Shown piece by piece: positions 1-64,000 of a stretch of DNA of 64,000 nucleotides (position 1 is its first letter; every line of letters starts with the position of its first letter). Location: NCBI RefSeq assembly GCF_003726095.1, contig NZ_CP026031.1, positions 1,922,001-1,986,000 on the forward strand, read 5' to 3'. Both the position numbers and the translations under genes were made by a program. The DNA is from Niallia circulans. Its GTDB lineage: Bacteria > Bacillota > Bacilli > Bacillales > Cytobacillaceae. The notes under the pieces are model-generated. The model saw only the letters and a program-made list of their open reading frames with translations, was not told where the DNA came from and did not search any database.

Positions 1-283
1 TGGAATCCCTACACCTCCCTACCTCAAATTTAGTATTACAAAGTGAAAAATAGTACAGAAGACAAGTTAAAAGTTAGTGGTTTTATAAGCATCTTTTTAG
101 CTAAATTATAAAATTGCCGTATGCTTGTTAGGCATTTGTATCAAGCAAAATAGCGCTGAGAAACATACACTATTTCGAAAGCAGAAAAATCTAGGCACTT
201 TCCCTTGCAAAAAAGCTAATAAAAAGATGAAGTTTGTTTTAAGGATATGTGTTAAAACAAAAATACAAAGAGGAGGAAATGTT

Positions 284-529
284 ATGCAAAATCAATACAT
301 TTATACAAATGACCTACGAAGAATTCGACCTGGCTTTGGAAGACCAGGATTCGGAAGACCAGGGTTTGGTTTTGGAAGACCAGGGTTTGGAAGACCAGGA
401 TTTGGATTTGGACTAGGATTATTAGGCGGATTTGCAACTGGTGCATTGCTTAGTCCAGCATTTGTTGGAGGATGGGGTTATCCACCATTTGGTTTCGGCT
501 TTGGCGTTCCGCCATTTGGTTTTTATTAA
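284..529 (+). CDS. Gly/Phe-rich small repeat protein
   Basis: The 81-aa product has a short polar N-terminus, then about five tandem copies of R-P-G-F-G (some extended by F-G), a small hydrophobic glycine/alanine stretch and a Tyr/Pro/Phe/Gly tail ending GFY. I chose the ATG at 284 because it follows a strong AGGAGG site about 8 nt upstream; a longer upstream reading has no such site. Low-complexity Gly-rich proteins of this size in Bacillaceae are often spore-surface or inner-coat associated, but nothing here proves that. A hairpin terminator lies downstream. The function is unknown. Confidence 0.7.
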   Translation: MQNQYIYTNDLRRIRPGFGRPGFGRPGFGFGRPGFGRPGFGFGLGLLGGFATGALLSPAFVGGWGYPPFGFGFGVPPFGFY

Positions 530-644
530 AAACCGGTTGTTCCCTATAGTGTATGTATGGTGAAAACAGTATAAATCATAACTTAATCTAGCAATCATTT
601 GCGAATTTGTTAAAAAGAAGAATTCACTATCGCAATAGAAATAA

Positions 645-688
645 ACCTAAACAATAATATGTAAGTTCCATTACATTATTGTTTAGGT
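645..688. terminator. Bidirectional intrinsic terminator
   Basis: Long inverted repeat with arms ACCTAAACAATAAT and its complement around a short loop, between the convergent Gly-rich gene and the DUF2089/membrane-protein pair. It could serve both strands. Confidence 0.7.
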
Positions 689-740
689 ATTTATTCGTGA
701 CCAATATACATAGTCCAGAAGTACCTTTACGAAGCTTTCG

Positions 741-1028
741 CTATTTCATATCATGAGATTTCATTTTATCTAATTCTTTTCTTCTTTTTTCGTGAAGATA
801 TTTTCTTCCGCCACTCCATTCTGCAAGAAGAAATAAACTTCCTAATAACAGAATAAGGATGTATGCAATAAAACTTTCGATTCGATCTGTTGCCAGCATC
901 CATGTAACAAATCCAATATAAAGTAAAGGTAAAACTGCTCCCCAGTAAATGCTGTTTCTAGTTGAAAAGAAGAACTGAACAGCTAAAATACCAGCAGTAA
1001 TAAAAACACCATAAAAATCTATATCCAT
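741..1028 (-). CDS. Small membrane protein, partner of DUF2089-like regulator
   Basis: The 95-aa protein has about three hydrophobic helices (roughly residues 8-24, 28-46 and 52-70) and a basic cytoplasmic tail rich in Lys/Arg/Glu. Its start overlaps the end of the upstream regulator gene, so the two are co-transcribed and translationally coupled. Small membrane proteins often accompany DUF2089-type regulators, which suggests a sensor or envelope-stress pairing. The function is not known. Confidence 0.7.
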   Translation of the reverse strand: MDIDFYGVFITAGILAVQFFFSTRNSIYWGAVLPLLYIGFVTWMLATDRIESFIAYILILLLGSLFLLAEWSGGRKYLHEKRRKELDKMKSHDMK

Positions 1029-1327
1029 TATTTCTCATTCCTTTCTTTTTTATATTTTTCAATAATTAATTTTGCATCTTCCACACTTATACGATCATCA
1101 ATTGAGAGGCCCTTGATAAATTTAATAAACTCTTCGTTTTCCAAGACATCATTCATTTTAATTTTATCGATTAAACGATCAAGTTTAAGTCTCACTGTTG
1201 GATAGGAAACCTCATAGATTTTGGCAATTTCTTTTAACGATCCTGAAGTTAGAATAAACTTCTTGATAAATTCAAGATCTTCAATTTCTAATGTTAAAAT
1301 CCAGTTTGGCACATCTTTTATATCCAC
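1028..1327 (-). CDS. DUF2089-like helix-turn-helix protein
   Basis: The 99-aa protein has a predicted helix-turn-helix near residues 30-55 (GSLKEIAKIYEVSYPTVRLK), preceded by a short region typical of the C-terminal part of DUF2089 proteins; the zinc-ribbon often found at the front of that family is missing. It is likely a transcription regulator. It shares one base with the downstream membrane-protein gene. An AT-rich stretch upstream (about 1330-1450) could hold the promoter. Confidence 0.65.
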   Translation of the reverse strand: MDIKDVPNWILTLEIEDLEFIKKFILTSGSLKEIAKIYEVSYPTVRLKLDRLIDKIKMNDVLENEEFIKFIKGLSIDDRISVEDAKLIIEKYKKERNEK

Positions 1328-1523
1328 ACAACCTCACTCCTTTCTATTTATCACAAAATTAGTTTAACATATTTTTTAATAAAATAAAACAAAATATTAA
1401 TTTTATTAAAAACATTTTATATCTACACTTTAATTTTTATGATAATTTAGTTAAGTTTTTTAGAGTTTTATTTAAGAATGAAAGAAGTTATTACTTTAAA
1501 TCATTACTTTCTCTACCAATAAT

Positions 1524-1643
1524 TGGAGCGGAAGGGGTGAGACTCCTATGGGCTGATAGAAAGTCTGAGACCCTGCAGGAGCGTATGAGACGAAGCGGCT
1601 CGGCGCTCGACCCAAGGAAAGCGAACCCCTGTAGCGGAAATAA
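1524..1643 (+). repeat. Dispersed Bacillaceae intergenic repeat, copy 1
   Basis: GC-rich element starting GGAGCGGAAGGGG and ending CTGTAGCGGAAAT, with GAGACCCTGCAGGAGCG inside. It has the pattern of imperfect palindromic repeats found at many intergenic sites in Bacillaceae. A second, inverted copy is at 63255-63375. No coding potential is seen; the rest of the 1328-1790 gap is AT-rich and otherwise empty apart from the following terminator. Confidence 0.65.
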
Positions 1644-1663
1644 ATACCTTATTAGAAGAGGTC

Positions 1664-1717
1664 ATAAAAAAAGACCATAGGCAAAACCTCAAATTTCAAA
1701 GAGTTTGTCTATAGTCT
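1664..1717 (-). terminator. Terminator of the vanY-like gene
   Basis: On the minus strand, arms AGACTATAGACAAAC and GTTTTGCCTATGGTCT are followed by a run of seven T, just downstream of the carboxypeptidase gene. Confidence 0.65.
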
Positions 1718-1790
1718 GAGAGACTGTGCATTTCACAGCCTTCTTTTACATGTAATTCAGTTTTGGGATTAATCACATTTTGCATCCCCC

Positions 1791-2687
1791 TTATCTATCC
1801 ATCTGAGAAGGATTTGTTTCCCCATTAAATACTGTCACTATAACACCATCTATATTGTTGCCTGATAGCTCATAGTGAAGATTGTCTGGTACATGAATAT
1901 CCGTAGTTTTTGCGAGTGGATAATAAGAGACATCATATTTTTTCTCATTTAGCGTAATAGAAATGTTTCTTTCTTCTTTTAAATAAGCTAAGTATTCTTC
2001 TAAAACTAAATCCTTTTCCGCCATAATTGCACTATGCGGCAATCCAACATAGCGAATGTGCCAAGGTTCATATTGAATTCCAGTAACTTCTGTTTTATCC
2101 TTGGGATAACGTAATATAAAGCCATATCTCCAAGCGTTATTCTCTAACCATTTACCTTCAGGTGCTGCCTCCATCTTCATTTGTGTAGATCCTACATCAA
2201 GTGATAAACCTAAATTATGTTCGCTATAGCCTGCCGGCAAAGCATAGTCTGCCCCCATATCATGATACAGAACATTTTGCTCCTCAAAGTCTCGAAAGCC
2301 ACTACTGATTAGAAAATGATTAACCCCTTCCTTTTTAGCGGCAGCTATCATCTCTGAGAATTTATGGAGTACCTCCTTAGACAATTTAATTTTATTATCG
2401 AACAGCACAAATCCCTGTGTCCATTCTTTATGTCTGAATAACTCGACAACATCTGACTTTATACTCTCTTGATGAACCGGAAATTCTTTATTAATCAGAA
2501 GCAAATTTCCTTGAAAGACCATTTCTCTTGAAATCTTTATTTTTCGTAAACCCTCATCGTTAGCACGATTGTCTAAATATCCACTGTTTTTTTGAATCAC
2601 TATTTTATCTGAAAGAGGAGATTCTTTATAGACAAAGAAAAAAAACACACCTATTAATAATAACAATAAACATCCCCACTTCTTCAT
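1791..2687 (-). CDS. vanY: VanY-family D-alanyl-D-alanine carboxypeptidase
   Basis: This 298-aa zinc peptidase should remove the terminal D-Ala from peptidoglycan pentapeptides outside the membrane. An N-terminal hydrophobic anchor (residues about 4-20) follows MKKWGC. The C-terminal half carries the VanY/LAS metallopeptidase signatures: YSEHNLGLSLDVG (zinc His and Asp) and EPWHIRYVG (second zinc His). Start is supported by an AGGAGG-like site. It lies directly downstream of a VanR/VanS-like two-component system in the same direction, so it is probably part of that regulon. No vanH, vanA or vanX partner is visible, so it is not evidence of glycopeptide resistance by itself. The short extra C-terminal domain (residues about 235-298) is unrecognised. 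Confidence 0.85.
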   Translation of the reverse strand: MKKWGCLLLLLIGVFFFFVYKESPLSDKIVIQKNSGYLDNRANDEGLRKIKISREMVFQGNLLLINKEFPVHQESIKSDVVELFRHKEWTQGFVLFDNKIKLSKEVLHKFSEMIAAAKKEGVNHFLISSGFRDFEEQNVLYHDMGADYALPAGYSEHNLGLSLDVGSTQMKMEAAPEGKWLENNAWRYGFILRYPKDKTEVTGIQYEPWHIRYVGLPHSAIMAEKDLVLEEYLAYLKEERNISITLNEKKYDVSYYPLAKTTDIHVPDNLHYELSGNNIDGVIVTVFNGETNPSQMDR

Positions 2688-2777
2688 TTTAAAATCCTCC
2701 TTATTCTTATAAATAATAGAATAGGGGCAACTTTTTAAAAAAAGAGTAGGGTAAAGTTTAAATTTTTCTTAAATTCT

Positions 2778-3899
2778 TTATAAAATTTCAATTGGAGCAT
2801 TTTCCTGCGGTAAACGTACTTCAAACACAGTACGTATCAAATTACTTTCAGCTTTTATCGTGCCATTATGCTGCTCCACAATATTCTTTGCAATGAATAA
2901 ACCAAGGCCTGTGCTATTTTCTTGCTGAGTTCGTGCTTTATCACCTGTATAAAACATATCAAAAAGAAAAGGGTGTTCTTCAGCCGGAATACTATCTCCA
3001 TAATTCACAATCTGAACAACTACTACATTTTCTTCAACAAAACCATTAATGTCCACATACCGGCCATCATATCCATATCGAATAGCATTAGTTAAAAGAT
3101 TTTCAAATACACGAGCTAATAACTCTCCATCTCCCCAAATAAGTAAACGGGGGAGAATATTTATTCGGGCAATCAAATCATTTTTTTCGAAAACAGGATA
3201 TAATTCTTCTTTTAATTGAAGAAGTAAATCACTTATATTAATTTCCTTCTTATCAATTGGCAGCATCCCATAGTTCATTCTAGTAATTTCGAATAATTCA
3301 TCAATCAATCTTTCCAAACGCTGGGATTTAGTATAAGCAATCGTTAAAAAATGCCTCCGTTGTTCTTTAGTCAACTTCTCATCCTTCAGGATTAAGTCTA
3401 AATAACCTAAAATAGAAGTTAAGGGAGTACGCAAATCATGAGCCAAATTTACAACTAACTGTTCCTTACTACTTTCTGAAAAGTCGCCTCTTTGTATGGC
3501 ATCTTCTAATTTCTCGCTAGCCAGATTAATTGCTTGTCCAATATCTCCAAATTCATCATTTGAGTTGATTATTACTTTATGTTTAAAATTCCCATGAGAA
3601 AGATAATGAATTCCATTGGATATATCCTTGAAATAATTTGAATAAGGCTTTGTGAGTATATAAAAAAACAATAAGGACAGGCAGAAAAATAATATAAAGA
3701 AGAAGGCAAAATCTCCAATACTTTTGATGAATTGACGAAGTAGTACTAGTGAATCACCATATTGAACCATCGTATGATAGTAAAGTTGTAACACTTTATA
3801 AATGAAATAAGTGATGATACCTGTCAGAAACATACTGGCAGCAAATAATGCAGTTATTCTAGCACGAAAACTGCGCATAAATTTAGCCATTGAAAGCAT
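2778..3899 (-). CDS. VanS-like sensor histidine kinase
   Basis: Membrane sensor kinase of about 373 aa. Two transmembrane segments near the N-terminus bracket a short external loop; a HAMP linker follows. The HisKA box has LAHDLRTPLTSILGY with the phospho-accepting His. HATPase motifs are FENLLTNAIRYG (N box), a shortened GD region, and TGLGLFIAKNIVEQHNG (G2). The start at 3899 follows GGGGAGTGGGG and overlaps the end of the response regulator gene by 17 nt; an ATG at 3890 is also possible. Architecture and neighbours resemble VanS-type kinases that sense cell-envelope damage. The signal is unknown. Confidence 0.85.
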   Translation of the reverse strand: MLSMAKFMRSFRARITALFAASMFLTGIITYFIYKVLQLYYHTMVQYGDSLVLLRQFIKSIGDFAFFFILFFCLSLLFFYILTKPYSNYFKDISNGIHYLSHGNFKHKVIINSNDEFGDIGQAINLASEKLEDAIQRGDFSESSKEQLVVNLAHDLRTPLTSILGYLDLILKDEKLTKEQRRHFLTIAYTKSQRLERLIDELFEITRMNYGMLPIDKKEINISDLLLQLKEELYPVFEKNDLIARINILPRLLIWGDGELLARVFENLLTNAIRYGYDGRYVDINGFVEENVVVVQIVNYGDSIPAEEHPFLFDMFYTGDKARTQQENSTGLGLFIAKNIVEQHNGTIKAESNLIRTVFEVRLPQENAPIEIL

Positions 3900-4581
3900 A
3901 CCCCACTCCCCATACAGTTTTGATAATCTTATTTTTCCGCTTATCTTCTCCAAGCTTCTTCCTCAATGTACGTATATGCACCATTACCGTATTAGCTCCT
4001 TCAAAATATGCATCCCCCCATACTTTTTGAAAGATATTTTCAACACTATAAACTTTTTTCGGATGACTGGCTAACAAATGTAATATATCAAACTCTTTCG
4101 GTGTCAGTTCAATCGTTTCTCCTTGAAGCAACACAGTACGTTGCTCAAGTGAAATGACTATTTCACCAAATTCCAAGATTGTTTTATTAGTGCTTGCGAT
4201 TGGATTATTCAGCTTCATAAATCGTCGTAACTGAGCATTTACACGTGCCACTAATTCAATGGGAGAAAATGGCTTTGTCATATAATCATCTGCTCCAATC
4301 ACTAATCCATGGACTTTATCAAAATCAGAAGTTTTTGCACTCAAAAAAATGATAGGCATATTATATTTTTCCCGAATCAGGCGAGTTACGTCATATCCAT
4401 CCATTATCGGCATCATTATGTCTAAAATCACTAAATCAATGGACCGTGTCTGGATAGCTAATATTGCATCTTGGCCATTAAGCACTTTCACGCAATTGTA
4501 ACCTTCTTTTTCTAAATGGATTGCAACCAGATCAGCAATCTCTTCCTCATCATCTGCAATTAAAATCGAAATAGTTTTCAT
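3883..4581 (-). CDS. VanR-like OmpR-family response regulator
   Basis: The 232-aa regulator has an N-terminal receiver domain (acidic DDEEE pocket, phospho-accepting Asp in DLVILDIMMP, conserved Thr/Ser in FLSAKT and Lys in YMTKPF) and a C-terminal winged helix (about residues 130-230, ending KTVWGVGYAF). I chose ATG 4581 since AAAGGAG sits about 9 nt upstream. It overlaps the kinase gene start, as usual for paired genes. It likely activates the downstream kinase and vanY-like carboxypeptidase genes; no operator was identified. Confidence 0.88.
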   Translation of the reverse strand: MKTISILIADDEEEIADLVAIHLEKEGYNCVKVLNGQDAILAIQTRSIDLVILDIMMPIMDGYDVTRLIREKYNMPIIFLSAKTSDFDKVHGLVIGADDYMTKPFSPIELVARVNAQLRRFMKLNNPIASTNKTILEFGEIVISLEQRTVLLQGETIELTPKEFDILHLLASHPKKVYSVENIFQKVWGDAYFEGANTVMVHIRTLRKKLGEDKRKNKIIKTVWGVGYAFNG

Positions 4582-4772
4582 CTGTTTCACTCCTTTAAGA
4601 AGTTTCATCGCTTTAATAGCACAACTCCAAGCTTCAATGGTTAGGAGGAATACCGTTTTTCAATATATCCTCTCCGAGTTCTATTCATTACTATAAGCTG
4701 TTATACTACTTTTACGCAACTTCTCCTGTCCCTATTTAGTATCACATAAATTCATTCTCAACTTTCAACTAT

Positions 4773-4810
4773 AAAAAAACCTCTTCATTAATATTAAGAA
4801 GAGGTTTTTT
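4773..4810 (-). terminator. Terminator of nrdJ
   Basis: Perfect hairpin, AAAAAACCTCTTC paired with GAAGAGGTTTTTT, directly downstream of the leftward ribonucleotide reductase gene and before the response regulator. Confidence 0.85.
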
Positions 4811-4855
4811 GGGAGAATGTTTTCAATTCAGCCATTTTTCTATATCTAAAATTTA

Positions 4856-7408
4856 TTAAAGTCCACATTTTAATTGTGTGTTGCAATTCGTACAAGTATT
4901 ACAGCCGCCAATTTCTTCGACGACGCCTTGTCTGCATACAGGACAAGTATCGCCTATCTCTGACCCAATCGTTACGTTTGTTGATTGCAATTCATTTATT
5001 GTATCAACAAGAACAACATGTGTTTTTTCCTGTTTTTGTAGTAGTATATCTTCGAATGTATTCTCTTCTGCCTTTAATGTTAGCACTTGACTGTCACGTG
5101 AACCATCAACATATACCGTACCACCCTTAGCGCCGCCACGGTATAATCTCTCATATACTTTCTGAACCTGCTCTACACTATATCCTTTTGGCGCATTTAC
5201 CGTTTTACTAATAGAGCTGTCAATCCATCGCTGAATGATACATTGTACATCAGCATGAGCCTCAGGTGCCAGATCCATTGCAGCAACGAACCAATTGGGA
5301 AGATTATCTGAGTCTGCCTCTGGATGTGCATCTAAATATTCTTGAACAATATCTGCTTTTACTTCGATAAATTTTCCAAGTCTCCCGCTTCGGAAGTAAG
5401 AGAAGGAGAAGTATGGCTCTAGACCAGTTGATACCCCAACCATTGTACCTGTGCTTCCGGTTGGTGCAACAGTTAGTAAATGGGAATTACGGATACCATA
5501 TTGAAGAATATTGTCTCTAATATCCTCAGGCATTTTTTTCATGTAGCCAGTATGAATAAAAGCATTGCGTAATCCCGCTTCTTCCTCTTCTGTTTCTGCT
5601 TGTAAGAATGGGAAGCTGCCTTTTTCTTTTGCCAAGTCAATCGATTTTCTGTATGCAGTTGTTGCAATCGTTTCAAATACTCTATCTACTAAGACATTTC
5701 CTTCTTCACTGCCATATTCTGTTTCACAGTATATGAGTAAATCATGAAGGCCCATTACTCCAAGTCCAACACGGCGCTCTCCTAGAGCCTGGTTTTTATT
5801 TTCTTCCAAGAAGTAAGGTGTGGCATCAATAACATTATCCTGCAATCTTACGCCTACTTCTACTGTTTTCTTAAGCTTCTCAAAATTAACGGTCTTGTTT
5901 TCTTTATCTGCCATTTCTGCAAGATTAACAGCAGCAAGGTTACATACACTATATGGTGCCAGCGGCTGCTCACCACATGGGTTTGTCGCGACAACTTTTT
6001 GACCGTAGCTAGTTGCGTTTGTCATTTCATTCGCATTATCAATATAGAAGATACCGGGCTCTGCAGAATAAGTTGCACAGATATTAATTAGATTCCATAA
6101 TTCCTTTGCCTTCATTTTACGATAAATACGAACTCTATTTCCCTTTGCCTCCCACTCTCTTACATCACCAATTTTATGCCATTCTTCATTATAATGTTGC
6201 ATTTGCTCCTCATCGTAACTTTCTACATCTGGGAAACGAAGTGCATATTCTTCATCCTTTTCCACCGCTTCCATAAATTCATTTGTTAAGCAGACAGAAA
6301 TATTTGCGCCAGTTAAAAATTCTGTCTGATGAACGGAATATGTCCCGCCGATTGAAAGCTTTTCTTCTGCATCCCTGAAAATTTCCTCGTTAAAACCACC
6401 TTGGCCAGGGATATTCTTATAATTTAGAATGCCTCGATACATGGCACGCTCTTTTTCCGTTAATGGCGTAAATTTTAATTTATCTTGTGCATATTTTTTA
6501 ATGGTTTGATCTTGTGTATTATCGATCAAGAACCGTAAAATGCGGGGATTTTGCATTTTCGAAATAATGAATTCAATAATATCTGGATGCCAGTCAGCTA
6601 GCATAATCATTTGAGCGCCACGACGAGATCCACCTTGCTCTACTAAATGGGTTAATTTTGCAATATCATCCAACCAAGAAACAGAACCTGAAGATTTTCC
6701 ATTAACTCCTTTGGCTAATGTATTCCGCGGTCTTAATGTAGATCCATTTGTTCCTACACCGCCTCCACGACTCATGATTTCCATAACCTGCTTACGATGC
6801 TCAGAAATACCTTCTCTTGAATCTGGAACAAAAGGCATTACATAGCAATTAAAATATGTAACATCTGTTCCTGCACCTGCTCCATATAACACACGACCAG
6901 CCGGGATGAAGTTCAAATTAACAAGCTCATGGTAAAACTTTTCGAACCATTCTTTTCTTTTCTCTTCCGTCTTTTCTACTGACGCTAGACCAGTTGCATT
7001 ACGCTTAGCGATTTGCTCATAATATAGCTCCAGTGGTTTTTCAATAACCTCTAAAGAACGAATGACAACACCTGTTTCTGCTTCTTTTCCTTCCAGCACA
7101 CCACGATAATCTTCTTCTACTAACACTGTTGCCGTGTTTAAGACATGATCAATTTCTTGAATAAATCCTAGTCCTCTTGCGGGAAACTTAGGATCCTCTT
7201 TAATAGTTAAAACCACAAAATCACCAGCAGTTAATGTAATTTTCTCTGTATCTTTATACGTATAACGATCAAGCATTACCAGTCGAGAAACGCCTTTATA
7301 TGTTAGCTTCATATCTGGGGTAATTGGATGGACCTCCGGAAATAAAGCAATATCCTTATTCAGCTTCTCAACATTTAACTTAATACCCTGGCTTAACAAT
7401 ACTGACAT
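4856..7408 (-). CDS. nrdJ: Adenosylcobalamin-dependent (class II) ribonucleotide reductase
   Basis: This 850-aa enzyme reduces ribonucleotides to deoxyribonucleotides using coenzyme B12. Recognisable parts are FNCYVMPFVPDSREGI near residue 190, NPCGEQPLAPYSVCNLAAVNL with the active-site cysteines, the radical-site region around NSHLLTVAPTGSTGT, and a Cys-rich tail (CPVCRQGVVEEIGGCNTCTNC...CGL) that shuttles reducing equivalents or binds metal. ATG 7408 has GGAG 8 nt upstream; a start seven codons earlier lacks one. It is monocistronic with its own terminator. Two NrdR-like boxes upstream suggest repression by NrdR in response to nucleotide state. Confidence 0.93.
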   Translation of the reverse strand: MSVLLSQGIKLNVEKLNKDIALFPEVHPITPDMKLTYKGVSRLVMLDRYTYKDTEKITLTAGDFVVLTIKEDPKFPARGLGFIQEIDHVLNTATVLVEEDYRGVLEGKEAETGVVIRSLEVIEKPLELYYEQIAKRNATGLASVEKTEEKRKEWFEKFYHELVNLNFIPAGRVLYGAGAGTDVTYFNCYVMPFVPDSREGISEHRKQVMEIMSRGGGVGTNGSTLRPRNTLAKGVNGKSSGSVSWLDDIAKLTHLVEQGGSRRGAQMIMLADWHPDIIEFIISKMQNPRILRFLIDNTQDQTIKKYAQDKLKFTPLTEKERAMYRGILNYKNIPGQGGFNEEIFRDAEEKLSIGGTYSVHQTEFLTGANISVCLTNEFMEAVEKDEEYALRFPDVESYDEEQMQHYNEEWHKIGDVREWEAKGNRVRIYRKMKAKELWNLINICATYSAEPGIFYIDNANEMTNATSYGQKVVATNPCGEQPLAPYSVCNLAAVNLAEMADKENKTVNFEKLKKTVEVGVRLQDNVIDATPYFLEENKNQALGERRVGLGVMGLHDLLIYCETEYGSEEGNVLVDRVFETIATTAYRKSIDLAKEKGSFPFLQAETEEEEAGLRNAFIHTGYMKKMPEDIRDNILQYGIRNSHLLTVAPTGSTGTMVGVSTGLEPYFSFSYFRSGRLGKFIEVKADIVQEYLDAHPEADSDNLPNWFVAAMDLAPEAHADVQCIIQRWIDSSISKTVNAPKGYSVEQVQKVYERLYRGGAKGGTVYVDGSRDSQVLTLKAEENTFEDILLQKQEKTHVVLVDTINELQSTNVTIGSEIGDTCPVCRQGVVEEIGGCNTCTNCNTQLKCGL

Positions 7409-7634
7409 GCAGACAACTCCTTCACTCATAAAAAAATGCTAACTAATTGATGAAAAATTTCTATTAAACTTAAATTAAGAAACTTCTATCCATAATCATG
7501 GTTAATTGATCCATACATACCTTTCCAAACAGTTGATATCTACCCTTCTCCTTATAGAAGTTTAAGAGTGGGATAAATCCATCAATAGGTGTCTAGTAAT
7601 GTGATAACCTAAATCTATCACACAAAAACAGCGA

Positions 7635-7682
7635 AATCAATATATAGTATATAAACAAATGCAAAACATCTATATATTGTAT
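7635..7682 (-). promoter_or_regulatory. Tandem NrdR boxes upstream of nrdJ
   Basis: Two 16-bp sites, AATCAATATATAGTAT (7635-7650) and CATCTATATATTGTAT (7667-7682), match the NrdR consensus ACACWATATATWGTGT at 13 and 12 of 16 positions. They are 32 bp apart start to start, the three-turn spacing known for paired NrdR boxes. The remaining 7430-7917 stretch is AT-rich, with no gene seen. Confidence 0.7.
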
Positions 7683-7917
7683 ATAGATAGAGTGTTAACC
7701 TATTTGTCAAATGATAAAATAAATAGATTCTAAAGAAAAGGAAAGAGAAATTAAGATAACGGGTTATTTAAAAGGATTTTCAACTCTTTTTGCACTTGCA
7801 ACATACAAAAAAGCATAAGCAATTGGAATAGAGCGATTTATCGATTGATAAAATAGCTCAAATTTTTTTGCATTTATAAGCGAATACTCGTTTTCACATT
7901 AACAATTGTCCACAAAA

Positions 7918-7954
7918 AAACACGAAATTCCATTAATAAAAGAATTTCGTGTTT
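7918..7954 (-). terminator. Terminator of lipM
   Basis: Perfect 13-bp stem AAACACGAAATTC / GAATTTCGTGTTT with a short AT-rich loop, immediately after the leftward lipM stop codon. Confidence 0.85.
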
Positions 7955-7961
7955 AAGGATG

Positions 7962-8798
7962 TTATCGTCTAAAGTTCCATTCATCGTTTTCATATTTTTC
8001 TTTGGCAATTTTTTCAACATATTCTACTTCTTCATCTGTTAGTTGATAGTTTTCTAATTGAATTTGCAGCCCTTCTTCAAACCCTTTTTTAAAGGCCTCT
8101 TTCGCCATTTCAATGGTAATATTTCTTGTGGTTAACTCATTAATTGCCACTGCTTTGCTCTTAAATGCTTTTTGCATTCTCTCTTTAACACGCTCATTTG
8201 GATACTTAAATAAACGGAATAATTTATCCTCATCTAAATCAAGTAAAATGGAACCATGCTGCAAAATTACACCTTGCTGTCTTGTCTGTGCACTTCCAGC
8301 AACTTTTCTGCCTTCCACAACTAATTCATACCAGCTAGGAGCATCAAAGCATACTGCGGACCTTGGGCTTTTTAAATTATTTCGCTGCTCTTCTGTTTTC
8401 GGCACTGCAAAATAGGCATCCAAATCTAAAAAATGAAAACCTTTTAAAATGCCTTCCGAAATTACACGATATGCTTCTGTAACTGTTTTAGGCATATTAG
8501 GATGCTCTTCTGAAACAATAACACTATATGTTAATTCGTGTTCATGCAGTACACCTCTTCCGCCTGTCGGTCTTCTAACAAATCCAAGTCCCAATTCTTT
8601 CACTGCGTCTAAATCAATTTCTTTCTCTACCTTCTGAAAATATCCAATAGATAAAGTAGCAGGATTCCAGCCATAAAAACGGATAACCGGCGGAAAAACT
8701 CCTTTAGAATGCCATTCTAATAAAGCTTCGTCTAATGCCATATTAAAAGAAGGAGAATGATTGCCTGAATCAATAAATCTCCATGTTTCTTTTACCAT
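7962..8798 (-). CDS. lipM: Octanoyl-[GcvH]:protein octanoyltransferase LipM
   Basis: LipM moves the octanoyl group from acyl carrier protein to the lipoyl domain of GcvH, the first step of lipoate assembly. The 278-aa length equals B. subtilis LipM (YqhM). The BPL/LPL fold signatures [18 protein letters not shown] and GRKVAGSAQ (Lys165) are present, and the catalytic cysteine is Cys150 in SAVCFD. It sits in the conserved location beside the rhodanese and the glycine decarboxylase genes, fitting its role in lipoylating the glycine cleavage system. An AAGAGGG site precedes the ATG. Confidence 0.92.
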
Positions 8799-9000
8799 GA
8801 TGAACCCTCTTTTTCTATGTATGATGTATTCCTAAATCCTTACTAAGGATATCAAAATATCAGATTATTTAAAAGTAACTTGCATGAAAAACATGCTATT
8901 CTTCAAACTTTAGAAGGTTCATGTAAGTATTTACTTTACTACTATACCAGTTGATAGATATAATAGAGATAGTGCAAGTAATTGAAAGGAGAAATGAGAA

Positions 9001-9384
9001 TTGACAATGATTTATACTCTTCTCATCATTTTAGTCGCATTCCTTGTATATTCATTAGTGATGTGGCTGTATCAACGCCGAATTGTTAAAACTGTTAACC
9101 AAGATGAATTTCGTCAAGGCTACAGAAAAGCACAATTAATTGATGTACGTGAACCGAACGAATATGAGGCAGGACATGTACTTGGCGCAAGAAATATTCC
9201 ACTATCACAGCTAAAGATGAGAAAAAGTGAAATCCGTCCTGATAAACCAGTATATCTATACTGTCAAAATGGGATGAGAAGCGGCAGAGCTGCTCAATTT
9301 CTATATCGTAAAGGGTACAAGGATTTAACCCAATTAGAAGGCGGATTTAAAAAGTGGACAGGGAAAATTAAAGCAAAAAAATAA
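9001..9384 (+). CDS. yqhL: Rhodanese-like protein YqhL
   Basis: The 127-aa protein has one N-terminal transmembrane helix (residues about 4-20) followed by a single rhodanese domain with the cysteine loop CQNGMRSGRA (putative persulfide-carrying Cys) and the GGFKKW C-terminal signature. It is likely a membrane-anchored sulfurtransferase. The start is TTG 9001, 9 nt after AAAGGAG; the ATG two codons later is too far from that site. It is divergent from lipM, as in B. subtilis. Confidence 0.88.
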   Translation: MTMIYTLLIILVAFLVYSLVMWLYQRRIVKTVNQDEFRQGYRKAQLIDVREPNEYEAGHVLGARNIPLSQLKMRKSEIRPDKPVYLYCQNGMRSGRAAQFLYRKGYKDLTQLEGGFKKWTGKIKAKK

Positions 9385-9415
9385 TAATGCTCTTATTGAA
9401 ATTATTATATAGAAG

Positions 9416-9452
9416 AAAGCTGATGCCAATTTACTTGGACATCAGCTTTTTT
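9416..9452. terminator. Bidirectional terminator between yqhL and gcvPB
   Basis: Stem AAAGCTGATG / CATCAGCTTT followed by a T-run on the plus strand, between two convergent genes. Confidence 0.8.
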
Positions 9453-9480
9453 ATTACTTAAATCATAGCACCCAGACGAA

Positions 9481-10938
9481 TTACTTTGTATAGCGTAAAA
9501 CAGGTTTTCTCGCTGCTAATGTTTCGTCCAAGCGACCGATCACCGTTGTATGTGGAGCCTCCTGAACGATTTCCGGTGTTTCTTCTGCCTCTTTTGCAAT
9601 TTGGATCATTGCATCGATAAAGCTGTCTAATGTCTCTTTTGACTCGGTCTCAGTCGGCTCAATCATTATACACTCCTCTACATTAAGCGGAAAATAGATA
9701 GTAGGTGGATGATAGCCAAAATCCAGAAGCCTTTTGGCTATATCAAGTGTTCTGACACCTAGCTTCTTTTGTCGTCTTCCGCTTAATACAAATTCATGTT
9801 TACAATGACGATCAAATGGTAAATCGTAATATTCAGCCAAACGACGCATCATGTAGTTTGCATTTAATACAGCATTTTCTGTGACCGCTTTTAAGCCATC
9901 TGGTCCCATAGAACGGATATAAGTGTAAGCACGGACATTAATCCCAAAATTACCATAAAATGGCTTAACTCTGCCGATCGATTGAGGTCTATTGTAATCT
10001 AATACAAATTCTTCCCCTACTTTAGTCAATACTGGCTTTGGCAAGAATGGAATTAAATCAGCTTTCACTCCTACCGGTCCTGAACCCGGTCCACCGCCGC
10101 CATGTGGTCCTGTAAATGTCTTATGCAAATTTAAATGAACAACATCAAAGCCCATATCTCCAGGTCTGGCTTTAGAAAGAACAGCGTTTAAATTAGCGCC
10201 ATCATAATATAATTTCCCACCGGCATTATGGACTATTTCCGCCATTTCTAGAATATTTTCTTCAAATAGACCTAAAGTATTAGGATTTGTTAACATTAAT
10301 GCTGCAGTATCTTCTCCTACTACTCGTTTTAAATCCTCTAGATCAACAAGTCCATGTTCGTTAGATTTAACCGTTATTGTTTCTAAGCCAGCAACAGTTG
10401 CCGAAGCAGGATTGGTTCCATGCGCAGAATCGGGAACAATTACCTTTGTACGATGCATATCTCCATTGGCTTCATGGTATGCTCTAATCAGCATTAAACC
10501 CGTCCATTCGCCATGTGCACCTGCAGCCGGCTGCAAGGTTACTTCATCCATCCCTGTGATTTCGACGAGATGCTGTTGTAAATCATACATTAACTCAAGA
10601 GCCCCTTGTACAGCTGACACTTCTTGGAGCGGATGAATATGGGCAAACCCATTAAATCTTGCCACATTTTCATTTATTTTTGGATTATATTTCATCGTAC
10701 AAGAACCTAATGGGTAAAAACCAGAATCCAAGCCATGATTTCGTTTGGATAATGCAGTATAATGACGCATAATATCTAATTCAGAGACCTCTGGTAGTTC
10801 TGGATTTTCTTCTCTTATATAATCATTCGGCAGCAATTCCGTAAGATCTGCTGCTGGAATATCCATTTCTGGCAAACTATAGCCAATTCTGCCTGGTGTA
10901 CTGCTTTCAAAGATAAGAGGTTGATTTTTATTAGACAT
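9481..10938 (-). CDS. gcvPB: Glycine dehydrogenase (decarboxylating) subunit 2
   Basis: The 485-aa PLP-dependent subunit forms the P-protein with GcvPA; together they decarboxylate glycine and pass the aminomethyl group to lipoylated GcvH. The PLP-lysine region is [20 protein letters not shown] and the cofactor-side motif [12 protein letters not shown] is present. ATG 10938 is preceded by GGAGGATTATC; an earlier in-frame start 10 codons upstream lacks a good site. It overlaps the end of gcvPA by 8 nt, so translation is coupled. Confidence 0.95.
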
Positions 10939-12277
10939 GATAATCCTCCATTTCTGCAACGAATTCATCTATTTCTTCTTTTGTACGCAATTCGGTTACG
11001 GCAATGAGCATATGATTTTCTAATTGTTTGAAGTCTCTTCCTAAATCATAGCCACCAATCATACCTTTTTCTAATAACGCTCGGTTTACTGCCGAAATAG
11101 AGGAATTACATTTAATAATAAACTCATTAAAGGATGGTCCCTCATACACTATTTCAAATCCTGCTTCTTTTAATTTGGTTTTAGCATAATGGGCTTTCTG
11201 GATATTAGCAATCGCCATTTCCTTCACGCCATGTTTTCCAAGTGCGGTCATAGCAACGGAAGCAGCTAATGCATTAAGTGCTTGGTTCGAGCATATATTA
11301 GAAGTTGCCTTGTCACGGCGAATATGTTGTTCTCGCGCCTGCAGAGTTAACACAAAACCTCTTTGACCATTGTCATCTACAGTTTGCCCCACTAAACGCC
11401 CAGGCACTTTACGCATTAATTTTGACGTTACCGCAAAATAACCACAGTGCGGACCTCCAAAGCCCATTGGAATTCCAAAAGGTTGCGCATCCCCCACGAC
11501 AATATCTGCCTGAAAATTTCCTGGTGGTGTCAACGCCCCTAAAGCTAATGGATTACTAGATACAACAAATAATGATTTATGGGCATGAATAATTGCTTCT
11601 AAGTCCTTAAGCGGCTCAACTCTTCCAAAAAAGTTCGGATATTGAATCATAACAGCTGCAACTGTATCATCTACCATATCCTCTAATGCCTCTATATCTG
11701 TTATCCCGTCTTTATGAGGAATTTCTTGAACTTCAATATACTGTCCCTTTGCATAGGTTTTCACTACTTCTTTTGCTTCAGGGTGGACAGCACTTGAGAG
11801 AAGAATTTTCTTCCGTTTCGTCGTACCGGCACTTAACATTCCTGCTTCTGCTAATGCCGTTGCTCCATCGTACATAGAAGAGTTTGCTACGTCCATTCCC
11901 GTCAGTTCACATATCATTGTCTGAAATTCGAAAATAGCCTGTAATTCCCCTTGAGAAATTTCTGGTTGATATGGAGTATAGGCTGTATAAAATTCAGATC
12001 GTGATAAAACATGATCGACAATAACAGGCGAATAGTGATCATAAACTCCTGCACCTAAAAAAGAAACATTCGCTTTTGCATCAGCATTCTTTTGGGCAAG
12101 TTTTGTTAATTCTTTCAATAAAGCTGATTCACTTTTTGCGCGTTTAATCGAATAGTTTCCTTGAAAACGCACTTTTTCTGGTATATCTGAAAATAAATCT
12201 TCTACTGAACTTACTCCTATTGCCGCTAGCATTTCCTTTTGATCCTGTTCCGTCATCGGTAAATAACGATGCTTCAT
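10931..12277 (-). CDS. gcvPA: Glycine dehydrogenase (decarboxylating) subunit 1
   Basis: This 448-aa partner subunit of the split P-protein is full length for the family. Conserved segments include [35 protein letters not shown] and [11 protein letters not shown]. It lies between gcvT and gcvPB in one operon controlled by the upstream glycine riboswitch. Confidence 0.95.
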
Positions 12278-12334
12278 TCGTTTTTCCCCCAGTCATTAGC
12301 CCATTTGATTTATTTGTAGAAAAAAGCCTAAAAA

Positions 12335-13432
12335 TTACTTTCGTTTATAAAAAGGAATTTTGGTTACTTTTGCCTTTAAATACTTTCCTCTAATTTCTAC
12401 TTCTACTTCTGTATCTATTGCTGTATAATCACTTTGAATTAATGCAAGACCAATGTTTTTCTTTAAGGTTGGTGATTGTGTACCAGTAGTTACTTCCCCA
12501 ATACATAATCCATTTGCATATACTTTATAGCCATGTCTCGGTATTCCTCTATCTACCATTTCGATACCGGCTAATTTTCTAATCAGTCCTTCTTCTTTTT
12601 GCTTCGTTAAAGCTGCTTTTCCAATAAAATCTGCTTCTTTATTTACTTTAACAGCAAAGCCAATTCCAGCTTCTAAAGGAGAGATATCTGCTGATAATTC
12701 TTGCCCATATAAGGCGAGTGTTGCTTCAAAGCGCAACGTATCCCTTGCACCTAACCCACAAGGAAGTACACCTAGCGGCTCTCCTGTTGTCAAAATTTCT
12801 CTCCATAAGTCAATAGCATCTTCACTTTGGCAATATATTTCAAATCCATCTTCACCTGTGTAGCCAGTACGGGATAAAAGAACTTCTTTACCTGCTATAT
12901 TCACCTTGTTCTGAAAGTGAAAATATTTAATAGAAGAATCAATAGAAGGGTTTATTTTCCTTAGAACCTCTTCTGCTAATGGACCTTGCAGTGCTAATTG
13001 AGCAAAATCTTCTGATAAATTACTTAAGATTACATCCCCACTTGCATGCTTTTGTAACCATTCGAAATCCTTTTCAATATTGGATGCATTTACAACTAAT
13101 AAATAGTGGTTATCCGCTAGCTTATATGTTAATAAATCATCCACAGTGCCACCATTTTCATAGCACATTGCTGAATATTGAGCAGCACCATTTTTGATTT
13201 TTTCAATATCATTCGTAAGAATTTTTTGCAGAAAAGCTAAACTATCGTTCCCTTTAACCTCGATTTCCCCCATATGAGAAACATCAAATAAGCCTGCTTT
13301 TGTACGAACAGCCTCATGCTCCTGTTTTATGCCAGAAAATTGTACAGGTAAATCCCAGCCTCCGAAATCGATTGTCTTTCCGCCATACTGTTTATACACC
13401 TCGTATAACGGTGTTTGCTTTAATAAAGTCAA
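12335..13432 (-). CDS. gcvT: Aminomethyltransferase (glycine cleavage T-protein)
   Basis: The 365-aa T-protein transfers the methylene group from GcvH to tetrahydrofolate and releases ammonia. Family signatures [27 protein letters not shown] and the C-terminal barrel are complete. I favour the TTG at 13432 ([13 protein letters not shown]), since GGAG lies 9 nt upstream and the reading then aligns with the B. subtilis N-terminus; an ATG five codons earlier at 13447 has its site too close. It is the first gene of gcvT-gcvPA-gcvPB. Confidence 0.94.
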
Positions 13433-13502
13433 TGAACAACACTCCATTCCCCTATGTATTAGACATTCTCATTTATTGCATATCATAAAATGGCAACAAA
13501 AA

Positions 13503-13545
13503 AAGACAGAAACCCCCCTTTTAAAAAAAGTAAGGGCTCTGTCCT
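13503..13545 (-). terminator. Riboswitch expression platform terminator
   Basis: On the minus strand GGACAGAGCCCTTAC pairs with GGGTTTCTGTC and is followed by a run of T, between the glycine aptamers and gcvT. Glycine binding is known to prevent such terminators from forming. Confidence 0.7.
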
Positions 13546-13710
13546 TGCACCTGAAAGTTTACCGATATAATGTCGGCTGTCCCCTTTGGTGGCTTACACA
13601 TGTACTTGTAAGCACTCTCCAGAGCTGCGTCCAAATAGAGTTCTTTTGCCTGAGAGATTCACAAATAATATTGCTTGCTCCTTCGGCGCTACGAACGTAG
13701 TCTCTCCCCT
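13543..13710 (-). promoter_or_regulatory. Tandem glycine riboswitch (gcvT element)
   Basis: Minus-strand leader of gcvT. The first aptamer (about 13710-13615) has GGGGAGAGAC, GCCGAAGGAGCAA and AATCTCTCAGGCAAAAG. The second (about 13600-13543) has GCCACCAAAGGGGACAGC and CTTTCAGGTGCAAGGAC. These are the conserved cores of the two glycine aptamers, in the usual tandem order, followed by a terminator. It should switch on the glycine cleavage operon when glycine is abundant. Confidence 0.93.
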
Positions 13711-14011
13711 ATTTCTCATCCGCGATTCATAAAATTTTCTCCATTGGTCATACTAAATACTACCAGAAATAATGTTTGTTTATGTACTTAGCAAAATACG
13801 ATTAATATTTGATCATTTTTCATTTAATGTTCATGTTTTGTCCCAATATAAATAAATTGTGACAAAATTAAAAACTTTTTTACCCTTTTATCCTAACATC
13901 CGAATGAAAAGGTGGCAATAAGTTTTTATGTTTACTAGCTCTCTTTTTTTAATTCTTATATACATAATATTTTAGCTTTACCAAAGGAAACATTAGAAAG
14001 GATGAATAAAG

Positions 14012-15724
14012 ATGACGCTCCAAATCAATTTTGATGATTCGTGGAATAATCAGCTATTAAAGCGAATTTCAGATGATGGCCCATGGGCCAATTGGGAACT
14101 ATATAAGCTAGCAGTAGAAGTGGAACAACATAATATCATACCAGAATTCGAAGGTCTCCAAGCCCCTAAATACCTATCAGACCTTTCTCCATTACCTCAC
14201 CAGCTGGAGGTTGCGAAAAAAGTAATAGAAGATATGAATGGAAAAGCTATTTTGGCAGATGAAGTAGGTCTTGGAAAAACGATTGAAGCAGGATTGATAC
14301 TAAAAGAATACATGATTCGTGGTTTAGTAAAAAAAGTGCTTATTTTAGTTCCTGCCTCTCTAGTCACACAATGGGCGTATGAGTTAAATAGCAAATTTTA
14401 TATTCCTGCAATGGTTCAGCGCAAAAGCTATGTTTGGGAGCAATGCGACATTGTCGTGTCTTCTATTGATACAGCAAAAAGACAGCCTCATCGTGATATT
14501 ATAAACAATCTGGACTATGATTTGGTGATTATTGACGAGGCCCATAAACTAAAAAACAATAAAACAAAAAACTATGAGTTTGTCCAAAATTTAAAAAAGA
14601 AATTTTGTTTGCTATTAACAGCTACCCCTATCCAAAATAGAATTAGCGAAATTTTTAATTTAGTATCTTTATTAAAACCAGGTCATCTAGGAAGTGAATC
14701 ATCTTTCTATGAAAAATATAAAAAAGATGCTCGCTCCATTGATGACGATGAAAATCTAAAAGCATTGGTTAATAAAGTCATGATCAGAAACAGACGCCAT
14801 GATACAGGGATTGAATGGACCAAAAGAATTGTTGAAGCCGTTCCTATTGAATTTACGAAAGAAGAAAGAGCATTGTATGAAGGACTGGTAGATTTAAAAA
14901 CAGAAACCAATCTTTCTAGCAACATCGAAAATTCCCGCAGTCCTTTTTCGATGATTACATTACAAAGAGAGGCATGCTCCAGCAGGGAAGCAGTATATTA
15001 TACACTGCAAAACATGGTGAGAAAAGTGGAAAATCCAACACCACAATTCCAACAAAGAATACAAGAACTAATAAAAAAAGTCGAAGCAGTTCAGCAAAAC
15101 TCAAAGGCAAACAAGGCACTAGAGCTTATTAAGAAGATAAATGATAAAGTAATCATCTTTACCGAATATAGGGCTACGCAACTTTATTTACAATGGTTTT
15201 TGAAGCAGCACGGTATTACATCTGTTCCATTTCGCGGCGGCTTTAAACGAGGCAAAAAGGATTGGATGCGAGATCTCTTCCAGAATCATGCACAAGTATT
15301 AATTGCCACAGAGGCCGGCGGTGAAGGTATCAACCTCCAATTTTGTCATCATATTATAAACTTTGATTTACCATGGAATCCAATGAGATTGGAGCAAAGA
15401 ATTGGCCGGATTCATCGACTTGGTCAAAAAGAAGATGTGAAGATTTATAATTTTGCCGTAAAAGACACAGTGGAAGATCATATTTTAAAATTACTTTATG
15501 AAAAAATCCATCTTTTTGAAAAAGTTATTGGCGAGCTAGATGATATTTTGACGAAATTGGATTTTGGCAATATGGATGATTATATGATTGATATTTTCTC
15601 CCACTCTAAATCTGAAGGAGAAATGAAAATCAAAATGGATAATTTAACAAGCATGATTGAATTCGCACAAAGTATGAAGGAGGATCAGCCGTATGAAGCA
15701 GCAGGAAATTCATCAATTTCTTGA
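14012..15724 (+). CDS. yqhH: SNF2-family DEAD/H helicase YqhH
   Basis: The 570-aa superfamily 2 ATPase shows Walker A ILADEVGLGKTIEAGL, DEAH box VIIDEAHK, motif III LLTATPIQN, and helicase C-terminal motifs EAGGEGINLQFCHHI and QRIGRIHRLGQ. It is of the RapA/SNF2 type, which remodels protein-DNA or RNA polymerase complexes rather than unwinding DNA. AAAGGATG precedes ATG 14012. It overlaps yqhG by 32 nt. Its position between gcvT and comG is conserved in B. subtilis; its physiological role is not established. Confidence 0.9.
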   Translation: MTLQINFDDSWNNQLLKRISDDGPWANWELYKLAVEVEQHNIIPEFEGLQAPKYLSDLSPLPHQLEVAKKVIEDMNGKAILADEVGLGKTIEAGLILKEYMIRGLVKKVLILVPASLVTQWAYELNSKFYIPAMVQRKSYVWEQCDIVVSSIDTAKRQPHRDIINNLDYDLVIIDEAHKLKNNKTKNYEFVQNLKKKFCLLLTATPIQNRISEIFNLVSLLKPGHLGSESSFYEKYKKDARSIDDDENLKALVNKVMIRNRRHDTGIEWTKRIVEAVPIEFTKEERALYEGLVDLKTETNLSSNIENSRSPFSMITLQREACSSREAVYYTLQNMVRKVENPTPQFQQRIQELIKKVEAVQQNSKANKALELIKKINDKVIIFTEYRATQLYLQWFLKQHGITSVPFRGGFKRGKKDWMRDLFQNHAQVLIATEAGGEGINLQFCHHIINFDLPWNPMRLEQRIGRIHRLGQKEDVKIYNFAVKDTVEDHILKLLYEKIHLFEKVIGELDDILTKLDFGNMDDYMIDIFSHSKSEGEMKIKMDNLTSMIEFAQSMKEDQPYEAAGNSSIS

Positions 15725-16499
15725 ACGATTTTTCATCGCAAATGATTGTGAGATAGTGGAGAATAAACCTGGTTATCTCATTGTCCAATTAACAATTGAA
15801 ATGGACAAGGAGTTAATGAATCGACCGTTTTATTGGCATTATCTTGAAAAGACTGGTGGTGTTCCGAATCCTGCCAGTCTTACCCTCATTACTGATCCAA
15901 AGCTGGCACCAGAGGATTTGAAGGGTGAACTGATTCACTTTGGGTCTCCCCGTCTTCATCAACTTTTTGCTTCTGCAAAAAACTTATCGAAGTATATTCG
16001 TTTATATGAAAATAAGATAACACACGGAAAGCAGCAAACCGCTTTACAACCATGGCTTGCACTTAATGTGAAAATTTCGTATCAATGTGACAGAAAACGA
16101 GATGTATTTCAATCGATTGGACTGCAGCTTATCAATGGTCAAATCGCAACAGATTTCCAAGCAAAAGTAGAGAAAATGAACCTTTCTGCCAAAATTCCTG
16201 ATTATGCGTTCACACTTTCTCCCTTAATCATGCCAATAAGTGGGATAACAAGAATTGAGAATATGATAAAGCAATCTTTATTAGCAGAAGATCATACATG
16301 GGCAGATGAAGCAAAAAAAAGGTGGAAAAAGGATTTAGACTTGCTAGAGCATTTTTATGAAGATATGGAAGGCATGGAGGAAGGACAAGAAACCTTGGAG
16401 ACGGAAAGATTAGCTCTACAGGAGCAGTACGAACCAAAGATTAATATTTCGATTATTAATGGCGGACTTTTTTATTTAGCTTCAGAAGCTGTTTCGTAA
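15693..16499 (+). CDS. yqhG: Conserved YqhG-family protein
   Basis: The 268-aa protein matches in position and character B. subtilis YqhG, an uncharacterised protein always found after the SNF2 gene. No catalytic motif is apparent; the C-terminal third is acidic and helical. GAAGGAGGATC gives a strong binding site before ATG 15693 inside the yqhH end. Partnership with YqhH is inferred only from overlap and conserved order. Confidence 0.85.
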   Translation: MKQQEIHQFLERFFIANDCEIVENKPGYLIVQLTIEMDKELMNRPFYWHYLEKTGGVPNPASLTLITDPKLAPEDLKGELIHFGSPRLHQLFASAKNLSKYIRLYENKITHGKQQTALQPWLALNVKISYQCDRKRDVFQSIGLQLINGQIATDFQAKVEKMNLSAKIPDYAFTLSPLIMPISGITRIENMIKQSLLAEDHTWADEAKKRWKKDLDLLEHFYEDMEGMEEGQETLETERLALQEQYEPKINISIINGGLFYLASEAVS

Positions 16500-16517
16500 A
16501 GATCATCTTTAGTTAAA

Positions 16518-16557
16518 AAAGGAGTAAATTACTGTCAAAGGCAGTATCTACTCCTTT
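16518..16557. terminator. Terminator between yqhG and yqzE
   Basis: GGAGTA...TACTG paired with CAGTA...TACTCC, flanked by A- and T-rich sides, between convergent genes. Confidence 0.8.
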
Positions 16558-16563
16558 CCCAAA

Positions 16564-16752
16564 CTATTTTTTTAGTTTTCTACGCTTAAAACTGAATAAA
16601 ATTAAATAAGGTAAAATCCCAAACCACCTCAACATGAAAGGTTCTTTCAGTCCTTTTCTTTCCGCTTTTAACTTTTTTCTTTCTTCTTTGGGCTGATCCA
16701 TGTACTGGACAAATGTTTGGGTTAAATACTTCACATAATCATTGGTATTCAT
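16564..16752 (-). CDS. yqzE: YqzE-family small protein at the end of the comG operon
   Basis: The 62-aa protein has a charged central segment (PKEERKKLKAERKGLKEP) followed by a hydrophobic helix and a basic tail. It matches the YqzE family by size, pattern and position directly after comGG. It is likely co-transcribed with comG; function unknown. Confidence 0.85.
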   Translation of the reverse strand: MNTNDYVKYLTQTFVQYMDQPKEERKKLKAERKGLKEPFMLRWFGILPYLILFSFKRRKLKK

Positions 16753-16806
16753 CTAATCACCTACTCTAGCATTTGTACTAGGATAGCCCTATCATTTGTT
16801 TTTTAT

Positions 16807-17187
16807 TCATTCAACCCATTTCGTCATTTTATTCTGCTCTATATCAAAGTAACTTATCGCATAAATCGGCTTTATCGCCCCTTGCATCTTTAATTGATAA
16901 TCGATTTTAACAGTCATACGTGAATTTTTTTCCATTGTATAAAAGACATTACCATGTGAAAAATTCTTTGTACCTGAAAGGTCAGGATGTTCATTTGTAG
17001 AGAGTTCGTGCTCAATTTCTTTTAAGGAAGATAGAAAATAATATTCTTGAATATTGCTATTTTTCACTCCTGCATCTATCCCCTTCTTATTCACATAAAT
17101 TCCATACAGTATAAATAAAAAATGGATAAAAAGAATATATACACATAAAGATAATGGGTAAATAAATCCTTTATTGTTCTTGATCAA
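16807..17187 (-). CDS. comGG: Competence minor pseudopilin ComGG
   Basis: The 126-aa protein has one N-terminal hydrophobic helix after NNKGFIYPLSL and a soluble domain. Position as last classic gene of the operon and the length agree with ComGG of B. subtilis. It is thought to help assemble the competence pseudopilus that takes up DNA. Like other ComGG proteins it has a poorly conserved leader. Confidence 0.85.
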   Translation of the reverse strand: MIKNNKGFIYPLSLCVYILFIHFLFILYGIYVNKKGIDAGVKNSNIQEYYFLSSLKEIEHELSTNEHPDLSGTKNFSHGNVFYTMEKNSRMTVKIDYQLKMQGAIKPIYAISYFDIEQNKMTKWVE

Positions 17188-17193
17188 TTCCGA

Positions 17194-17646
17194 TCACTCC
17201 AAAAATGTAAGATAAGATCTTATACTAGACTCTTTTTCCCTACCAAATCGGTCTACTACCTTAACTCGAAATCCGTTCTTCTGCATAATAAACTCTACTT
17301 TGTTAATAGCTTGTAATGCTACCTCATGCCCTGTTGAATCTACTCGCCTTCTAATGCTGCTGCCATATTTTTCATAAGTAACAACCCTTCCATCCACATA
17401 GAGCACCAATTTATTGTTTGAAACAGAAATCCCTTGTGACATTTTTGTTTCTTTTTTTAATTCAAGAATGAACACTTCCCACTCCATTTCTTGTAATTCT
17501 TTTTCCGAAAAGTGCTTGTCAAGCATAAGTCGCAAAGGAGTTAACAGGAGAGTAAGTATAATCGTGAAAATAAAAAAAGAAAGAAGCATTTCTGCCAAAA
17601 CATAGCCCTTATTATTAAGAAGTATTCGTTTAATCATTCTTTCCAC
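17194..17646 (-). CDS. comGF: Competence minor pseudopilin ComGF
   Basis: The 150-aa protein has a short basic leader, KG-YVLAEMLLSFFIF as the prepilin-like cleavage region with Glu at the usual place, then an N-terminal helix and soluble domain (RRRVDSTGHEVALQ resembles the family's RKRVDGKGHV segment). The start could be the GTG at 17646 or ATG 17637; both overlap or abut comGE. It works with ComGC in the uptake pseudopilus. Confidence 0.85.
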   Translation of the reverse strand: MERMIKRILLNNKGYVLAEMLLSFFIFTIILTLLLTPLRLMLDKHFSEKELQEMEWEVFILELKKETKMSQGISVSNNKLVLYVDGRVVTYEKYGSSIRRRVDSTGHEVALQAINKVEFIMQKNGFRVKVVDRFGREKESSIRSYLTFLE

Positions 17647-17957
17647 ACTTCACAGATTTTTTTGTTTTTTTGAAATACATTTTTATATTGCAAACAGACA
17701 ATACTATCTTTTTCCCAGACAATCGAGTAGCTCGTACCTTCGTTTTCAATAGTCGTATTTCCTCTTTCCACTTCCCCTAATTTAAGCTCTATTAAATGGT
17801 TATAAAATAATTCATTTACTAGCTTACTATGCTCGGAATCTTCTAGCTGTTTTAGCACATGGACATAAACCGGCATCCATGTTAGCGCTATCAACAACCA
17901 TATCGTAAAGGACAATAAATAATCCGGCAGCATAAAGCCTTTACAATTTAGTCGCAT
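17634..17957 (-). CDS. comGE: Competence minor pseudopilin ComGE
   Basis: The 107-aa protein has the leader MRLNCKG and then FMLPDYLLSFTIWLL, a prepilin-like helix with a divergent cleavage context (Pro-Asp instead of Ile-Glu). It overlaps comGD by 17 nt and comGF by 13 nt. Order and size identify it as ComGE. Confidence 0.82.
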   Translation of the reverse strand: MRLNCKGFMLPDYLLSFTIWLLIALTWMPVYVHVLKQLEDSEHSKLVNELFYNHLIELKLGEVERGNTTIENEGTSYSIVWEKDSIVCLQYKNVFQKNKKICEVWKE

Positions 17958-18378
17958 AAAATCGTCCTTTCCCTATTAAAACGGTTAATTTATAGGGTTG
18001 TTTACCAATTCTAAATTCATAAGTGCCAAATTTCGAAAAATTACCATTTGAATTAATGTTAAAGGAAAGTGTCGCGTTAGTAGAAAAAATAATATCATCT
18101 GCATAATAACGTTCCACAATATTCCCAGTATTAGCATCAGCACGCATGTAGTAATAATGTAAAGTTGGATATATCCTCACTTGAATGGGCATTTGATTTT
18201 CTAGCGCATACGCTTGAGCATAATAAAGATCACCTTCCAATTGGGTTAAGAAGTGAGTTTCATTAAGAGAAGTTTGTTGGGAAGTAACAAGGAATATGGA
18301 TAGAGAGGAAAGAACAACTAGTAAAGACATGGCAACAAACATTTCCATTAACGTAAAACCTCTTTGATTATTTATCAT
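17941..18378 (-). CDS. comGD: Competence minor pseudopilin ComGD
   Basis: The 145-aa protein has a type IV prepilin leader ending QRG, cleavage before FTLMEMFVAMS (Glu5 present), a long hydrophobic helix and a beta-rich soluble domain. It overlaps comGC by 4 nt. It should be processed by the prepilin peptidase ComC. Confidence 0.9.
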   Translation of the reverse strand: MINNQRGFTLMEMFVAMSLLVVLSSLSIFLVTSQQTSLNETHFLTQLEGDLYYAQAYALENQMPIQVRIYPTLHYYYMRADANTGNIVERYYADDIIFSTNATLSFNINSNGNFSKFGTYEFRIGKQPYKLTVLIGKGRFYATKL

Positions 18379-18689
18379 GGACTGTCTGATCCCGAGGTAG
18401 TAATTACTCCATTTTTAATAATTAACGCCTTGCCATTGGGACATTTTTTTTGGTCTGCTGTTATATAATTTTCTTCTTCCAGTTTAGCAAGATTCTCTGG
18501 ATACGCTTTATGCTCTATATAGTAAGATTGAACCTCTGCTTGTACCATCTTTGTTAATGCTTCACACCCAGTATTATTGATTTTGGAATTATGCTTGGTT
18601 ATATTGGGAATGGTGATAATCAATAATATGGAAATAACTACCAAAACAATCATCATTTCAATTAGGGTAAATCCTTGCTCATTCTTCAT
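18375..18689 (-). CDS. comGC: Major competence pseudopilin ComGC
   Basis: The 104-aa major subunit of the pseudopilus has the leader MKNEQG, then FTLIEMMIVLVVISILLIITIP, a textbook prepilin N-terminus. Two cysteines (one in NNTGCEAL, one in QKKCPNGK) fit the family's intramolecular disulfide. The gene follows comGB by about 12 nt with a good binding site. Confidence 0.95.
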   Translation of the reverse strand: MKNEQGFTLIEMMIVLVVISILLIITIPNITKHNSKINNTGCEALTKMVQAEVQSYYIEHKAYPENLAKLEEENYITADQKKCPNGKALIIKNGVITTSGSDSP

Positions 18690-18701
18690 TTTTTTCTCCT
18701 T

Positions 18702-19754
18702 TCAAAAGCCGTCCAGTAATTGAAACATTGGCATTAACACAGATAAATAAATAGAAATTATTAGAATTCCAACAGCTGTATACAATGTAGGTTGAAGGAC
18801 TTTTAATGTTTTTTGTAAATTTTCTTCTATTTGTGTTAAGCAATAGTTTCCGAAATAATAGAATTCCTGATCAAGCTTTCCATTTTCCTGGCCGTGCTGA
18901 ATAATTTGTAATAGCTCTTTTTCCAAAAAATCAAAGGAAGCAAAAGCTTGTTCAAGTCGCACTCCTTTTTTTAACTGTGAAATAGTGATTTCGCCTATTT
19001 GGGAATATAGTTTTTGCTCCTTGTTTTCAAGAAAAAATTGCATACACTCATAAATCGAAAAACCACTTGATAATAAATAACTTAACTGCACGGATAGTAG
19101 ATAGGAAAAATAACGTCTAACAAATATTCCAATCATCGGAATACTCGCTAGTGCATTTATTTGCTTGATAACATCTAATTTTCGAAAAGAAAAATAATAG
19201 TAGAGAAGCGCGGAAATAAAACATAGGGATAAGAAAACAAGAAGAAATGGAATAATGTGACCAATAAATTGGAGAAATAGGAGAAAGAAATTCTTGTTAA
19301 TATTCATCGTTAAAAAGATAGAATTAAACTTCGGGATGAGGATACTTTGAACAAAGAAAAATAAAACGAAGGTAAAACACAAAAGAAAAAGAGGATAGGT
19401 AAGGATTTTTCTTAATTTTCTTATCGTATCTTGCTTATTCTGAATCATTCTACTTGCATCTTGAAAAGCACTAGCAAATCCGCCATGCTTTTCAGCAAAG
19501 TAAACAAAACTTATCACTTGATAATCAAAATTGAATCTTACTAGGTTCTCAAAAAACGACTCTCCTCCTTTTAAAGAACCGTAACATGCATTAATATCTT
19601 CCATTCGACGATCGGGCATATAGTAACGAGAAGACTGGACTGCCTCTGCCATCGAATAGCCTCTATCCAGCAGCTCACCAATACACTTTAAAAATTTCGC
19701 TTGTTCTATATTAGACCATGCATGATTATTTTTCATCATAAATCCACCGTTCAT
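18702..19754 (-). CDS. comGB: Competence inner-membrane platform protein ComGB
   Basis: The 350-aa GspF/PilC-type polytopic protein on which ComGA acts to assemble the pseudopilus. It has three strong hydrophobic segments (about residues 120-145, 165-190 and near 325-345) and duplicated GspF-like domains (GESFFENLVRF..., GVRLEQAFASFDF). It overlaps the comGA 3' end by 29 nt. In the lysogen it is cut off from the comG promoter by the prophage. Confidence 0.9.
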   Translation of the reverse strand: MNGGFMMKNNHAWSNIEQAKFLKCIGELLDRGYSMAEAVQSSRYYMPDRRMEDINACYGSLKGGESFFENLVRFNFDYQVISFVYFAEKHGGFASAFQDASRMIQNKQDTIRKLRKILTYPLFLLCFTFVLFFFVQSILIPKFNSIFLTMNINKNFFLLFLQFIGHIIPFLLVFLSLCFISALLYYYFSFRKLDVIKQINALASIPMIGIFVRRYFSYLLSVQLSYLLSSGFSIYECMQFFLENKEQKLYSQIGEITISQLKKGVRLEQAFASFDFLEKELLQIIQHGQENGKLDQEFYYFGNYCLTQIEENLQKTLKVLQPTLYTAVGILIISIYLSVLMPMFQLLDGF

Positions 19755-20358
19755 ATTCTCCTTTCTTTATATAGCCTAGGGCAATCCCTTTACAAATAAT
19801 ATCTCCTAGTGATTTATAGTTAGCTCTCTTAGTTTCTGTTCGGTTATAGAGAATATCAGAAATCATCCTGCCTGTAATCATTTCAAACACTGTTGATCTT
19901 TTTAAGCGGTTATCTAAACGGTAACAGTTAGGGGAACAATCTTTATCACAAAAAGGACATACCATTTCAACTAGTCTTTGAGCAGTAATAGCGATTAAGG
20001 TTTGTTCAATCTCAGTCTCTTTAATACCAAACTCTAACAGTCGATGAATCGCACCTTTCGCATCTCTCGTATGCATTGTGCTCAATACTAAATGACCTGT
20101 TAAGCTCGCCCTTATCGCAATATGAGCAGTTTCTTTGTCGCGGATTTCTCCAACCATAATAATATCTGGATCATGGCGAAGAATTGCTTTTAAGCCAGTG
20201 GAATACGTAATACCAGCTTTCTCATTGACTTGAATTTGCAAAACGTTTTCCTGCGTTTTTTCAATGGGATCTTCTAAGCTAATCACATTTCGCTGATAAA
20301 GATGTGCATTTTCATTTAGGAGAGAGTAGAGTGTTGTTGTCTTGCCAGACCCAGTTGG
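19726..20358 (-). pseudogene. comGA: comGA 3' part, separated by prophage insertion
   Basis: This is the C-terminal 208 codons of the traffic ATPase ComGA: Walker A GSGKTTTLYSLL, ISLEDPIEKTQ, the Asp box LKAILRHDPDIIMVGEIRD, Walker-B region, the His box TGHLVLSTMHTRDA and the C-X2-C...C-P zinc region (CPFCDKDCSPNC). It has no start codon of its own before the Walker A codons; phage DNA is in frame upstream only back to a stop at about 20383. Joined at the core to 62853-62415 it gives a continuous 354-aa ComGA, close to the B. subtilis length. It is an interrupted gene rather than a decayed one: I see no stop or frameshift inside. Confidence 0.95.
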
Positions 20359-20375
20359 TAGCGTTACGTAAATAT
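20345..20375. other. attL: left prophage junction with core CAGTTGG
   Basis: The core CAGTTGG is at 20352-20358. To its left is comGA sequence (Walker A codons); to its right is phage DNA with the arm CGTTACGTAAATAT (20362-20375), the exact reverse complement of the phage arm at attR. Confidence 0.88.
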
Positions 20376-20562
20376 AACTAATTATTTACACATCATCCCT
20401 ATTCTTCTTCAAGCAATTATATAGCCCTTCCGATTTGTTTCAATACATTTAATATCAATGGAGATATCTGAATCAATACATAACCTAATCCAGTATTCAA
20501 TACCTATGTATAATAATATAATCAAAAAACAAACATGACATTTTGTCTACTTTTGTCGAAAT

Positions 20563-20599
20563 AATAGTATCTTATAACCATTAACTATAAGATATTATT
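20563..20599. promoter_or_regulatory. Inverted repeat upstream of the lipoprotein gene
   Basis: Arms AATAGTATCTTATA (20563-20576) and TATAAGATATTATT (20586-20599) match at 13 of 14 positions, 28 bp before the lipoprotein start. It may be an operator or an RNA hairpin. The rest of 20376-20562 holds no visible gene. Confidence 0.5.
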
Positions 20600-20627
20600 A
20601 GATAAACAAAAGTAAGGGGGAACAACT

Positions 20628-21191
20628 TTGAGAAAAATTATATGGCCAGTGTTATTAGGGATTTTAGTATTATCTGGCTGTAGCAGCAGTGAAGAAAAAA
20701 AAGCAAGGGAAACAGCAGAAGCGTATATGGAAGCTGTAAAAAATGGAGATGAGTTTTTAAATATCTTTTCATCAGAAGAATTTGTTGATGTATTTGATTA
20801 TGAATATTTAAAAACACTGGATTCGTCAGAAGAAAAAATACTAGAAGGTTATTCCTATGAAGATTGGGATAGGCTTTATGGCAATGATCCTAATCCAGTA
20901 TACAGTTCATATGATGATTATCGGAGCCAAGAAAGAAAATATGTGGAATCTCTTATAAGTGAAGGAAAAGATTATGAAATAATTAAAGATACTGACCAAG
21001 AATTCGAATACTGGGATGGAAAAAGTTATGGTAAAAATTTCACGCTTCTCTACAATGTGGAAATCGCAGATGAAGATGGACAGAAGCTTTATAAAAAAGC
21101 TGAATTCACTGTGGAAGAAGGCTTAGTATACGGTGACTCTATCGATGATTTTGTTGACGGATACAAAATTACAGATATCACATTAAGATAA
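20628..21191 (+). CDS. Prophage-encoded lipoprotein of unknown function
   Basis: The 187-aa protein has a clear lipoprotein signal: basic MRKIIWP, hydrophobic core, lipobox LSGC at residues about 15-18, then SSSEEKK. The mature part is very acidic, with many Asp, Glu and Tyr residues and no known catalytic motif. TTG 20628 follows AAGGGGG by about 8 nt. It is the phage gene closest to attL, has its own terminator and opposite orientation to the late genes, so it is a likely lysogenic-conversion (moron) gene acting at the cell surface. A superinfection-exclusion role is possible but only inferred. Confidence 0.75.
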   Translation: MRKIIWPVLLGILVLSGCSSSEEKKARETAEAYMEAVKNGDEFLNIFSSEEFVDVFDYEYLKTLDSSEEKILEGYSYEDWDRLYGNDPNPVYSSYDDYRSQERKYVESLISEGKDYEIIKDTDQEFEYWDGKSYGKNFTLLYNVEIADEDGQKLYKKAEFTVEEGLVYGDSIDDFVDGYKITDITLR

Positions 21192-21194
21192 AAT

Positions 21195-21223
21195 AAAGCC
21201 CTTCTCAAATGAGTTGGGCTTTT
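21195..21223. terminator. Bidirectional terminator
   Basis: AAAGCCC paired with GGGCTTT plus T-tract, between the lipoprotein gene and the convergent YolD-like gene. It likely also stops leftward phage transcription before the comGA remnant. Confidence 0.75.
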
Positions 21224-21225
21224 AT

Positions 21226-21486
21226 TCATACTTTCTTCACTTGCAAAATATCTATAAATGGAACTTTGATTGTTTCGGCAAATTTCTCTATATGTATGAG
21301 TTTAGTATTTCCATCCATTTTAACTACTTTCCCTCGGACTGGATCTTCTCTCTTCCACACAGTTAATCTAAGTTCAGCCTTATCCTCTAACGCTTCGATT
21401 AAAGTATTAGCAATTTCCTCTAATTCAAATTTATCTCGGCTTGGTCTTGATGGCTTTTTAACTTTCTTAGGTTTTACTAACATCAA
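21226..21486 (-). CDS. YolD-like domain protein
   Basis: The 86-aa protein has a basic N-terminal segment followed by a YolD-like pattern (KFELEEIANTLIEALEDKAELRLTVWKREDPVRGKVVKMD...IHI...VPFIDILQVKKV). YolD family members often sit next to Y-family polymerase UvrX or SOS genes. Here it follows a WYL-like gene by 2 nt and the pair is downstream of LexA boxes, so it is likely DNA-damage inducible. No polymerase gene accompanies it. Confidence 0.65.
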   Translation of the reverse strand: MMLVKPKKVKKPSRPSRDKFELEEIANTLIEALEDKAELRLTVWKREDPVRGKVVKMDGNTKLIHIEKFAETIKVPFIDILQVKKV

Positions 21487-21488
21487 AA

Positions 21489-21707
21489 TTATGCACCTCT
21501 CCTTACTTTCCGAACTGGTCCAACTGATAGAATGTTGCTTATCTTAAAAGTGCGTTGCTGCTTACGAGTAAAGCAATAAGCACTAAAGGACTCTTCACTC
21601 ATTTTAATAACCTGAATCCTACGTTGGCTGAATTCCCCTTTATTGTTTTGATAAATCATTTCTAAAACCTCTTTACTTTCTACAGCTCTTTTAAGTAAAC
21701 CTTTCAT
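21489..21707 (-). CDS. Short WYL-domain-like protein
   Basis: The 72-aa protein matches the WYL core: a beta strand LEMIYQNNKGEFSQRRIQVIKM, then SFSAYCFTRKQQRTFKISNILSVGPV with the basic ligand-binding residues. Full WYL regulators have an N-terminal HTH, missing here, so it is a stand-alone ligand-binding module. A strong AGGAGG site precedes the ATG. It is the first gene of a leftward pair driven from the two-LexA-box intergenic region. Confidence 0.65.
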   Translation of the reverse strand: MKGLLKRAVESKEVLEMIYQNNKGEFSQRRIQVIKMSEESFSAYCFTRKQQRTFKISNILSVGPVRKVRRGA

Positions 21708-21739
21708 CAGTTAGACCTCCTTTTTTTAATTATTATATA

Positions 21740-21783
21740 CGAACGTTCGTTCGAAAACAATATTGAAATCGAACAATTGTTCT
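21740..21783. promoter_or_regulatory. Two LexA (DinR) SOS boxes in a divergent promoter region
   Basis: CGAACGTTCGTTCG (21740-21753) and CGAACAATTGTTCT (21770-21783) each contain GAAC-N4-GTTC, the core of the Gram-positive SOS box. They lie between divergent gene starts at 21707 and 21818, so both transcripts should be derepressed by DNA damage. Confidence 0.8.
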
Positions 21784-21817
21784 TATATAATTATCCTATC
21801 GAAAAGGAGATGGGGAT

Positions 21818-22147
21818 ATGTTAAAAGACCGGGGTACGAAAAAATGGGTTGCTATGATGCTGCCTGAACATGTAGTTGCTGTAAAAAATGAAATTAATAA
21901 TCAAGATAAAATTGAACAACCTGAACTTGACGAAGATAAGTTGAATGATATAGATGTATTGATCCACGAGGGTATGGAATATAATCAGCTACTTAAATAC
22001 AGTCTATATAATAATGGATACATAGATACTTTGATTGGCCGTACTGTTTACATAGATTATTTAAACAACCAGTTACGCATTCAAGATGAGAAAGATCAAA
22101 TTCATTACGTATCATTTAGAAAATTAGTTGATGTAGAAAGAACATAA
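21818..22147 (+). CDS. yolD: YolD-family protein
   Basis: The 109-aa protein starts MLKDRGTKKWVAMMLPEHV, the hallmark of the YolD family, followed by PELDEDKLNDID and a beta-rich C-terminus. It is the first gene of the rightward SOS-controlled pair, with GAAAAGGAGATG upstream. In other bacilli YolD proteins are encoded beside UvrX/DinB-type polymerases; none is found here. Confidence 0.85.
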   Translation: MLKDRGTKKWVAMMLPEHVVAVKNEINNQDKIEQPELDEDKLNDIDVLIHEGMEYNQLLKYSLYNNGYIDTLIGRTVYIDYLNNQLRIQDEKDQIHYVSFRKLVDVERT

Positions 22148-22161
22148 ACGGAGCAGAAATT

Positions 22162-22524
22162 ATGAGTAGATTATCCGAAGAAGAAAGAGATATATTTGAA
22201 AATGCTATATATCTCCCTATGTTGTTGACTGTGCTTGATCGTGACTTTAACGTAGCTAAGACTGCACCGTTTAAACTCAATCAAGTCTACTTAAACTTAA
22301 TCGAACACATGATGAAACAAGTACAAAGGGACATGAGAGAGAATAATAAAAAGATGTATAAGAATAAGTGGAAGTTGGTTAAGGGTGAAAGTGACGAAGC
22401 TTTTACGGAATACAATTTTTATATCAACGGATATCATGAAGTGCATCGCTATTTTAATTACAATCTTAGAAACAACACAGAAAAGCTACTTAATTATTAC
22501 TTTTTGCATCGTCATTTAGATTAA
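22162..22524 (+). CDS. Conserved phage protein of unknown function
   Basis: The 120-aa protein has the pattern FENAIYLPMLLTVLDRDF...KTAPFKL, seen in a widespread Bacillus prophage family without known function. It lies 14 nt after the YolD gene and so probably belongs to the same SOS-controlled transcript. It is largely helical with many basic residues in the middle (MRENNKKMYKNKWKLVKG). Confidence 0.6.
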   Translation: MSRLSEEERDIFENAIYLPMLLTVLDRDFNVAKTAPFKLNQVYLNLIEHMMKQVQRDMRENNKKMYKNKWKLVKGESDEAFTEYNFYINGYHEVHRYFNYNLRNNTEKLLNYYFLHRHLD

Positions 22525-22637
22525 TCTTTTACAGGAAATAATTCTAAGAAGAAATCGATTAGAATTTTTAGATCTGAGGCGTCTTGCGTGGATTCGTACT
22601 GTTCTTTTAATTGGAGTAATAAATCATAGTCGGTCAT
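22521..22637 (-). CDS. Small phage protein, 38 aa
   Basis: Reads MTDYDLLLQLKEQYESTQDA...FFLELFPVKD. A strong AGGAGGGAT site lies 7 nt before ATG 22637. Its stop overlaps the convergent gene's stop. Function unknown. Confidence 0.5.
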   Translation of the reverse strand: MTDYDLLLQLKEQYESTQDASDLKILIDFFLELFPVKD

Positions 22638-22714
22638 TTTATCCCTCCTTTCTATAGGATGTTTCTTTATTGTGGAAGTAAATTCCTTTTAGTTCACAAA
22701 AAATACAAAATAAA

Positions 22715-22745
22715 AAAGCTCCTACTCAGAGTGAGTGGAACTTTA
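22715..22745 (-). terminator. Terminator near the 62-aa membrane protein
   Basis: Imperfect stem of AAAGTTCCACTC with GAGTAGGAGCTTT, followed by T-rich sequence on the minus strand. Confidence 0.6.
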
Positions 22746-22931
22746 GTTTTTGGTTGATATCTTGAATTTCCCTCGCATATCTTGAACTATGATAATTATT
22801 GTTATTAATGAAACAACCATAGAGATTATTGCTGTAACAGCGTTAGAAAATATGTTGTACAATAAATTTGCTAATGCCACTATTACTATTAAGCTTACTA
22901 TAAATACTTGTCTTTTTCTTTTTTCATTCAT
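22743..22931 (-). CDS. Small two-helix phage membrane protein
   Basis: The 62-aa protein has a basic N-terminus (MNEKRKRQ) and two hydrophobic helices (about residues 9-27 and 32-51). It lies past the endolysin at the end of the late region. It could assist lysis or act on the host membrane; no family was recognised. Confidence 0.55.
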   Translation of the reverse strand: MNEKRKRQVFIVSLIVIVALANLLYNIFSNAVTAIISMVVSLITIIIIVQDMRGKFKISTKN

Positions 22932-23069
22932 TAATAATCCTCCCTCTTTCTCTTAATATTATATTCTATAAATGTTGAAAAATCCCTCCTAAAAACAAAA
23001 AAATCCCCCACTCCAAAGAGCAGGGTTTATGTGGAGATCATGTTGTAAACTATTTTATATCCATCCGTG

Positions 23070-23936
23070 TTACTTTATGCGAATTTTTTGTTTTGGATAG
23101 ATTAAATCAGGGTTTTTAATACTAGGATTTAATTTTTGTATTGCTGCAACTGATGTTTTATGATTCTTAGCAATCTTTGTGAGATTTTCTCCATTTTTAA
23201 CAATGTGATGTTTAGCCTTAGTTGTTTTGGCAGTTGTTTCAAAAGGATTAATCCAGCTACCTGGCACCCCTTTTTTAGTCGTGACATTAATCATGCCTTG
23301 GGATTCATTAAAAACATAATATTTGCCTTTTGGTACAGTAGTCTTTTTATCCTTCTTAGACTTAGCATCTGCTGCAGTAGCATAACCATTATATTGTTTA
23401 GTTACTTGATAAGTTTTTACATTATCCTTTGTGGAAGAAGTTGTTTTCTTAGGCTTTTCCACTTTTACTCCATCCACATCATATTGAGTGAGGTTATTAT
23501 CCTCAATAGTACGAATAAGCTTTATTGCATAGTTTGGATCAGTAGCATATCCTGCAGCTTGTACTGCTTTTGCTGCCGCTTTATAATCCTTTTCACCAAT
23601 TACTTTTTTGTATTTGTTTCTATCCCAAGATACTCCATTTTCATATAGAGCAGTAAGGTCTCGTAGAGACTCATACCATGAAGGATATTTTCGAAATTTG
23701 GCATCCACATAGACTGATTTACCGTTATATACTTCCCAAGTTTTCATGGTAACCGATTGGCCGTTATAAGTTCCTTTGATACCAAATAAGTTTTTACCTT
23801 TTTGGGCTAGTCCACTTTTGCCCCAATTAGATTCATGGATAGCTTGTGCAAGAATTAAAGACACTAAGATATTTGATTCTTTTCCCACCTTTTTAGCATG
23901 TGGTAAGATTTCATTGATAAATGACAATTTAATCAC
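23070..23936 (-). CDS. Endolysin: glucosaminidase with SH3-like and LysM domains
   Basis: The 288-aa lytic enzyme has an N-terminal FlgJ/glucosaminidase domain (residues about 1-150) with catalytic Glu35 in AIHESNWGKS and the motifs NLFGIKG, FRKYPSW and AVQAAGYATDPNYA. Residues about 170-235 resemble the wall-binding module seen in Bacillus phage lysins (TYQVTKQYNGYATAADA...GKYYVFNE). A C-terminal LysM (HHIVKNGENLTKIAKNHKTSVAAIQKLN, residues about 242-288) binds peptidoglycan. No signal peptide, so export needs the holin encoded just upstream. Confidence 0.9.
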   Translation of the reverse strand: MIKLSFINEILPHAKKVGKESNILVSLILAQAIHESNWGKSGLAQKGKNLFGIKGTYNGQSVTMKTWEVYNGKSVYVDAKFRKYPSWYESLRDLTALYENGVSWDRNKYKKVIGEKDYKAAAKAVQAAGYATDPNYAIKLIRTIEDNNLTQYDVDGVKVEKPKKTTSSTKDNVKTYQVTKQYNGYATAADAKSKKDKKTTVPKGKYYVFNESQGMINVTTKKGVPGSWINPFETTAKTTKAKHHIVKNGENLTKIAKNHKTSVAAIQKLNPSIKNPDLIYPKQKIRIK

Positions 23937-23985
23937 TCTCCATTTTTATTTTTATAAAAGAAAAAGAGCAGCTATTAAGCTACTC

Positions 23986-24237
23986 TTACTTTGTTTTTGA
24001 TTGATTTTTAGCTAGGTTATGACCAACTAATAAATCCTTTTGCTTTTTACCCTTTGCAGTCACGTAATTGTTTTTAAACCAGGCAATTGTTCCTGCGATT
24101 GCTGTAAATACAGCTGATATAAACGCTGTTTGCTGCTCTTCTGTTCCTGGTATTTCATAAAGACCAAAACTAACTAAAAATTGATTAATAAACGCTATTC
24201 CTAATACGATTGTTCTGATTAATGTACCTTTGTCCAT
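23986..24237 (-). CDS. SPP1-type phage holin
   Basis: The 83-aa protein has two hydrophobic segments (about residues 4-24 and 38-54) with a short polar turn and a basic C-terminus, typical of the SPP1/phi29-type small holin family. ATG 24237 has AAGGAG 8 nt upstream. It sits between the XhlA-like gene and the endolysin, the standard lysis cassette, and should form the lesions that release the endolysin. Confidence 0.8.
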   Translation of the reverse strand: MDKGTLIRTIVLGIAFINQFLVSFGLYEIPGTEEQQTAFISAVFTAIAGTIAWFKNNYVTAKGKKQKDLLVGHNLAKNQSKTK

Positions 24238-24249
24238 TCCTAACACTCC

Positions 24250-24588
24250 TTATCGTGTAAATAATTTTTCAATCAACAAATAAAGTAGCCCTCCGCTTCC
24301 TGCAAGGGCTACTGCTAATTTCCATATTTGCTGTTGTGTATACGTCTTACTGTCTCTTGACGTTTTACGGTCTTCTTTATCTTCTTCTAAAACATGATCA
24401 AGTAGCTTTTGTACTAAATCCTGTTGCTTGCCGGATTCTTTCAAAACAGTATTTTCCGTGGCTAATAACTGTGTTTTAATTTCTTGGTTTAGTTTTTCTT
24501 GTTCCTTCTGATAATCCTCAAGTGCTTTTATCCTTCCTTCATGATTATCAACTCTTTCTTCCAATGTAGGTACCTCCTGTGTTGGCAT
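24250..24588 (-). CDS. XhlA-like holin-associated membrane protein
   Basis: The 112-aa protein has a coiled-coil N-terminus (LEERVDNHEGRIKALEDYQKEQ), a charged middle and one C-terminal transmembrane helix (residues about 90-107) ending in basic residues, as in XhlA/haemolysin-like phage proteins. ATG 24588 follows AGGGGGAATGGG. Likely works with the holin and endolysin in lysis. Confidence 0.75.
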   Translation of the reverse strand: MPTQEVPTLEERVDNHEGRIKALEDYQKEQEKLNQEIKTQLLATENTVLKESGKQQDLVQKLLDHVLEEDKEDRKTSRDSKTYTQQQIWKLAVALAGSGGLLYLLIEKLFTR

Positions 24589-24625
24589 TTTCCCATTCCC
24601 CCTTTTTCTCTCTATACATAGGTTT

Positions 24626-24835
24626 TCACCCCCTTTGAGGTAATAAAAAAACACACTTACTTGGTGTGTTTTTTACTTTTTCAATTTCAATTGCATCCTC
24701 TAGTGCATATATTGATGTATTGATGAGCGAGTATTCTCGGTGCTTATAATCAATTTCATTTTTCACTTCGAATAATAAGTCATATGCATATTGTAATTTC
24801 TCTCTCTGTTGATTATTTAAATATGACCATTCCAC
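24626..24835 (-). CDS. Small phage protein, 69 aa
   Basis: Helical, soluble, acidic in the middle (LLFEVKNEIDYKHREYSLINTS). It lies between the Shedu-like gene and the lysis cassette. The family was not recognised. Confidence 0.5.
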   Translation of the reverse strand: MEWSYLNNQQREKLQYAYDLLFEVKNEIDYKHREYSLINTSIYALEDAIEIEKVKNTPSKCVFLLPQRG

Positions 24836-24851
24836 TCTATAACACCTCTTT

Positions 24852-26024
24852 TCATTTTATTCTTTCAATCAAATCAATCAGCTTCTTAAATCTAGCTTGT
24901 AAATCATTATAGGGAATTAATTCAAACCATCTTCCTTTTTCATCTAATAATTCGTTAAAATCTTTCCGAGATTCTTTATCAACGTACCCTATAATCCCAA
25001 TTGTATGAGGGTATTCATGTACTTTAGTATTATATTCCTTATTAAAGTACTCACGATGTTCTAATTCGTTAAAGTATTTTCTATAGATTCTCAGTTGTGC
25101 TTCTAATTTAGCAACCGCATCTGAAAACTTTACCCTAACTCCTCCAGGGGAATTCACTAAATTTGCTCTTCTGCCTGTTTTATAATCGACAATAGTCCAA
25201 TTATCACGTGTTGAATCAAAACCCATTAAATCTGGTATTAGTTTCTGGTTGTATATTTGTTTTATATCTTTCAATTTCGGTTGAACTATAGGTTTTTCTA
25301 ACCCAAGTATTTCACTAATTATAATTGAATTTTCATTAATAAATTTCTCTATATCTCTTTCTAGTACTTTTTCATCATAAAAATAATAATCCATATCAGT
25401 TGATATGCTTTTTAGATGACTTATATATTCTTTATATTTATCAGAAGTAGAATCTAACTTCGCTTTAAATCGATCAAAGTAATTCCAATATGCAAATATG
25501 AAATTACTCGTAAATGATTCTATTTCATTAATAACACTAATCAATTTAGAATAGGAAAAAACAAATGCAAATTCTACTTCTGTTTCTTTTCCGGATGGAG
25601 ACACAAACGTTACATCTTCCATATACATTTCTATATCGTCACCATTTAAACTAAATGGTTTCACACCATTAAAAGAGTTTTTTTTAAATTCAATATACTT
25701 ACAGTCAGATAAAGAGAATAAGGTTAGAACCTTTTTAGCTGCCCACAAACCTGTATCATCAAACACATCTATCACATCTCCAATGATAAAATTTGTACTG
25801 GTTCTATTTTTATTATGTTTAAGAACAAACATAATATGGCCCTTTTCTATCGAAAATGTAACTTCACATCCAAAATCTACAATTAAAACTTTAGGTAATA
25901 TTTTTTCAACTTTTAAGTTATTACTCTTTAATTTTTTTATCTCCACCTCTAAATTTTTTCGAAAAGCAGAAATAAAATTGTTAATAATTTGTTGAGTTAA
26001 ATTAATTTCTAGTTGATTTAACAA
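24852..26024 (-). CDS. Shedu-like (DUF4263) nuclease, putative anti-phage defence protein
   Basis: The 390-aa protein has an unrecognised N-terminal half (about residues 1-200) and a C-terminal PD-(D/E)XK-type core: PD at 264-265 in IPDLMGFD, the catalytic-type D-X-K at 280-282 in IVDYKTG, and Gln310 in AQLRIYRKYF, followed by HTIGIIGYVDKE. This order (PD, D/ExK, a Q-L/I-x-x-Y helix, then a late I-I-G strand) is the layout of Shedu SduA proteins, which cut DNA to protect cells against other phages. The start is TTG 26024, 8 nt after AGGAGG. That ribosome binding site lies in the 3' arm of a strong hairpin. It sits between tail and lysis genes, separated from the late operon by that hairpin, a typical moron location. 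A different PD-(D/E)XK subfamily is the main alternative. Confidence 0.68.
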   Translation of the reverse strand: MLNQLEINLTQQIINNFISAFRKNLEVEIKKLKSNNLKVEKILPKVLIVDFGCEVTFSIEKGHIMFVLKHNKNRTSTNFIIGDVIDVFDDTGLWAAKKVLTLFSLSDCKYIEFKKNSFNGVKPFSLNGDDIEMYMEDVTFVSPSGKETEVEFAFVFSYSKLISVINEIESFTSNFIFAYWNYFDRFKAKLDSTSDKYKEYISHLKSISTDMDYYFYDEKVLERDIEKFINENSIIISEILGLEKPIVQPKLKDIKQIYNQKLIPDLMGFDSTRDNWTIVDYKTGRRANLVNSPGGVRVKFSDAVAKLEAQLRIYRKYFNELEHREYFNKEYNTKVHEYPHTIGIIGYVDKESRKDFNELLDEKGRWFELIPYNDLQARFKKLIDLIERIK

Positions 26025-26031
26025 GTAAATG

Positions 26032-26070
26032 CCCTCCTTTTTTCTGCATTTATTCGACAGAAAAGGAGGG
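26032..26070 (-). promoter_or_regulatory. Hairpin/terminator that buries the Shedu-like gene's ribosome binding site
   Basis: On the minus strand CCCTCCTTTTCTG (26070-26058) pairs with CAGAAAAAAGGAGGG (26046-26032), with an 11-nt loop and a two-base bulge. The AGGAGG of the 3' arm is the binding site of the gene starting at 26024. A read-through transcript would have this site closed. Confidence 0.7.
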
Positions 26071-26114
26071 ATTTCCTTTATTTGTTACCATACCATAGCA
26101 TCCAATGAGACTAA

Positions 26115-26243
26115 CTAATCCTCTTCATAAGTAGTTTCTCTATAATTACAGTCCTGGCAAATAAAAGTTACTTCCATATCTATAGTCGGAAACACTTCGA
26201 CATTGGTTGAATTACAAATTGGACATATCATTAAAAATTTCAT
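26115..26243 (-). CDS. Small zinc-ribbon phage protein, 42 aa
   Basis: Contains C-P-I-C and C-Q-D-C pairs about 20 residues apart, a minimal zinc ribbon, and an acidic end (YEED). AGGAGGAAATCT precedes ATG 26243. It closes the tail operon before the hairpin. Confidence 0.6.
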   Translation of the reverse strand: MKFLMICPICNSTNVEVFPTIDMEVTFICQDCNYRETTYEED

Positions 26244-26253
26244 AGATTTCCTC

Positions 26254-26613
26254 CTAAACTGGAGTTGAATTCTGATCATCTACATATACAGCATACTCGA
26301 ACTCTGGCAAATTTTTAAGGTATTCATACGCCTGCATAAAGCTATCCATCGAATCAGACGAAGACGGAACAAACGAATATACTTTTGTCTCTAAGACGTA
26401 TGTTTTAGTTCTATCTTTGTAAATAGATAATACAATATCCATTTTCTCCTTATTTCCTTCAATTTTCACAATTTCGCAGTATGCATCTTTAACCTTTATG
26501 ATTTCTGTTATGCGATCTTTAACATCCGGAAACTCAACTCGAAATTTATCATCGAATTGTATTTTTGTATTTATATAAGTTAACTCATAATTGTAAGTCA
26601 CTATAAGCCCCAT
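26254..26613 (-). CDS. Phage protein downstream of tail spike, 119 aa
   Basis: Soluble, beta-rich (VTYNYELTYINTKIQFDDKFRVEF...). It follows the tail spike gene by about 18 nt, a place often taken by tail-tip or spike chaperone proteins. The family was not recognised. Confidence 0.55.
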   Translation of the reverse strand: MGLIVTYNYELTYINTKIQFDDKFRVEFPDVKDRITEIIKVKDAYCEIVKIEGNKEKMDIVLSIYKDRTKTYVLETKVYSFVPSSSDSMDSFMQAYEYLKNLPEFEYAVYVDDQNSTPV

Positions 26614-26631
26614 TTATAACACTCCTTTTAC

Positions 26632-29187
26632 CTAGTTTCTAGTTACGTCCATAGTTACTCTAGAAGTAGCAGTCGGTGGTTTGCTAAATTTTAATGTAAA
26701 ACCATTTATAGACTTTTCTTCTATCCACCAGTTACCGCAATCCCATTCAGGCGTAACGTACACCACATAATTGGTATCTGGTTGTATACGCTCGGTCCTA
26801 AATGCGTATTTGTATTCGCTCCATCCAGCCGGTATCTCTATTCCTATACCAGGAATGTTATAATTCTTTAGCCTTGTTGGTTCGTCCGTATCTGATAAAT
26901 CAATATTACCTACTCTGGTAATAAATGTTGGCCAAACAGATCCTGCTGTATAATAAGCACCTACTCGTCCGCGGAATAAATTGTTAACCGCTATAATATT
27001 TACACTAAACGAGTTAATTTCTGTGCGTATCCATCGTGTTTTACCTAATGAATAAAACATGTTTCCATCTAATTTAACGAGAAATGACGATATATCATCC
27101 ACATTAGTTATGGAAAAAAAGTTTTTGGAGTCCGACGCATTAATTGATTCGTCTATTTTATTATCTTTTATGCGTAAAATCCCGCCAGCCATTGAGTTAT
27201 CTGCAAGGACAGTATTATCATCAATGCTAGTTGTATTTGTTAGATGAAACCCAAGATTAGTAAGTGTGTTATCGTTAATAGTAATATCTGTACATTTTGC
27301 TAGACTAATCAACATTACATCATCACGAAGATTTCGAACAAATGGCACATTGCTTATCCTTACATTTTTATAAGCATCAACTTCGAATAATCTATTTGTC
27401 CATTCTTGGTGAGGGTTATTTTCGTTTGTAATTTCAATTGATGTGTTATCTATAATAAAAGCAGTTTGCATATAAACTCCACGAACTGCAGCAACAAAAT
27501 TGTACTTTGTTCGTTTGAACATTAATTTGCTATTAAGTATTTCAACATGCGGGCTTCTTGTAATTCGCTTTGCGTCCATGTAAATTAATGAATTATTCAC
27601 ATGGATTCTTTGTGTCCAGGCCATTTGTAAACTACCTTTACAATTATCAAGCGAAATATTTCCTACCATATCCGGAAATTCATTTATTCCATTACTTGCT
27701 AAGAAGTTACCCACGCAATTAACATAAGTAATATCAAACTCGCCCATCCCGTGGCAGTCGAACGCTCCATGCCAATCATTCGGCATTCTTGCATTTTCTA
27801 CTCGCATATGTCCGCTTGAAGCAAAATCAACTAAATGGCGTAATCCGTAACCACGAACATTTTTAATAGAACCATGTACAGATGAGCCAATCTGCATTCC
27901 ATAACCACAGCCAGCCATCACTGTACGTGGATAACTAGCAACGAAATTATTAATAATTGGACTATATACACTTCTCAACATTAATGCAGGGAAACGATGA
28001 CGAGAAGCCTTGAAATTATTAAGTGTAAAATTACTTGCATATCTTACACTTATTCCACCTACCCAACTGTCCCGTTCACTGTTGTCGGTAATAGTTGCAG
28101 GAATAGGTGTATCGTTCATATCCTCAAATACTAAATTTTCTATTGTTACATTATCCACCGTTTCTAATAAAGCGATTGTCCCATTTACTTTTAAGCTATT
28201 AAAACGCAAGTCTGAACAAACATCAACATACACATTAGCGCCATCAACATAGATAACTCGCGCGATTACATTTAACATAGAAGGATTATCGCCATAATTT
28301 TTATCCCATGTACCGCTATGATTTTTCACGTTAACAGATACATAATCACCTTTTGTAAAAAGAGTAGATGCATCTGTTAACGTAGTGACTACTTTTGTTA
28401 CTTGCGTAAATGGTTGTTTCAAGCCTTTAAAATTATCACCGTTTACATAAAATTCTTTGTCAATAATTCCTTCATTAGGGATAATATCCACTACGTTTGT
28501 TCTTGTTTCTTCAAGCAGTTTTCCTCTTATTGTAATAGCTCCATACATCCGCCCTGTTCCATTGTCTGATTCTAAATCTTCTGTACCTACATACCTAAGT
28601 GGCGAATTGTTAAAGTTAATTCTAATATCGCCTCTAGTGATAACTAAAGGTCTTGAAATTTTAAAAACTCGTTTAGGAGGAAAAGTTAACTTTGATCCAG
28701 GAGGCAACGAATCAACTAAACTTTGGAGAATAGGTATATCATCTGTTTCCCCATCTCCCTTAACTCCATACATCAACACGTTTGTATTTATATCTTCTAT
28801 TCGCTGTGTGTTAGTTGCCAACTCTGCGGTAAGACGATTATCCACTTCATTAATAGCGGATGGATCAATATTTTGTATCTCTATCCAATTCTCACCGTCA
28901 AATCGATAAATCTTCCCGCTGTCACGAGTCATTACTGTTTTACCTTCGACAACATCTGGATAAGTGATTTCTAAATCGTTAAACGTGTTAACAGGAGGTA
29001 ACCATTCGATTTTAGCTGCCCCTATTACTTTGTCAAATGCTTTATCAGATACTGTTTCTACAGCATTATCAAAATTTATATTCAACTCTTTAAAATCTGC
29101 TTCAATGTCTTTAAAGTTATCATTCATGTTATTTCTAAAGACTCGATCAATTGTTGCCCCAATTGTTTTATATGGCCATCTAGGCAT
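26632..29187 (-). CDS. Tail spike / receptor-binding protein with beta-helix fold
   Basis: The 851-aa protein starts MPRWPYKTIGATIDRVFRNN and has an N-terminal part resembling tail-fibre attachment regions with short helical linkers, then from about residue 135 the pectate-lyase-like entry VLMYGVKGDGETDDIPILQSL, typical of right-handed beta-helix spikes. The following 500 residues have many short Asn/Ile/Val-rich turns (NNFTLNNFK, INNFVASYP, ITINDNTL) expected of stacked coils. A distinct C-terminal module (about 790-851) ends in a beta-rich domain. It probably binds or degrades a surface polysaccharide. ATG 29187 has GGAGG 8 nt upstream and overlaps the preceding gene. Confidence 0.82.
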   Translation of the reverse strand: MPRWPYKTIGATIDRVFRNNMNDNFKDIEADFKELNINFDNAVETVSDKAFDKVIGAAKIEWLPPVNTFNDLEITYPDVVEGKTVMTRDSGKIYRFDGENWIEIQNIDPSAINEVDNRLTAELATNTQRIEDINTNVLMYGVKGDGETDDIPILQSLVDSLPPGSKLTFPPKRVFKISRPLVITRGDIRINFNNSPLRYVGTEDLESDNGTGRMYGAITIRGKLLEETRTNVVDIIPNEGIIDKEFYVNGDNFKGLKQPFTQVTKVVTTLTDASTLFTKGDYVSVNVKNHSGTWDKNYGDNPSMLNVIARVIYVDGANVYVDVCSDLRFNSLKVNGTIALLETVDNVTIENLVFEDMNDTPIPATITDNSERDSWVGGISVRYASNFTLNNFKASRHRFPALMLRSVYSPIINNFVASYPRTVMAGCGYGMQIGSSVHGSIKNVRGYGLRHLVDFASSGHMRVENARMPNDWHGAFDCHGMGEFDITYVNCVGNFLASNGINEFPDMVGNISLDNCKGSLQMAWTQRIHVNNSLIYMDAKRITRSPHVEILNSKLMFKRTKYNFVAAVRGVYMQTAFIIDNTSIEITNENNPHQEWTNRLFEVDAYKNVRISNVPFVRNLRDDVMLISLAKCTDITINDNTLTNLGFHLTNTTSIDDNTVLADNSMAGGILRIKDNKIDESINASDSKNFFSITNVDDISSFLVKLDGNMFYSLGKTRWIRTEINSFSVNIIAVNNLFRGRVGAYYTAGSVWPTFITRVGNIDLSDTDEPTRLKNYNIPGIGIEIPAGWSEYKYAFRTERIQPDTNYVVYVTPEWDCGNWWIEEKSINGFTLKFSKPPTATSRVTMDVTRN

Positions 29188-30679
29188 TATCACCGCCTCC
29201 TTGCTCTAATAGTTCTACTCGCTGTTCAAGGTTGTCAATTTGCTCCTTCAACCCTTCGTTTGTTTCTTCTAACTCATTGATTCTTTGTATAATAAAAGAC
29301 AAGTCAATAACTTGTCCGTCTGCTGGTAACTGTATTCGATTTAATTTCGTAAAATCAGAAGAACTAAATAAACCGTTATTTGCGGAAGAAGCTAAAGGGA
29401 TTTTCACTTGAACATTGCCGCTATCATCCACAATAATACTAGCTACTTTCATAAAATCGTTAGCACTCATCAAACCATTTTGCAACGCATTTGCAAGTGG
29501 TATATTAGGATGACTTGGATCATAACCTTCTGCAAATTTTGTTTCAGGTCCAATTACCACTTGATCTTCTCTTACTTGTCCTTTAGCTTTTTCAAGATTA
29601 ATAACAAGGTTGTCTTGATCTATTGCTTGGGTTTTTATTCTTCCACGCTCATCTATAACGCTAGTAATCAATTGACTAGAATTATTTAAACTGGATATTA
29701 TTTTTTTACCACTTTTTCGGGCGGTTCCAAAAGTAAATACAGGATCTAAATCCTCATTAGAATAATCCTCTATTTCTATTACTCTAATACGCACATCAAT
29801 ACCTAAAGGCTCTAGGATAACCAATATCCAATCACCTTTCCTTATGTCTTGAAGATTCATTTCTGCTAGTTCAGTAGCTGTAAGTTGGATTGATACATTT
29901 AACTTATCGTTTAGTTCTCTTACCAACCTAGCATAAAGAGAATCATTATGACGATAAGTTTCGTCCCGAACTGGTGGAGCTACTCTATAAATCCCCAATT
30001 CAGTTGCTAAGGGACTAGTATAACTAGTTCGTGCGATGTACTTTCCTGTTTTCTCATCAATCGCTCCAAAACCCTCTATGTGAGTAAAAAAGTTAGATGT
30101 ATCCATTTCCTTCACTGCATCTTTAACATTGTATTGGTGCCTTATCTGCTTATTTAAAACACGACCAATTTGTTTGGCTACGTATACTGTCTTATCAATA
30201 ATTTCACATTCACACTCAAAGCGATTTAAAATATATTTTAGTAATCCGAATGAACTATCGTCTCCAAAATTCTCCACTTCTAACGATTTTGTTATGCCTG
30301 TTTTATCCACAATAAAATCATAGCCACTATTTTTCAGACCGAATGTAAGCATTGATTCAATTGTATAAGTTCCGGTTATTGTTTCGTAAATTCGATGTCC
30401 TTCTAAATCCCATGATGCTTTTAAAATCCCAACCAGTTCTTTTTTAACAGTATCTCCAATCATCTTTTCTTTACAATTAGTAATTACAAAGTATGTTCCT
30501 TCGTAAATCAAGTAGTTGAAGTTATCGACTAAAGGATAGGAATTTATATTCGAATCATCTTTTACAACTATTACTTTTAGGACTTTATCCATTTCGATAT
30601 TTGACTGTCTAGTTACAGAATAATTTGCTAGCCTTCTCAATTGACCAGATATACTTTGTACCATCAACTTTTTTATCAT
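29180..30679 (-). CDS. Prophage tail endopeptidase / tail-associated protein (Tal)
   Basis: The 499-aa protein resembles the Prophage_tail family (PF06605), which forms the tail tip after Dit: an N-terminal gp27-like region (YLIYEGTYFVITNCKEK...), a middle segment with GFGAIDEKTGKY, and a C-terminal coiled coil (residues about 460-490, INELEETNEGLKEQIDNLEQRVELLEQ cut here into motif only). ATG 30679 is favoured over an in-frame GTG nine bases upstream. No clear peptidase motif was found. Confidence 0.8.
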   Translation of the reverse strand: MIKKLMVQSISGQLRRLANYSVTRQSNIEMDKVLKVIVVKDDSNINSYPLVDNFNYLIYEGTYFVITNCKEKMIGDTVKKELVGILKASWDLEGHRIYETITGTYTIESMLTFGLKNSGYDFIVDKTGITKSLEVENFGDDSSFGLLKYILNRFECECEIIDKTVYVAKQIGRVLNKQIRHQYNVKDAVKEMDTSNFFTHIEGFGAIDEKTGKYIARTSYTSPLATELGIYRVAPPVRDETYRHNDSLYARLVRELNDKLNVSIQLTATELAEMNLQDIRKGDWILVILEPLGIDVRIRVIEIEDYSNEDLDPVFTFGTARKSGKKIISSLNNSSQLITSVIDERGRIKTQAIDQDNLVINLEKAKGQVREDQVVIGPETKFAEGYDPSHPNIPLANALQNGLMSANDFMKVASIIVDDSGNVQVKIPLASSANNGLFSSSDFTKLNRIQLPADGQVIDLSFIIQRINELEETNEGLKEQIDNLEQRVELLEQGGGDNA

Positions 30680-30688
30680 AGTTAACAC

Positions 30689-31504
30689 CTACACATAATA
30701 AAAAGGGAAGTCGAAACTAATAGTCCCGCTCCCTTTCCCAGTTGCCACAAAATCATTCCATCCTGGTTTTAATGTTATTGCCCCATGGTTTGTTTTCGAC
30801 ATAACGTTTTCATTATTTTTATAGTGATCATAACGATTAAAAATCAATTTATCACTTCTTGAACTGGAACCATAATATGTTATATTCTCCCCAGTCGTAA
30901 GATTCGTCAATGAAAAATTATTAGTAGAACCAGTAACAGCTATAATAATTGGATGTTCAGATGGAGTAATAGTAATATCTGATGGATTAAAAACCCTAAA
31001 ACGACTAGAAGAAAATTCATAAGGAGTTTCTTCAGATATCAATCCCTGTCCAATTTGCCATAAGTCAGAATCAAAGGTTTTAGGACTTAAACTAGTTCCA
31101 AGACTCTTTGCATATGGGTATGTGGCTGCCAAAGTTAATTCTATTGTTGCTGTATAAGAATTAATGTAATTAGGCTCAAAATCAGAATCAGCATTAACAT
31201 ACCACCTTCTACCTGGTTGCCTGGAATGAATAATACCTATCTCTTTTTCGGAGTGGAAAAGTCTCATCATTTCATCCACAAGAAAATCTAAATCAATTAA
31301 ATCCCTTGATTCTAACCACCATTCTGTAGCGATTGGTCTAACACCAAATTTTTTACCTCTTGATACCTGACCCCTTCTACCATCTACATCAGATAAAATG
31401 GGAGAGCCAACAATGGATTGTTTACGGAATCTTAAAAGATTCAAGCCCTCTATTGTTCGAGAATCTATATATTCTCCATTTTTTTCTATAATTAGATAAT
31501 CCAT
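30689..31504 (-). CDS. Distal tail protein (Dit)
   Basis: The 271-aa protein belongs to the siphovirus Dit family (PF05709): N-terminal YLIIEKNGEYIDSR..., the belt-domain pattern EWWLESRDLIDLDFLVDEMMRLF, and a galectin-like C-terminal half. It links the tail tube to the tip complex. ATG 31504 follows GGAGG and lies 1 nt after the tape-measure stop. Confidence 0.85.
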   Translation of the reverse strand: MDYLIIEKNGEYIDSRTIEGLNLLRFRKQSIVGSPILSDVDGRRGQVSRGKKFGVRPIATEWWLESRDLIDLDFLVDEMMRLFHSEKEIGIIHSRQPGRRWYVNADSDFEPNYINSYTATIELTLAATYPYAKSLGTSLSPKTFDSDLWQIGQGLISEETPYEFSSSRFRVFNPSDITITPSEHPIIIAVTGSTNNFSLTNLTTGENITYYGSSSRSDKLIFNRYDHYKNNENVMSKTNHGAITLKPGWNDFVATGKGSGTISFDFPFYYV

Positions 31505-31505
31505 G

Positions 31506-34500
31506 TTAAGCACCTCCTTTAAAACTAAATTTTTCTATATCTATATCATCAGCTTGCATTCTGTCGATAGATGGATAAACTTTTCGGGCTACAGTCTCCC
31601 CATCCATTTCTATTGTTAAATAAATGGGCCTATTGGAATTTGTGCTATTAGATTGTGTGGACGGCCGCTGCTCATGTCGATCTAATTGATTTACAATCTG
31701 CATAGCTTGACCACTAGGACTTGCTCCGCTTGCGTATCCCGGCATATTATTTAAAGCTTGTATTATCTTTTTTGATTCTCCATGAGTAAATACTTGATAA
31801 CCGGCAGGCTTATTATATTGCCCGAACTCTAACCATTCCCAACGGTTACCCATACGCCCAAGTTCAAATCCTTCTTCACCTGCAATAAATGGTCCCCCTG
31901 GGTGATGGTCAGTTCCTGTTGCGTATTTAAGATGATGCCCTCCAACAGTTGTAATATTAAACGCTTTGGCAGTTGGATCATTTAAACGCCTGTAATTCCC
32001 ATCAAGATTAGTTTTTATATTAACAGTTTTTTGCACTCCGGAAGCGAGAGCTTTATTAATAGAACTAATAGTTGGGTTTACTTTTGTTTCAATATCTTTA
32101 TAAACAGTCTTACCAGCAACCTCATTCATTTCAGCAAGCTTTTGTTTGGCAACATCAAGTTTTCTTTGTTGTTCATTTAGCTTTTCATTTTGTTCTTTAT
32201 ATTCATGAGTTTGACGACCGTTTTTCTCTCCGAATTTTTCTAATTCTGCTCTGGCTTTATTAATTTCATTTTGTTGTTTTACGATCGCTTCATTCGCTTT
32301 CCCTTTTTCCGACACAATCCCTTGTTCATATAATACTTGTTGAGCGTAATCCGCAAGTAACTCATCAAATGCTTTCAGTTCTTTATTGGTTTCTTCAAGA
32401 GATTTTTTCTTCTTTTCAATTTGAGTTTCGATGCGATCAATAGTATCTTGGTGTAAATTATTTTGTGTACCAATTTGACTTTTTTCATTTTCTAAAATAC
32501 TGATTTTATTTTCAATCTCTTGGCGTTCTTCAATATTGGCGTTGACTAGCTTACCACGTAAGTCAACTAACTCTAAGTCAATTTCGCGATTTCTCTTTCC
32601 ATTTGAAAGAATTTCTTTTTGAACTTCGGTTCGGTATTTTTCTTTTTCAGCTATTTCGTTTTGAAGATTTACTTGCCTTTTAAGATTACTTTCTTGCTTA
32701 TCCATCTCATTTCTTACTGCTTTATAAGTATCTTCCATCAAAAGTTGACGTTCCATATTATTTAACTTTTTGAGTTCATCTAAGGTATTTGCATAAGCAT
32801 TACCTTGTTCAGATATTGCCTTAGCTGCAGAAGGAGATTTTTCAATAATTTTATCGTTTAATCCTAAAAATTCTTCCATCTCTTCATTGGTGAGACCTGA
32901 TTTTTCAAGAAGTTTTGCTTGTTCATCAGTTAATGCTTTGATTGTATCTTCACCTTTGGTATTTTTAAGCTCATCCACAATATCCATGTAACGTAAGACT
33001 TCATCAGTCGACAATTGATTCTTCTTCTGTAACTTTTCATACTGCGAAATAAGCTTATCTGTAGAATCAATTTCTTTTTTGCGTGATTCAATAGATTCAA
33101 GAGTTTTTTGAGTGCTTTCTTTACTAGCTTCTGAGACAGCGTATATACCCAATGCTAAAGCGCCAGCCCCCGCTATCGCTAACCCTACTGGAGATGTAGC
33201 CATTGGGGCTAACATTCCGATTTTTCCTAAGAGCCCCGTTCCTCCACTTCTTCCAAATAGATTAACTAAAGAGCCGCCTATTTTTAAAACGCCACCAATG
33301 CCAATAGTTAACTGACCTAGAGCAAAAGTAGCTGGACCCACAGCTGCAACTAATCCAATCATTTTCAAAATTGTCCGTTGTTGCTCTTTGTCTAATTCAC
33401 TAAATTTCTTGGCTCCTGATTCTATTTGTTTTATAAATGGCTCAGCTGCATCGATAGCATCCATTACAGCAGGAACTAAAGCATTTCCAGTAGTAATTGC
33501 AACGTCTTTAATACGATTCCACAGAATGACTAATTGGCTTTCCGTTGTTCCGTATCTAGTTTCAGATTCTTTAGTCAACGCGTTATTTTCTTTCCAAGCG
33601 TCACTAGATATTTTCACAGCATTTGTAAGGACATCAGATGCTCCTGATAAACGTAACAACGTATCTTGTTCACGTATGCCCTTTATACCTAAATACCCTA
33701 AAATTTCAGCTAAGTTCTCTCCCTCTTTTGATGATTTTCCTAACCCCTTAATAAAAGTATCTAATGCCTCAATAGGCTCTTTATTCCATTGGTCAGCAAA
33801 GTCTTTTGCAGATACACCAGCTGCCTTGGCGAACTCTCCTAGCATTTTTCCGTTGTCCATTACAGCTGTTTGCATTTTCTTTAAAACGGTAGACATCGCA
33901 GTACCACCAGCTTCTGCTTCAATCCCAACAGATGACATCGCAGTTGCAAGGGCATTAATTTGTGCCTCTGTCAAACCAATTTGTGCACCTTGACCAGCCA
34001 ATCTAAGAGCCATGGAGACAATTTCTGATTCAGTTGTGGCAAAGTTATTACCCAGCGCAACAATAGAAGATCCTAAACGATCGAATTCCTTTTGTGGCAT
34101 TTGAGTAATATTTGCAAGACGAGCCAAATCAGTAGCAGCCTGTTCGCTAGTCATATTTGTAGCTACACTTAAATCAGCCATAACACGAGTAAAGCCCATG
34201 ATGTTTTCTGTTTGAATACCAAGTTGTCCCGCTGACTCAGCAATTGCCGCAATCTCAGTTGCTGCAACAGGGATTTCTTTTGCCATATTTCTAATTCCAC
34301 TCGAAAGTTGAGAGAATTCTTTCTCAGTAGCATCAACTGTTTTCCTAACACCTGCAAATGCGGATTCATAATCAGATGCTGCCTTAAACATTGCCACGCC
34401 GCTAGCAACAATAGGTGCGGTTACTCTTGTGCTGTACGCTTGACCAAAATCACTCATCCCTTTTCCTGCTTGTTTGAGACGTTCTCCAGTATTGCTCATG

Positions 34501-34895
34501 TTACGACTCAATGTATTCCAAGGATTTGATTGGCGCTCTATTTCAGCTGTAACACCTTGTAATGCAGATTCTGTTCTACGCATATCCGCAACTGCTCGTT
34601 GATATGCAATTTGAGCGTTTTGGGTTTCTCTAGAATTTTCACCCGTTGCCCTTTTGCTAGCTTCGTACCTTCTTGCTAATTCTTGTACTTGTGCCTGCTG
34701 GACTCTTAAAGTACGATTTAACACATCAGACTTAGCCCTTAATTCATTTACTCCCCGAGCGAAGCCAGTACCAGATGAGGTGACGGCTTTCTGTTCGTGT
34801 TGTAAAGCTTTCAGCTGCCGATTAATACCAGCCATCCCTTGCTGAAACTGTGCGGAATCAAGTGATATTCTTGTTCTTAATGCTCCTACTTCCAT
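31506..34895 (-). CDS. Tail tape measure protein
   Basis: The 1129-aa protein fixes tail length. N-terminal coiled coil (about 1-160) precedes a TMP core (residues about 160-420, with TEIAAIAESAGQLGIQ and MTSEQAATDLARLANI), hydrophobic segments near 515-590, and a long heptad-rich region (about 600-940). At 1.5 angstrom per residue the tail would be about 170 nm. ATG 34895 has AGGAGG 8-9 nt upstream; a GTG three codons earlier overlaps that site. Confidence 0.92.
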   Translation of the reverse strand: MEVGALRTRISLDSAQFQQGMAGINRQLKALQHEQKAVTSSGTGFARGVNELRAKSDVLNRTLRVQQAQVQELARRYEASKRATGENSRETQNAQIAYQRAVADMRRTESALQGVTAEIERQSNPWNTLSRNMSNTGERLKQAGKGMSDFGQAYSTRVTAPIVASGVAMFKAASDYESAFAGVRKTVDATEKEFSQLSSGIRNMAKEIPVAATEIAAIAESAGQLGIQTENIMGFTRVMADLSVATNMTSEQAATDLARLANITQMPQKEFDRLGSSIVALGNNFATTESEIVSMALRLAGQGAQIGLTEAQINALATAMSSVGIEAEAGGTAMSTVLKKMQTAVMDNGKMLGEFAKAAGVSAKDFADQWNKEPIEALDTFIKGLGKSSKEGENLAEILGYLGIKGIREQDTLLRLSGASDVLTNAVKISSDAWKENNALTKESETRYGTTESQLVILWNRIKDVAITTGNALVPAVMDAIDAAEPFIKQIESGAKKFSELDKEQQRTILKMIGLVAAVGPATFALGQLTIGIGGVLKIGGSLVNLFGRSGGTGLLGKIGMLAPMATSPVGLAIAGAGALALGIYAVSEASKESTQKTLESIESRKKEIDSTDKLISQYEKLQKKNQLSTDEVLRYMDIVDELKNTKGEDTIKALTDEQAKLLEKSGLTNEEMEEFLGLNDKIIEKSPSAAKAISEQGNAYANTLDELKKLNNMERQLLMEDTYKAVRNEMDKQESNLKRQVNLQNEIAEKEKYRTEVQKEILSNGKRNREIDLELVDLRGKLVNANIEERQEIENKISILENEKSQIGTQNNLHQDTIDRIETQIEKKKKSLEETNKELKAFDELLADYAQQVLYEQGIVSEKGKANEAIVKQQNEINKARAELEKFGEKNGRQTHEYKEQNEKLNEQQRKLDVAKQKLAEMNEVAGKTVYKDIETKVNPTISSINKALASGVQKTVNIKTNLDGNYRRLNDPTAKAFNITTVGGHHLKYATGTDHHPGGPFIAGEEGFELGRMGNRWEWLEFGQYNKPAGYQVFTHGESKKIIQALNNMPGYASGASPSGQAMQIVNQLDRHEQRPSTQSNSTNSNRPIYLTIEMDGETVARKVYPSIDRMQADDIDIEKFSFKGGA

Positions 34896-34907
34896 AACCG
34901 TCACCTC

Positions 34908-35443
34908 CTAGAATAATTTGATTTCATCGATATAGACCTTCTCTTGATCTGAATTACCAAGTTCAAAATAAAAATGGATGTCCATCTCATCTATCTGATT
35001 GAGAGTCCACCCACTTTTTAATAAAGATTTGTATAACTTTTTAACATTAGTCATTTCCTTTTTTGCATTTTTAACCTGACGAGCAAATAACTCATCAGGT
35101 GTTAGGCGTTTTTTTCCTTTTCTTCCTCTTGGTCTGCCATTAATTGTTCAGGAGTTTTTCCAGTTCGAACAAATGCAAACACATTAATTAAGGTTCCGAC
35201 CGTTTCATGAGCAGGAATACCTTCGTAAAACTCATCAATTGTAAATTGATTTTGGAATACGTCACAAACAAAACCAACCAATTCATCATGTTCCTCCACA
35301 CCCATGTTGGAGTAATCGATAGTTTCATCAAACTTTAATAATTGGCGATAATGCTTAGCGTTAGCATGAGGAATAGTAAAAACTTTTTCATTAACTTTTA
35401 TTTCACCATCAACTTGTTCTACATTTTTAAATACAATTTTCAT
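34908..35443 (-). CDS. Tail assembly chaperone, frameshifted G-T form
   Basis: A -1 shift at the heptamer AAAAAAC (35114-35108) near the end of the 113-aa G protein joins it to an otherwise start-less 66-codon frame (RLTPDELFARQVKNAKKEM...DEIKLF) ending at 34908, giving about 178 aa. The T-like extension has no stop and ends 12 bases before the tape-measure ATG, exactly where siphovirus G-T fusions end. The fusion helps load the tail tube protein on the tape measure. Confidence 0.8.
35102..35443 (-). CDS. Tail assembly chaperone, unshifted G form
   Basis: The 113-aa protein (MKIVFKNVEQVDGEIK...GKTPEQLMADQEEEKEKNA) is of the size and place (between major tail protein and tape measure) of phage tail chaperones. 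The end is acidic-basic and contains the slippery A-run that directs the -1 frameshift. Confidence 0.82.
   Translation of the reverse strand: MKIVFKNVEQVDGEIKVNEKVFTIPHANAKHYRQLLKFDETIDYSNMGVEEHDELVGFVCDVFQNQFTIDEFYEGIPAHETVGTLINVFAFVRTGKTPEQLMADQEEEKEKNA
35108..35114 (-). other. Programmed -1 ribosomal slippery heptamer AAAAAAC
   Basis: In the zero frame it reads ..A AAA AAC, which is the X-XXY-YYZ form needed for simultaneous slippage. The zero-frame stop follows one codon later. Confidence 0.78.
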
Positions 35444-35446
35444 CGA

Positions 35447-36016
35447 TTAACCCTCCGGTGTTTCTTCATACACAGATTTAAACCAATTATCAATAATAGT
35501 TGGATCAATCGCTGGATCATCTTCATCAACTTGTCCACCAATTTGATTATCAGATGCTCGTCTTAAGAAACGGCCATTGATGGTAGGTGTTTGGAAAGTT
35601 GGGGTTTCTTGTTTCGTTTCATAATTTGTTTCTGGTGGAGTAAATTTCCCTTTATAAAGAACTGTGTATCGATAGGCTCCATTTGCCTTTTCTGACCTAA
35701 ACATCAATGCACCATATGGAGGACGATCATCCTCACTGTCCATTAAAACTCCATCACTATTAATCTTTTTACCTAGCAATTTTGATTGAACTATAGCTAC
35801 TAAGTCATCTGTATTTAACGCAACGGTTGTAACCCCTCTAGCTTCCGCTGTTTCTGCTACTCCATCATCCGCTCTTAAATCAGCTGTATTAAACTGTGGC
35901 TGCACGTTAGCTGTAATTGCTTTACCTACTCTAAATGGAGTATCGTATGTTGTCCCTTCTTCTGAATCCTCTTTAATTGGCGCAAAGTATATATCTTTTA
36001 AACCGATTGTTGCCAT
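35447..36016 (-). CDS. Major tail tube protein (phi13 family)
   Basis: The 189-aa protein starts MATIGLKDIYFAPI with NVQPQFNTADLRADDGVAETAEARG, the pattern of the phi13-type major tail protein. Structural tail tube subunit; it precedes the chaperone genes as expected. It ends DPTIIDNWFKSVYEE. Confidence 0.88.
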   Translation of the reverse strand: MATIGLKDIYFAPIKEDSEEGTTYDTPFRVGKAITANVQPQFNTADLRADDGVAETAEARGVTTVALNTDDLVAIVQSKLLGKKINSDGVLMDSEDDRPPYGALMFRSEKANGAYRYTVLYKGKFTPPETNYETKQETPTFQTPTINGRFLRRASDNQIGGQVDEDDPAIDPTIIDNWFKSVYEETPEG

Positions 36017-36019
36017 TCC

Positions 36020-36358
36020 TTATTCCTCCGTTTCAGATATAAAATAAAAACGAAGCATCTTGTGATAGAGCTTCGTTTCATTTTCGTACATTTCCGTTTC
36101 AAAATTCTTTTTGAATCTAGCTTGTTTCATTTTCCATTTAACATTTTTCACTATAGATAAAAAATTACCTGGTGAAAAAACGTCAATTTGGATATAATGC
36201 ACACTGTTTTGTTCTTCATCGTCAGCCTCTAATCCAACGTCTTGGTCATACTCAAAAAATGTAATATAGGTCCTTTCAGTACCTGAATAAGTCATATATT
36301 CAACAGGAGAATCGACATCATTAAGAGTATTTAAGATTAATTGATTAAGATTCATCAT
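36020..36358 (-). CDS. Tail terminator / Gp17-like minor structural protein
   Basis: The 112-aa protein contains EYMTYSGTERTYITFFEYDQ and VHYIQIDVFSPGNF, similar to siphovirus proteins encoded just before the major tail protein that cap the tail tube. Assignment is by place and pattern. Confidence 0.7.
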   Translation of the reverse strand: MMNLNQLILNTLNDVDSPVEYMTYSGTERTYITFFEYDQDVGLEADDEEQNSVHYIQIDVFSPGNFLSIVKNVKWKMKQARFKKNFETEMYENETKLYHKMLRFYFISETEE

Positions 36359-36720
36359 GTTCCCCTCAAACGATTACGCAATTTTTCTGCCATTGCTTGG
36401 TTAATTTTCATCTTACTTTTATTTAAAGACGGTGCCATAAAAGGCTTTGCAGGCATTTTAGAAGTACCGAATTCATGCATGAATCCATAATATGCTTTTC
36501 CTTGATTGTCCACATAAACAAAAATGTTATCGTCTTCTACTTCTGACAATTCAATATGGTTCTTTAGGTTTCCGGTACGCTTTCTCACGGTTTTTTTCGC
36601 TTCTTGTTGCATGACTTTGCCGCCTGCTTCTAGCGCTTCTTTCTTACCTTCCTCTATCCCTGTGCTAGTTCTTTCTAATTGGACCATCAATTCCAGTAAG
36701 CCATGCATTTCAAATTTCAT
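36355..36720 (-). CDS. HK97 gp10-like neck protein
   Basis: The 121-aa protein has the HK97 gp10 pattern: a helical N-terminus, VRKRTGNLKNHI, and the conserved GFMHEFGTSKMPAKPFM end. It takes part in head-tail joining. It overlaps neighbours by 4 nt and 1 nt. Confidence 0.88.
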   Translation of the reverse strand: MKFEMHGLLELMVQLERTSTGIEEGKKEALEAGGKVMQQEAKKTVRKRTGNLKNHIELSEVEDDNIFVYVDNQGKAYYGFMHEFGTSKMPAKPFMAPSLNKSKMKINQAMAEKLRNRLRGT

Positions 36721-37052
36721 CAGCTAACCGCCCTCAATATAACAGTCATAGAGACGTTTTTACCATCGTCATTATCAATTGACTCAATATCGTGAGAAAT
36801 GCCTCTCCACAGGACTTTCAAGCCACTAGGACGCAGATCTTCCATCAACCTTTTTTGATAACGTATTGTAAACACTCGATTGTTTTGCAAGTTTTCTCTA
36901 GCAGAACTAAAAAAAGAGCTCCCTTTTAATGTTTTGAGAGCCCCCCAAGCTGTTGTATATGTGGATGGTTCGAGAATAGGAAAACCATCAGCATCTTTTC
37001 CACCGATAGGAATTTCGAATATTAACTTTTGATCTAAGTCTCCTGGATTCAT
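36720..37052 (-). CDS. Phage head closure / head-tail adaptor
   Basis: The 110-aa protein begins MNPGDLDQKLIFEIP and carries TAWGALKTLKG and FTIRYQKRL, the head-tail joining family pattern (PF05521). It closes the connector after DNA packaging. Confidence 0.85.
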   Translation of the reverse strand: MNPGDLDQKLIFEIPIGGKDADGFPILEPSTYTTAWGALKTLKGSSFFSSARENLQNNRVFTIRYQKRLMEDLRPSGLKVLWRGISHDIESIDNDDGKNVSMTVILRAVS

Positions 37053-37351
37053 TCAATACCACCGCCATAACAATATTTCAATTGACGGACAATACTATCC
37101 AATGAATATGGAATTTCATATGAAGCATTCCCAATACGAAAGGATTCGCGGTTATCATTCCAATGCTGTACTAACATAGCGCAAGCTTGATCATATTGTT
37201 TTTTCATTTCTTCGTTAGTTATATCAATCTCTCCAACTTGGTTTCTAATATAAATTTTTGCTCGATCATAAAAGTCTAATAGATCCTGTTCTTCTTCTGG
37301 CTCCATAGGATAATCCATTCGTAGATACCTTTTTAATTCAGCAATTTCCAC
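37049..37351 (-). CDS. Head-tail connector protein (Gp6-like)
   Basis: The 100-aa protein (LKRYLRMDYPMEPEEEQDLLDFYDRAKIYIRNQVG) fits the Gp6-like connector family that sits below the portal. GTG 37351 with AGGTGA about 7 nt upstream is favoured over a start nine bases further out. Confidence 0.82.
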   Translation of the reverse strand: MEIAELKRYLRMDYPMEPEEEQDLLDFYDRAKIYIRNQVGEIDITNEEMKKQYDQACAMLVQHWNDNRESFRIGNASYEIPYSLDSIVRQLKYCYGGGIE

Positions 37352-37377
37352 TCTTATCACCTCAAGAAAAAGGACGA

Positions 37378-37719
37378 TTACTCGTCTTGTTCTGCTAATC
37401 CTGCGAGTTTAGATTGTTCTTCTAGGAACTCGATAAGACTCTTACGGTTCTTACCTTCTTTTTCTAATGAGATTAATTTTTCATAATCTGCTTTTTTAAG
37501 CGCATCTACAGAAGCTTTGATCTCCTCTACAGTGGCATCCAAAGAAGGTAAATGATTATCTTTTTCCAAATTAGTTTTAATTGTATCTCCAAGCCAGTTC
37601 TTAGCTTGGAGTTCTTCGATACGTTCTAAAGTACCTTCATAAAGGTTACCCTTTGTATAGATCTTTTTTGTATACTTATCACGGAATCTTTCAATTTTTA
37701 CTTTTGCTTTTGCTTTCAT
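37378..37719 (-). CDS. Capsid-adjacent small protein
   Basis: The 113-aa protein has a short SH3-like beginning (KVKIERFRDKYTKKIYTKGNLYEGT) and a helical, charged second half. Such proteins are common between major capsid and connector genes in cos siphoviruses; the role is not established. Confidence 0.6.
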   Translation of the reverse strand: MKAKAKVKIERFRDKYTKKIYTKGNLYEGTLERIEELQAKNWLGDTIKTNLEKDNHLPSLDATVEEIKASVDALKKADYEKLISLEKEGKNRKSLIEFLEEQSKLAGLAEQDE

Positions 37720-37730
37720 CAATTCTCACC

Positions 37731-38996
37731 TTACCCTTCTGGAATAACATCAGGAGTAGTAGAAATGTCAATTTGACCATAAACTACAGCTTCCGGGTCC
37801 CATTTTGTTACATCTTCACGTTGGATTGCGCGGAATTCAGTTGTATTTGTTCTCCATGCTTGACCACCTTCTTTAGTCATATCTAATGACATTTGCTTGC
37901 GGTCCCAAAGGACAATAGCTTCGCTTAATAGACCAATAATAAATGGTGCTTTTCCTTCATCGGTTGCGATAGTTTTATTAGATAACACTACTACTTTTCT
38001 ACCAAATAGAAGTTTAGTTGTTGGGCTTTGTGGATCTGGTTGCAACAATGGACGACCATTTCCATCTTCTAATTGGTCAAGATAATTAAAACCATCTTGG
38101 TTTGTATAAATAGTTGCTTCAATCGCAAACGATGGATCTAATGTGACATTTAGAGTTGTTTTAATTCCTTTATAGTCAACTAAATCTTTTTTAGTTAATG
38201 TTTCAATTTGTTGCAGAATCAGATAGTTGTCAGTTGCTTTTGACTTTTTACCAATCCATTGAATTAGGTATTCTTCAAGCGCTTGGTCACTATCTTCAAG
38301 CACTGTATTAGGTACTGGCAAGAATCCAGCGTAATCCTCAATTGCGTATGTTAATCGATCGAACTTAGGAGATGCAATTTCTTGCATAGCATTTGGATCA
38401 CCATATTCAGATAATGGAGCAAAAGGAGTGTGATCTGCACGACGTTCTAATGTGCGAGCCCCTTTGTTAGTAGAAACAGGAACTACTTGAACATATTGTC
38501 TTAAATCATCAGATGATTGTCGCAACGTATTAATTCGAGTTTGGATATCCTCCGGAATAATATAGCCGCCATCTTCACCATTTCCAGCAGTAATTCTTGC
38601 CTTGTATTGGTCCATCACATTCAATTCATCACTAGATAAAGATTGACCACGCAAAGCTTTGAAGAAAAGTGCTTTATATTCTGGTTTTTCTTCTTTTGTT
38701 TGTTTAGGAAGTTTAGCAGCTTTATTTTGTGGCTCAGGAACACTTAAATTTTCAAAATCCACTTGTAAAGCAAGAAAATTGTCAAGATCTGTTTTAGCAG
38801 CTTTCGCTTCTTTCAATTTAGCCTGAGCTTCTTCGTGCTTTCCATCTTCCATCAATGCTTTTGCTTCATCTTTTAAATCGGAAACAGATTGACGTAACTC
38901 TTGCTCTCGTTTAGTCATTCCACCATTCATTTGTACAGTGAAAATATTTTTGTTCAGCATTAATGCTAGTAGTGCGTTAGTGAATAAAGTTTTCAT
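37731..38996 (-). CDS. HK97-fold major capsid protein
   Basis: The 421-aa protein begins with a delta-domain-like coiled coil (about residues 26-85, EQELRQSVSDLKDEAKALM...) that acts as internal scaffold and should be removed by the upstream protease. The HK97 fold follows: GEDGGYIIPEDIQTRI, RTLERRADHTPFAPL, and the E-loop region. AGGAGG lies just before ATG 38996. Confidence 0.92.
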   Translation of the reverse strand: MKTLFTNALLALMLNKNIFTVQMNGGMTKREQELRQSVSDLKDEAKALMEDGKHEEAQAKLKEAKAAKTDLDNFLALQVDFENLSVPEPQNKAAKLPKQTKEEKPEYKALFFKALRGQSLSSDELNVMDQYKARITAGNGEDGGYIIPEDIQTRINTLRQSSDDLRQYVQVVPVSTNKGARTLERRADHTPFAPLSEYGDPNAMQEIASPKFDRLTYAIEDYAGFLPVPNTVLEDSDQALEEYLIQWIGKKSKATDNYLILQQIETLTKKDLVDYKGIKTTLNVTLDPSFAIEATIYTNQDGFNYLDQLEDGNGRPLLQPDPQSPTTKLLFGRKVVVLSNKTIATDEGKAPFIIGLLSEAIVLWDRKQMSLDMTKEGGQAWRTNTTEFRAIQREDVTKWDPEAVVYGQIDISTTPDVIPEG

Positions 38997-39031
38997 AATT
39001 TCCTCCTATTTTTGAGCATAAAAAATAGACC

Positions 39032-39742
39032 TTACAATGCAAGTAGGTCCAGCTCGTTTTGAAATTTTATTTTGTCAAAAGTCTCATTTTTTTGTGTTTC
39101 TTCTTTTCTGATAAGTATTTTAGGTGTTTTTTCATATTTGTTTAAATAATCCACCGCAGAAGCAGCATAATTTTTGGCTTCTGTAACCTTTACATTAAAG
39201 TATTTAGCTACTTCATTACCATTTAGCCACGTTTCATTTTGAAGCATGTCACGGATAGTATCAGCTTCTACACCTTCCACAAGATTTTCTGTATAAACAT
39301 TCATTAAACCTTCTTCAAGTGCATCTAAATCATCTGCAGCCTTTCTTAAGTCGGTAGCATTTCCATACATTCCTACAAGTGGTTTATGAATCATCATAAA
39401 GGCATTTGATGGTATATTAATTTCATCCCCTGCCAAAGCAATAATAGACGCAATAGAAGCCGCTACGCCATCCACATGAACTATTTTCTTAGCCTTGTTA
39501 CGACTTAACATGTTGTAAATAGCAAGACCAGCAAAAACAGAACCTCCTGGACTATTGATGTATATATTAACTTCGCTTAGATTATTAATCTGATTCAATG
39601 CATTTAATACATCTTCTGGCATTACATCTGATTCATCCCATTTCCAATCCGTATTATTTACTATTTCACCGTAAATATAAAGGTCAGCTGATGATGAAGT
39701 GAGGTTTTTCACCGTCATAAGCGACTTTTTCTTATTCTTCAT
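39032..39742 (-). CDS. ClpP-like prohead protease
   Basis: The 236-aa protein has a ClpP-fold serine protease with oxyanion/catalytic motifs INSPGGSVFAG, catalytic Ser in DGVAASIASIIA and His in MMIHKPLVG. Located between portal and capsid genes, it matures the prohead. ATG 39742 is preceded by AGGAGG. It overlaps the portal gene by 11 nt. Confidence 0.92.
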   Translation of the reverse strand: MKNKKKSLMTVKNLTSSSADLYIYGEIVNNTDWKWDESDVMPEDVLNALNQINNLSEVNIYINSPGGSVFAGLAIYNMLSRNKAKKIVHVDGVAASIASIIALAGDEINIPSNAFMMIHKPLVGMYGNATDLRKAADDLDALEEGLMNVYTENLVEGVEADTIRDMLQNETWLNGNEVAKYFNVKVTEAKNYAASAVDYLNKYEKTPKILIRKEETQKNETFDKIKFQNELDLLAL

Positions 39743-40979
39743 TTCCCTCACCTCCTTTCAATCCAGACTTAGCAAGCTGGTACTCATCGGCGATATCGAG
39801 AGACACATGGTTAAGGTCCACACGGTGTTTATCTCCACCCTCAATACCATCCATATCCTCAAGCTCAAGCACTTTATTGATGCTAAATACACCCTTGTCT
39901 AGCATAATGGCGTAGAACTCTGCTTGAGTCTTTTTGTCCGCTCGAAGTAGAGCTTCTAGATTAAATTTCAAGTAGTATCGTAATTGTTCTTTTTCCGAAA
40001 AGAGTTGATATGAGAATTCCTCTTGATATTGCGTATAAATCGGACTTAGTACATTACGAATAAAATCAATCGCCTGTTGCTCGATATTTGAATGCGTAGC
40101 TCTTTCTAATTCATTAACCATGTGTAAAGGAATATTATAAAAAGTAGCAATCTCTGTTTTATCAAACTTCATACTTTCTACAAATTGAGCATCCTTTAAT
40201 GGCATGGATATACTTTGATAATCAAGTCCTGCATCAAGAATGGCGATTCGTTGAGCGTTATTAATACCTGTATTAGCTTTTTCCCACTCTGACCTAACAA
40301 CATCTTTTGCATCAGGATTAAGCATTCCTGGTATCTTCAAAAAGCCATTAGTTGATACTCCGTTTTTGAAAAACTTCCCTTTAAATTTTTGAGAAGCTTG
40401 TGAACTACCAATAGTTTCTCTAACTACTTGAATAGGAGATTTCCCTTTTATCCCATCTGTAGATAGGGTGGTTAGATGAATAATATCCCCATAACCAATT
40501 TTTACGTTTTCTCCATTTGGTAAAACCGTGTGATACCACAATGTATTGGTAGGAATATCAACAACAGGTTCTGTTACTGATGGATTAAGCAGCCACAATG
40601 CTTTTGGTCTCCCATCCGCTCCCCAGCTGATGTTAATATAAGCATTCCCCCATAAATTTCTATGCGTTTCTATCAAATGCTTAAATTTAAAAGGGCTCTG
40701 ATAAGGATTAGGGCGTTTTTCTAATAATCTAGACACTATATGGTTCTTTTCACGCACCCTCCCTGTGGAAGTCTTTTTGTACATCTGAAACGGCAATGTG
40801 GCAATACCATTCGCTAAAATGTTTACACAAGCATAAACAGCCGGAACACCTAAAGCCGAATTTACTGTGACAGTTTCACCACTAGATGCTTGATGACCAA
40901 ACATCTTCAAAAACCAAGGGGCAGGATCTTTTAAATCGGTAGTTTCATTCTTGGCAGCCAGCGCATTTCGAAAAATCAC
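39732..40979 (-). CDS. Phage portal protein
   Basis: The 415-aa HK97-type portal (VPAVYACVNILANGIATLPFQMYKK, PFKFKHLIETHRNLWGNAYI, and NIPLHMVNELERATHSNIEQQ) forms the ring for DNA entry. Start GTG 40979 follows AAAGGGGGTG. Confidence 0.93.
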   Translation of the reverse strand: MIFRNALAAKNETTDLKDPAPWFLKMFGHQASSGETVTVNSALGVPAVYACVNILANGIATLPFQMYKKTSTGRVREKNHIVSRLLEKRPNPYQSPFKFKHLIETHRNLWGNAYINISWGADGRPKALWLLNPSVTEPVVDIPTNTLWYHTVLPNGENVKIGYGDIIHLTTLSTDGIKGKSPIQVVRETIGSSQASQKFKGKFFKNGVSTNGFLKIPGMLNPDAKDVVRSEWEKANTGINNAQRIAILDAGLDYQSISMPLKDAQFVESMKFDKTEIATFYNIPLHMVNELERATHSNIEQQAIDFIRNVLSPIYTQYQEEFSYQLFSEKEQLRYYLKFNLEALLRADKKTQAEFYAIMLDKGVFSINKVLELEDMDGIEGGDKHRVDLNHVSLDIADEYQLAKSGLKGGEGNEE

Positions 40980-40994
40980 TTTCTCACCCCCTTT

Positions 40995-41201
40995 CTATCG
41001 CTTGGCTATTGCAACTCCTGTGATAATGAGGACAAATCCCAAAAGATAATTACCAGCTAATATGTTTCCTTCCACAATTGATATTAGATATGTGTTAACA
41101 ATAACGATTACTGCCCCCGTCAAAATAAAAAAATCCTCCAACCACTGGGTGAAGAACGACATAATAAAAGCTATTAAAATTTTCCTAAATCCTTTCGCCA
41201 T
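40995..41201 (-). CDS. Small two-helix phage membrane protein
   Basis: The 68-aa protein has two hydrophobic helices (about residues 23-40 and 48-64). Small membrane proteins are common between terminase and portal genes in related phages (DUF1056-like). Role unknown. Confidence 0.6.
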   Translation of the reverse strand: MAKGFRKILIAFIMSFFTQWLEDFFILTGAVIVIVNTYLISIVEGNILAGNYLLGFVLIITGVAIAKR

Positions 41202-41377
41202 ACACCATCATCCCCTTTGAATTTGACTTCGGTATCATCAAATTCAATAACTTCCACATTAACTGTGCTGTCATGAACTAAAACACCGCTCGCTACTTGT
41301 TTTTCTATGTCTTTTTTGATTTTTTCTTTTTGTTCTTCTGAAACTATACAATTTATTTGTATTTTGAGTATTTTCAT
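41174..41377 (-). CDS. Small phage protein between terminase and portal
   Basis: The 67-aa protein (MKILKIQINCIVSEEQKEK...) has GGAGGAAAACGA before ATG 41377. It overlaps the terminase end and the following membrane protein gene. Beta-rich; no function recognised. Confidence 0.6.
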   Translation of the reverse strand: MKILKIQINCIVSEEQKEKIKKDIEKQVASGVLVHDSTVNVEVIEFDDTEVKFKGDDGVWRKDLGKF

Positions 41378-41388
41378 TCGTTTTCCTC

Positions 41389-43083
41389 CTATATCCTCCA
41401 ATTATTTAAGAAGTGGGCGCTTAGATCGGCAACTTGCCCAACGATCGCTCGTGCAAATCCATTTACTGTTGCAGCAGCCGGATCAATTCTTTCAATTGAT
41501 TTCTCTTTATCTAACATAATATTTTCCTGTGCATCCATTTTAGTTACTGCGTTACTCATTGCCCACCGTAATAAGGGGTCATCAAAATGAACAACGCTTT
41601 TTCTATAAATCCCACTTCTTAATTCTTTTGTTGGAAACGATAGATGTCTTAACCCCTGTGGCATTTGCACCATAGTAAACCCATGATTTTCTAAAATTTG
41701 AACCAAATGTGAAGCATTCCATTGGTCATATGCGATTTCTACTATGTTATAACCTTCTTCTCTTAGATTCAAAATATATTGTTCAATATAACTATAATCA
41801 ACTACGCTTCCAGGAGTAGCAGTTAAATAACCCTGTCTTCTCCAAGTATCAAAAGGAACATTATCAGTATTCATTCTTTCTTGAAGTTTATCTTCTGGAA
41901 TAAACGAATGTTGTTTCAATGCATATTTATCTGGAAGTTTAAATACTTTTCCTAAACTTGCTAAGTCTGTTGTGCTGGCTAAGTCTAACCCTAAATAAAG
42001 TGGATATTGTTTTAATTCAAATGGTTCTACTTTTGCTAATTTCCATTTGTCCATTTTCATATAGCCTCTAGGTTTTGAATCAAGCCATACGTCCATATTT
42101 TTAGTCATAAAACTTCTCATTTTTTCTGGTTGTTCTAGAGCTACTCTTAATTCTGATTTAATAGCAGTAATCCCTTCTTCATAGGTAGCAACAATAGGGT
42201 TAGCTTTTATCCAATTAGATTCATCTTTGATATCATCTACTAAATTTCCTTCATCATCCTTTTCTAGTTCACAAATAATTGCAAAATACTCGTCATTTTC
42301 TTGCGGCATATCCGGGTCTAAAATTTTACTTACATACTCATATTCCTTATAACAAGGAGACGAAAGATTAAATCCCGCTGTAGTAATTATGACCATTAAC
42401 GGTTCTTTACGGGCAACCATCCCGGAAGATAATACATCATATATTTCACTGGTGTCATGTCGATGGTACTCATCCACAATTCCTACTGATGGGTTTTTAC
42501 CATCTCCACTTTTTCGTGCTTCTTTTGACAATGGAATAATAACTGATTTATTTCGTAAAATTTCTATTTTGTGATAGGCTTCTTTCCATTTTCCTTCGAG
42601 CAACTCACTTGAAGCAATTCCTGTTCTTATCGCTTCATAAACTTCCTCTGATTGTTCTTTTAACCAACCTGCTATAAATACACGTTGCTTTTCGTCACCG
42701 AAGAAAGTTATATATCCTGATAATATAGCCAAGAATTGAGATTTAGCATTCTTACGTGCTAACTGAATATATACTTTTCTAATCTTACGAGCACCATTAC
42801 GCCTTTTCTTAAAACAAAGAATATTAGCCGATAAAAAAAGCTGAAAATCAACTAGTTCAATAGATTCACCAGCCAAAACACCCTCTACATGTCTGTACTC
42901 TTTTGCAAACCAGTAAAAATCATCAAGTACTTCCTCATCAAAATAAAAAAGACTGTCATCTTTTTGACAATCTTCATAATCCCTCAAGAAGCGTTTAATA
43001 GCCCAAATGTGTTTTTTGCATGCTTTGATTTTTCCGTTAATGATATTATCACAATACTTAAAGACTCTTTCTAACAATGTCAT
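41389..43083 (-). CDS. terL: Terminase large subunit
   Basis: The 564-aa packaging motor has an N-terminal ATPase (VYIQLARKNAKSQFLAILSG as Walker A region; GIVDEYHRH as Walker B; ITTAGFN as coupling motif) and a C-terminal nuclease domain (LGLDLASTTDLASLG and the late D...Y acid cluster). Its ATG overlaps the terS stop as ATGA. It belongs to the cos-type Terminase_1 group. Confidence 0.93.
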   Translation of the reverse strand: MTLLERVFKYCDNIINGKIKACKKHIWAIKRFLRDYEDCQKDDSLFYFDEEVLDDFYWFAKEYRHVEGVLAGESIELVDFQLFLSANILCFKKRRNGARKIRKVYIQLARKNAKSQFLAILSGYITFFGDEKQRVFIAGWLKEQSEEVYEAIRTGIASSELLEGKWKEAYHKIEILRNKSVIIPLSKEARKSGDGKNPSVGIVDEYHRHDTSEIYDVLSSGMVARKEPLMVIITTAGFNLSSPCYKEYEYVSKILDPDMPQENDEYFAIICELEKDDEGNLVDDIKDESNWIKANPIVATYEEGITAIKSELRVALEQPEKMRSFMTKNMDVWLDSKPRGYMKMDKWKLAKVEPFELKQYPLYLGLDLASTTDLASLGKVFKLPDKYALKQHSFIPEDKLQERMNTDNVPFDTWRRQGYLTATPGSVVDYSYIEQYILNLREEGYNIVEIAYDQWNASHLVQILENHGFTMVQMPQGLRHLSFPTKELRSGIYRKSVVHFDDPLLRWAMSNAVTKMDAQENIMLDKEKSIERIDPAAATVNGFARAIVGQVADLSAHFLNNWRI

Positions 43084-43586
43084 AATCGACCACCAAAACG
43101 TTTCTCGGCTTCTGTTTTAGGTTTGCGATCTTTATCATCTTTAGGTATCACAAGTTTTAAACGAGATGTAATGGACAAACCAAGTTCACTTGCTGCTCCT
43201 TTGCATTCATTAAAAAGTAAATTTTTCGTTTTCTGCAATTTTGTATATGCATCGTTTATAATCCTTTGTCCATCTACAATTTCAACTGGTTTTAAGGTTC
43301 TTAACAACTTTGTTATTTTTATATATTCACTCCTACTATCGATATACCGAGCCAGTCCGTCCACATCTAAGTTGCTAAATATCTTTAATTTAATTAATTC
43401 ATTCGATATTTTTTGAAACTCTTCTTTCTGTTTTTTTGTTAGATAAGAAGGAATTTCTATATTTTCTGTACTACCTCTAATAGCATTTTCTTGTTCTTCC
43501 CGAGCCTTCATTTCAGCTTTCGTAAGATGATTAGAACGTCCTTTTCCTTTAATTACCTCTAATGGCTGTCTTGGTCTCCCTGCCAT
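43080..43586 (-). CDS. terS: Terminase small subunit, P27 family
   Basis: The 168-aa protein starts MAGRPRQPLEVIKGKGRSNHLTKAE, the hallmark of P27-type small terminases, and binds the packaging site. ATG 43586 has GGAGG 9 nt upstream. Confidence 0.9.
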   Translation of the reverse strand: MAGRPRQPLEVIKGKGRSNHLTKAEMKAREEQENAIRGSTENIEIPSYLTKKQKEEFQKISNELIKLKIFSNLDVDGLARYIDSRSEYIKITKLLRTLKPVEIVDGQRIINDAYTKLQKTKNLLFNECKGAASELGLSITSRLKLVIPKDDKDRKPKTEAEKRFGGRL

Positions 43587-43599
43587 GTCCATTCACCTC

Positions 43600-43680
43600 C
43601 TTAAAAAAATATGAATAAACGGATTTTTGTGTACGGAAGGGGCGGGTTCGCTTCCTGACCATTCGATTTGAAACTTTTTA
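43600..43680. other. Candidate cos region between HNH and terS
   Basis: A G-rich run with the inverted motif GGAAG...CTTCC (ACGGAAGGGGCGGG...TTCGCTTCC) lies in the short gap between HNH nuclease and terS, where cos is found in related Gram-positive siphoviruses. The exact cut site is not visible. Confidence 0.4.
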
Positions 43681-44058
43681 ACGCCGGGGGCCTGTTTTAT
43701 GATGTGCGTTATGACATGAATGGCACAAAGATTCAAGGTTTGATAACGATAATCGTTGATTCCAATCGTCCTTTACTTCCACAATGTGATGAACAACGTT
43801 AGCAGGTTTTAAAATTCCTTCCTTAGAACATCTTTGGCACAGTCCATTGTCTCGCTCAAATGCTAGAGCACGCATCTGCTTCCATTCTTTAGATTTATAG
43901 AAAGCAGCTATCCCTGAATCCCTGCCATATCTGTTATAGATTTGTGTGGATTTCCTACGGTTTTCCTCACCAATTTTCTGGTGGGTTTTGCAGTAGGTTT
44001 TCTCTGTTAGATTTCCACAGCCAATCTCTGCACAAGGTCTCATAGGTTTTCTAGGCAT
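43678..44058 (-). CDS. HNH endonuclease beside terminase
   Basis: The 126-aa protein has an N-terminal Cys/His knuckle (CAEIGCG...CKTHQ) and the HNH core: CQRC, VVHHIVEV, N in LSNLESLCHSCHNAHH. HNH enzymes next to terminase assist cos cleavage in HK97-like phages. ATG 44058 lies four bases before the stop of a short upstream frame; a longer in-frame start at 44100 is less likely. Confidence 0.88.
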   Translation of the reverse strand: MPRKPMRPCAEIGCGNLTEKTYCKTHQKIGEENRRKSTQIYNRYGRDSGIAAFYKSKEWKQMRALAFERDNGLCQRCSKEGILKPANVVHHIVEVKDDWNQRLSLSNLESLCHSCHNAHHKTGPRR

Positions 44059-44104
44059 TGTTCTCAACCACTTCTTTATACACTTTAAGATACTGCTCAT
44101 TCAT
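44051..44104 (-). CDS. Possible 17-codon leader peptide coupled to the HNH gene
   Basis: Reads MNEQYLKVYKEVVENNA with AAAGGTGAG just upstream; the HNH ATG overlaps its last codons. The HNH gene itself has a weak site, so translation coupling is plausible. Confidence 0.3.
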   Translation of the reverse strand: MNEQYLKVYKEVVENNA

Positions 44105-44158
44105 TTTCTCACCTTTCTTTCCACAAAAAAAAAGCATCCACAGTAAAAATGTGAATGC

Positions 44159-44404
44159 TTAATCAGATGCTTTATCGTCATAAGGTCTATACAACTTTCT
44201 ATTTTCCTCTAGTGTTTCCTTAAACTTCATAACATCTTCTTTAAAGAATAATTGTGTATTACCACTTTCTTTAAAAGGCTTGATGTTCCCCCTTTTTAAG
44301 TGACTATGCATAGATTGTCTTGATAATCCTAATAAATCTAATACTTCTGGTTTGGTTAATACTTCTTCTGCAATTAAGGCTTTTAAATCAGGTGTCAGTT
44401 CCAT
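44159..44404 (-). CDS. Excisionase-like helix-turn-helix protein
   Basis: The 81-aa protein carries a MerR/HTH_17-like DNA-binding motif (VLTKPEVLDLLGLSRQSMHSHLKRGNIKPFKESGNTQLFF). This fold is used by many excisionases and small phage regulators. It lies upstream of HNH and terminases, so it could regulate packaging genes or act in excision. AAGGAGCAG precedes the ATG. Confidence 0.7.
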   Translation of the reverse strand: MELTPDLKALIAEEVLTKPEVLDLLGLSRQSMHSHLKRGNIKPFKESGNTQLFFKEDVMKFKETLEENRKLYRPYDDKASD

Positions 44405-44468
44405 ATACTAACTGCTCCTTGTTATTTAATTTATTTTTGGATATACTCTTTATAAGAAGTATTACTTC

Positions 44469-44789
44469 TTAATTGTTTTTTTACTTACGCTCCTTTTAGG
44501 GGCGTTTTTTTATGCCTTTTTATCAACATAATAACGGAGAATACTAGTAATGACTACTAATACAAATACACCAATAAAACTATAGGATATGAAAGGCTTC
44601 TCTTTAAAATCTAGTACAAAAACTATAACAAATAACATTAACGTGATAACTGACCAATCAAAATACTTTAGTAATTTTTTCATATTTATTTTTGAAAGAA
44701 TGGCTTTTGGCTTTAATTATAATTTATTTTTAGAAAAGGAAGTGAGGTTATCACCTCCTTTTCTTTTTAATTGTTTTTTTACTTACGCT
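44469..44789 (-). repeat. 23-bp direct repeat pair flanking a small membrane-protein gene
   Basis: The same 23 bp (starting TTAATTGTTTTTTT and ending ACTTACGCT on the plus strand) is at 44469-44491 and at 44767-44789. The right copy encodes the basic end of the 56-aa gene; the left copy follows the 57-aa gene. Two GC-rich hairpins (about 44488-44506 and 44738-44764) lie beside the copies. Confidence 0.75.
44510..44683 (-). CDS. Small two-helix membrane protein, 57 aa
   Basis: Reads MKKLLKYFDWSVITLMLFVIVF..., two hydrophobic helices and a YYVDKKA end. No strong ribosome site precedes ATG 44683, so expression may be weak or coupled. It is bracketed by the 23-bp repeats. No family recognised. 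Confidence 0.5.
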   Translation of the reverse strand: MKKLLKYFDWSVITLMLFVIVFVLDFKEKPFISYSFIGVFVLVVITSILRYYVDKKA

Positions 44790-44949
44790 TCTTTTTCTGT
44801 CTCTTTTTTGGCTTTCGATTCTTTGTTTTCTTTTTCTTGAGTCTGTCTATTATGTCTAGCAGATTCTTTATAAATGTTGTTATTCCTGCTAACATTACGA
44901 TTATTATCGAAATGTCTGTCAATTTAATATTCCCTAGCCATTCTTTCAT
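44779..44949 (-). CDS. One-helix protein with strongly cationic tail, 56 aa
   Basis: One hydrophobic helix (about residues 10-27, DISIIIVMLAGITTF) and then about 20 residues that are almost all Lys/Arg. AAAAGGAGGTGAAC precedes ATG 44949. Short membrane peptides of this type can be toxic or act as holin-like proteins; no family assigned. Confidence 0.55.
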   Translation of the reverse strand: MKEWLGNIKLTDISIIIVMLAGITTFIKNLLDIIDRLKKKKTKNRKPKKRQKKKRK

Positions 44950-45064
44950 TTGTTCACCTCCTTTTCTATATATTAATAATAACATATCTTTTTACATTTG
45001 TAAATAGTTTTGATAGTTTTTTTGGATTTTTTTCTAGAATAATCCTTCTTTCTACAAAATAAAA

Positions 45065-45084
45065 AGACATCTCAAAAGATGTCT
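45065..45084 (-). terminator. Terminator of the lectin-like/RCC1 gene
   Basis: AGACATCT / AGATGTCT stem followed on the minus strand by TTTTTATTTT. Confidence 0.8.
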
Positions 45085-45094
45085 AGTTTAATAG

Positions 45095-46003
45095 CTATTC
45101 AGCTTTAAATATTGCTCCAATTCCTTCTTTTATCATAACAGGTGAAGTTATAATTCCACCATCGTCACTTAATAACTTTCCTGTATTATCTCCCCAACCA
45201 TATACCTTTCCACTTTCACCTAGTGCAATCACGAAACGTTCTCCAATAACTATATCGGTAACTTTCTCTGATATGGAAACTTTCTCTGATTTAGAAATGG
45301 ACCTACTTGATGTATCACCTAATCCGAGTTGTCCATAATTGTTACTACCCCAAGTATATAAATCACCATTCTTATCTAATTGATACATTGCATCATTACC
45401 AACATATATATTAGATTGTGCTGGTTGATACTCACTAATTGGAATTAATTTTCCGTCACTATCAATATCTATGGCATCTAAACGGTAATCAAAATAACCT
45501 TCAGAATTCCCCTCTTTTTTCACTTGAATTTCTACTAAATGTTTTGTTTTCTCTAATCCACTTTTAGTAAATCCAACAATCTGTGTAGTTACTTTATCAG
45601 ACGAGGTTGCTGAAACTTGAGCATTCATAATACCAATTTCTTTTCCATCAACTTTAACAGTTATTGAATTTGTATAAGTTTTGGCTGTAGTTATAATTAA
45701 AGAAAATTTTGACCCCTCAAACGCAAATGTTACTTTTGAGTTTTTCCCTTTTAATGCTCCATGAGCACTCCCTTTATACTGAGCAGTTTCACTAGGATCT
45801 TTATAATTGGCTGTCCATGCAGCTGAACCACCATCGTACTCTATTAAAGAATCCAAATCATCATACCGTTGCCAACCTTCTTCAGGTGCTGTTAATTTTT
45901 GACCAACAGTAGCAGCTTCAACTTTACTACCATTAAACGCATAGATGGATACACTAAAAATTACAATTGTTACTGCGGAAATAATCATTAATATCTTTTT
46001 CAT
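45095..46003 (-). CDS. Secreted protein with carbohydrate-binding-like domain and RCC1 repeats
   Basis: The 302-aa protein has a signal peptide with cleavage expected after VEA (residue about 31). Residues about 40-190 form a beta-sandwich pattern seen in carbohydrate-binding domains of Bacillus surface and phage proteins (GWQRYDDLDSLIEYDG...VTFAFEGSKFSLIITT...KHLVEIQVKKE...YFDYRLDAIDID). Residues about 205-285 contain RCC1-type repeats (GDLYTWGSNNYGQLGLGD and SGKVYGWGDN). A full RCC1 propeller has seven blades; here only about two fit. It has its own binding site (GGAGGAGAAA) and terminator in the accessory zone, so it is a likely moron that modifies the host surface or is secreted. Confidence 0.7.
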   Translation of the reverse strand: MKKILMIISAVTIVIFSVSIYAFNGSKVEAATVGQKLTAPEEGWQRYDDLDSLIEYDGGSAAWTANYKDPSETAQYKGSAHGALKGKNSKVTFAFEGSKFSLIITTAKTYTNSITVKVDGKEIGIMNAQVSATSSDKVTTQIVGFTKSGLEKTKHLVEIQVKKEGNSEGYFDYRLDAIDIDSDGKLIPISEYQPAQSNIYVGNDAMYQLDKNGDLYTWGSNNYGQLGLGDTSSRSISKSEKVSISEKVTDIVIGERFVIALGESGKVYGWGDNTGKLLSDDGGIITSPVMIKEGIGAIFKAE

Positions 46004-46111
46004 TTTTCTCCTCCAAAATTCAAACTAAGTATATTATCCTATAAACAGGCATTTATTCCTACACGAATCATTCGACTAAATACGACATATATCTTCTTTC
46101 TCAAAAATAAA

Positions 46112-46135
46112 AAGCACCCGATTATTCGGATGCTT
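46112..46135 (-). terminator. Terminator of the 135-aa gene
   Basis: AAGCATCCGA / TCGGGTGCTT on the minus strand, followed by TTTTATTTTT. Confidence 0.8.
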
Positions 46136-46167
46136 CAATATTTCTTATCTATCGTCACGCTAACTAT

Positions 46168-46575
46168 TTACTTATCATAATCAGCTATTTCAAATCTTTT
46201 GCATTCTGTTGGCGAATGCTGAGAATTAAATTTTTCAATAACATTCCCAAATTGACCATTAGCTTTATAATAAGTAAGAATTTGAATAGCCTGAGCTCTA
46301 GATATCCCCTGTCTATCTAGTTCGGGTTCAATGTCGTAATAACCTTCTAGGTTTTTGAGTTTTTCATCATCTAGGAAATACTCATTAAGAATATCTCCAA
46401 CAATGGTAAACTCTTCTTTTGACACAAAACCAATTCTTTCGATTTCTTCATCGATTACATGTTCAAATCCATTTAGTAATCCAAAAATAGTTGATTCTTT
46501 TACAGGAGCATAACCTTCTCTATTTTGAGAACGATAAACTTCTCCCAATAATTTTCCAAACATAACTTTATCCAA
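46168..46575 (-). CDS. Phage protein of unknown function, 135 aa
   Basis: Helical soluble protein (FGKLLGEVYRSQNREGYAPVKESTIFGLLNGFEHVID...). The TTG at 46575 lies 8 nt after GGAGG; GTG 46584 overlaps that site. The middle part resembles a small acidic helical domain but no family was recognised. It has its own terminator. Confidence 0.5.
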   Translation of the reverse strand: MDKVMFGKLLGEVYRSQNREGYAPVKESTIFGLLNGFEHVIDEEIERIGFVSKEEFTIVGDILNEYFLDDEKLKNLEGYYDIEPELDRQGISRAQAIQILTYYKANGQFGNVIEKFNSQHSPTECKRFEIADYDK

Positions 46576-46698
46576 ACTGCCCACCTCCTTCCACCCAATT
46601 AATTATGGACTTTCAGGAGGTTAGGCACAATATCCTATCGTTCGTCTTTTATCGACATTATTTGCAAAATTTTAAGAGTAACACTCACAAAGGAATGC

Positions 46699-46962
46699 TT
46701 AAAATAAACTATCTGAGAAACTAATTTGCATGATTGGTAATCCAAATTTTATGAAGATATACATACTTAAAGCTAATGCTAAATATAGAAAAATATTCAC
46801 CATCCACTTTTTAAAAGTAATTCCCATTAATTTAAATATCAATAAAATAATTGCCGTCAAAAATACAGGAATAAAAGAAAATAGCAATGCTGCAATTATA
46901 TGAAACACCATTGAATTCATCATTGATGTCGTATCAGTAATAACATTTTCAGGCACATTCAT
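46699..46962 (-). CDS. Two-helix membrane protein, 87 aa
   Basis: Hydrophobic helices at about 20-46 and 52-76 with FKLMGITFKKW between them. It is set alone with GGAGTGGG upstream. Accessory-zone gene of unknown role; could be a membrane effector or exclusion protein. Confidence 0.5.
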   Translation of the reverse strand: MNVPENVITDTTSMMNSMVFHIIAALLFSFIPVFLTAIILLIFKLMGITFKKWMVNIFLYLALALSMYIFIKFGLPIMQISFSDSLF

Positions 46963-47125
46963 TCATAATACCCACTCCTTCATTCATTTAGTTATGAGTA
47001 AAAGGAACTATAAGAACAATCACTATCGTTCAACAAATAACGACATAAAACGCTATATCTATTTCTTAATATCCTTGTATAATTAATTTCTGTGAAACTA
47101 AATTATAGATTCAAGGTGAATAACA

Positions 47126-47302
47126 ATGTCAGAAGATAAATACAAAGGTTACGATACATCAATCATTTATGATTATAAAGATTACCCAGATAAACTGGCA
47201 GGAATCTGTGACAACTGCGGCAATGCTCAATTTAAGAGTTCTGTTAAAGATTATGTTTTCCTACGTGAATGCCGCCAGTGTGGCATGAAGAAAACTATTT
47301 GA
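47126..47302 (+). CDS. Small zinc-ribbon protein on the plus strand, 58 aa
   Basis: Contains C-D-N-C and C-R-Q-C about 25 residues apart. It is read against the surrounding late genes, with AAGGTGAAT upstream and a private terminator overlapping its stop codon. A weak TATAAT (47078-47083) may be its -10 element. Likely an independently expressed moron. Confidence 0.6.
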   Translation: MSEDKYKGYDTSIIYDYKDYPDKLAGICDNCGNAQFKSSVKDYVFLRECRQCGMKKTI

Positions 47303-47322
47303 CCCTTTGATGGGTCTTTTTT
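47301..47322 (+). terminator. Terminator of the 58-aa gene
   Basis: GACCC / GGGTC stem followed by TTTTTT, starting at the gene's stop codon. Confidence 0.8.
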
Positions 47323-47330
47323 GCATATAA

Positions 47331-47352
47331 AAAGCACTCCTGAAGGAATGCT
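47331..47352 (-). terminator. Terminator of the DUF4145 gene
   Basis: AGCATTCC / GGAGTGCT stem with TTTT downstream on the minus strand. Confidence 0.75.
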
Positions 47353-47371
47353 AAAATCGTTTATAATTTAA

Positions 47372-47956
47372 CTACTCTTTTCTATATTTGTTCATTCTAC
47401 CGGGCATTTCATAAACAAATCTCAATAGCATCTCTGTAAATTCCATTAGTTCAATTGCATCTTCTTTACTAATTTCTGGTATTTCATGTGTAGCTTCATT
47501 TCCTTTTTTTCTAATATGATCAACCCATTCTTTACTATTTGGAGGAATATAATGTTGATCATGTAAGAAATCTACATAAAAAGCAAAACTTTTACCAGAT
47601 TGAGCTCCTTTTGAAACAGATATGTTCATGAGAAGTTTTCTGCAAGATAACACTGCTGATGTATGCGCGTTGACAGAAATACAATTTCTGGCCTCGTTAT
47701 ATAAACTTTCTATTTCCTTTGGAAGATGTTCAATTTCTTCTCCAGGAATTGGACCTGGTACTTGTGTTATTTTATCCCCTGTCATAAAAGTTGGTCTATT
47801 ACAAGTTGGACATATATAAATATTCCCAAATGATCCATTATTATTTCTACAAGTGTATTGCCTAGTTGGCCCTACTTTATTCCCACAAAAACCACAAACA
47901 TAATTAATTTTCATTGCAACTTCTTCACTTCTCCAACTTCCAGGTAAAGCCAGCAT
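47372..47956 (-). CDS. DUF4145-domain protein with N-terminal zinc ribbon
   Basis: The 194-aa protein has a zinc ribbon (CGFCGN...CPTCNRP, about residues 22-55) and a DUF4145 helical domain with IESLYNEARNCISVNAHTSAVLSCRKLLMNI and WVDHIRKKGNEATHEI. DUF4145 domains occur in restriction and other defence proteins as well as alone. ATG 47956 follows AAAGGAG by 8 nt. It has its own terminator in the moron zone. A defence or regulatory role is possible but not shown. Confidence 0.75.
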   Translation of the reverse strand: MLALPGSWRSEEVAMKINYVCGFCGNKVGPTRQYTCRNNNGSFGNIYICPTCNRPTFMTGDKITQVPGPIPGEEIEHLPKEIESLYNEARNCISVNAHTSAVLSCRKLLMNISVSKGAQSGKSFAFYVDFLHDQHYIPPNSKEWVDHIRKKGNEATHEIPEISKEDAIELMEFTEMLLRFVYEMPGRMNKYRKE

Positions 47957-48042
47957 ATTCCCCACTCCTTTTATCTTTAACTCACAAACAGTTCGACTAA
48001 ATTGTCAAAATCCCTGCTTATTTGATAAAAAAGTTACAATGG

Positions 48043-48192
48043 CTATTTCCTCCTAATCGCCCCATTGTGTCGTTTATAGGTGTCCCTATTAGTACCCATC
48101 AATTCACGTAAGTCATGCTTAGATAATTTCTCTTTCCTAATATTATTTATCTTTTCTAAGTTGTCAGTTCGTAGATGATCTTTTAGTTTCAT
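48043..48192 (-). CDS. Small basic phage protein, 49 aa
   Basis: Reads MKLKDHLRTDNLEKINNIRKEK... with LMGTNRDTYKRHNGAIRRK at the end, a short basic motif I associate with small Bacillus phage genes near late regulators. A GGTGATT site precedes the ATG. Confidence 0.55.
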   Translation of the reverse strand: MKLKDHLRTDNLEKINNIRKEKLSKHDLRELMGTNRDTYKRHNGAIRRK

Positions 48193-48286
48193 AATCACCA
48201 CATCCTATAATAGTATTCAGACTTACATAATTGGCTTATTTCGCATTTTAATAACTTATTAGAGTATTTGTTAATTAAAATAGAAA

Positions 48287-48312
48287 AACGCTCCTATGAG
48301 TCTAGGAACGTT
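48287..48312 (-). terminator. Leftward terminator before the plus-strand moron
   Basis: AACGTTCCTA / TAGGAGCGTT stem followed by TTTCTATTTT on the minus strand. The remaining 48193-48477 region is AT-rich and probably holds the promoter of the next rightward gene. Confidence 0.7.
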
Positions 48313-48477
48313 CTCTTTTGAATATTTTCTTGATAATATAAATTTAACATGAAGAAATGCAAACAATTTAAACTTAATAGAAAATAATTGTTTATATTTT
48401 TTTAATTTTATTGAAACATTTTTTCATCTTTTCCGTATTTATCACTATCTTACATAAAAGGATGGTTAAGAATACTT

Positions 48478-49233
48478 ATGTCAAATTTACACTTTAGTGA
48501 GGTTTTTATAAAAAATATTCGAGAGCAATTGAATACAGACTTCTTTGTCTCAGAGGACTTCGTGATAGAAACTAAGGATTTTTCACCTAAAGCAAAACAT
48601 CTTTACATAATTTATAAGTATCAGAAAGATTATGAATTTAAGCTACGCTATATGCTGGGTAATGATTCATTTTCCATCACAATGCAGCCTGGTGATATTA
48701 TCTTTGAACAAAAAGAGGATGAATTAACCTCCGAAGAAGTACGTGAACAAATCGATAGTTGGTTAAAAAACATTTACAATAGTTTGAGCGCTCAACCATT
48801 AAATAGAAAAGTATCTGAACATGAAGAAATGCTAAATGAGGTCAAAGAAAAGATAGACTCACTTGAAGGTTTCGATGATTTTTTTACACGAGAAGAGAGT
48901 AAAATATATATTCAAAAGTTGAATGAACTTGAAAATAGGTTTAAAGAGCAATTCGAGGAAGAACAAATAAATAGGGAAAATACAGAAGAGCAAATACAAT
49001 CATTACAAAAAGATATCGAGGTACTAAAAACACAGCTTGATATGCTAACAAAAAAGAACTGGATTTTGTCTTTTTCTACCAGATTATATAATCTATATAA
49101 ACAAAATCCAATTGTTGCACGAAAATTAGCAGGTGCAGGTAGAGAATTACTTCCCGACGCCGCTAAAGAGTTTGTTACCCCAGAATTGTTAGATCAAGCA
49201 TTGTTGCCACCTGAAAGTGCTGGTAACGAATAA
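48478..49233 (+). CDS. Plus-strand coiled-coil protein of unknown function
   Basis: The 251-aa protein has an N-terminal alpha/beta domain (about 1-105, with LYIIYKYQKDYEFKLRYMLGND...PGDIIFEQKEDELTSEE) and a long coiled coil (about 110-195, heptads of Leu/Ile with Lys/Glu). The C-terminal part (about 200-251) is mixed hydrophobic and may contact membrane. It is read against all neighbouring late genes, has its own terminator, and a possible TTGAAA...TATTTA promoter just upstream (19-bp spacing). No family was recognised; it is a good candidate for an uncharacterised moron effector. Confidence 0.65.
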   Translation: MSNLHFSEVFIKNIREQLNTDFFVSEDFVIETKDFSPKAKHLYIIYKYQKDYEFKLRYMLGNDSFSITMQPGDIIFEQKEDELTSEEVREQIDSWLKNIYNSLSAQPLNRKVSEHEEMLNEVKEKIDSLEGFDDFFTREESKIYIQKLNELENRFKEQFEEEQINRENTEEQIQSLQKDIEVLKTQLDMLTKKNWILSFSTRLYNLYKQNPIVARKLAGAGRELLPDAAKEFVTPELLDQALLPPESAGNE

Positions 49234-49258
49234 AGGTAAAGCAAATGCTTTACCTTTT
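49232..49258 (+). terminator. Terminator of the coiled-coil gene
   Basis: AAAGGTAAAGC / GCTTTACCTTT, perfect stem starting at the stop codon, with T-rich tail. Confidence 0.85.
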
Positions 49259-49260
49259 CT

Positions 49261-49713
49261 TTATTTTGTAATTGCTAACAAATTCAAATTTAACGCTAAC
49301 CGATAAAAGGCTTTCCAACGAATTTTACCATAAGTAACATGACTAATTGGCGGCTGAAACTTAAAGCAATACACATTGTAATCCGTTATATATTCAGCTT
49401 CATTGGTCATATACCTTTCTTCGATTAAGAAACGTTCCATCTTAGGTAACCTTGCTACAGCTCTTTCTACTCTATTGATGAAGTTTTGTCTATATGCTTG
49501 TTGATCTACGTTGTATGTAGCAATATTGGAAGTCTGGTCGCTTGTCTGATTTGTTGGTCCATGGTATCTAGGTTCTGAACTTGCAGTAATGCTTGCCTCT
49601 CTTTCTTCAAATTCTAGATACTTGAATAATCGGTATTTCTCTAATTCGCCCTCCACAGCCTGCTGTGTTGCTTTTCTATCTATCTCAGGAAGCACAAAAG
49701 ACATTTGTTTCAA
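49261..49713 (-). CDS. ArpU-like late-gene transcription regulator
   Basis: The 150-aa protein fits the ArpU family: MSFVLPEIDRKATQQAVEGELEKYR, a central linker, then LPKMERFLIEERYM and a C-terminal sigma-region-4-like helix-turn-helix (PPISHVTYGKIRWKAFYRLALNL). ArpU proteins activate phage late genes. TTG 49713 after GGGGGAG is the most likely start. It lies at the boundary of early and late genes. Confidence 0.82.
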   Translation of the reverse strand: MKQMSFVLPEIDRKATQQAVEGELEKYRLFKYLEFEEREASITASSEPRYHGPTNQTSDQTSNIATYNVDQQAYRQNFINRVERAVARLPKMERFLIEERYMTNEAEYITDYNVYCFKFQPPISHVTYGKIRWKAFYRLALNLNLLAITK

Positions 49714-49785
49714 GACGACTCCCCCCATTTAGTGATATAATTAATTTGCCGATTAATTAAGAGATGGGAGAAATCCTGTCTTTTT

Positions 49786-50241
49786 TTATTTTTCATCCAT
49801 GATTTTATCTTTATAAGCTTTAAGAAAGAATGACTTCTCTTCTTTAAGAGCCGAAATTTGTATTTCCAATCCCTCATTTTTCATCCTTTCAGTGAATAGA
49901 GATTCATTAAGGTCCTCAACAGTTTCTCTAAGATTTTTTATCTCTTTTTCTAGAGAATTATTATTCATATCGACTTTCACACAATCCTTTTCTCTTACTC
50001 TAAACACTTTTGTTTCATCAACTCCACAACAAATTACCCTTAATACCTTTTCCATGCCATTGTGAATCTTTTCTTCACTACCACACCTAACCGGAACATC
50101 AACATAAGTGTTTGATTCTAATGCACCAATAACCTTATGGATATACATTTCATTTGGTGAGTTGTATCTATGTTGTTCTATTTGTACATAATCACCAAAA
50201 TCAATGTCATTTGTTTTCTTATGCCCAATAAACTTACTCAT
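49786..50241 (-). CDS. Phage protein with C-terminal coiled coil, 151 aa
   Basis: The first 90 residues are beta-rich with three Cys; residues about 92-140 form a coiled coil (LEKEIKNLRETVEDLNESL). It is co-directional with ArpU and the methyltransferase. Function unknown. Confidence 0.55.
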   Translation of the reverse strand: MSKFIGHKKTNDIDFGDYVQIEQHRYNSPNEMYIHKVIGALESNTYVDVPVRCGSEEKIHNGMEKVLRVICCGVDETKVFRVREKDCVKVDMNNNSLEKEIKNLRETVEDLNESLFTERMKNEGLEIQISALKEEKSFFLKAYKDKIMDEK

Positions 50242-50247
50242 TTCCCT

Positions 50248-50643
50248 TCACCCTTCCATCAACTTTCTAAAATCATATATAAAAGACTCCATTTTCCTTT
50301 TATTGAATTTATATAATCGATTACTTTCTGCAGATGGTCTCGATATATTTAATCTGCTATCTCCGATTGATAACATCCCATTGTTATCAAGTTCCTTATC
50401 GTAATACTCCCAGTAATCCGCACCGAAACTATTTGCTTCTTTTGGATTCAAATTATCCCATGATTGATTTGCAACTAATTCGATATACTCTTGTAATTCT
50501 TTAAACACTTCAGGTTCAAAACAAAAAATGAAATTATAATGTTTAGCAGCAGGTACTTCTACGATTTCAAAAATAACAGCCGACTTTCGACTTTTAACTA
50601 GAAGTTCTAAACCATCTACTGATTTAAATGTTCTTTTATTCAT
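50248..50643 (-). CDS. Phage protein of unknown function, 131 aa
   Basis: Soluble acidic protein, spaced 6 nt from the next gene. No domain recognised. Start is preceded by AGAAAGGAAGGGTGA. Confidence 0.5.
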   Translation of the reverse strand: MNKRTFKSVDGLELLVKSRKSAVIFEIVEVPAAKHYNFIFCFEPEVFKELQEYIELVANQSWDNLNPKEANSFGADYWEYYDKELDNNGMLSIGDSRLNISRPSAESNRLYKFNKRKMESFIYDFRKLMEG

Positions 50644-50679
50644 TTCACCCTTCCTTTCTGCGGATAAGTTTCGAACTGT

Positions 50680-51675
50680 TCAGCAGATTAATTGCAACTG
50701 CCCGTTCTCTTCTTCTAAAAATTCTTCTTCATATTTCCCTTTTAGTATTAATTCAAAGATTGATTCTAATATCTGAACAACAATGCTATTTCCAGCTTGA
50801 TGATATAGCGTTCCATTCAAGCAACCAACTTTTGAAGGATGTTCTTTTAAGGCTGCTTCATAATCACTATCATCAAACCCCATTAGTCTCCAACATTCTT
50901 TTTCTGTTAGGTACCTGTATTGACCATCCTTCATCTTTACTACACCACTATTTGGACAACGCATTTGTTTTGTTGTAATTGTATCTACAAAGTCTTTTAC
51001 TTCATCTAACATTCGACCATTATAGCTACCAGAAACTATAGGCATTCCAGGTAATTTCTTTACCATGCTTGGTTGCGTAAAAATGTACTTCTCGTCCACA
51101 TCAATTTCTAGGAATTCTTTAATTGATCGCATAGGCTTTTTTCGCAGTTTATTAAAGTTGAACTTCCCACCATCTAATATTGAAACTGTGAACAATCTCT
51201 CCCTAGCTTGCGGAATGCCAAAGTCTCTAGCATCTAAAACTTGATAAGAATTTGTATAACCTAACTTTTCCATATCACTCAAATAATGATTAAATGCAGT
51301 AACCATTTTCTTAGAAAGTGCATTTTTTACATTTTCCCAAATAACTACTTTAGGTTTCCAAACTCCAAGGTTTTCGATAATCTTTATGGTTTCAAACATC
51401 AATGAACTTCTGGTACCATCTTCAACATTCCCACCATACTGTTTACCTGCAATACTAAAGTCTTGGCATGGTGATCCATGTACTAAAATATCTGGTTGTA
51501 AACTATAACCTACTACCGACTCTGGTTCATACCGATTATCAAACATAGAGTTATAGGTTCTTACCGCCTTTTCATTCCACTCTACGTAATCTATAGACTT
51601 ATGTTTAACACCTAAATTCTGCAATGCCTTTCTAGGCGCTCCAATCCCACCAAATAACTCCAATATTTTAATCAT
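50680..51675 (-). CDS. Orphan DNA cytosine-5 methyltransferase
   Basis: The 331-aa enzyme has C5-methylase motifs in order: I LELFGGIGAPRKAL, IV GSPCQDFSIAG with catalytic Cys70, VI WENVKNAL, VIII QARERLF, and X at the C-terminus (YHQAGNSIVVQI). No restriction endonuclease gene is beside it, so it probably protects phage DNA from host restriction or alters gene expression. AAAGAGGGTG precedes the ATG. Confidence 0.92.
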   Translation of the reverse strand: MIKILELFGGIGAPRKALQNLGVKHKSIDYVEWNEKAVRTYNSMFDNRYEPESVVGYSLQPDILVHGSPCQDFSIAGKQYGGNVEDGTRSSLMFETIKIIENLGVWKPKVVIWENVKNALSKKMVTAFNHYLSDMEKLGYTNSYQVLDARDFGIPQARERLFTVSILDGGKFNFNKLRKKPMRSIKEFLEIDVDEKYIFTQPSMVKKLPGMPIVSGSYNGRMLDEVKDFVDTITTKQMRCPNSGVVKMKDGQYRYLTEKECWRLMGFDDSDYEAALKEHPSKVGCLNGTLYHQAGNSIVVQILESIFELILKGKYEEEFLEEENGQLQLIC

Positions 51676-51702
51676 TTAATCACCCTCTTTGCTGCACATA
51701 AG

Positions 51703-51795
51703 TTATCTATGTTTTCTCTCCTGGTGCCTATATCCCAAATACATAATCAAAAATATAGATACTTGACCGACCCAAAAACCAATTAGGAAACTCAT
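51703..51795 (-). CDS. Small single-helix membrane protein, 30 aa
   Basis: MSFLIGFWVGQVSIFLIMYLG then a basic tail. Its ATG overlaps the previous stop as ATGA. It resembles the very short DUF3789-like phage proteins. Confidence 0.5.
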   Translation of the reverse strand: MSFLIGFWVGQVSIFLIMYLGYRHQERKHR

Positions 51796-51938
51796 ACTTT
51801 ATTCCATTTCTTTCTTTTGACCTTTAGTGGATGCTCGCCCATCCCTTTACAACGTGGGCAAGTTTTATCTTTATAAATAGTTCCATGTCCATTGCACATC
51901 AAGCATACTGTCATATCTAGTAAACTTGTTATGCTCAT
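51792..51938 (-). CDS. Small DnaJ-like zinc-finger protein, 48 aa
   Basis: Contains CLMCNGHG and CPRCKGMG, the C-x-x-C-x-G-x-G pair of a DnaJ-type cysteine-rich zinc motif. GGAGGAATCAAA precedes ATG 51938. Function unknown. Confidence 0.6.
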   Translation of the reverse strand: MSITSLLDMTVCLMCNGHGTIYKDKTCPRCKGMGEHPLKVKRKKWNKV

Positions 51939-52018
51939 TTTGATTCCTCCTAAAATAATGTTTCTTTATAACTAAATAATTAGTAAAATATAACCATGTC
52001 AAATGGAGGTGTTTAATT

Positions 52019-52234
52019 TTGTTCGATAATATTCCTTTAAATTCAATGATGTTTATTGGACCATTGCTGATCTTATTTGTGACTTTTCTTGTAATAGCAA
52101 TTTTGTATTCATTACTTTTCAGATGGCTTCCAAATAAAATTTTTAATTTCTTTCTTGGACCTATTATTTTAATTCTTGGAGGTTATATCTGGATCTATCC
52201 AATGCAAATGGGTTTCTATGAACTCTTTAAATAA
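52019..52234 (+). CDS. Plus-strand small membrane protein, 71 aa
   Basis: Two hydrophobic helices (about 10-33 and 43-60). TTG 52019 is 9 nt after GGAGG. It is read opposite to the early operon, which suggests separate control; function unknown. Confidence 0.5.
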   Translation: MFDNIPLNSMMFIGPLLILFVTFLVIAILYSLLFRWLPNKIFNFFLGPIILILGGYIWIYPMQMGFYELFK

Positions 52235-52281
52235 ACTTACATATCACTCTCCCTCAGTAGGAAGGAGAGTGAAGCTATTAC

Positions 52282-52971
52282 TTATGCAGCACCATCTTCA
52301 TCTTCATTTTCCTCGGATTGTTCACTTTCTCCTGTTTCCTGTTCTTTTTCCTCGGTTTCTGTTACTGGCTCTTCATTTTTCGGTTCATTTTCTTCCGTTT
52401 TTGTTTCACCTTGGCTTTCTTTCCATTCCCACCAAGCTTCAGCAAGTGGAGCTACTTCTTTTCGATAATCGTCTATTAAGTCTGCTACTGTACCAGAACT
52501 GATTTCTAATTCACTGGCTAATTTACTGAAAGATTCACCTTCTGTTTTCCGTTTAACAATATCAGCGAAGTTTTCAGGATAATTTTCTAATTGTGGAGCA
52601 AGACCAGCTGCAATAAACGCATCAATATGTTCACGATCGATTTCCTTTTTCTCTTCTTTGGTCTCTATTTTCTCTTCTGGCAAGTCCAAGTCAGCTTCTA
52701 ATTGCTCAAATGTTGGCTTTACTTCCTCAACCACACCATTGTTATTTACTTTGTACTCGGTCAAAGGACGATTAGTCTGAGCGTTTAAAGTAACGTTATA
52801 ATTAACAACCATTGATTCAATTTGAATCTCTGCTTTTTCATCAATCATTTCCGCTAATTTATCTAAGTGTCCCTTTAAAGCAGAATCACTTACTTCCAAT
52901 ACTATTTCTTTCACACCTTTTGGCTTAAGGTTAATCTTCTTTACTAAAGCTTTGAAATCTACATATGACAT
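52282..52971 (-). CDS. Phage protein with acidic C-terminal tail, 229 aa
   Basis: Residues 1-70 are helical; residues about 118-180 contain a predicted helix-turn-helix-like segment (FSKLASELEISSGTVADLIDDYRK); the last 45 residues are almost all Glu/Lys/Thr and strongly acidic. AAAAGGAGCG precedes the ATG. It lies at the front of the replication-associated operon. Role unknown. Confidence 0.6.
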   Translation of the reverse strand: MSYVDFKALVKKINLKPKGVKEIVLEVSDSALKGHLDKLAEMIDEKAEIQIESMVVNYNVTLNAQTNRPLTEYKVNNNGVVEEVKPTFEQLEADLDLPEEKIETKEEKKEIDREHIDAFIAAGLAPQLENYPENFADIVKRKTEGESFSKLASELEISSGTVADLIDDYRKEVAPLAEAWWEWKESQGETKTEENEPKNEEPVTETEEKEQETGESEQSEENEDEDGAA

Positions 52972-52972
52972 G

Positions 52973-53116
52973 TTAATTCGCTCCTTTTAATTGGTTATAT
53001 ATTTTTTTAAGCTCCTGGTATGTAAGCTCGTAGAGTTGTCGATTATCAGGAGTTTTGAAATATCCTAGATTAATAAGTTTTGCTTTTAAATCGTCTTTCT
53101 CTTGTTCTAATGTCAT
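52973..53116 (-). CDS. FbpA-like small protein, 47 aa
   Basis: MTLEQEKDDLKAKLINLGYFKTPDN... with RQLYELTYQELKKIYNQL resembles the Fur-regulated basic protein (FbpA/FbpB-type) family of bacilli, which in the host works with the iron-sparing small RNA FsrA. The start at 53116 is inferred from length and a GGTCAATAGGA site. Confidence 0.5.
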   Translation of the reverse strand: MTLEQEKDDLKAKLINLGYFKTPDNRQLYELTYQELKKIYNQLKGAN

Positions 53117-53118
53117 TC

Positions 53119-53334
53119 CTATTGACCTTCCACTTTTCTTAATTTGGCTATCCAACAACTGCTATGTGTGTTTTGGACAAAGATTTTTCTGTTGTAACTA
53201 TCTCGGTCAAATACTTTTCCATCTTTCTTAATCTCAGTAAGGGGATAAGTAATCTCATAACCTCGACTTACAAGATCATTAATTGCTTGTACAGCTTCAT
53301 ATTTCCGCTGTCTTCTGATGATAACTGGGCTCAT
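53119..53334 (-). CDS. Small phage protein, 71 aa
   Basis: Mixed alpha/beta (VQAINDLVSRGYEITYPLTEIKK...SSCWIAKLRKVEGQ). Overlaps rusA. Function unknown. Confidence 0.5.
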   Translation of the reverse strand: MSPVIIRRQRKYEAVQAINDLVSRGYEITYPLTEIKKDGKVFDRDSYNRKIFVQNTHSSCWIAKLRKVEGQ

Positions 53335-53749
53335 GAGTCTTCACTTCCGATACAGTTACTTCGATTCTAGGAGTCTGTGAATACCATTTGCTAACGTGTA
53401 AATCCACTACTTGGCTATCATCATTCCAAATGATTTGCTTAAGAGCATCCTTGATACCTTTCACATAGTTATCAACATCTGGTTTTGTGACTGGACGTAA
53501 TTCTCCACTTTCAGCAGCTGCAGTCTTCTTTTTGCTAAAACTCTTTAAAGTAGGTTTGTATACCTTAACTTCCAGTAATAACGGACCTTCTAAAAGAGCA
53601 GGTGGTCTATGTTCAGTAGCAACTAATTTTACATATTGCTTAAAATCCTTTGATTTCTTAGGATCATAAGCTCTTGTGAAGCCGCCATGATTACTAAAAC
53701 GTGGTCTTCCTTGCGCTACTGGTTCTCCAAAAACTGTGAATGATATCAA
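53297..53749 (-). CDS. rusA: RusA-family Holliday junction resolvase
   Basis: The 150-aa enzyme resolves recombination junctions. The RusA signature is KPDVDNYVKGIKDALKQIIWNDDSQVVDL, with metal-binding Asp residues in KPDVDNY and NDDSQV, and an N-terminal GEPVAQGRPR strand. TTG 53749 is 8 nt after GGAG. It fits with the RecT/YqaJ pathway encoded upstream. Confidence 0.9.
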   Translation of the reverse strand: MISFTVFGEPVAQGRPRFSNHGGFTRAYDPKKSKDFKQYVKLVATEHRPPALLEGPLLLEVKVYKPTLKSFSKKKTAAAESGELRPVTKPDVDNYVKGIKDALKQIIWNDDSQVVDLHVSKWYSQTPRIEVTVSEVKTHEPSYHQKTAEI

Positions 53750-53955
53750 ATTTCCCACTCCTTATAACTCCATGGTATTTGGCTTGCAATTTTCAAATAA
53801 TTTTCTCTTAATCCATAAGGAATTCTTTTACTTCGATCTTGGTTATAATACTTGTCCGTTTCTTCTTCGATGGATTTATGATGATGGACACACAATGGAA
53901 CGAGCGCCCAAGTACTGCTTGCATCTTGATTGCAATTTGGATAACAGCACTTCAT
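53746..53955 (-). CDS. Small zinc-binding phage protein, 69 aa
   Basis: Two Cys in CCYPNC and a CVHHHKSIEEE segment suggest a metal site. It overlaps the rusA start. No further assignment. Confidence 0.5.
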   Translation of the reverse strand: MKCCYPNCNQDASSTWALVPLCVHHHKSIEEETDKYYNQDRSKRIPYGLRENYLKIASQIPWSYKEWEI

Positions 53956-54227
53956 TTTCCCTTCCTCCTGTTCACTTGTTTTAATTTTTTGCTTTTTGCT
54001 AGATGAATGACTGCCAGCATGATTTCATCTGGATCACGATTCATCATTTTGGCGATTTGTTCTATATCTCGGTAATCTCTAAACTGTTTAGAAATCTCTT
54101 TTAAGTCACTTTCATAAAACTCAAAGTTACAATCTTCGAGTACTGTTATTTCCCTGTCACTCCTTGCCCTTCCGTTCGGCTTATAGTTGTGCGGTGATGT
54201 TCGATTCTTCTTAGCTGCCAACTGCAC
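53952..54227 (-). CDS. Phage protein with HTH-like middle, 91 aa
   Basis: Reading from GTG 54227 gives a basic N-terminus and DLKEISKQFRDYRDIEQIAKMMNRDPDEIMLAVIHLAK, a helix-turn-helix-like stretch. It overlaps both neighbouring genes by a few bases. No family recognised. Confidence 0.5.
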   Translation of the reverse strand: MQLAAKKNRTSPHNYKPNGRARSDREITVLEDCNFEFYESDLKEISKQFRDYRDIEQIAKMMNRDPDEIMLAVIHLAKSKKLKQVNRRKGK

Positions 54228-54387
54228 TCATTTCCTTCTTAAATGCTTTTATTCGCTCTTTGAGTACATCTAAATCAGCATGAAACTCTTTTTCTGTTAT
54301 AGGCGGGCAATTAAGACAAGATTTATAGCGAATGCCGTATGCTTCAAACTCATGGACAACTCTCTTTCCGTTGCATAGATTACACAT
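54211..54387 (-). CDS. Small Cys-motif phage protein, 58 aa
   Basis: Contains CNLCNGKRV and CLNCPP. It overlaps the end of the helicase-loader gene (by 8 nt) and the next gene. Probably a minor early protein with a zinc site. Confidence 0.55.
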   Translation of the reverse strand: MCNLCNGKRVVHEFEAYGIRYKSCLNCPPITEKEFHADLDVLKERIKAFKKEMSAVGS

Positions 54388-55252
54388 TGTCTAAGCCTAC
54401 CAATCTATGATTTAATTTCTTACGATCACCTTCGATAACAACTGTATAATCCTTGCTCATTTCGAAAATTCTTGTTCCTAAGGCTTCGTCAATATCGCAA
54501 AGTTCATCGACTGTTTTCTCAGAAGAAATCATAATCGGCTTATGATTGATGTATCTGTAGTTAATAACTGCAAACATCTGTTCAATCTGAAAGTTTGTAG
54601 GAAAGTCACGACCTTTGAACAAATCATCTATAAACAACACATCAACACGTTTCATTTTTGTTAGTTTTTCTTCTAGTCGGTCAAAGTTATCTTTTAGATC
54701 ATTGAATCCTTCCACGAATGGGAAGTACAATACACTCACTTGTTTCTTCATGATTAGGTTGTTAGCTAGTGCGATAAGAAGATGTGTTTTCCCTGAACCT
54801 GGTTGTCCAAGAAGGGATATGCTATTTACACGATTAGTCTTAATGCCTTCATAGTTTTTAAAGTAAGCAACAGCACATCTGTAAGCATCTCTAATTACCT
54901 GGTCTTTACCATCCAGAATGAAGTTAGAGAAATTGATTTTCCGAAACTCTTCTGTTATCTCACTAAATTTAAGAAGATGGTTAGAACGTTTCTTTTTGGC
55001 ACAAGTACAATCTTTCATAGTTAGATAGAATTTAAGTTCCCCATTTGGCCATTTCCTTTGGATCCCTTCATCATCTAAATCCGGAATGTCCTCTAGGTAA
55101 AATCCTTTATCTTCGCATTTCGAACAGTTGTATTTAATCTCGTTTCCCGATCCATCCGACTTTGTTCCCTGTGATCGATTCGCTACTCTTTTTTGGAGTT
55201 CTTCCATTACCTGAGCGATACTTCTTGCTTCCCCCACTTGTATCATCCTCAC
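54380..55252 (-). CDS. DnaC-like helicase loader ATPase
   Basis: The 290-aa AAA+ protein has an N-terminal Cys-rich region (CSKCEDKG...CTCAKKK), Walker A GQPGSGKTHLLIAL, Walker B VLFIDDLF and sensor region ISSEKT. Phage DnaC/DnaI-type loaders place the host replicative helicase on the phage origin. A GTG at 55237 is an alternative start with better spacing from GAGGATG. It overlaps the initiator gene end by more than 100 bases. Confidence 0.88.
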   Translation of the reverse strand: MRMIQVGEARSIAQVMEELQKRVANRSQGTKSDGSGNEIKYNCSKCEDKGFYLEDIPDLDDEGIQRKWPNGELKFYLTMKDCTCAKKKRSNHLLKFSEITEEFRKINFSNFILDGKDQVIRDAYRCAVAYFKNYEGIKTNRVNSISLLGQPGSGKTHLLIALANNLIMKKQVSVLYFPFVEGFNDLKDNFDRLEEKLTKMKRVDVLFIDDLFKGRDFPTNFQIEQMFAVINYRYINHKPIMISSEKTVDELCDIDEALGTRIFEMSKDYTVVIEGDRKKLNHRLVGLDNV

Positions 55253-55967
55253 TTTCTAGGTCAGCTAAAGTTGTAATACCTTTCTTCCTCCAACTACACA
55301 GTTTTTTGTAAACAAACTTCCATGTCTTTCCGTTACCTCGTGCTGCATCTTTTATCGCTTCTTCAATAAGTTGTTCAGGTTGTTCGAAACCAAAGTTATT
55401 TATTACATCGTCAATGTCATCTCGAAGAAATTCTGTAATGTCTTCTGGATTGATGATTTTACTTTTTTCTAAAAGCTCTAAAATTCGATTCAAAGTATTC
55501 TCCTCATCCTCTTTATTTTTATTTAGATTTTTATTTAAGTTATTTATTTCTTGGGGGGTAGTTTTACCCGGGGTACCTGGGGTAACTTTACCCGGGGTAG
55601 GGAGGGTAGTTTTACCCGGGGTAATTCTACCCGGGGGAGTTTTACCCTCCCTTTCTTCATCCGTCCATTTATCATAATTTTTGTTAAAACCGATTACCCT
55701 TGAACGACCATTGGATATTTTTTGATAGATAATTTTCCTTTGTTCCAGTTTTTGCAACTCTCTTCGTATTTGTCTGTCGTCATATCCAGTTGCAGTGCTT
55801 AAGAAACTTTGAGATAAAGTATGTTCTTTTCGATTAAAACCATATGTGTATCTCCAAATTACAAATATTAATCTATATTGAATGGGGCTCAGCTTGATGG
55901 TAGCCATGTGTTCTAATAATTCATTGGCTATTTTCGTAAAGCCGTGCTCCAATTGCACATCTGCCAA
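55134..55967 (-). CDS. Phage replication initiator with winged-helix N-terminus
   Basis: The 277-aa protein has an N-terminal phage-replication O-like winged helix (FTKIANELLEHMATIKLSPIQYRLIFVIWRYTYGF...DDRQIRRELQKLEQRKII, about residues 8-90), a Pro/Gly/Thr-rich middle (about 108-140) with repeated T-P-G-K units, and a DnaD/DnaB2-like C-terminal part (VINNFGFEQPEQLIEEAIKDAARG...). The middle is encoded by the GC-rich repeats at 55557-55638, which form a likely origin within the gene, as in lambda O. Confidence 0.82.
   Translation of the reverse strand: MADVQLEHGFTKIANELLEHMATIKLSPIQYRLIFVIWRYTYGFNRKEHTLSQSFLSTATGYDDRQIRRELQKLEQRKIIYQKISNGRSRVIGFNKNYDKWTDEEREGKTPPGRITPGKTTLPTPGKVTPGTPGKTTPQEINNLNKNLNKNKEDEENTLNRILELLEKSKIINPEDITEFLRDDIDDVINNFGFEQPEQLIEEAIKDAARGNGKTWKFVYKKLCSWRKKGITTLADLESEDDTSGGSKKYRSGNGRTPKKSSESITGNKVGWIGKRD
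55557..55638. repeat. Iterons in the initiator gene: candidate replication origin
   Basis: Four 19-bp units of the form GGTAGTTTTACCCGGGGTA begin at 55557, 55581, 55605 and 55620 (24, 24 and 15 bp apart). Each centres on the palindromic CCCGGGG. Base content is strikingly GC-rich compared with the AT-rich flanks. The units are direct repeats. Confidence 0.7.
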
Positions 55968-55978
55968 GCCCTCACCCC

Positions 55979-56155
55979 CTAATTTCTGTAGCAGATCGCC
56001 ATTCCATTTGATATTTGCTTAACTCGATATCCTGGATAGCAACGATTGATGTATTGTAAAACCAACCGCTGCAACCCCTGCTTATCGTCCGCTTGCTCCC
56101 AAATCCATTCCGGCAAAACCACGTTTGTTGGTACTTTGTCCGGGATAATGTTCAT
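55979..56155 (-). CDS. Small phage protein between recT and the initiator gene, 58 aa
   Basis: MNIIPDKVPTNVVLPEWIWEQADD...; ATG 56155 overlaps the recT stop. Soluble, no domain recognised. Confidence 0.5.
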   Translation of the reverse strand: MNIIPDKVPTNVVLPEWIWEQADDKQGLQRLVLQYINRCYPGYRVKQISNGMAICYRN

Positions 56156-56976
56156 TAGTCAAAATTCACTTCTTGGTTAGGGTCAAATGGCGGTTTATCA
56201 CTTTGAATTTCTTCATGATAATCAATAATTTCTGGCATGCTTTCTTGATCGTCTGTTATATCTTTGATGTCCCGAAATTCTTTTTCATCTTTATCAACCG
56301 CACTTTGCATTTCAATAGACAGGATTCCCCACTTGCTCAGCATATTTCTAAGCACAGTTTTTTTGGCCATTGCATCAAAATCCTTTTTCCAGCCAAAATC
56401 AGATTTACTGAATTTCTTCTTATGATCCTCAATTTGTTTTTTGGACCAGTACACTGTCTTTTCAAAACCATTCGTTAAACGGAAGAATCCACAATACCCA
56501 ATTACCTTGTCAGAAGTTGCCCCATCAAGATTTAGTTCCAACTCTTCAGTAAGACGGTTCCAGCTGATTAATTCGCCTTCGTGAACCTCAATGACATTGA
56601 TTGATTTATACTGTCCTGTTCTTAGTGCCAATTGAATATATCCTTTGTAACCTAGCTGGAATTGCGCTGTACCGTTGTAAGGAACAATCCACGCATACCC
56701 TAAGTTTTTATCAACTGGTAAGTCTAAAGTGGCTGCAACTAGTGCAGATGTTACAACAGACATTGGAGTAGCCTTTTGCAAATAAGTATCACCGTTATAA
56801 AGATTCAGCAGTGAAGACATAAACTGTGGTGCTTTTTTATCCAATATTTGTTCAAACTTCTTTTGCATAGTTGGTGTATTTAGTAAAGATTTAAGTCCTA
56901 AATTTTGTGCTGAAACCTGAGTAGTAGCATTCCCTTGATTGGATAATTGATTTTTTAAACCTTGATTAGTTGCCAT
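56155..56976 (-). CDS. recT: RecT-family single-strand annealing protein
   Basis: The 273-aa recombinase shows the RecT core: VVTSALVAATLDLPVDKNLGYAWIVPYNG, QFQLGYKGYIQLALRTGQY, and MAKKTVLRNMLSKWG. It pairs complementary strands made by the upstream YqaJ exonuclease. Start overlaps yqaJ by one base. Confidence 0.94.
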   Translation of the reverse strand: MATNQGLKNQLSNQGNATTQVSAQNLGLKSLLNTPTMQKKFEQILDKKAPQFMSSLLNLYNGDTYLQKATPMSVVTSALVAATLDLPVDKNLGYAWIVPYNGTAQFQLGYKGYIQLALRTGQYKSINVIEVHEGELISWNRLTEELELNLDGATSDKVIGYCGFFRLTNGFEKTVYWSKKQIEDHKKKFSKSDFGWKKDFDAMAKKTVLRNMLSKWGILSIEMQSAVDKDEKEFRDIKDITDDQESMPEIIDYHEEIQSDKPPFDPNQEVNFD

Positions 56977-57926
56977 TAATTATCTAGCTCCTTCACCTTA
57001 AATTTTCTTAGAGAAATTTCTTTTAAAACTTGCTTATATACATCTGGAAATTGTTCCTGTAGTTTAGCTGTATCTACTCTGTTTTGAACTTCATATTTCC
57101 AAGTAATTAAATGATTATCCATGACTGCTATCTCAGCATCTTTTAACTCAGCCTTTAACTTATTTTCAATTTCTCTCTTAGCAGCAAGCACTAACTTTTC
57201 GTTATCCTTAATCAAGGCGTAGTTATTTAATAGTTCAATAGAATTTGCTGAGAGAATGGTTTCCTTTTCTTTTTCTGCCTTCTCATATCGTTCTTTAATA
57301 TATTTCTCAGCTGCACTTGAACCATCCAACTCAGGAGCGATCCCTCCTAAAACGTGATACTCCCAAAAATGTTTTTCAGCTTCGAAAATAATGTTTATTA
57401 GTTCTTCGTCTCGCTCAATTTCTTTCCAAATAAACTTATTGCCACCAATCAAGACAGCTATATATCCTTTTTCTTTTCCAGTAACACCTAGATAATGTTG
57501 AACTTGGACTAAGTATGATTCTGGAATTTCATCGCCTTTCCATTCTTTCATTAGATAGGCGGAAGCAGTTTTACACTCTAAGAGCGCCGATTCTCCAACA
57601 ACCATTCTGTCCAGGTTGGCTTTCATATAAGGGTAATCAGGGTGACTAAACATATAATTTGCACGACGAACTTTCTTTTCTGTTCTCCGTTCAAATTCTT
57701 TTGCTACAACATCCTCCATTTGATTGCCCCAATAAACAGCTTCATTATCAACTTCTTCAGGATCAACTTGCCCTGTTTTTTCTAACCACAATTCAAATTT
57801 AGTGCGGTATTTATTTAAACCAAGAATGATTCCGGCATCACTACCACCAATGCCCTTCGTACGCTCTAAAAGCCACTCATTCCTATTCATGTTCTTTGTG
57901 GATACAGCGTTAGAATTTATGGACAT
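56976..57926 (-). CDS. yqaJ: YqaJ-like phage exonuclease
   Basis: The 316-aa lambda-exonuclease-fold enzyme starts a two-gene recombination operon. Motifs include RTKGIGGSDAGIILGLNKYRT, ANLDRMV-E (catalytic Asp/Glu), ALLECKTAS (E-x-K) and VQVQHYLGV (Gln helix). ATG 57926 follows GGGAGGTTT by 8 nt. Confidence 0.92.
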   Translation of the reverse strand: MSINSNAVSTKNMNRNEWLLERTKGIGGSDAGIILGLNKYRTKFELWLEKTGQVDPEEVDNEAVYWGNQMEDVVAKEFERRTEKKVRRANYMFSHPDYPYMKANLDRMVVGESALLECKTASAYLMKEWKGDEIPESYLVQVQHYLGVTGKEKGYIAVLIGGNKFIWKEIERDEELINIIFEAEKHFWEYHVLGGIAPELDGSSAAEKYIKERYEKAEKEKETILSANSIELLNNYALIKDNEKLVLAAKREIENKLKAELKDAEIAVMDNHLITWKYEVQNRVDTAKLQEQFPDVYKQVLKEISLRKFKVKELDN

Positions 57927-58022
57927 TTCCAAACCTCCCCTTGATTTTTAAAACGATATGTCCTATCATGTACTTAACTATTTGTTTGAAAGTCGCTTGA
58001 CTCGTGCGCCAACCCGGGTCTT

Positions 58023-58175
58023 TTATTTTGGGATTTTTCTTGTCGTCCCTGTAAATCTATGAACCAATGAAACTTGGTCACCAGCATTCTTATAAATCAG
58101 CCAGTTATCAGGATTTAACCCATAGCTTTTAATGTGTATCTTCTGCTTTTTAGTTGGATTCTTACCTTGCTTCAT
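58023..58175 (-). CDS. DUF6906-like small phage protein, 50 aa
   Basis: MKQGKNPTKKQKIHIKSYGLNPDNWLIYKN..., a common short basic Bacillus phage protein. GAGGACAAGCT precedes the ATG. The short 57927-58022 gap holds nothing clear. Confidence 0.65.
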   Translation of the reverse strand: MKQGKNPTKKQKIHIKSYGLNPDNWLIYKNAGDQVSLVHRFTGTTRKIPK

Positions 58176-58186
58176 AGCTTGTCCTC

Positions 58187-58783
58187 CTATTCTTCCTTCT
58201 CTAGTTCTAAAGCTTTACTTTGTAAACTCTCCAACATCTTAGGAATGTTTAATCTGTTAATAATATCTACTGAAAGTTGCTCTTTTAGGTTGTTTTCTAA
58301 AGCTTTTACAATTGTTTCTTCTGCATCTTTACGTGCTGTTTGAATCATCGCACTAACTTTCCCAGTTAACTCTTTAGCTAGATAGTTCTTGATGAAATAT
58401 TCACTAATTGATAACTTTCTATCACTGGAGTACTTTGCTTCACGTCCATTTTCATCTAGTATTTTTTCTGTTAAATATCGTTCATATCTCATACCAATAA
58501 ACTCACTGATTGGAATTAACTCCACTTCTGATCCCCAACTATTTTTCTTGAATGGTATTTTTAATTCTTCGATTTTCTTTTCCAAAGAGCCGTGAATAAA
58601 ACTATCAACAACTTCATTGGCTTTTTCCTCAGCTTGGAGCTCAATTTTCGCCAATACCTTTTGCTCTGCTTTTTTAATCAATCGATCCTGTAAACCAGCA
58701 ATTACTTCACCTTTAATAAGATCATCAAGGTTTTCTCCTTCATCTAACCAATTAACATCTAACTCAATTTTTACAGTCGCCAT
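58187..58783 (-). CDS. Early phage protein of unknown function, 198 aa
   Basis: Alpha-helical and charged; several long amphipathic helices (DNLKEQLSVDIINRLNIPKMLESLQ). It lies in the recombination/early operon before DUF6906. No domain recognised. Confidence 0.5.
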   Translation of the reverse strand: MATVKIELDVNWLDEGENLDDLIKGEVIAGLQDRLIKKAEQKVLAKIELQAEEKANEVVDSFIHGSLEKKIEELKIPFKKNSWGSEVELIPISEFIGMRYERYLTEKILDENGREAKYSSDRKLSISEYFIKNYLAKELTGKVSAMIQTARKDAEETIVKALENNLKEQLSVDIINRLNIPKMLESLQSKALELEKEE

Positions 58784-58785
58784 AT

Positions 58786-59022
58786 TTATCTCTCCACTTC
58801 TGCTTTCTTATTTTCAAAATCTAAAACATCCATCAAGTATTCTTCTAACCTATCATCTGGAATAACTTGTCCGTTATGGATCCAAACATCTTCTCCAACA
58901 AAAACCACATTTCCATAAACATCCTTACAAGCAACTTTCTTTGGTTTTTCTTCCTGCGGCTCGATATCTTTTGATGGATAGCCAGTGGCATTTATTCGAG
59001 TTATCATAGGATGTTCAAGCAT
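58786..59022 (-). CDS. YqaI-like small phage protein, 78 aa
   Basis: MLEHPMITRINATGYP..., VYGNVVFVGEDVWIHNGQVIPDDRLEEYLMDVL resembles YqaI-type prophage proteins. ATG 59022 follows GGAGGAAGG. Function unknown. Confidence 0.6.
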   Translation of the reverse strand: MLEHPMITRINATGYPSKDIEPQEEKPKKVACKDVYGNVVFVGEDVWIHNGQVIPDDRLEEYLMDVLDFENKKAEVER

Positions 59023-59024
59023 TC

Positions 59025-59306
59025 TTAACCTTCCTCCAACCATGAGATAGTCATTGTTACATTCAACAGATAATTATGAACCGTGACTTTAAAACCATTA
59101 CTCCGATAATAATTAGCTATAGATTCTGTACATTGATACTCATTCCATAAAGGATCACTAGGAACTGGAGTGATGTAACTGAAATGACCATCATTAGCTT
59201 TGCTTTTGATAATTTCATTTGTTCTATTGATAAATTGTTCTAAGTTTGCCACAGCTACTTTATGTCGATTAGCTGTAGATTTCTTTCTCATTTCTGCTGC
59301 ATTCAT
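59025..59306 (-). CDS. Early phage protein, 93 aa
   Basis: MNAAEMRKKSTANRHKVAVANLEQFINRTNEIIK then beta-rich C-terminal half. ATG 59306 is favoured; overlaps or abuts its neighbours. Unknown function. Confidence 0.5.
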   Translation of the reverse strand: MNAAEMRKKSTANRHKVAVANLEQFINRTNEIIKSKANDGHFSYITPVPSDPLWNEYQCTESIANYYRSNGFKVTVHNYLLNVTMTISWLEEG

Positions 59307-59307
59307 T

Positions 59308-59433
59308 TCATTCAACCCCTTCCATCATTTCACCTACTGTGATAATTGCTCTTGGACTTGTGGAGAACTCTACATTTTGAATCCTTGTATGTAGATCACC
59401 GTCAAATATTGCGTTGATAACTTCTTCGCTCAC
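59308..59433 (-). CDS. Small early protein, 41 aa
   Basis: GTG 59433 is 8 nt after GGAGG: MSEEVINAIFDGDLHTRIQN.... It overlaps the next gene's upstream region. Unknown function. Confidence 0.45.
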   Translation of the reverse strand: MSEEVINAIFDGDLHTRIQNVEFSTSPRAIITVGEMMEGVE

Positions 59434-59521
59434 TATGCTCACCTCCTTAAAATATTCATTGATTCGTTCATCTTTTTTCGCACATTGGCTAAAAAGAGTA
59501 CCGACTTTTGTCGGTGAAATA

Positions 59522-59617
59522 TTATTTACATCCCTTCACATATTTGGATGATTTAACGATTTTGATATAACGATCAGCTGGTGCTAACTTTAACCATTCA
59601 GCTGGTTTGATTTTCAT
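59522..59617 (-). CDS. Small basic early protein, 31 aa
   Basis: MKIKPAEWLKLAPADRYIKI... with GGAGGG 6-7 nt upstream. Small size limits inference. A hairpin (ACCGACTTTTGTCGGT, 59500-59515) follows its stop codon. Confidence 0.4.
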   Translation of the reverse strand: MKIKPAEWLKLAPADRYIKIVKSSKYVKGCK

Positions 59618-59724
59618 ATGTAACCCTCCTTATTCTTTTCTAACGTTGCTACCGTCACATAAGCTATTAATCTCATCATTAACCGTCATTGGCTCGGTTC
59701 ACAGCGCTTTGGATTGTATTGGGT

Positions 59725-59859
59725 TTATTGTTTTTGTTTCTGTTTTTGTTCTTTTTCATATGCAATGATTCTTGGTATTGAAGTTTCCATAAAGAATTTC
59801 ACCATTTCTTTCATAGTTTCATCGCTTATGTTTGGTGGATTGATTTTTATTCCTTTCAT
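59725..59859 (-). CDS. Small early protein, 44 aa
   Basis: MKGIKINPPNISDETMKEMVKFFMETS... with a Gln/Lys-rich end. It follows the Cro-like gene and resembles small proteins in Bacillus skin-like prophages. GGAGTGGTGAAG precedes the ATG. Confidence 0.5.
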   Translation of the reverse strand: MKGIKINPPNISDETMKEMVKFFMETSIPRIIAYEKEQKQKQKQ

Positions 59860-59875
59860 CTTCACCACTCCTGAC

Positions 59876-59890
59876 TACCTTTAAACGGTA
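59876..59890. promoter_or_regulatory. Distal repressor operator at the end of the Cro-like gene
   Basis: TACCTTTAAACGGTA, identical to the promoter-proximal operator at 60176-60190 and exactly 300 bp from it. It overlaps the stop codon of the Cro-like gene. Confidence 0.65.
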
Positions 59891-60135
59891 CTACTATTTA
59901 AAAAAAATTCATCATCATGTTTTCCATCATTAACATTAGGAAGTCTAATCAAATCAGAAGGTATATCATAAAGTTTTGCTGCTTTTTGTAAAACATGACC
60001 AGGAATAGCGGTTTGACCTCGTTCGTATCCACCTAGAGTTTTTTCAGTAATACCAAGTTCTTTTGCTGCTTCCATCTGCTTTAAACCTGCATTCACTCTA
60101 GCTGCTGCTAATGATATTTGAAATACTCTATTCAT
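59881..60135 (-). CDS. Cro-like HTH regulator
   Basis: The 84-aa XRE-family protein has the HTH LKQMEAAKELGITEKTLGGYERGQTAIP (about residues 18-45). It starts the leftward early operon, divergent from the CI-type repressor. It probably promotes lytic development by competing for the shared operators. Confidence 0.85.
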   Translation of the reverse strand: MNRVFQISLAAARVNAGLKQMEAAKELGITEKTLGGYERGQTAIPGHVLQKAAKLYDIPSDLIRLPNVNDGKHDDEFFLNSSTV

Positions 60136-60175
60136 GCTCTCAACTCCTTTCCTTATTTCTATGTTTTTAATATAC

Positions 60176-60265
60176 TACCTTTAAACGGTATTGTCAATCA
60201 TTAAAACTAAAAAAAGTACCGAAAAAAAGTATTTTACCTCTTTACAATACTACCGAAAAACGGTA
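60176..60265. promoter_or_regulatory. CI/Cro operator region (three 15-bp sites)
   Basis: TACCTTTAAACGGTA (60176-60190), TACCGAAAAAAAGTA (60217-60231) and TACCGAAAAACGGTA (60251-60265) share palindromic TACC...GGTA ends. They lie between the divergent Cro-like and CI-like genes. Confidence 0.75.
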
Positions 60266-60292
60266 ATATTAATGAAGAAAGGAGGTGCAAAA

Positions 60293-60925
60293 ATGGACAA
60301 GAAAGAAAATTTAAAACAAATTATGGCTAAGAATATTAAAAAATATTTAGATCGAATGGGGAAAAATCAAACTGATTTGGCTAGAGATTTAAACATTCCA
60401 GAAACAACCGTTTCTAATTGGATGAAAGGTAATACATATCCAAGAATAGATAAGATACAATTAATGGCTGATTATTTTGGTATTTATCGTTCTGATCTTA
60501 CGGAAGACAAGCCTAATAACCTATACTCTACTACTACAGAATTAGTTAAAGTTCCTATTTTAGGGACAATTGCTTGTGGAGATCCAATATATGTAGAAGA
60601 AAATTTTGCTGGATATAGATATGAATCACCTGAAAATTTACCATATGGAGAAATTTATTACCTCGATGCAAAAGGTGATTCAATGGAGCCTACTATTCCA
60701 GATGGTTCTTCAGTAATGATTAGACAACAAAGCGATGTAGAAAACGGAGAAATAGCTGCAGTGTTAGTAAACGGAGATACTGAGGCAACTTTAAAAAGAG
60801 TAAAAAAACTTGGTGGTCTTGTTATGTTAATGCCTGAAAACCCTGCTTATGAACCTATTATTGTTAACAAAGAAAATCCAGCAAGAATCATAGGAAAAGC
60901 AATTAGATTTACAGTCGATCTTTAA
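60293..60925 (+). CDS. LexA-like CI repressor (HTH plus S24 peptidase)
   Basis: The 210-aa repressor has an N-terminal XRE helix-turn-helix (about residues 24-48, NQTDLARDLNIPETTVSNWMKG) and a C-terminal S24 self-cleaving domain: cleavage site Cys95-Gly96 in TIACGDP, catalytic Ser130 in GDSMEPT and Lys168 in EATLKRV. RecA-stimulated self-cleavage should induce the phage upon DNA damage. ATG 60293 follows AGGAGGTG; a longer reading upstream is not needed and would run through the operators. Confidence 0.9.
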   Translation: MDKKENLKQIMAKNIKKYLDRMGKNQTDLARDLNIPETTVSNWMKGNTYPRIDKIQLMADYFGIYRSDLTEDKPNNLYSTTTELVKVPILGTIACGDPIYVEENFAGYRYESPENLPYGEIYYLDAKGDSMEPTIPDGSSVMIRQQSDVENGEIAAVLVNGDTEATLKRVKKLGGLVMLMPENPAYEPIIVNKENPARIIGKAIRFTVDL

Positions 60926-60948
60926 ATTACTAGCTAGGAATTTAAATT

Positions 60949-60973
60949 GGGGGAGCGACGGCTCTCCTTTTTT
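60949..60973 (+). terminator. Terminator between repressor and integrase
   Basis: GGGGAGC / GCTCTCC stem with TTTTTT. The integrase ribosome site (GAAGGGAG) follows at once, so some read-through or a second promoter is needed. Confidence 0.75.
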
Positions 60974-60990
60974 GAAGGGAGACAATATTA

Positions 60991-62397
60991 ATGACAGTTG
61001 GAATTTACATTCGTGTTTCTACTCAAGAACAAGCAAATGAAGGATATTCTATAGGTGCTCAAAAAGAAAGATTGATCGCCTATTGTGCAGCACAAGGATG
61101 GAATGATTTTAAATTTTATATCGATGAAGGAATATCTGCTAAAGATATGAATAGACCAGAATTGCAAAGACTGTTAGATGATGTCAAAAACAGAAGAATA
61201 TCTATGATCTTAGTTTATCGACTTGATCGTTTTACAAGAAGAGTTAAGGATCTTTATGAAATGTTAGAAATGTTAGATAAGCATAATTGCTCATTTAAAT
61301 CAGCGACAGAACTTTATGATACATCCAACGCAATGGGGAGAATGTTCATCGGCCTAGTCGCATTACTTGCACAATGGGAAACCGAAAATTTATCAGAAAG
61401 AATAAAAGTAGCTTTAGAACAAAAAGTTTCTGACGGTGAGCGAGTTGGAGCAATCCCATATGGTTTTGATTTAACGGAAGATGAAAAGTTAATCAAAAAT
61501 GAGAAATCAAAAGTTGTATATGATATGATCGAGAAAACATTTAACGGTATGTCAGCAACACAGTTGGCGAATTATCTTAATAAAACTAATGACGATAGAA
61601 CTTGGCATGTTAAGGGTGTTTTAAGAATTCTTAAAAACCCAGCTATATATGGTGCTACAAGATGGAATGATAAGGTATATGAAAATACACACGAAGGAAT
61701 AATTTCTAAATCTCAATATAAAAAATTACAGGAAATTTTAAATGATCGTTCTAAACATCATAGGAGAGAAGTGACTGGTAACTATTTATTTCAAGGTAAA
61801 CTTTCATGTCCTACATGTAAAAAACCGCTAGCAGTTAACAGATATTTACGTAAGCGGAAAGATGGTACTGAATATCAAAGTACAATTTATAAGTGTAGTT
61901 CTTGTTATTTGAAAGGTAAAAAAATTAAACAAATTGGAGAAAAACGTTTTTTGGACGCACTTTATATTTATATGAAAAATATTGATTTAAAAGGAATAGA
62001 AATTACGGAAGAACCAGATGAGACCAAACATTTGACAGACCAATTAAAATCATTAGAGAAAAAAAGAGAGAAATATCAACGTGCATGGGCATCAGATTTA
62101 ATTAGTGATAGCGAATTTGAACATAGAATGTTAGAAACCAGAGAACTGTTCGAAGAATTAAAACGAAAGTTATCTGAAAAGAAGAAACCTATACAAGTTG
62201 ATATTGAAGAAATAAAAAATGTGGTATTCACTTTTAATCAAACTTTCCATTTTCTCACTCAAGAAGAAAAAAGAATGTTTATCTCCAGATTTATAAAGAA
62301 AATTGATTATGAACTAATCCCCCAACCTCCACAAAGACCAGACAGATGTAAGTACGGAAAAGATTTAGTTACGATTACTGATGTCTTGTTTTATTAA
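60991..62397 (+). CDS. int: Large serine recombinase (integrase)
   Basis: The 468-aa enzyme has an N-terminal resolvase domain with catalytic Ser10 in IYIRVSTQEQ, RLDRFTRRVKDLYEM and the LSERIKVALEQK E-helix; then a recombinase domain (about 155-260) with LRILKNPAIYGATRW; a zinc ribbon (CPTCKKP ... CSSCYLKG, about 270-310); and a C-terminal coiled coil (about 350-405). Such enzymes integrate phages between attP and attB without host factors, and need a recombination directionality factor for excision. Its stop codon is 17 bp from the core of attR, in the same arrangement as in A118-type phages. Confidence 0.95.
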   Translation: MTVGIYIRVSTQEQANEGYSIGAQKERLIAYCAAQGWNDFKFYIDEGISAKDMNRPELQRLLDDVKNRRISMILVYRLDRFTRRVKDLYEMLEMLDKHNCSFKSATELYDTSNAMGRMFIGLVALLAQWETENLSERIKVALEQKVSDGERVGAIPYGFDLTEDEKLIKNEKSKVVYDMIEKTFNGMSATQLANYLNKTNDDRTWHVKGVLRILKNPAIYGATRWNDKVYENTHEGIISKSQYKKLQEILNDRSKHHRREVTGNYLFQGKLSCPTCKKPLAVNRYLRKRKDGTEYQSTIYKCSSCYLKGKKIKQIGEKRFLDALYIYMKNIDLKGIEITEEPDETKHLTDQLKSLEKKREKYQRAWASDLISDSEFEHRMLETRELFEELKRKLSEKKKPIQVDIEEIKNVVFTFNQTFHFLTQEEKRMFISRFIKKIDYELIPQPPQRPDRCKYGKDLVTITDVLFY

Positions 62398-62430
62398 TAT
62401 TTACGTAACGTTATCAGTTGGACCGGTCAG
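62397..62430. other. attR: right prophage junction with core CAGTTGG
   Basis: Core CAGTTGG at 62415-62421. To its left is the phage arm ATATTTACGTAACG (62397-62410), to its right comGA sequence (ACCGGTCAG). The phage arm is the reverse complement of the arm at attL. The phage arm also supplies a stop codon to the comGA 5' half. Confidence 0.88.
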
Positions 62431-62853
62431 AATTATTAATCCGTGTGCATGCTTTAACAAGGAGATTAATTTACGAGAAATATTCGGAAATAAAGAGATG
62501 TGATAGATTGGAAGCATATTTTGGTCGGAAAGTATACGAATTACTAAACTCTCATGAGGGTGAGATGGTAAGGTTGAAAGTCGTAAGCCAATATACTGAC
62601 CTTTGACTGTTGTGGAAATAGATCCATTTTGCGGTTTTCTTCTTTCGCCAATATCCATAGATGCTGTAAATTTGAAATGAGAGATCAACTTGTCGCATTC
62701 ATTTGCTGAAATTACTAAGTGATTAATTAAATGATTGGCAATTCGGAATTGGAGGACAGATTCCTTTTGTTTTGGGGTTATGTGAATATCAGTAGCATTC
62801 TGTTCTACTGCCTCACAAATAATACGATTTGCTAGAGCTTCAATTGATAACAC
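62415..62853 (-). pseudogene. comGA: comGA 5' part, cut by prophage insertion at the Walker A codons
   Basis: The first 146 codons of ComGA: N-terminal domain MLSIEALANRIICEAVEQNATDIHITPKQKE, the conserved MDIGERRKPQNGS segment, and LIILTGPT at the start of Walker A. In the lysogen the frame continues into phage DNA for four residues (DNVT) and stops at 62403-62401. The protein is therefore without its P-loop and ATPase core. Start is GTG 62853 with GGTGG upstream; the sequence before it (62854-63000) is AT-rich but has no perfect ComK box that I could see. Confidence 0.95.
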
Positions 62854-63076
62854 TTATATTTAACACCACCTTTATATTTATTCAAATATATCTTTCGACA
62901 AAAAAAGGGTAAATTCCTTCTTTCTTTTTAATTTTTTTACGAATTTAATATTAGAGCTACTTATACAATTGGATTGTATTTTTCCATTGATACATTGATT
63001 AACAATCTTTCCAAGAAAGTTCCAATAGTCTGTATAAAAAAACAGCTCCTATCCATACTATATATATCAACTATTT

Positions 63077-63148
63077 TGGGCTATAGCCAAGTGGTAAGGC
63101 AACGGACTTTGACTCCGTCATTCGTTGGTTCGAATCCAGCTAGCCCAG
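63077..63148 (+). tRNA. tRNA-Gln(UUG)
   Basis: 72-nt cloverleaf: acceptor TGGGCTA pairs with TAGCCCA, discriminator G, anticodon loop ACTTTGACTCC with TTG, T-arm GTTGGTTCGAATCCAGC. The 3' CCA is not encoded. Confidence 0.95.
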
Positions 63149-63152
63149 TAGC

Positions 63153-63177
63153 GACCCGTGTTTCGGGTCTTTTTTTT
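63153..63177 (+). terminator. Terminator of tRNA-Gln
   Basis: GACCCG / CGGGTC stem followed by eight T. The region between this and the next gene holds the dispersed repeat below and AT-rich spacer. Confidence 0.85.
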
Positions 63178-63254
63178 GTCAAAAAAGAAGGGCGGACAAA
63201 ACAAAATATATATTGGATAAAGACGAACAATCTCTAATTTAGTGGTGAAACCAA

Positions 63255-63375
63255 TTTGTTCCATTACGCTCCAGTCACTCGCTTTCCGCGGGAGGAAGCT
63301 GAGCCTCCACACTGCGGGGTCTCAGCCTTTCCTCTATTTCCCGCAGGAGTCGAGTGTCTTCCTCTCCATTTCACT
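63255..63375 (-). repeat. Dispersed Bacillaceae intergenic repeat, copy 2
   Basis: Inverted relative of 1524-1643: on the minus strand it has GACTCCTGCGGGA, CTGAGACCCCGCAG, GAGGCTCAGC and CCGCGGAAAGCGAGTG in the same order. No gene content. Confidence 0.65.
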
Positions 63376-63496
63376 AATCTTATAAAATGGGGTGAAAACA
63401 AAAATAGATTCTATTTATCATTTGTTTAATTCAACAAATTTATTATTCAGCTTTAAGCATAGCCTTTTTAGTTTTGTTCCAGTCCCTTATTTTTTA

Positions 63497-64000
63497 TTAT
63501 ACATTCATATCCTCATGCTGAATCTGTGACTTTTCGATTTGGATTGTTGTATGTTCCATTTTAAATTTAGTCTTCAGACGATCAATCGCATTCTGTAGAA
63601 TCACTTGACTATCACTCTTATCATCAATTAATAGATGGCAGCTTAGTGAATCTAATCCTGAGGTGATTGTCCATATATGCAAGTCATGTACATCGATTAC
63701 TCCAGCGATTCCTTCCAACTCCTTTTTTACCTCTTCTTGATTAATAGTGGTTGGTGTTCCTTCCATTAAAATATGGATCGACGTTTTAATTACTCCCCAG
63801 CCGCTTTTCAAAATTAATAGCGCCACTACAACAGATATGATTGGATCAGCAATATACCACTTAAAGAAGAGCATGAGGCAGCCTGCAATAATTGCGCCAA
63901 CAGAACCTAACGCATCCCCTAAGATATGTAAATAAGCACTTCGTAAATTAACATTGCCCTCTACATCGCCTTTTCTCATTAAAGCTAAAGCACTAATCAT
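63497..64000 (-). CDS. Cation diffusion facilitator transporter, partial
   Basis: The C-terminal 167 residues of a CzcD-type divalent-cation efflux protein; the start is beyond the window edge. Visible parts are the transmembrane helix pair with SAYLHILGDALGSVGAI (the metal-binding H-x-x-x-D) and DPIISVVVALLIL, followed by a cytoplasmic domain (GIAGVIDVHDLHIWTITSGLDSLSCHLLI). Probably exports Zn, Co or Cd; partners unknown. Confidence 0.9.
   Translation of the reverse strand: MISALALMRKGDVEGNVNLRSAYLHILGDALGSVGAIIAGCLMLFFKWYIADPIISVVVALLILKSGWGVIKTSIHILMEGTPTTINQEEVKKELEGIAGVIDVHDLHIWTITSGLDSLSCHLLIDDKSDSQVILQNAIDRLKTKFKMEHTTIQIEKSQIQHEDMNV

Follow-up and report, generated by a model that had tools for sequence, protein, structure and literature searches.

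Excision of the prophages phi10403S and A118 from comK of Listeria rebuilds a competence gene. In the portions of the reports available here, a prophage has already been described in comGA of Staphylococcus pseudintermedius (PMC7029219) and one in comG of Macrococcus (PMC6008420), an enrichment of competence genes among the targets of serine recombinases has been reported (PMC10083194), and comEC of Piscirickettsia is interrupted by transposable elements (PMC12955456). The initial annotation of the present locus regarded the comGA P-loop as a less described target; that novelty is reduced by the published comGA prophage, and the recurrence pattern, with several unrelated machineries in the gene, was understated.

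The locus lies in a Niallia circulans-like genome, in a window of 64,000 nt (the whole stretch of DNA that was analysed, to which all positions refer), where comGA is split at the Walker A codons by a prophage of 42,063 bp including one core copy (20359..62414 between the cores). The 7-bp core CAGTTGG was found at both junctions, at 20352–20358 (plus strand) adjoining the comGA 3′ part and at 62415–62421 (plus strand) adjoining the 5′ part. The 5′ part (62415..62853, minus strand) starts with GTG, comprises 146 codons and one further base, and breaks off at the core within Walker A, with a match to PF00437 at profile positions 8–151; the 3′ part (19726..20358, minus strand) runs from the core to the stop codon and also matches PF00437. 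Joined across one core copy (62853 to 62415 plus 20358 to 19726), the halves give 1,065 nt and a 354-aa stop-free frame that includes GPTGSGKTT, and the rebuilt protein aligns end to end with the intact ComGA proteins of related genomes (97.7% identity over 354 aa to G012, a close relative whose comGA is intact and differs at 4 of the 42 nt surrounding the insertion site). Database protein P0122 (354 aa) was identical to rebuilt ComGA at 353/353 compared positions (residues 2–354), which, together with a longest contig of 122 kb in the P0122 cluster, indicates that an uninterrupted comGA allele exists elsewhere. Against G012, dN/dS was 0.019 for the 5′ half, 0.069 for the 3′ half and 0.114 for comGB; judged by sequence, neither comGA half is decayed. 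The claims of the initial annotation that a prophage splits comGA at this core, that the core lies inside the P-loop codons, that both halves are sound and that excision would rebuild the frame were thus borne out at the sequence level, and its proposed search of related genomes yielded the intact gene and the uninterrupted allele just described; its two further proposals, an uptake-deficient lysogen and excision acting as a genetic switch, are predictions. In attP, inverted arms flank the short core common to attP and attB; the dyad symmetry, centred in the core, covers 18/21 base pairs and was reached by 0 of 2,000 shuffles. Exact att strings searched in IMG/VR gave zero matches each.

By gene content the element is a temperate siphophage that looks complete and encodes a serine integrase; modules for packaging, head, tail, lysis and lysogeny were found, and those tested are open frames. 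The large serine integrase (468 aa, 60991..62397, plus strand) carries Resolvase and Recombinase domains (PF00239 and PF07508), has its stop codon 17 bp short of the core copy adjoining the comGA 5′ part and is 99% identical to Niallia circulans protein P0001. It is preceded by a CI-like repressor with HTH_3 and Peptidase S24 domains (60191..60925, plus strand) and, divergent from this, a small HTH regulator in a Cro-like position (59881..60135, minus strand). All further modules were read on the minus strand: RecE-like exonuclease, RecT-like annealing protein and DnaD-like and DnaC-like helicase loaders (54380..57932); terminase large and small subunits (41389..43592); portal, head protease, major head protein and major tail protein (35447..40979, small intervening frames left out of the search); tape measure protein, distal tail protein Dit and a tail protein with endopeptidase domain (29180..34904); and endolysin (glucosaminidase and LysM) with an SPP1-type holin (23070..24246). 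Given the Peptidase S24 domain, DNA damage is a more likely inducer than competence, and the repressor type suggests SOS control.

Downstream of comGA, comGB, GC, GD, GE, GF and GG (16807..19754, minus strand) are open frames, with GC, GD and GE named by position and the GE-position frame having no Pfam match. A PF00437 profile search of the genome gave five matches (a full-length PilB-like protein, a PilT-like protein, the two comGA halves and a weak, sub-threshold match); an intact second comGA, which the initial annotation had named as evidence against its proposal, was not among them. The PilB/PilT pair is separate from the comG locus. The genome also encodes two ComK proteins, and its ComEC and comGB–GG frames are open, so that comGA is the sole break among the com parts tested (comK, comEC and the comG genes). 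A search of the comGA upstream region for a ComK box, with the strict pattern or allowing one mismatch, found none.

All five family integrases found at 60% identity or more to that of the prophage were at this comGA site, four of them directly beside a comGA half and one (G067) placed by contig ends. IMG/VR record L042 holds a different mosaic of the same phage in the same comGA site (integrase 99%; about 96–97% DNA identity over longer shared stretches), and both ends of another Walker A prophage were found on one metagenome contig (L043 and L195). comGA was absent from the IMG/VR record L044 (integrase 61%), no comGA half adjoined the integrase relative of Bacillus sp. RO2 (42%), and neither L196 nor L197 contained a comGA half. 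Two of the nearest off-target integrase relatives adjoin a truncated radC, a gene that probably belongs to a competence regulon.

Insertions were found to split comGA in 23/193 genomes of the family and, elsewhere in the order, in at least 14 of 380, within four narrow zones of the gene, one genome having two elements in a single comGA; comGA is a recurrent insertion target, which is new here. The Walker A codons are used by two serine-recombinase clades that are mutually 21–26% identical and have different attP arms, a third clade uses codon ~236, and Tn7-like transposons (site C) use codon ~250. At site C, TniQ was present in the elements of G165, G031, G039 and G421 and not found among the element ends retrieved from G099 and G095; a TnsB-like protein (DDE transposase criterion) was present in G165, G039 and G421; and TGT..ACA ends with 5-bp target duplications were read by eye in G165, G099, G039 and G421, with no clean 5-bp duplication in G095 or G031. 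The recombinases of the site A element of G178 and the site D element of G050 were not found in the sequence retrieved, and the recombinase survey excluded G219, G387 and G557, the last with its comGA halves on separate contigs. Among the 23 split genes, that of G167 is clearly decayed, so insertions can become permanent. Not counted as insertions were abutting pieces with a frameshift or stop (G088, G100, G205, G319), a gene with its middle missing (G525), a genome in which comGA was not found (G561), a 66% complete assembly (G126) and single uninterrupted matches (G331, G440, G460, G246, G360, G117, G092, G114).

Target preference was judged against three control genes only. comGB was not clean in at most 2/193 family genomes and pilB in no more than 2 of 161 pilB-carrying genomes (Fisher p about 1e-5 for comGA against comGB and 4e-5 against pilB, the species not being independent); pilB is absent from the other 32 of 193, where a past disruption would be invisible. 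For comEC, 9 low scorers in 193 were counted together, whatever their cause, and the contrast with all 27 non-intact comGA genes was smaller (p 0.0025). By these three controls, comGA is preferred over comparable genes, with the smaller contrast for comEC. When DNA conservation was measured along 27 intact comGA genes, the windows at sites A, B and C fell at the 54th–79th percentile and that at site D at the 97th; the candidate explanation that the target is merely the most conserved DNA fails for A–C, site D being near the top. These percentiles weaken, without removing, the reading of the target as merely a conserved dispensable gene. The pilB P-loop differs from attB at 15/42 bases, so DNA specificity alone could spare pilB from this integrase.

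It is likely, in our judgement, that the element is a temperate siphophage whose serine integrase recognizes an attB on the Walker A codons, and that its insertion disables competence in a manner reversible by phage excision. The large serine integrase would place the phage into comGA, the lysogen would make no working ComGA ATPase, and the competence pilus would then fail to assemble and DNA uptake would cease. Precise excision by the integrase and a putative directionality factor, most likely upon SOS induction through the S24-type repressor, would leave comGA whole in surviving phage-free cells or their descendants. The element itself probably gains most, as an untransformable host could not swap the prophage for an empty allele by recombination, and the repeated, independent arrival of unrelated machineries at comGA is in line with such an advantage. 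The broader proposal, that these machineries independently evolved onto comGA as a shared docking gene because disabled uptake protects them, the phages doing so reversibly, is given about even chances.

A regulated switch like that of Listeria comK, with non-killing excision whenever competence is wanted (active lysogeny), is unlikely: in-frame reconstitution is clean at the junctions, both halves have low dN/dS and, in the available parts of the sources, there are precedents in comK and in spsM and sigK (PMC7029219, PMC4191935), but any precise serine-integrase excision yields clean reconstitution without regulation, a recent insertion explains low dN/dS equally well, and the phage has kept what looks like a full lytic set, together with a repressor of SOS type. 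Disabled competence reversible by excision is favoured over a switch because the gene is also used by Tn7-like elements, whose insertions leave duplicated target sequence behind. Slightly less probable still is a fixed pseudogene, in which excision has been lost and comGA is permanently gone; the gene of G167 shows that decay occurs and excision here is a prediction, yet both comGA halves and the tested phage modules are open in this genome, and the different mosaic in L042 indicates traffic through the site. An assembly artefact was rejected as exceedingly improbable, since the assembly is a single 5.18-Mb contig and comparable junctions occur in the independent records L042, L043 and L195.

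Conserved coding sites are often used by serine integrases, and competence is rarely essential. It is possible, though doubtful, that comGA is a neutral target, a conserved and dispensable gene onto which integrases evolved without benefit from the competence block. The high percentile of site D and a sparing of pilB that may reflect only DNA specificity agree with this. Against it stand the less than maximal conservation at sites A–C, the rarity of disruption in comGB and in the paralogue pilB, itself dispensable as judged from the genomes that lack it, the convergence of several unrelated machineries and, through its presumed competence link, the truncated radC beside the two off-target relatives.

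If the convergence is adaptive, comGA occupancy would record directly in genomes how natural transformation and mobile elements conflict, and could help to explain non-transforming Bacillaceae that carry com genes; a gain of competence by cured strains is a testable prediction of competence disabled by the prophage. The evolution of site specificity could also be studied with profit in two unrelated recombinases whose targets overlap at the same codon pair.

Among known systems, in the parts of the sources available, the SpST71A prophage of S. pseudintermedius is similar in splitting comGA with ~44 kb while the rest of comG is present, competence loss being inferred there too; the comGA 3′ part left by its split measures 479 bp, versus 626 bp past the core here, and this difference in length makes the Walker A site an improbable position for it, and that text gives no att core and defers functional validation to later work (PMC7029219). 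The Listeria prophages likewise occupy a competence gene that excision rebuilds, but comK is a regulator gene with demonstrated regulation of excision, whereas here the gene encodes a pilus ATPase and excision is predicted (PMC7029219, PMC4191935). In Bacillus subtilis, recombinases likewise excise SPbeta from spsM and skin from sigK and so rebuild the gene, the targets being sporulation genes under demonstrated developmental control (PMC4191935). Mobile elements in comYC, comFA, comK and comM have been interpreted as an anti-transformation strategy, with insertional disabling of competence and convergent integrases as here; comGA appears in that paper only in the reference list (PMC4774983). 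TnsF-guided Tn6022 and Tsy, which sit in comM at its Walker B codons, similarly use a transformation gene's ATPase motif as their anchor and differ from the comGA prophage in gene, recombinase and motif, the words 'comG' and 'competence' being absent from that text (PMC10293859).

Both comGA parts lie on the minus strand (5' part, 62853-62415; 3' part, 20358-19726), and their positions and those of the 7-bp CAGTTGG cores (20352-20358 and 62415-62421), as reported in the initial annotation, were borne out on the window sequence, as was a continuous frame across one core copy, which comprises 354 aa and contains GPTGSGKTT. The core reads CCAACTG in the coding sense, and the attP dyad (18/21 pairs) has its centre inside it; if strands are exchanged at that centre, the crossover would fall within the first two bases of the Walker A threonine codon (residue 146). 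The halves had also been described as free of decay, in agreement with their low dN/dS against the related genome G012 (5' half 0.019, 1 non-synonymous and 14 synonymous changes; 3' half 0.069, 8 and 28); comGB gave 0.114 (7 and 15), and the frames from comGB to comGG, downstream of comGA, are open. The low values for the halves would fit recent insertion or maintained function, and do not distinguish the two. The empty site that was to be looked for in related genomes was recovered as an intact comGA in G012 (comGB 98%; ComGA 97.7% identical to the joined frame) and as the uninterrupted 354-aa database protein P0122, which equals the joined frame at 353/353 compared positions (residues 2-354) and represents 23 sequences, clustered at 90% identity, on 13 contigs (longest 122,162 bases). 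Since the window holds no such contiguous frame and sits on a single 5.18-Mb contig (bases 1,922,001-1,986,000), P0122 stems from other assemblies. In IMG/VR locus L042 the same site is occupied by a different mosaic of the window phage.

The prophage measures 42,063 bp and, judged by its sequence, looks complete. PHROG and Pfam searches identified terminase subunits, portal and protease, the major proteins of head and tail, tape measure and Dit, a tail protein with an endopeptidase domain, holin and endolysin, RecE/RecT, helicase loaders, RusA, a CI-like S24 repressor with an HTH regulator divergent from it, and the integrase, which is 99% identical to Niallia circulans protein P0001. For excision, serine integrases require a directionality factor. 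At the prophage end next to the comGA 3' half, 20628-22524 (+) carries one YolD-like gene and one unmatched frame with a lipoprotein-like start, and a DNA methyltransferase gene lies at 50680-51675; these plus-strand genes and the methyltransferase are possible lysogenic-conversion cargo.

For the family survey, 193 genomes were searched with G012 ComGA, and 29 were searched a second time (26 low scorers including the window's own genome, two borderline cases and one 66%-complete assembly); the remainder, whose best E-values were 1e-131 or stronger, were counted as intact. comGA was split by insertion in 23/193 genomes from 8 genera, at site A (codon 146/147; G000, G003, G067, G068, G096, G164, G167, G178, G189, G199), site B (codon ~230-236; G023, G107, G113, G135, G172, G183, G191, G210, G211) or site C (codon ~250; G031, G095, G099, G165). 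The halves were on separate contigs in G067, G023, G210, G211 and G095; in G172 the 5' half alone was seen, with an integrase adjoining. In G031 (L112, L113) they lie ~484 kb apart in disturbed order, with TniQ adjoining the 3' half, probably through chromosome rearrangement around the inserted element. The order as a whole was sampled with 397 genomes (17 from the same family, hence 380 outside); re-examination of 22 low-scoring genomes among the 380, chosen by eye from E-values, added at least 15 insertions in at least 14/380 genomes; among the matches listed, these occupied site A (G302, G366, G421, G528, G546), site B (G219, G297, G350, G387, G429, G509), site C (G039 and a second element of G421) and a fourth place at codon ~206-220 (G050 and G557, the latter with halves on different contigs).

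As controls, comGB (same operon, 350 aa) was matched in 192/193 family genomes, with no match in G172 and a weak one in G117 (87% complete assembly), and pilB was present by best E in 161 of the 193, absent from 32 and not clean in G117 and G105. Fisher tests of comGA (23/193) against comGB (2/193; p 1.1e-5) and pilB (2/161; p 4.2e-5) are rough, the species not being independent. With comEC (776 aa queried) there were 9 low scorers by score alone, against 27 non-intact comGA (p 0.0025). The P-loop DNA of pilB and pilT differs from attB at 15 and 17 of 42 bases, so the sparing of both by clade A, the serine recombinases of the window-prophage kind, could reflect DNA specificity alone; pilB is a limited control.

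Two serine-recombinase clades use site A. Clade A integrases (G000, G003, G096, G199 mutually 64-70%; G546 64% and G067 60% to the window integrase) belong to prophages of ~36-45 kb, where both ends lie on one contig, and have TAACGTTACGTAAATA-like attP arms. The second clade (G068, G164, G167, G189, G302, G366, G421, G528) shows 48-73% identity within the initial comparison of four members, 52-57% to G164 for the others, 21-26% to clade A over partial alignments, elements of ~6-22 kb and, in G068, G164, G167 and G189, GTTATCCC/GGGATAAC-like arms, unlike clade A. Among its small elements (L085 of G164, L083 of G068), one of 10 kb is satellite-like, with a Phage_capsid gene, and one of 22 kb encodes a type I restriction-modification system. 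The recombinases at site B belong to a third clade (eight compared, 48-97% to one another and 31-39% to clade A; G297, G350, G429 and G509 47-50% to G183). Site C elements (L106-L110, L176, L177) are Tn7-like transposons: TniQ occurs in G165, G031, G039 and G421, a TnsB-like transposase in all of these but G031, and target duplications of 5 bp were recognised by eye in G099, G165, G039 and G421; a clean duplication was not found in G095 and G031. Genes with SIR2-like, RES, CAP12/TIR and KAP-NTPase domains occur in the end regions of the G165, G099 and G095 elements. On contig C4 of G421 (L177-L179), one comGA holds two elements, of 11 kb (serine recombinase, at Walker A) and 32 kb (Tn7-like, at codon ~252). 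In a metagenomic Walker A prophage (L043 and L195; IMG/VR 3300036802_000114) the integrase lies towards the 3' half, the reverse of its placement in the window phage. In G021 and G101 (L120, L121), integrases 46-47% identical to the window's stand beside a radC-like frame with only UPF0758_N, followed by maf, which suggests radC as an integration target of sister phages. A 33% identical integrase immediately downstream of intact comGB in G149 (L140) possibly marks an insertion at comGC.

The comparisons show site-specific insertion between intact comGA halves with a restorable frame, and repeated targeting of comGA. A competence-timed switch through prophage excision is possible; no observation of this analysis demands one. 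That comGA serves as a conserved, dispensable target survives in part; the insertion in G167 ended in decay, so insertions into comGA can take this course. Loss of comG in Bacillus subtilis stops the competence pilus. On the most likely reading, the prophage would, in the same manner, remove the ComGA ATPase and stop the pilus, and excision would follow phage induction. The benefit of insertion would then fall to the element, which would block its own replacement through transformation, an advantage modelled in PMC4774983.

The comGA P-loop had been called a less described target. A literature search, with subscription journals mostly outside its coverage, found neither insertions at the Walker A codons of comGA in Bacillaceae nor Tn7-like elements in comGA. 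A prophage in the gene itself is known from Staphylococcus pseudintermedius (PMC7029219). One further source places a prophage in comG of Macrococcus (PMC6008420), and another reports an enrichment of competence genes among the targets of serine recombinases (PMC10083194).
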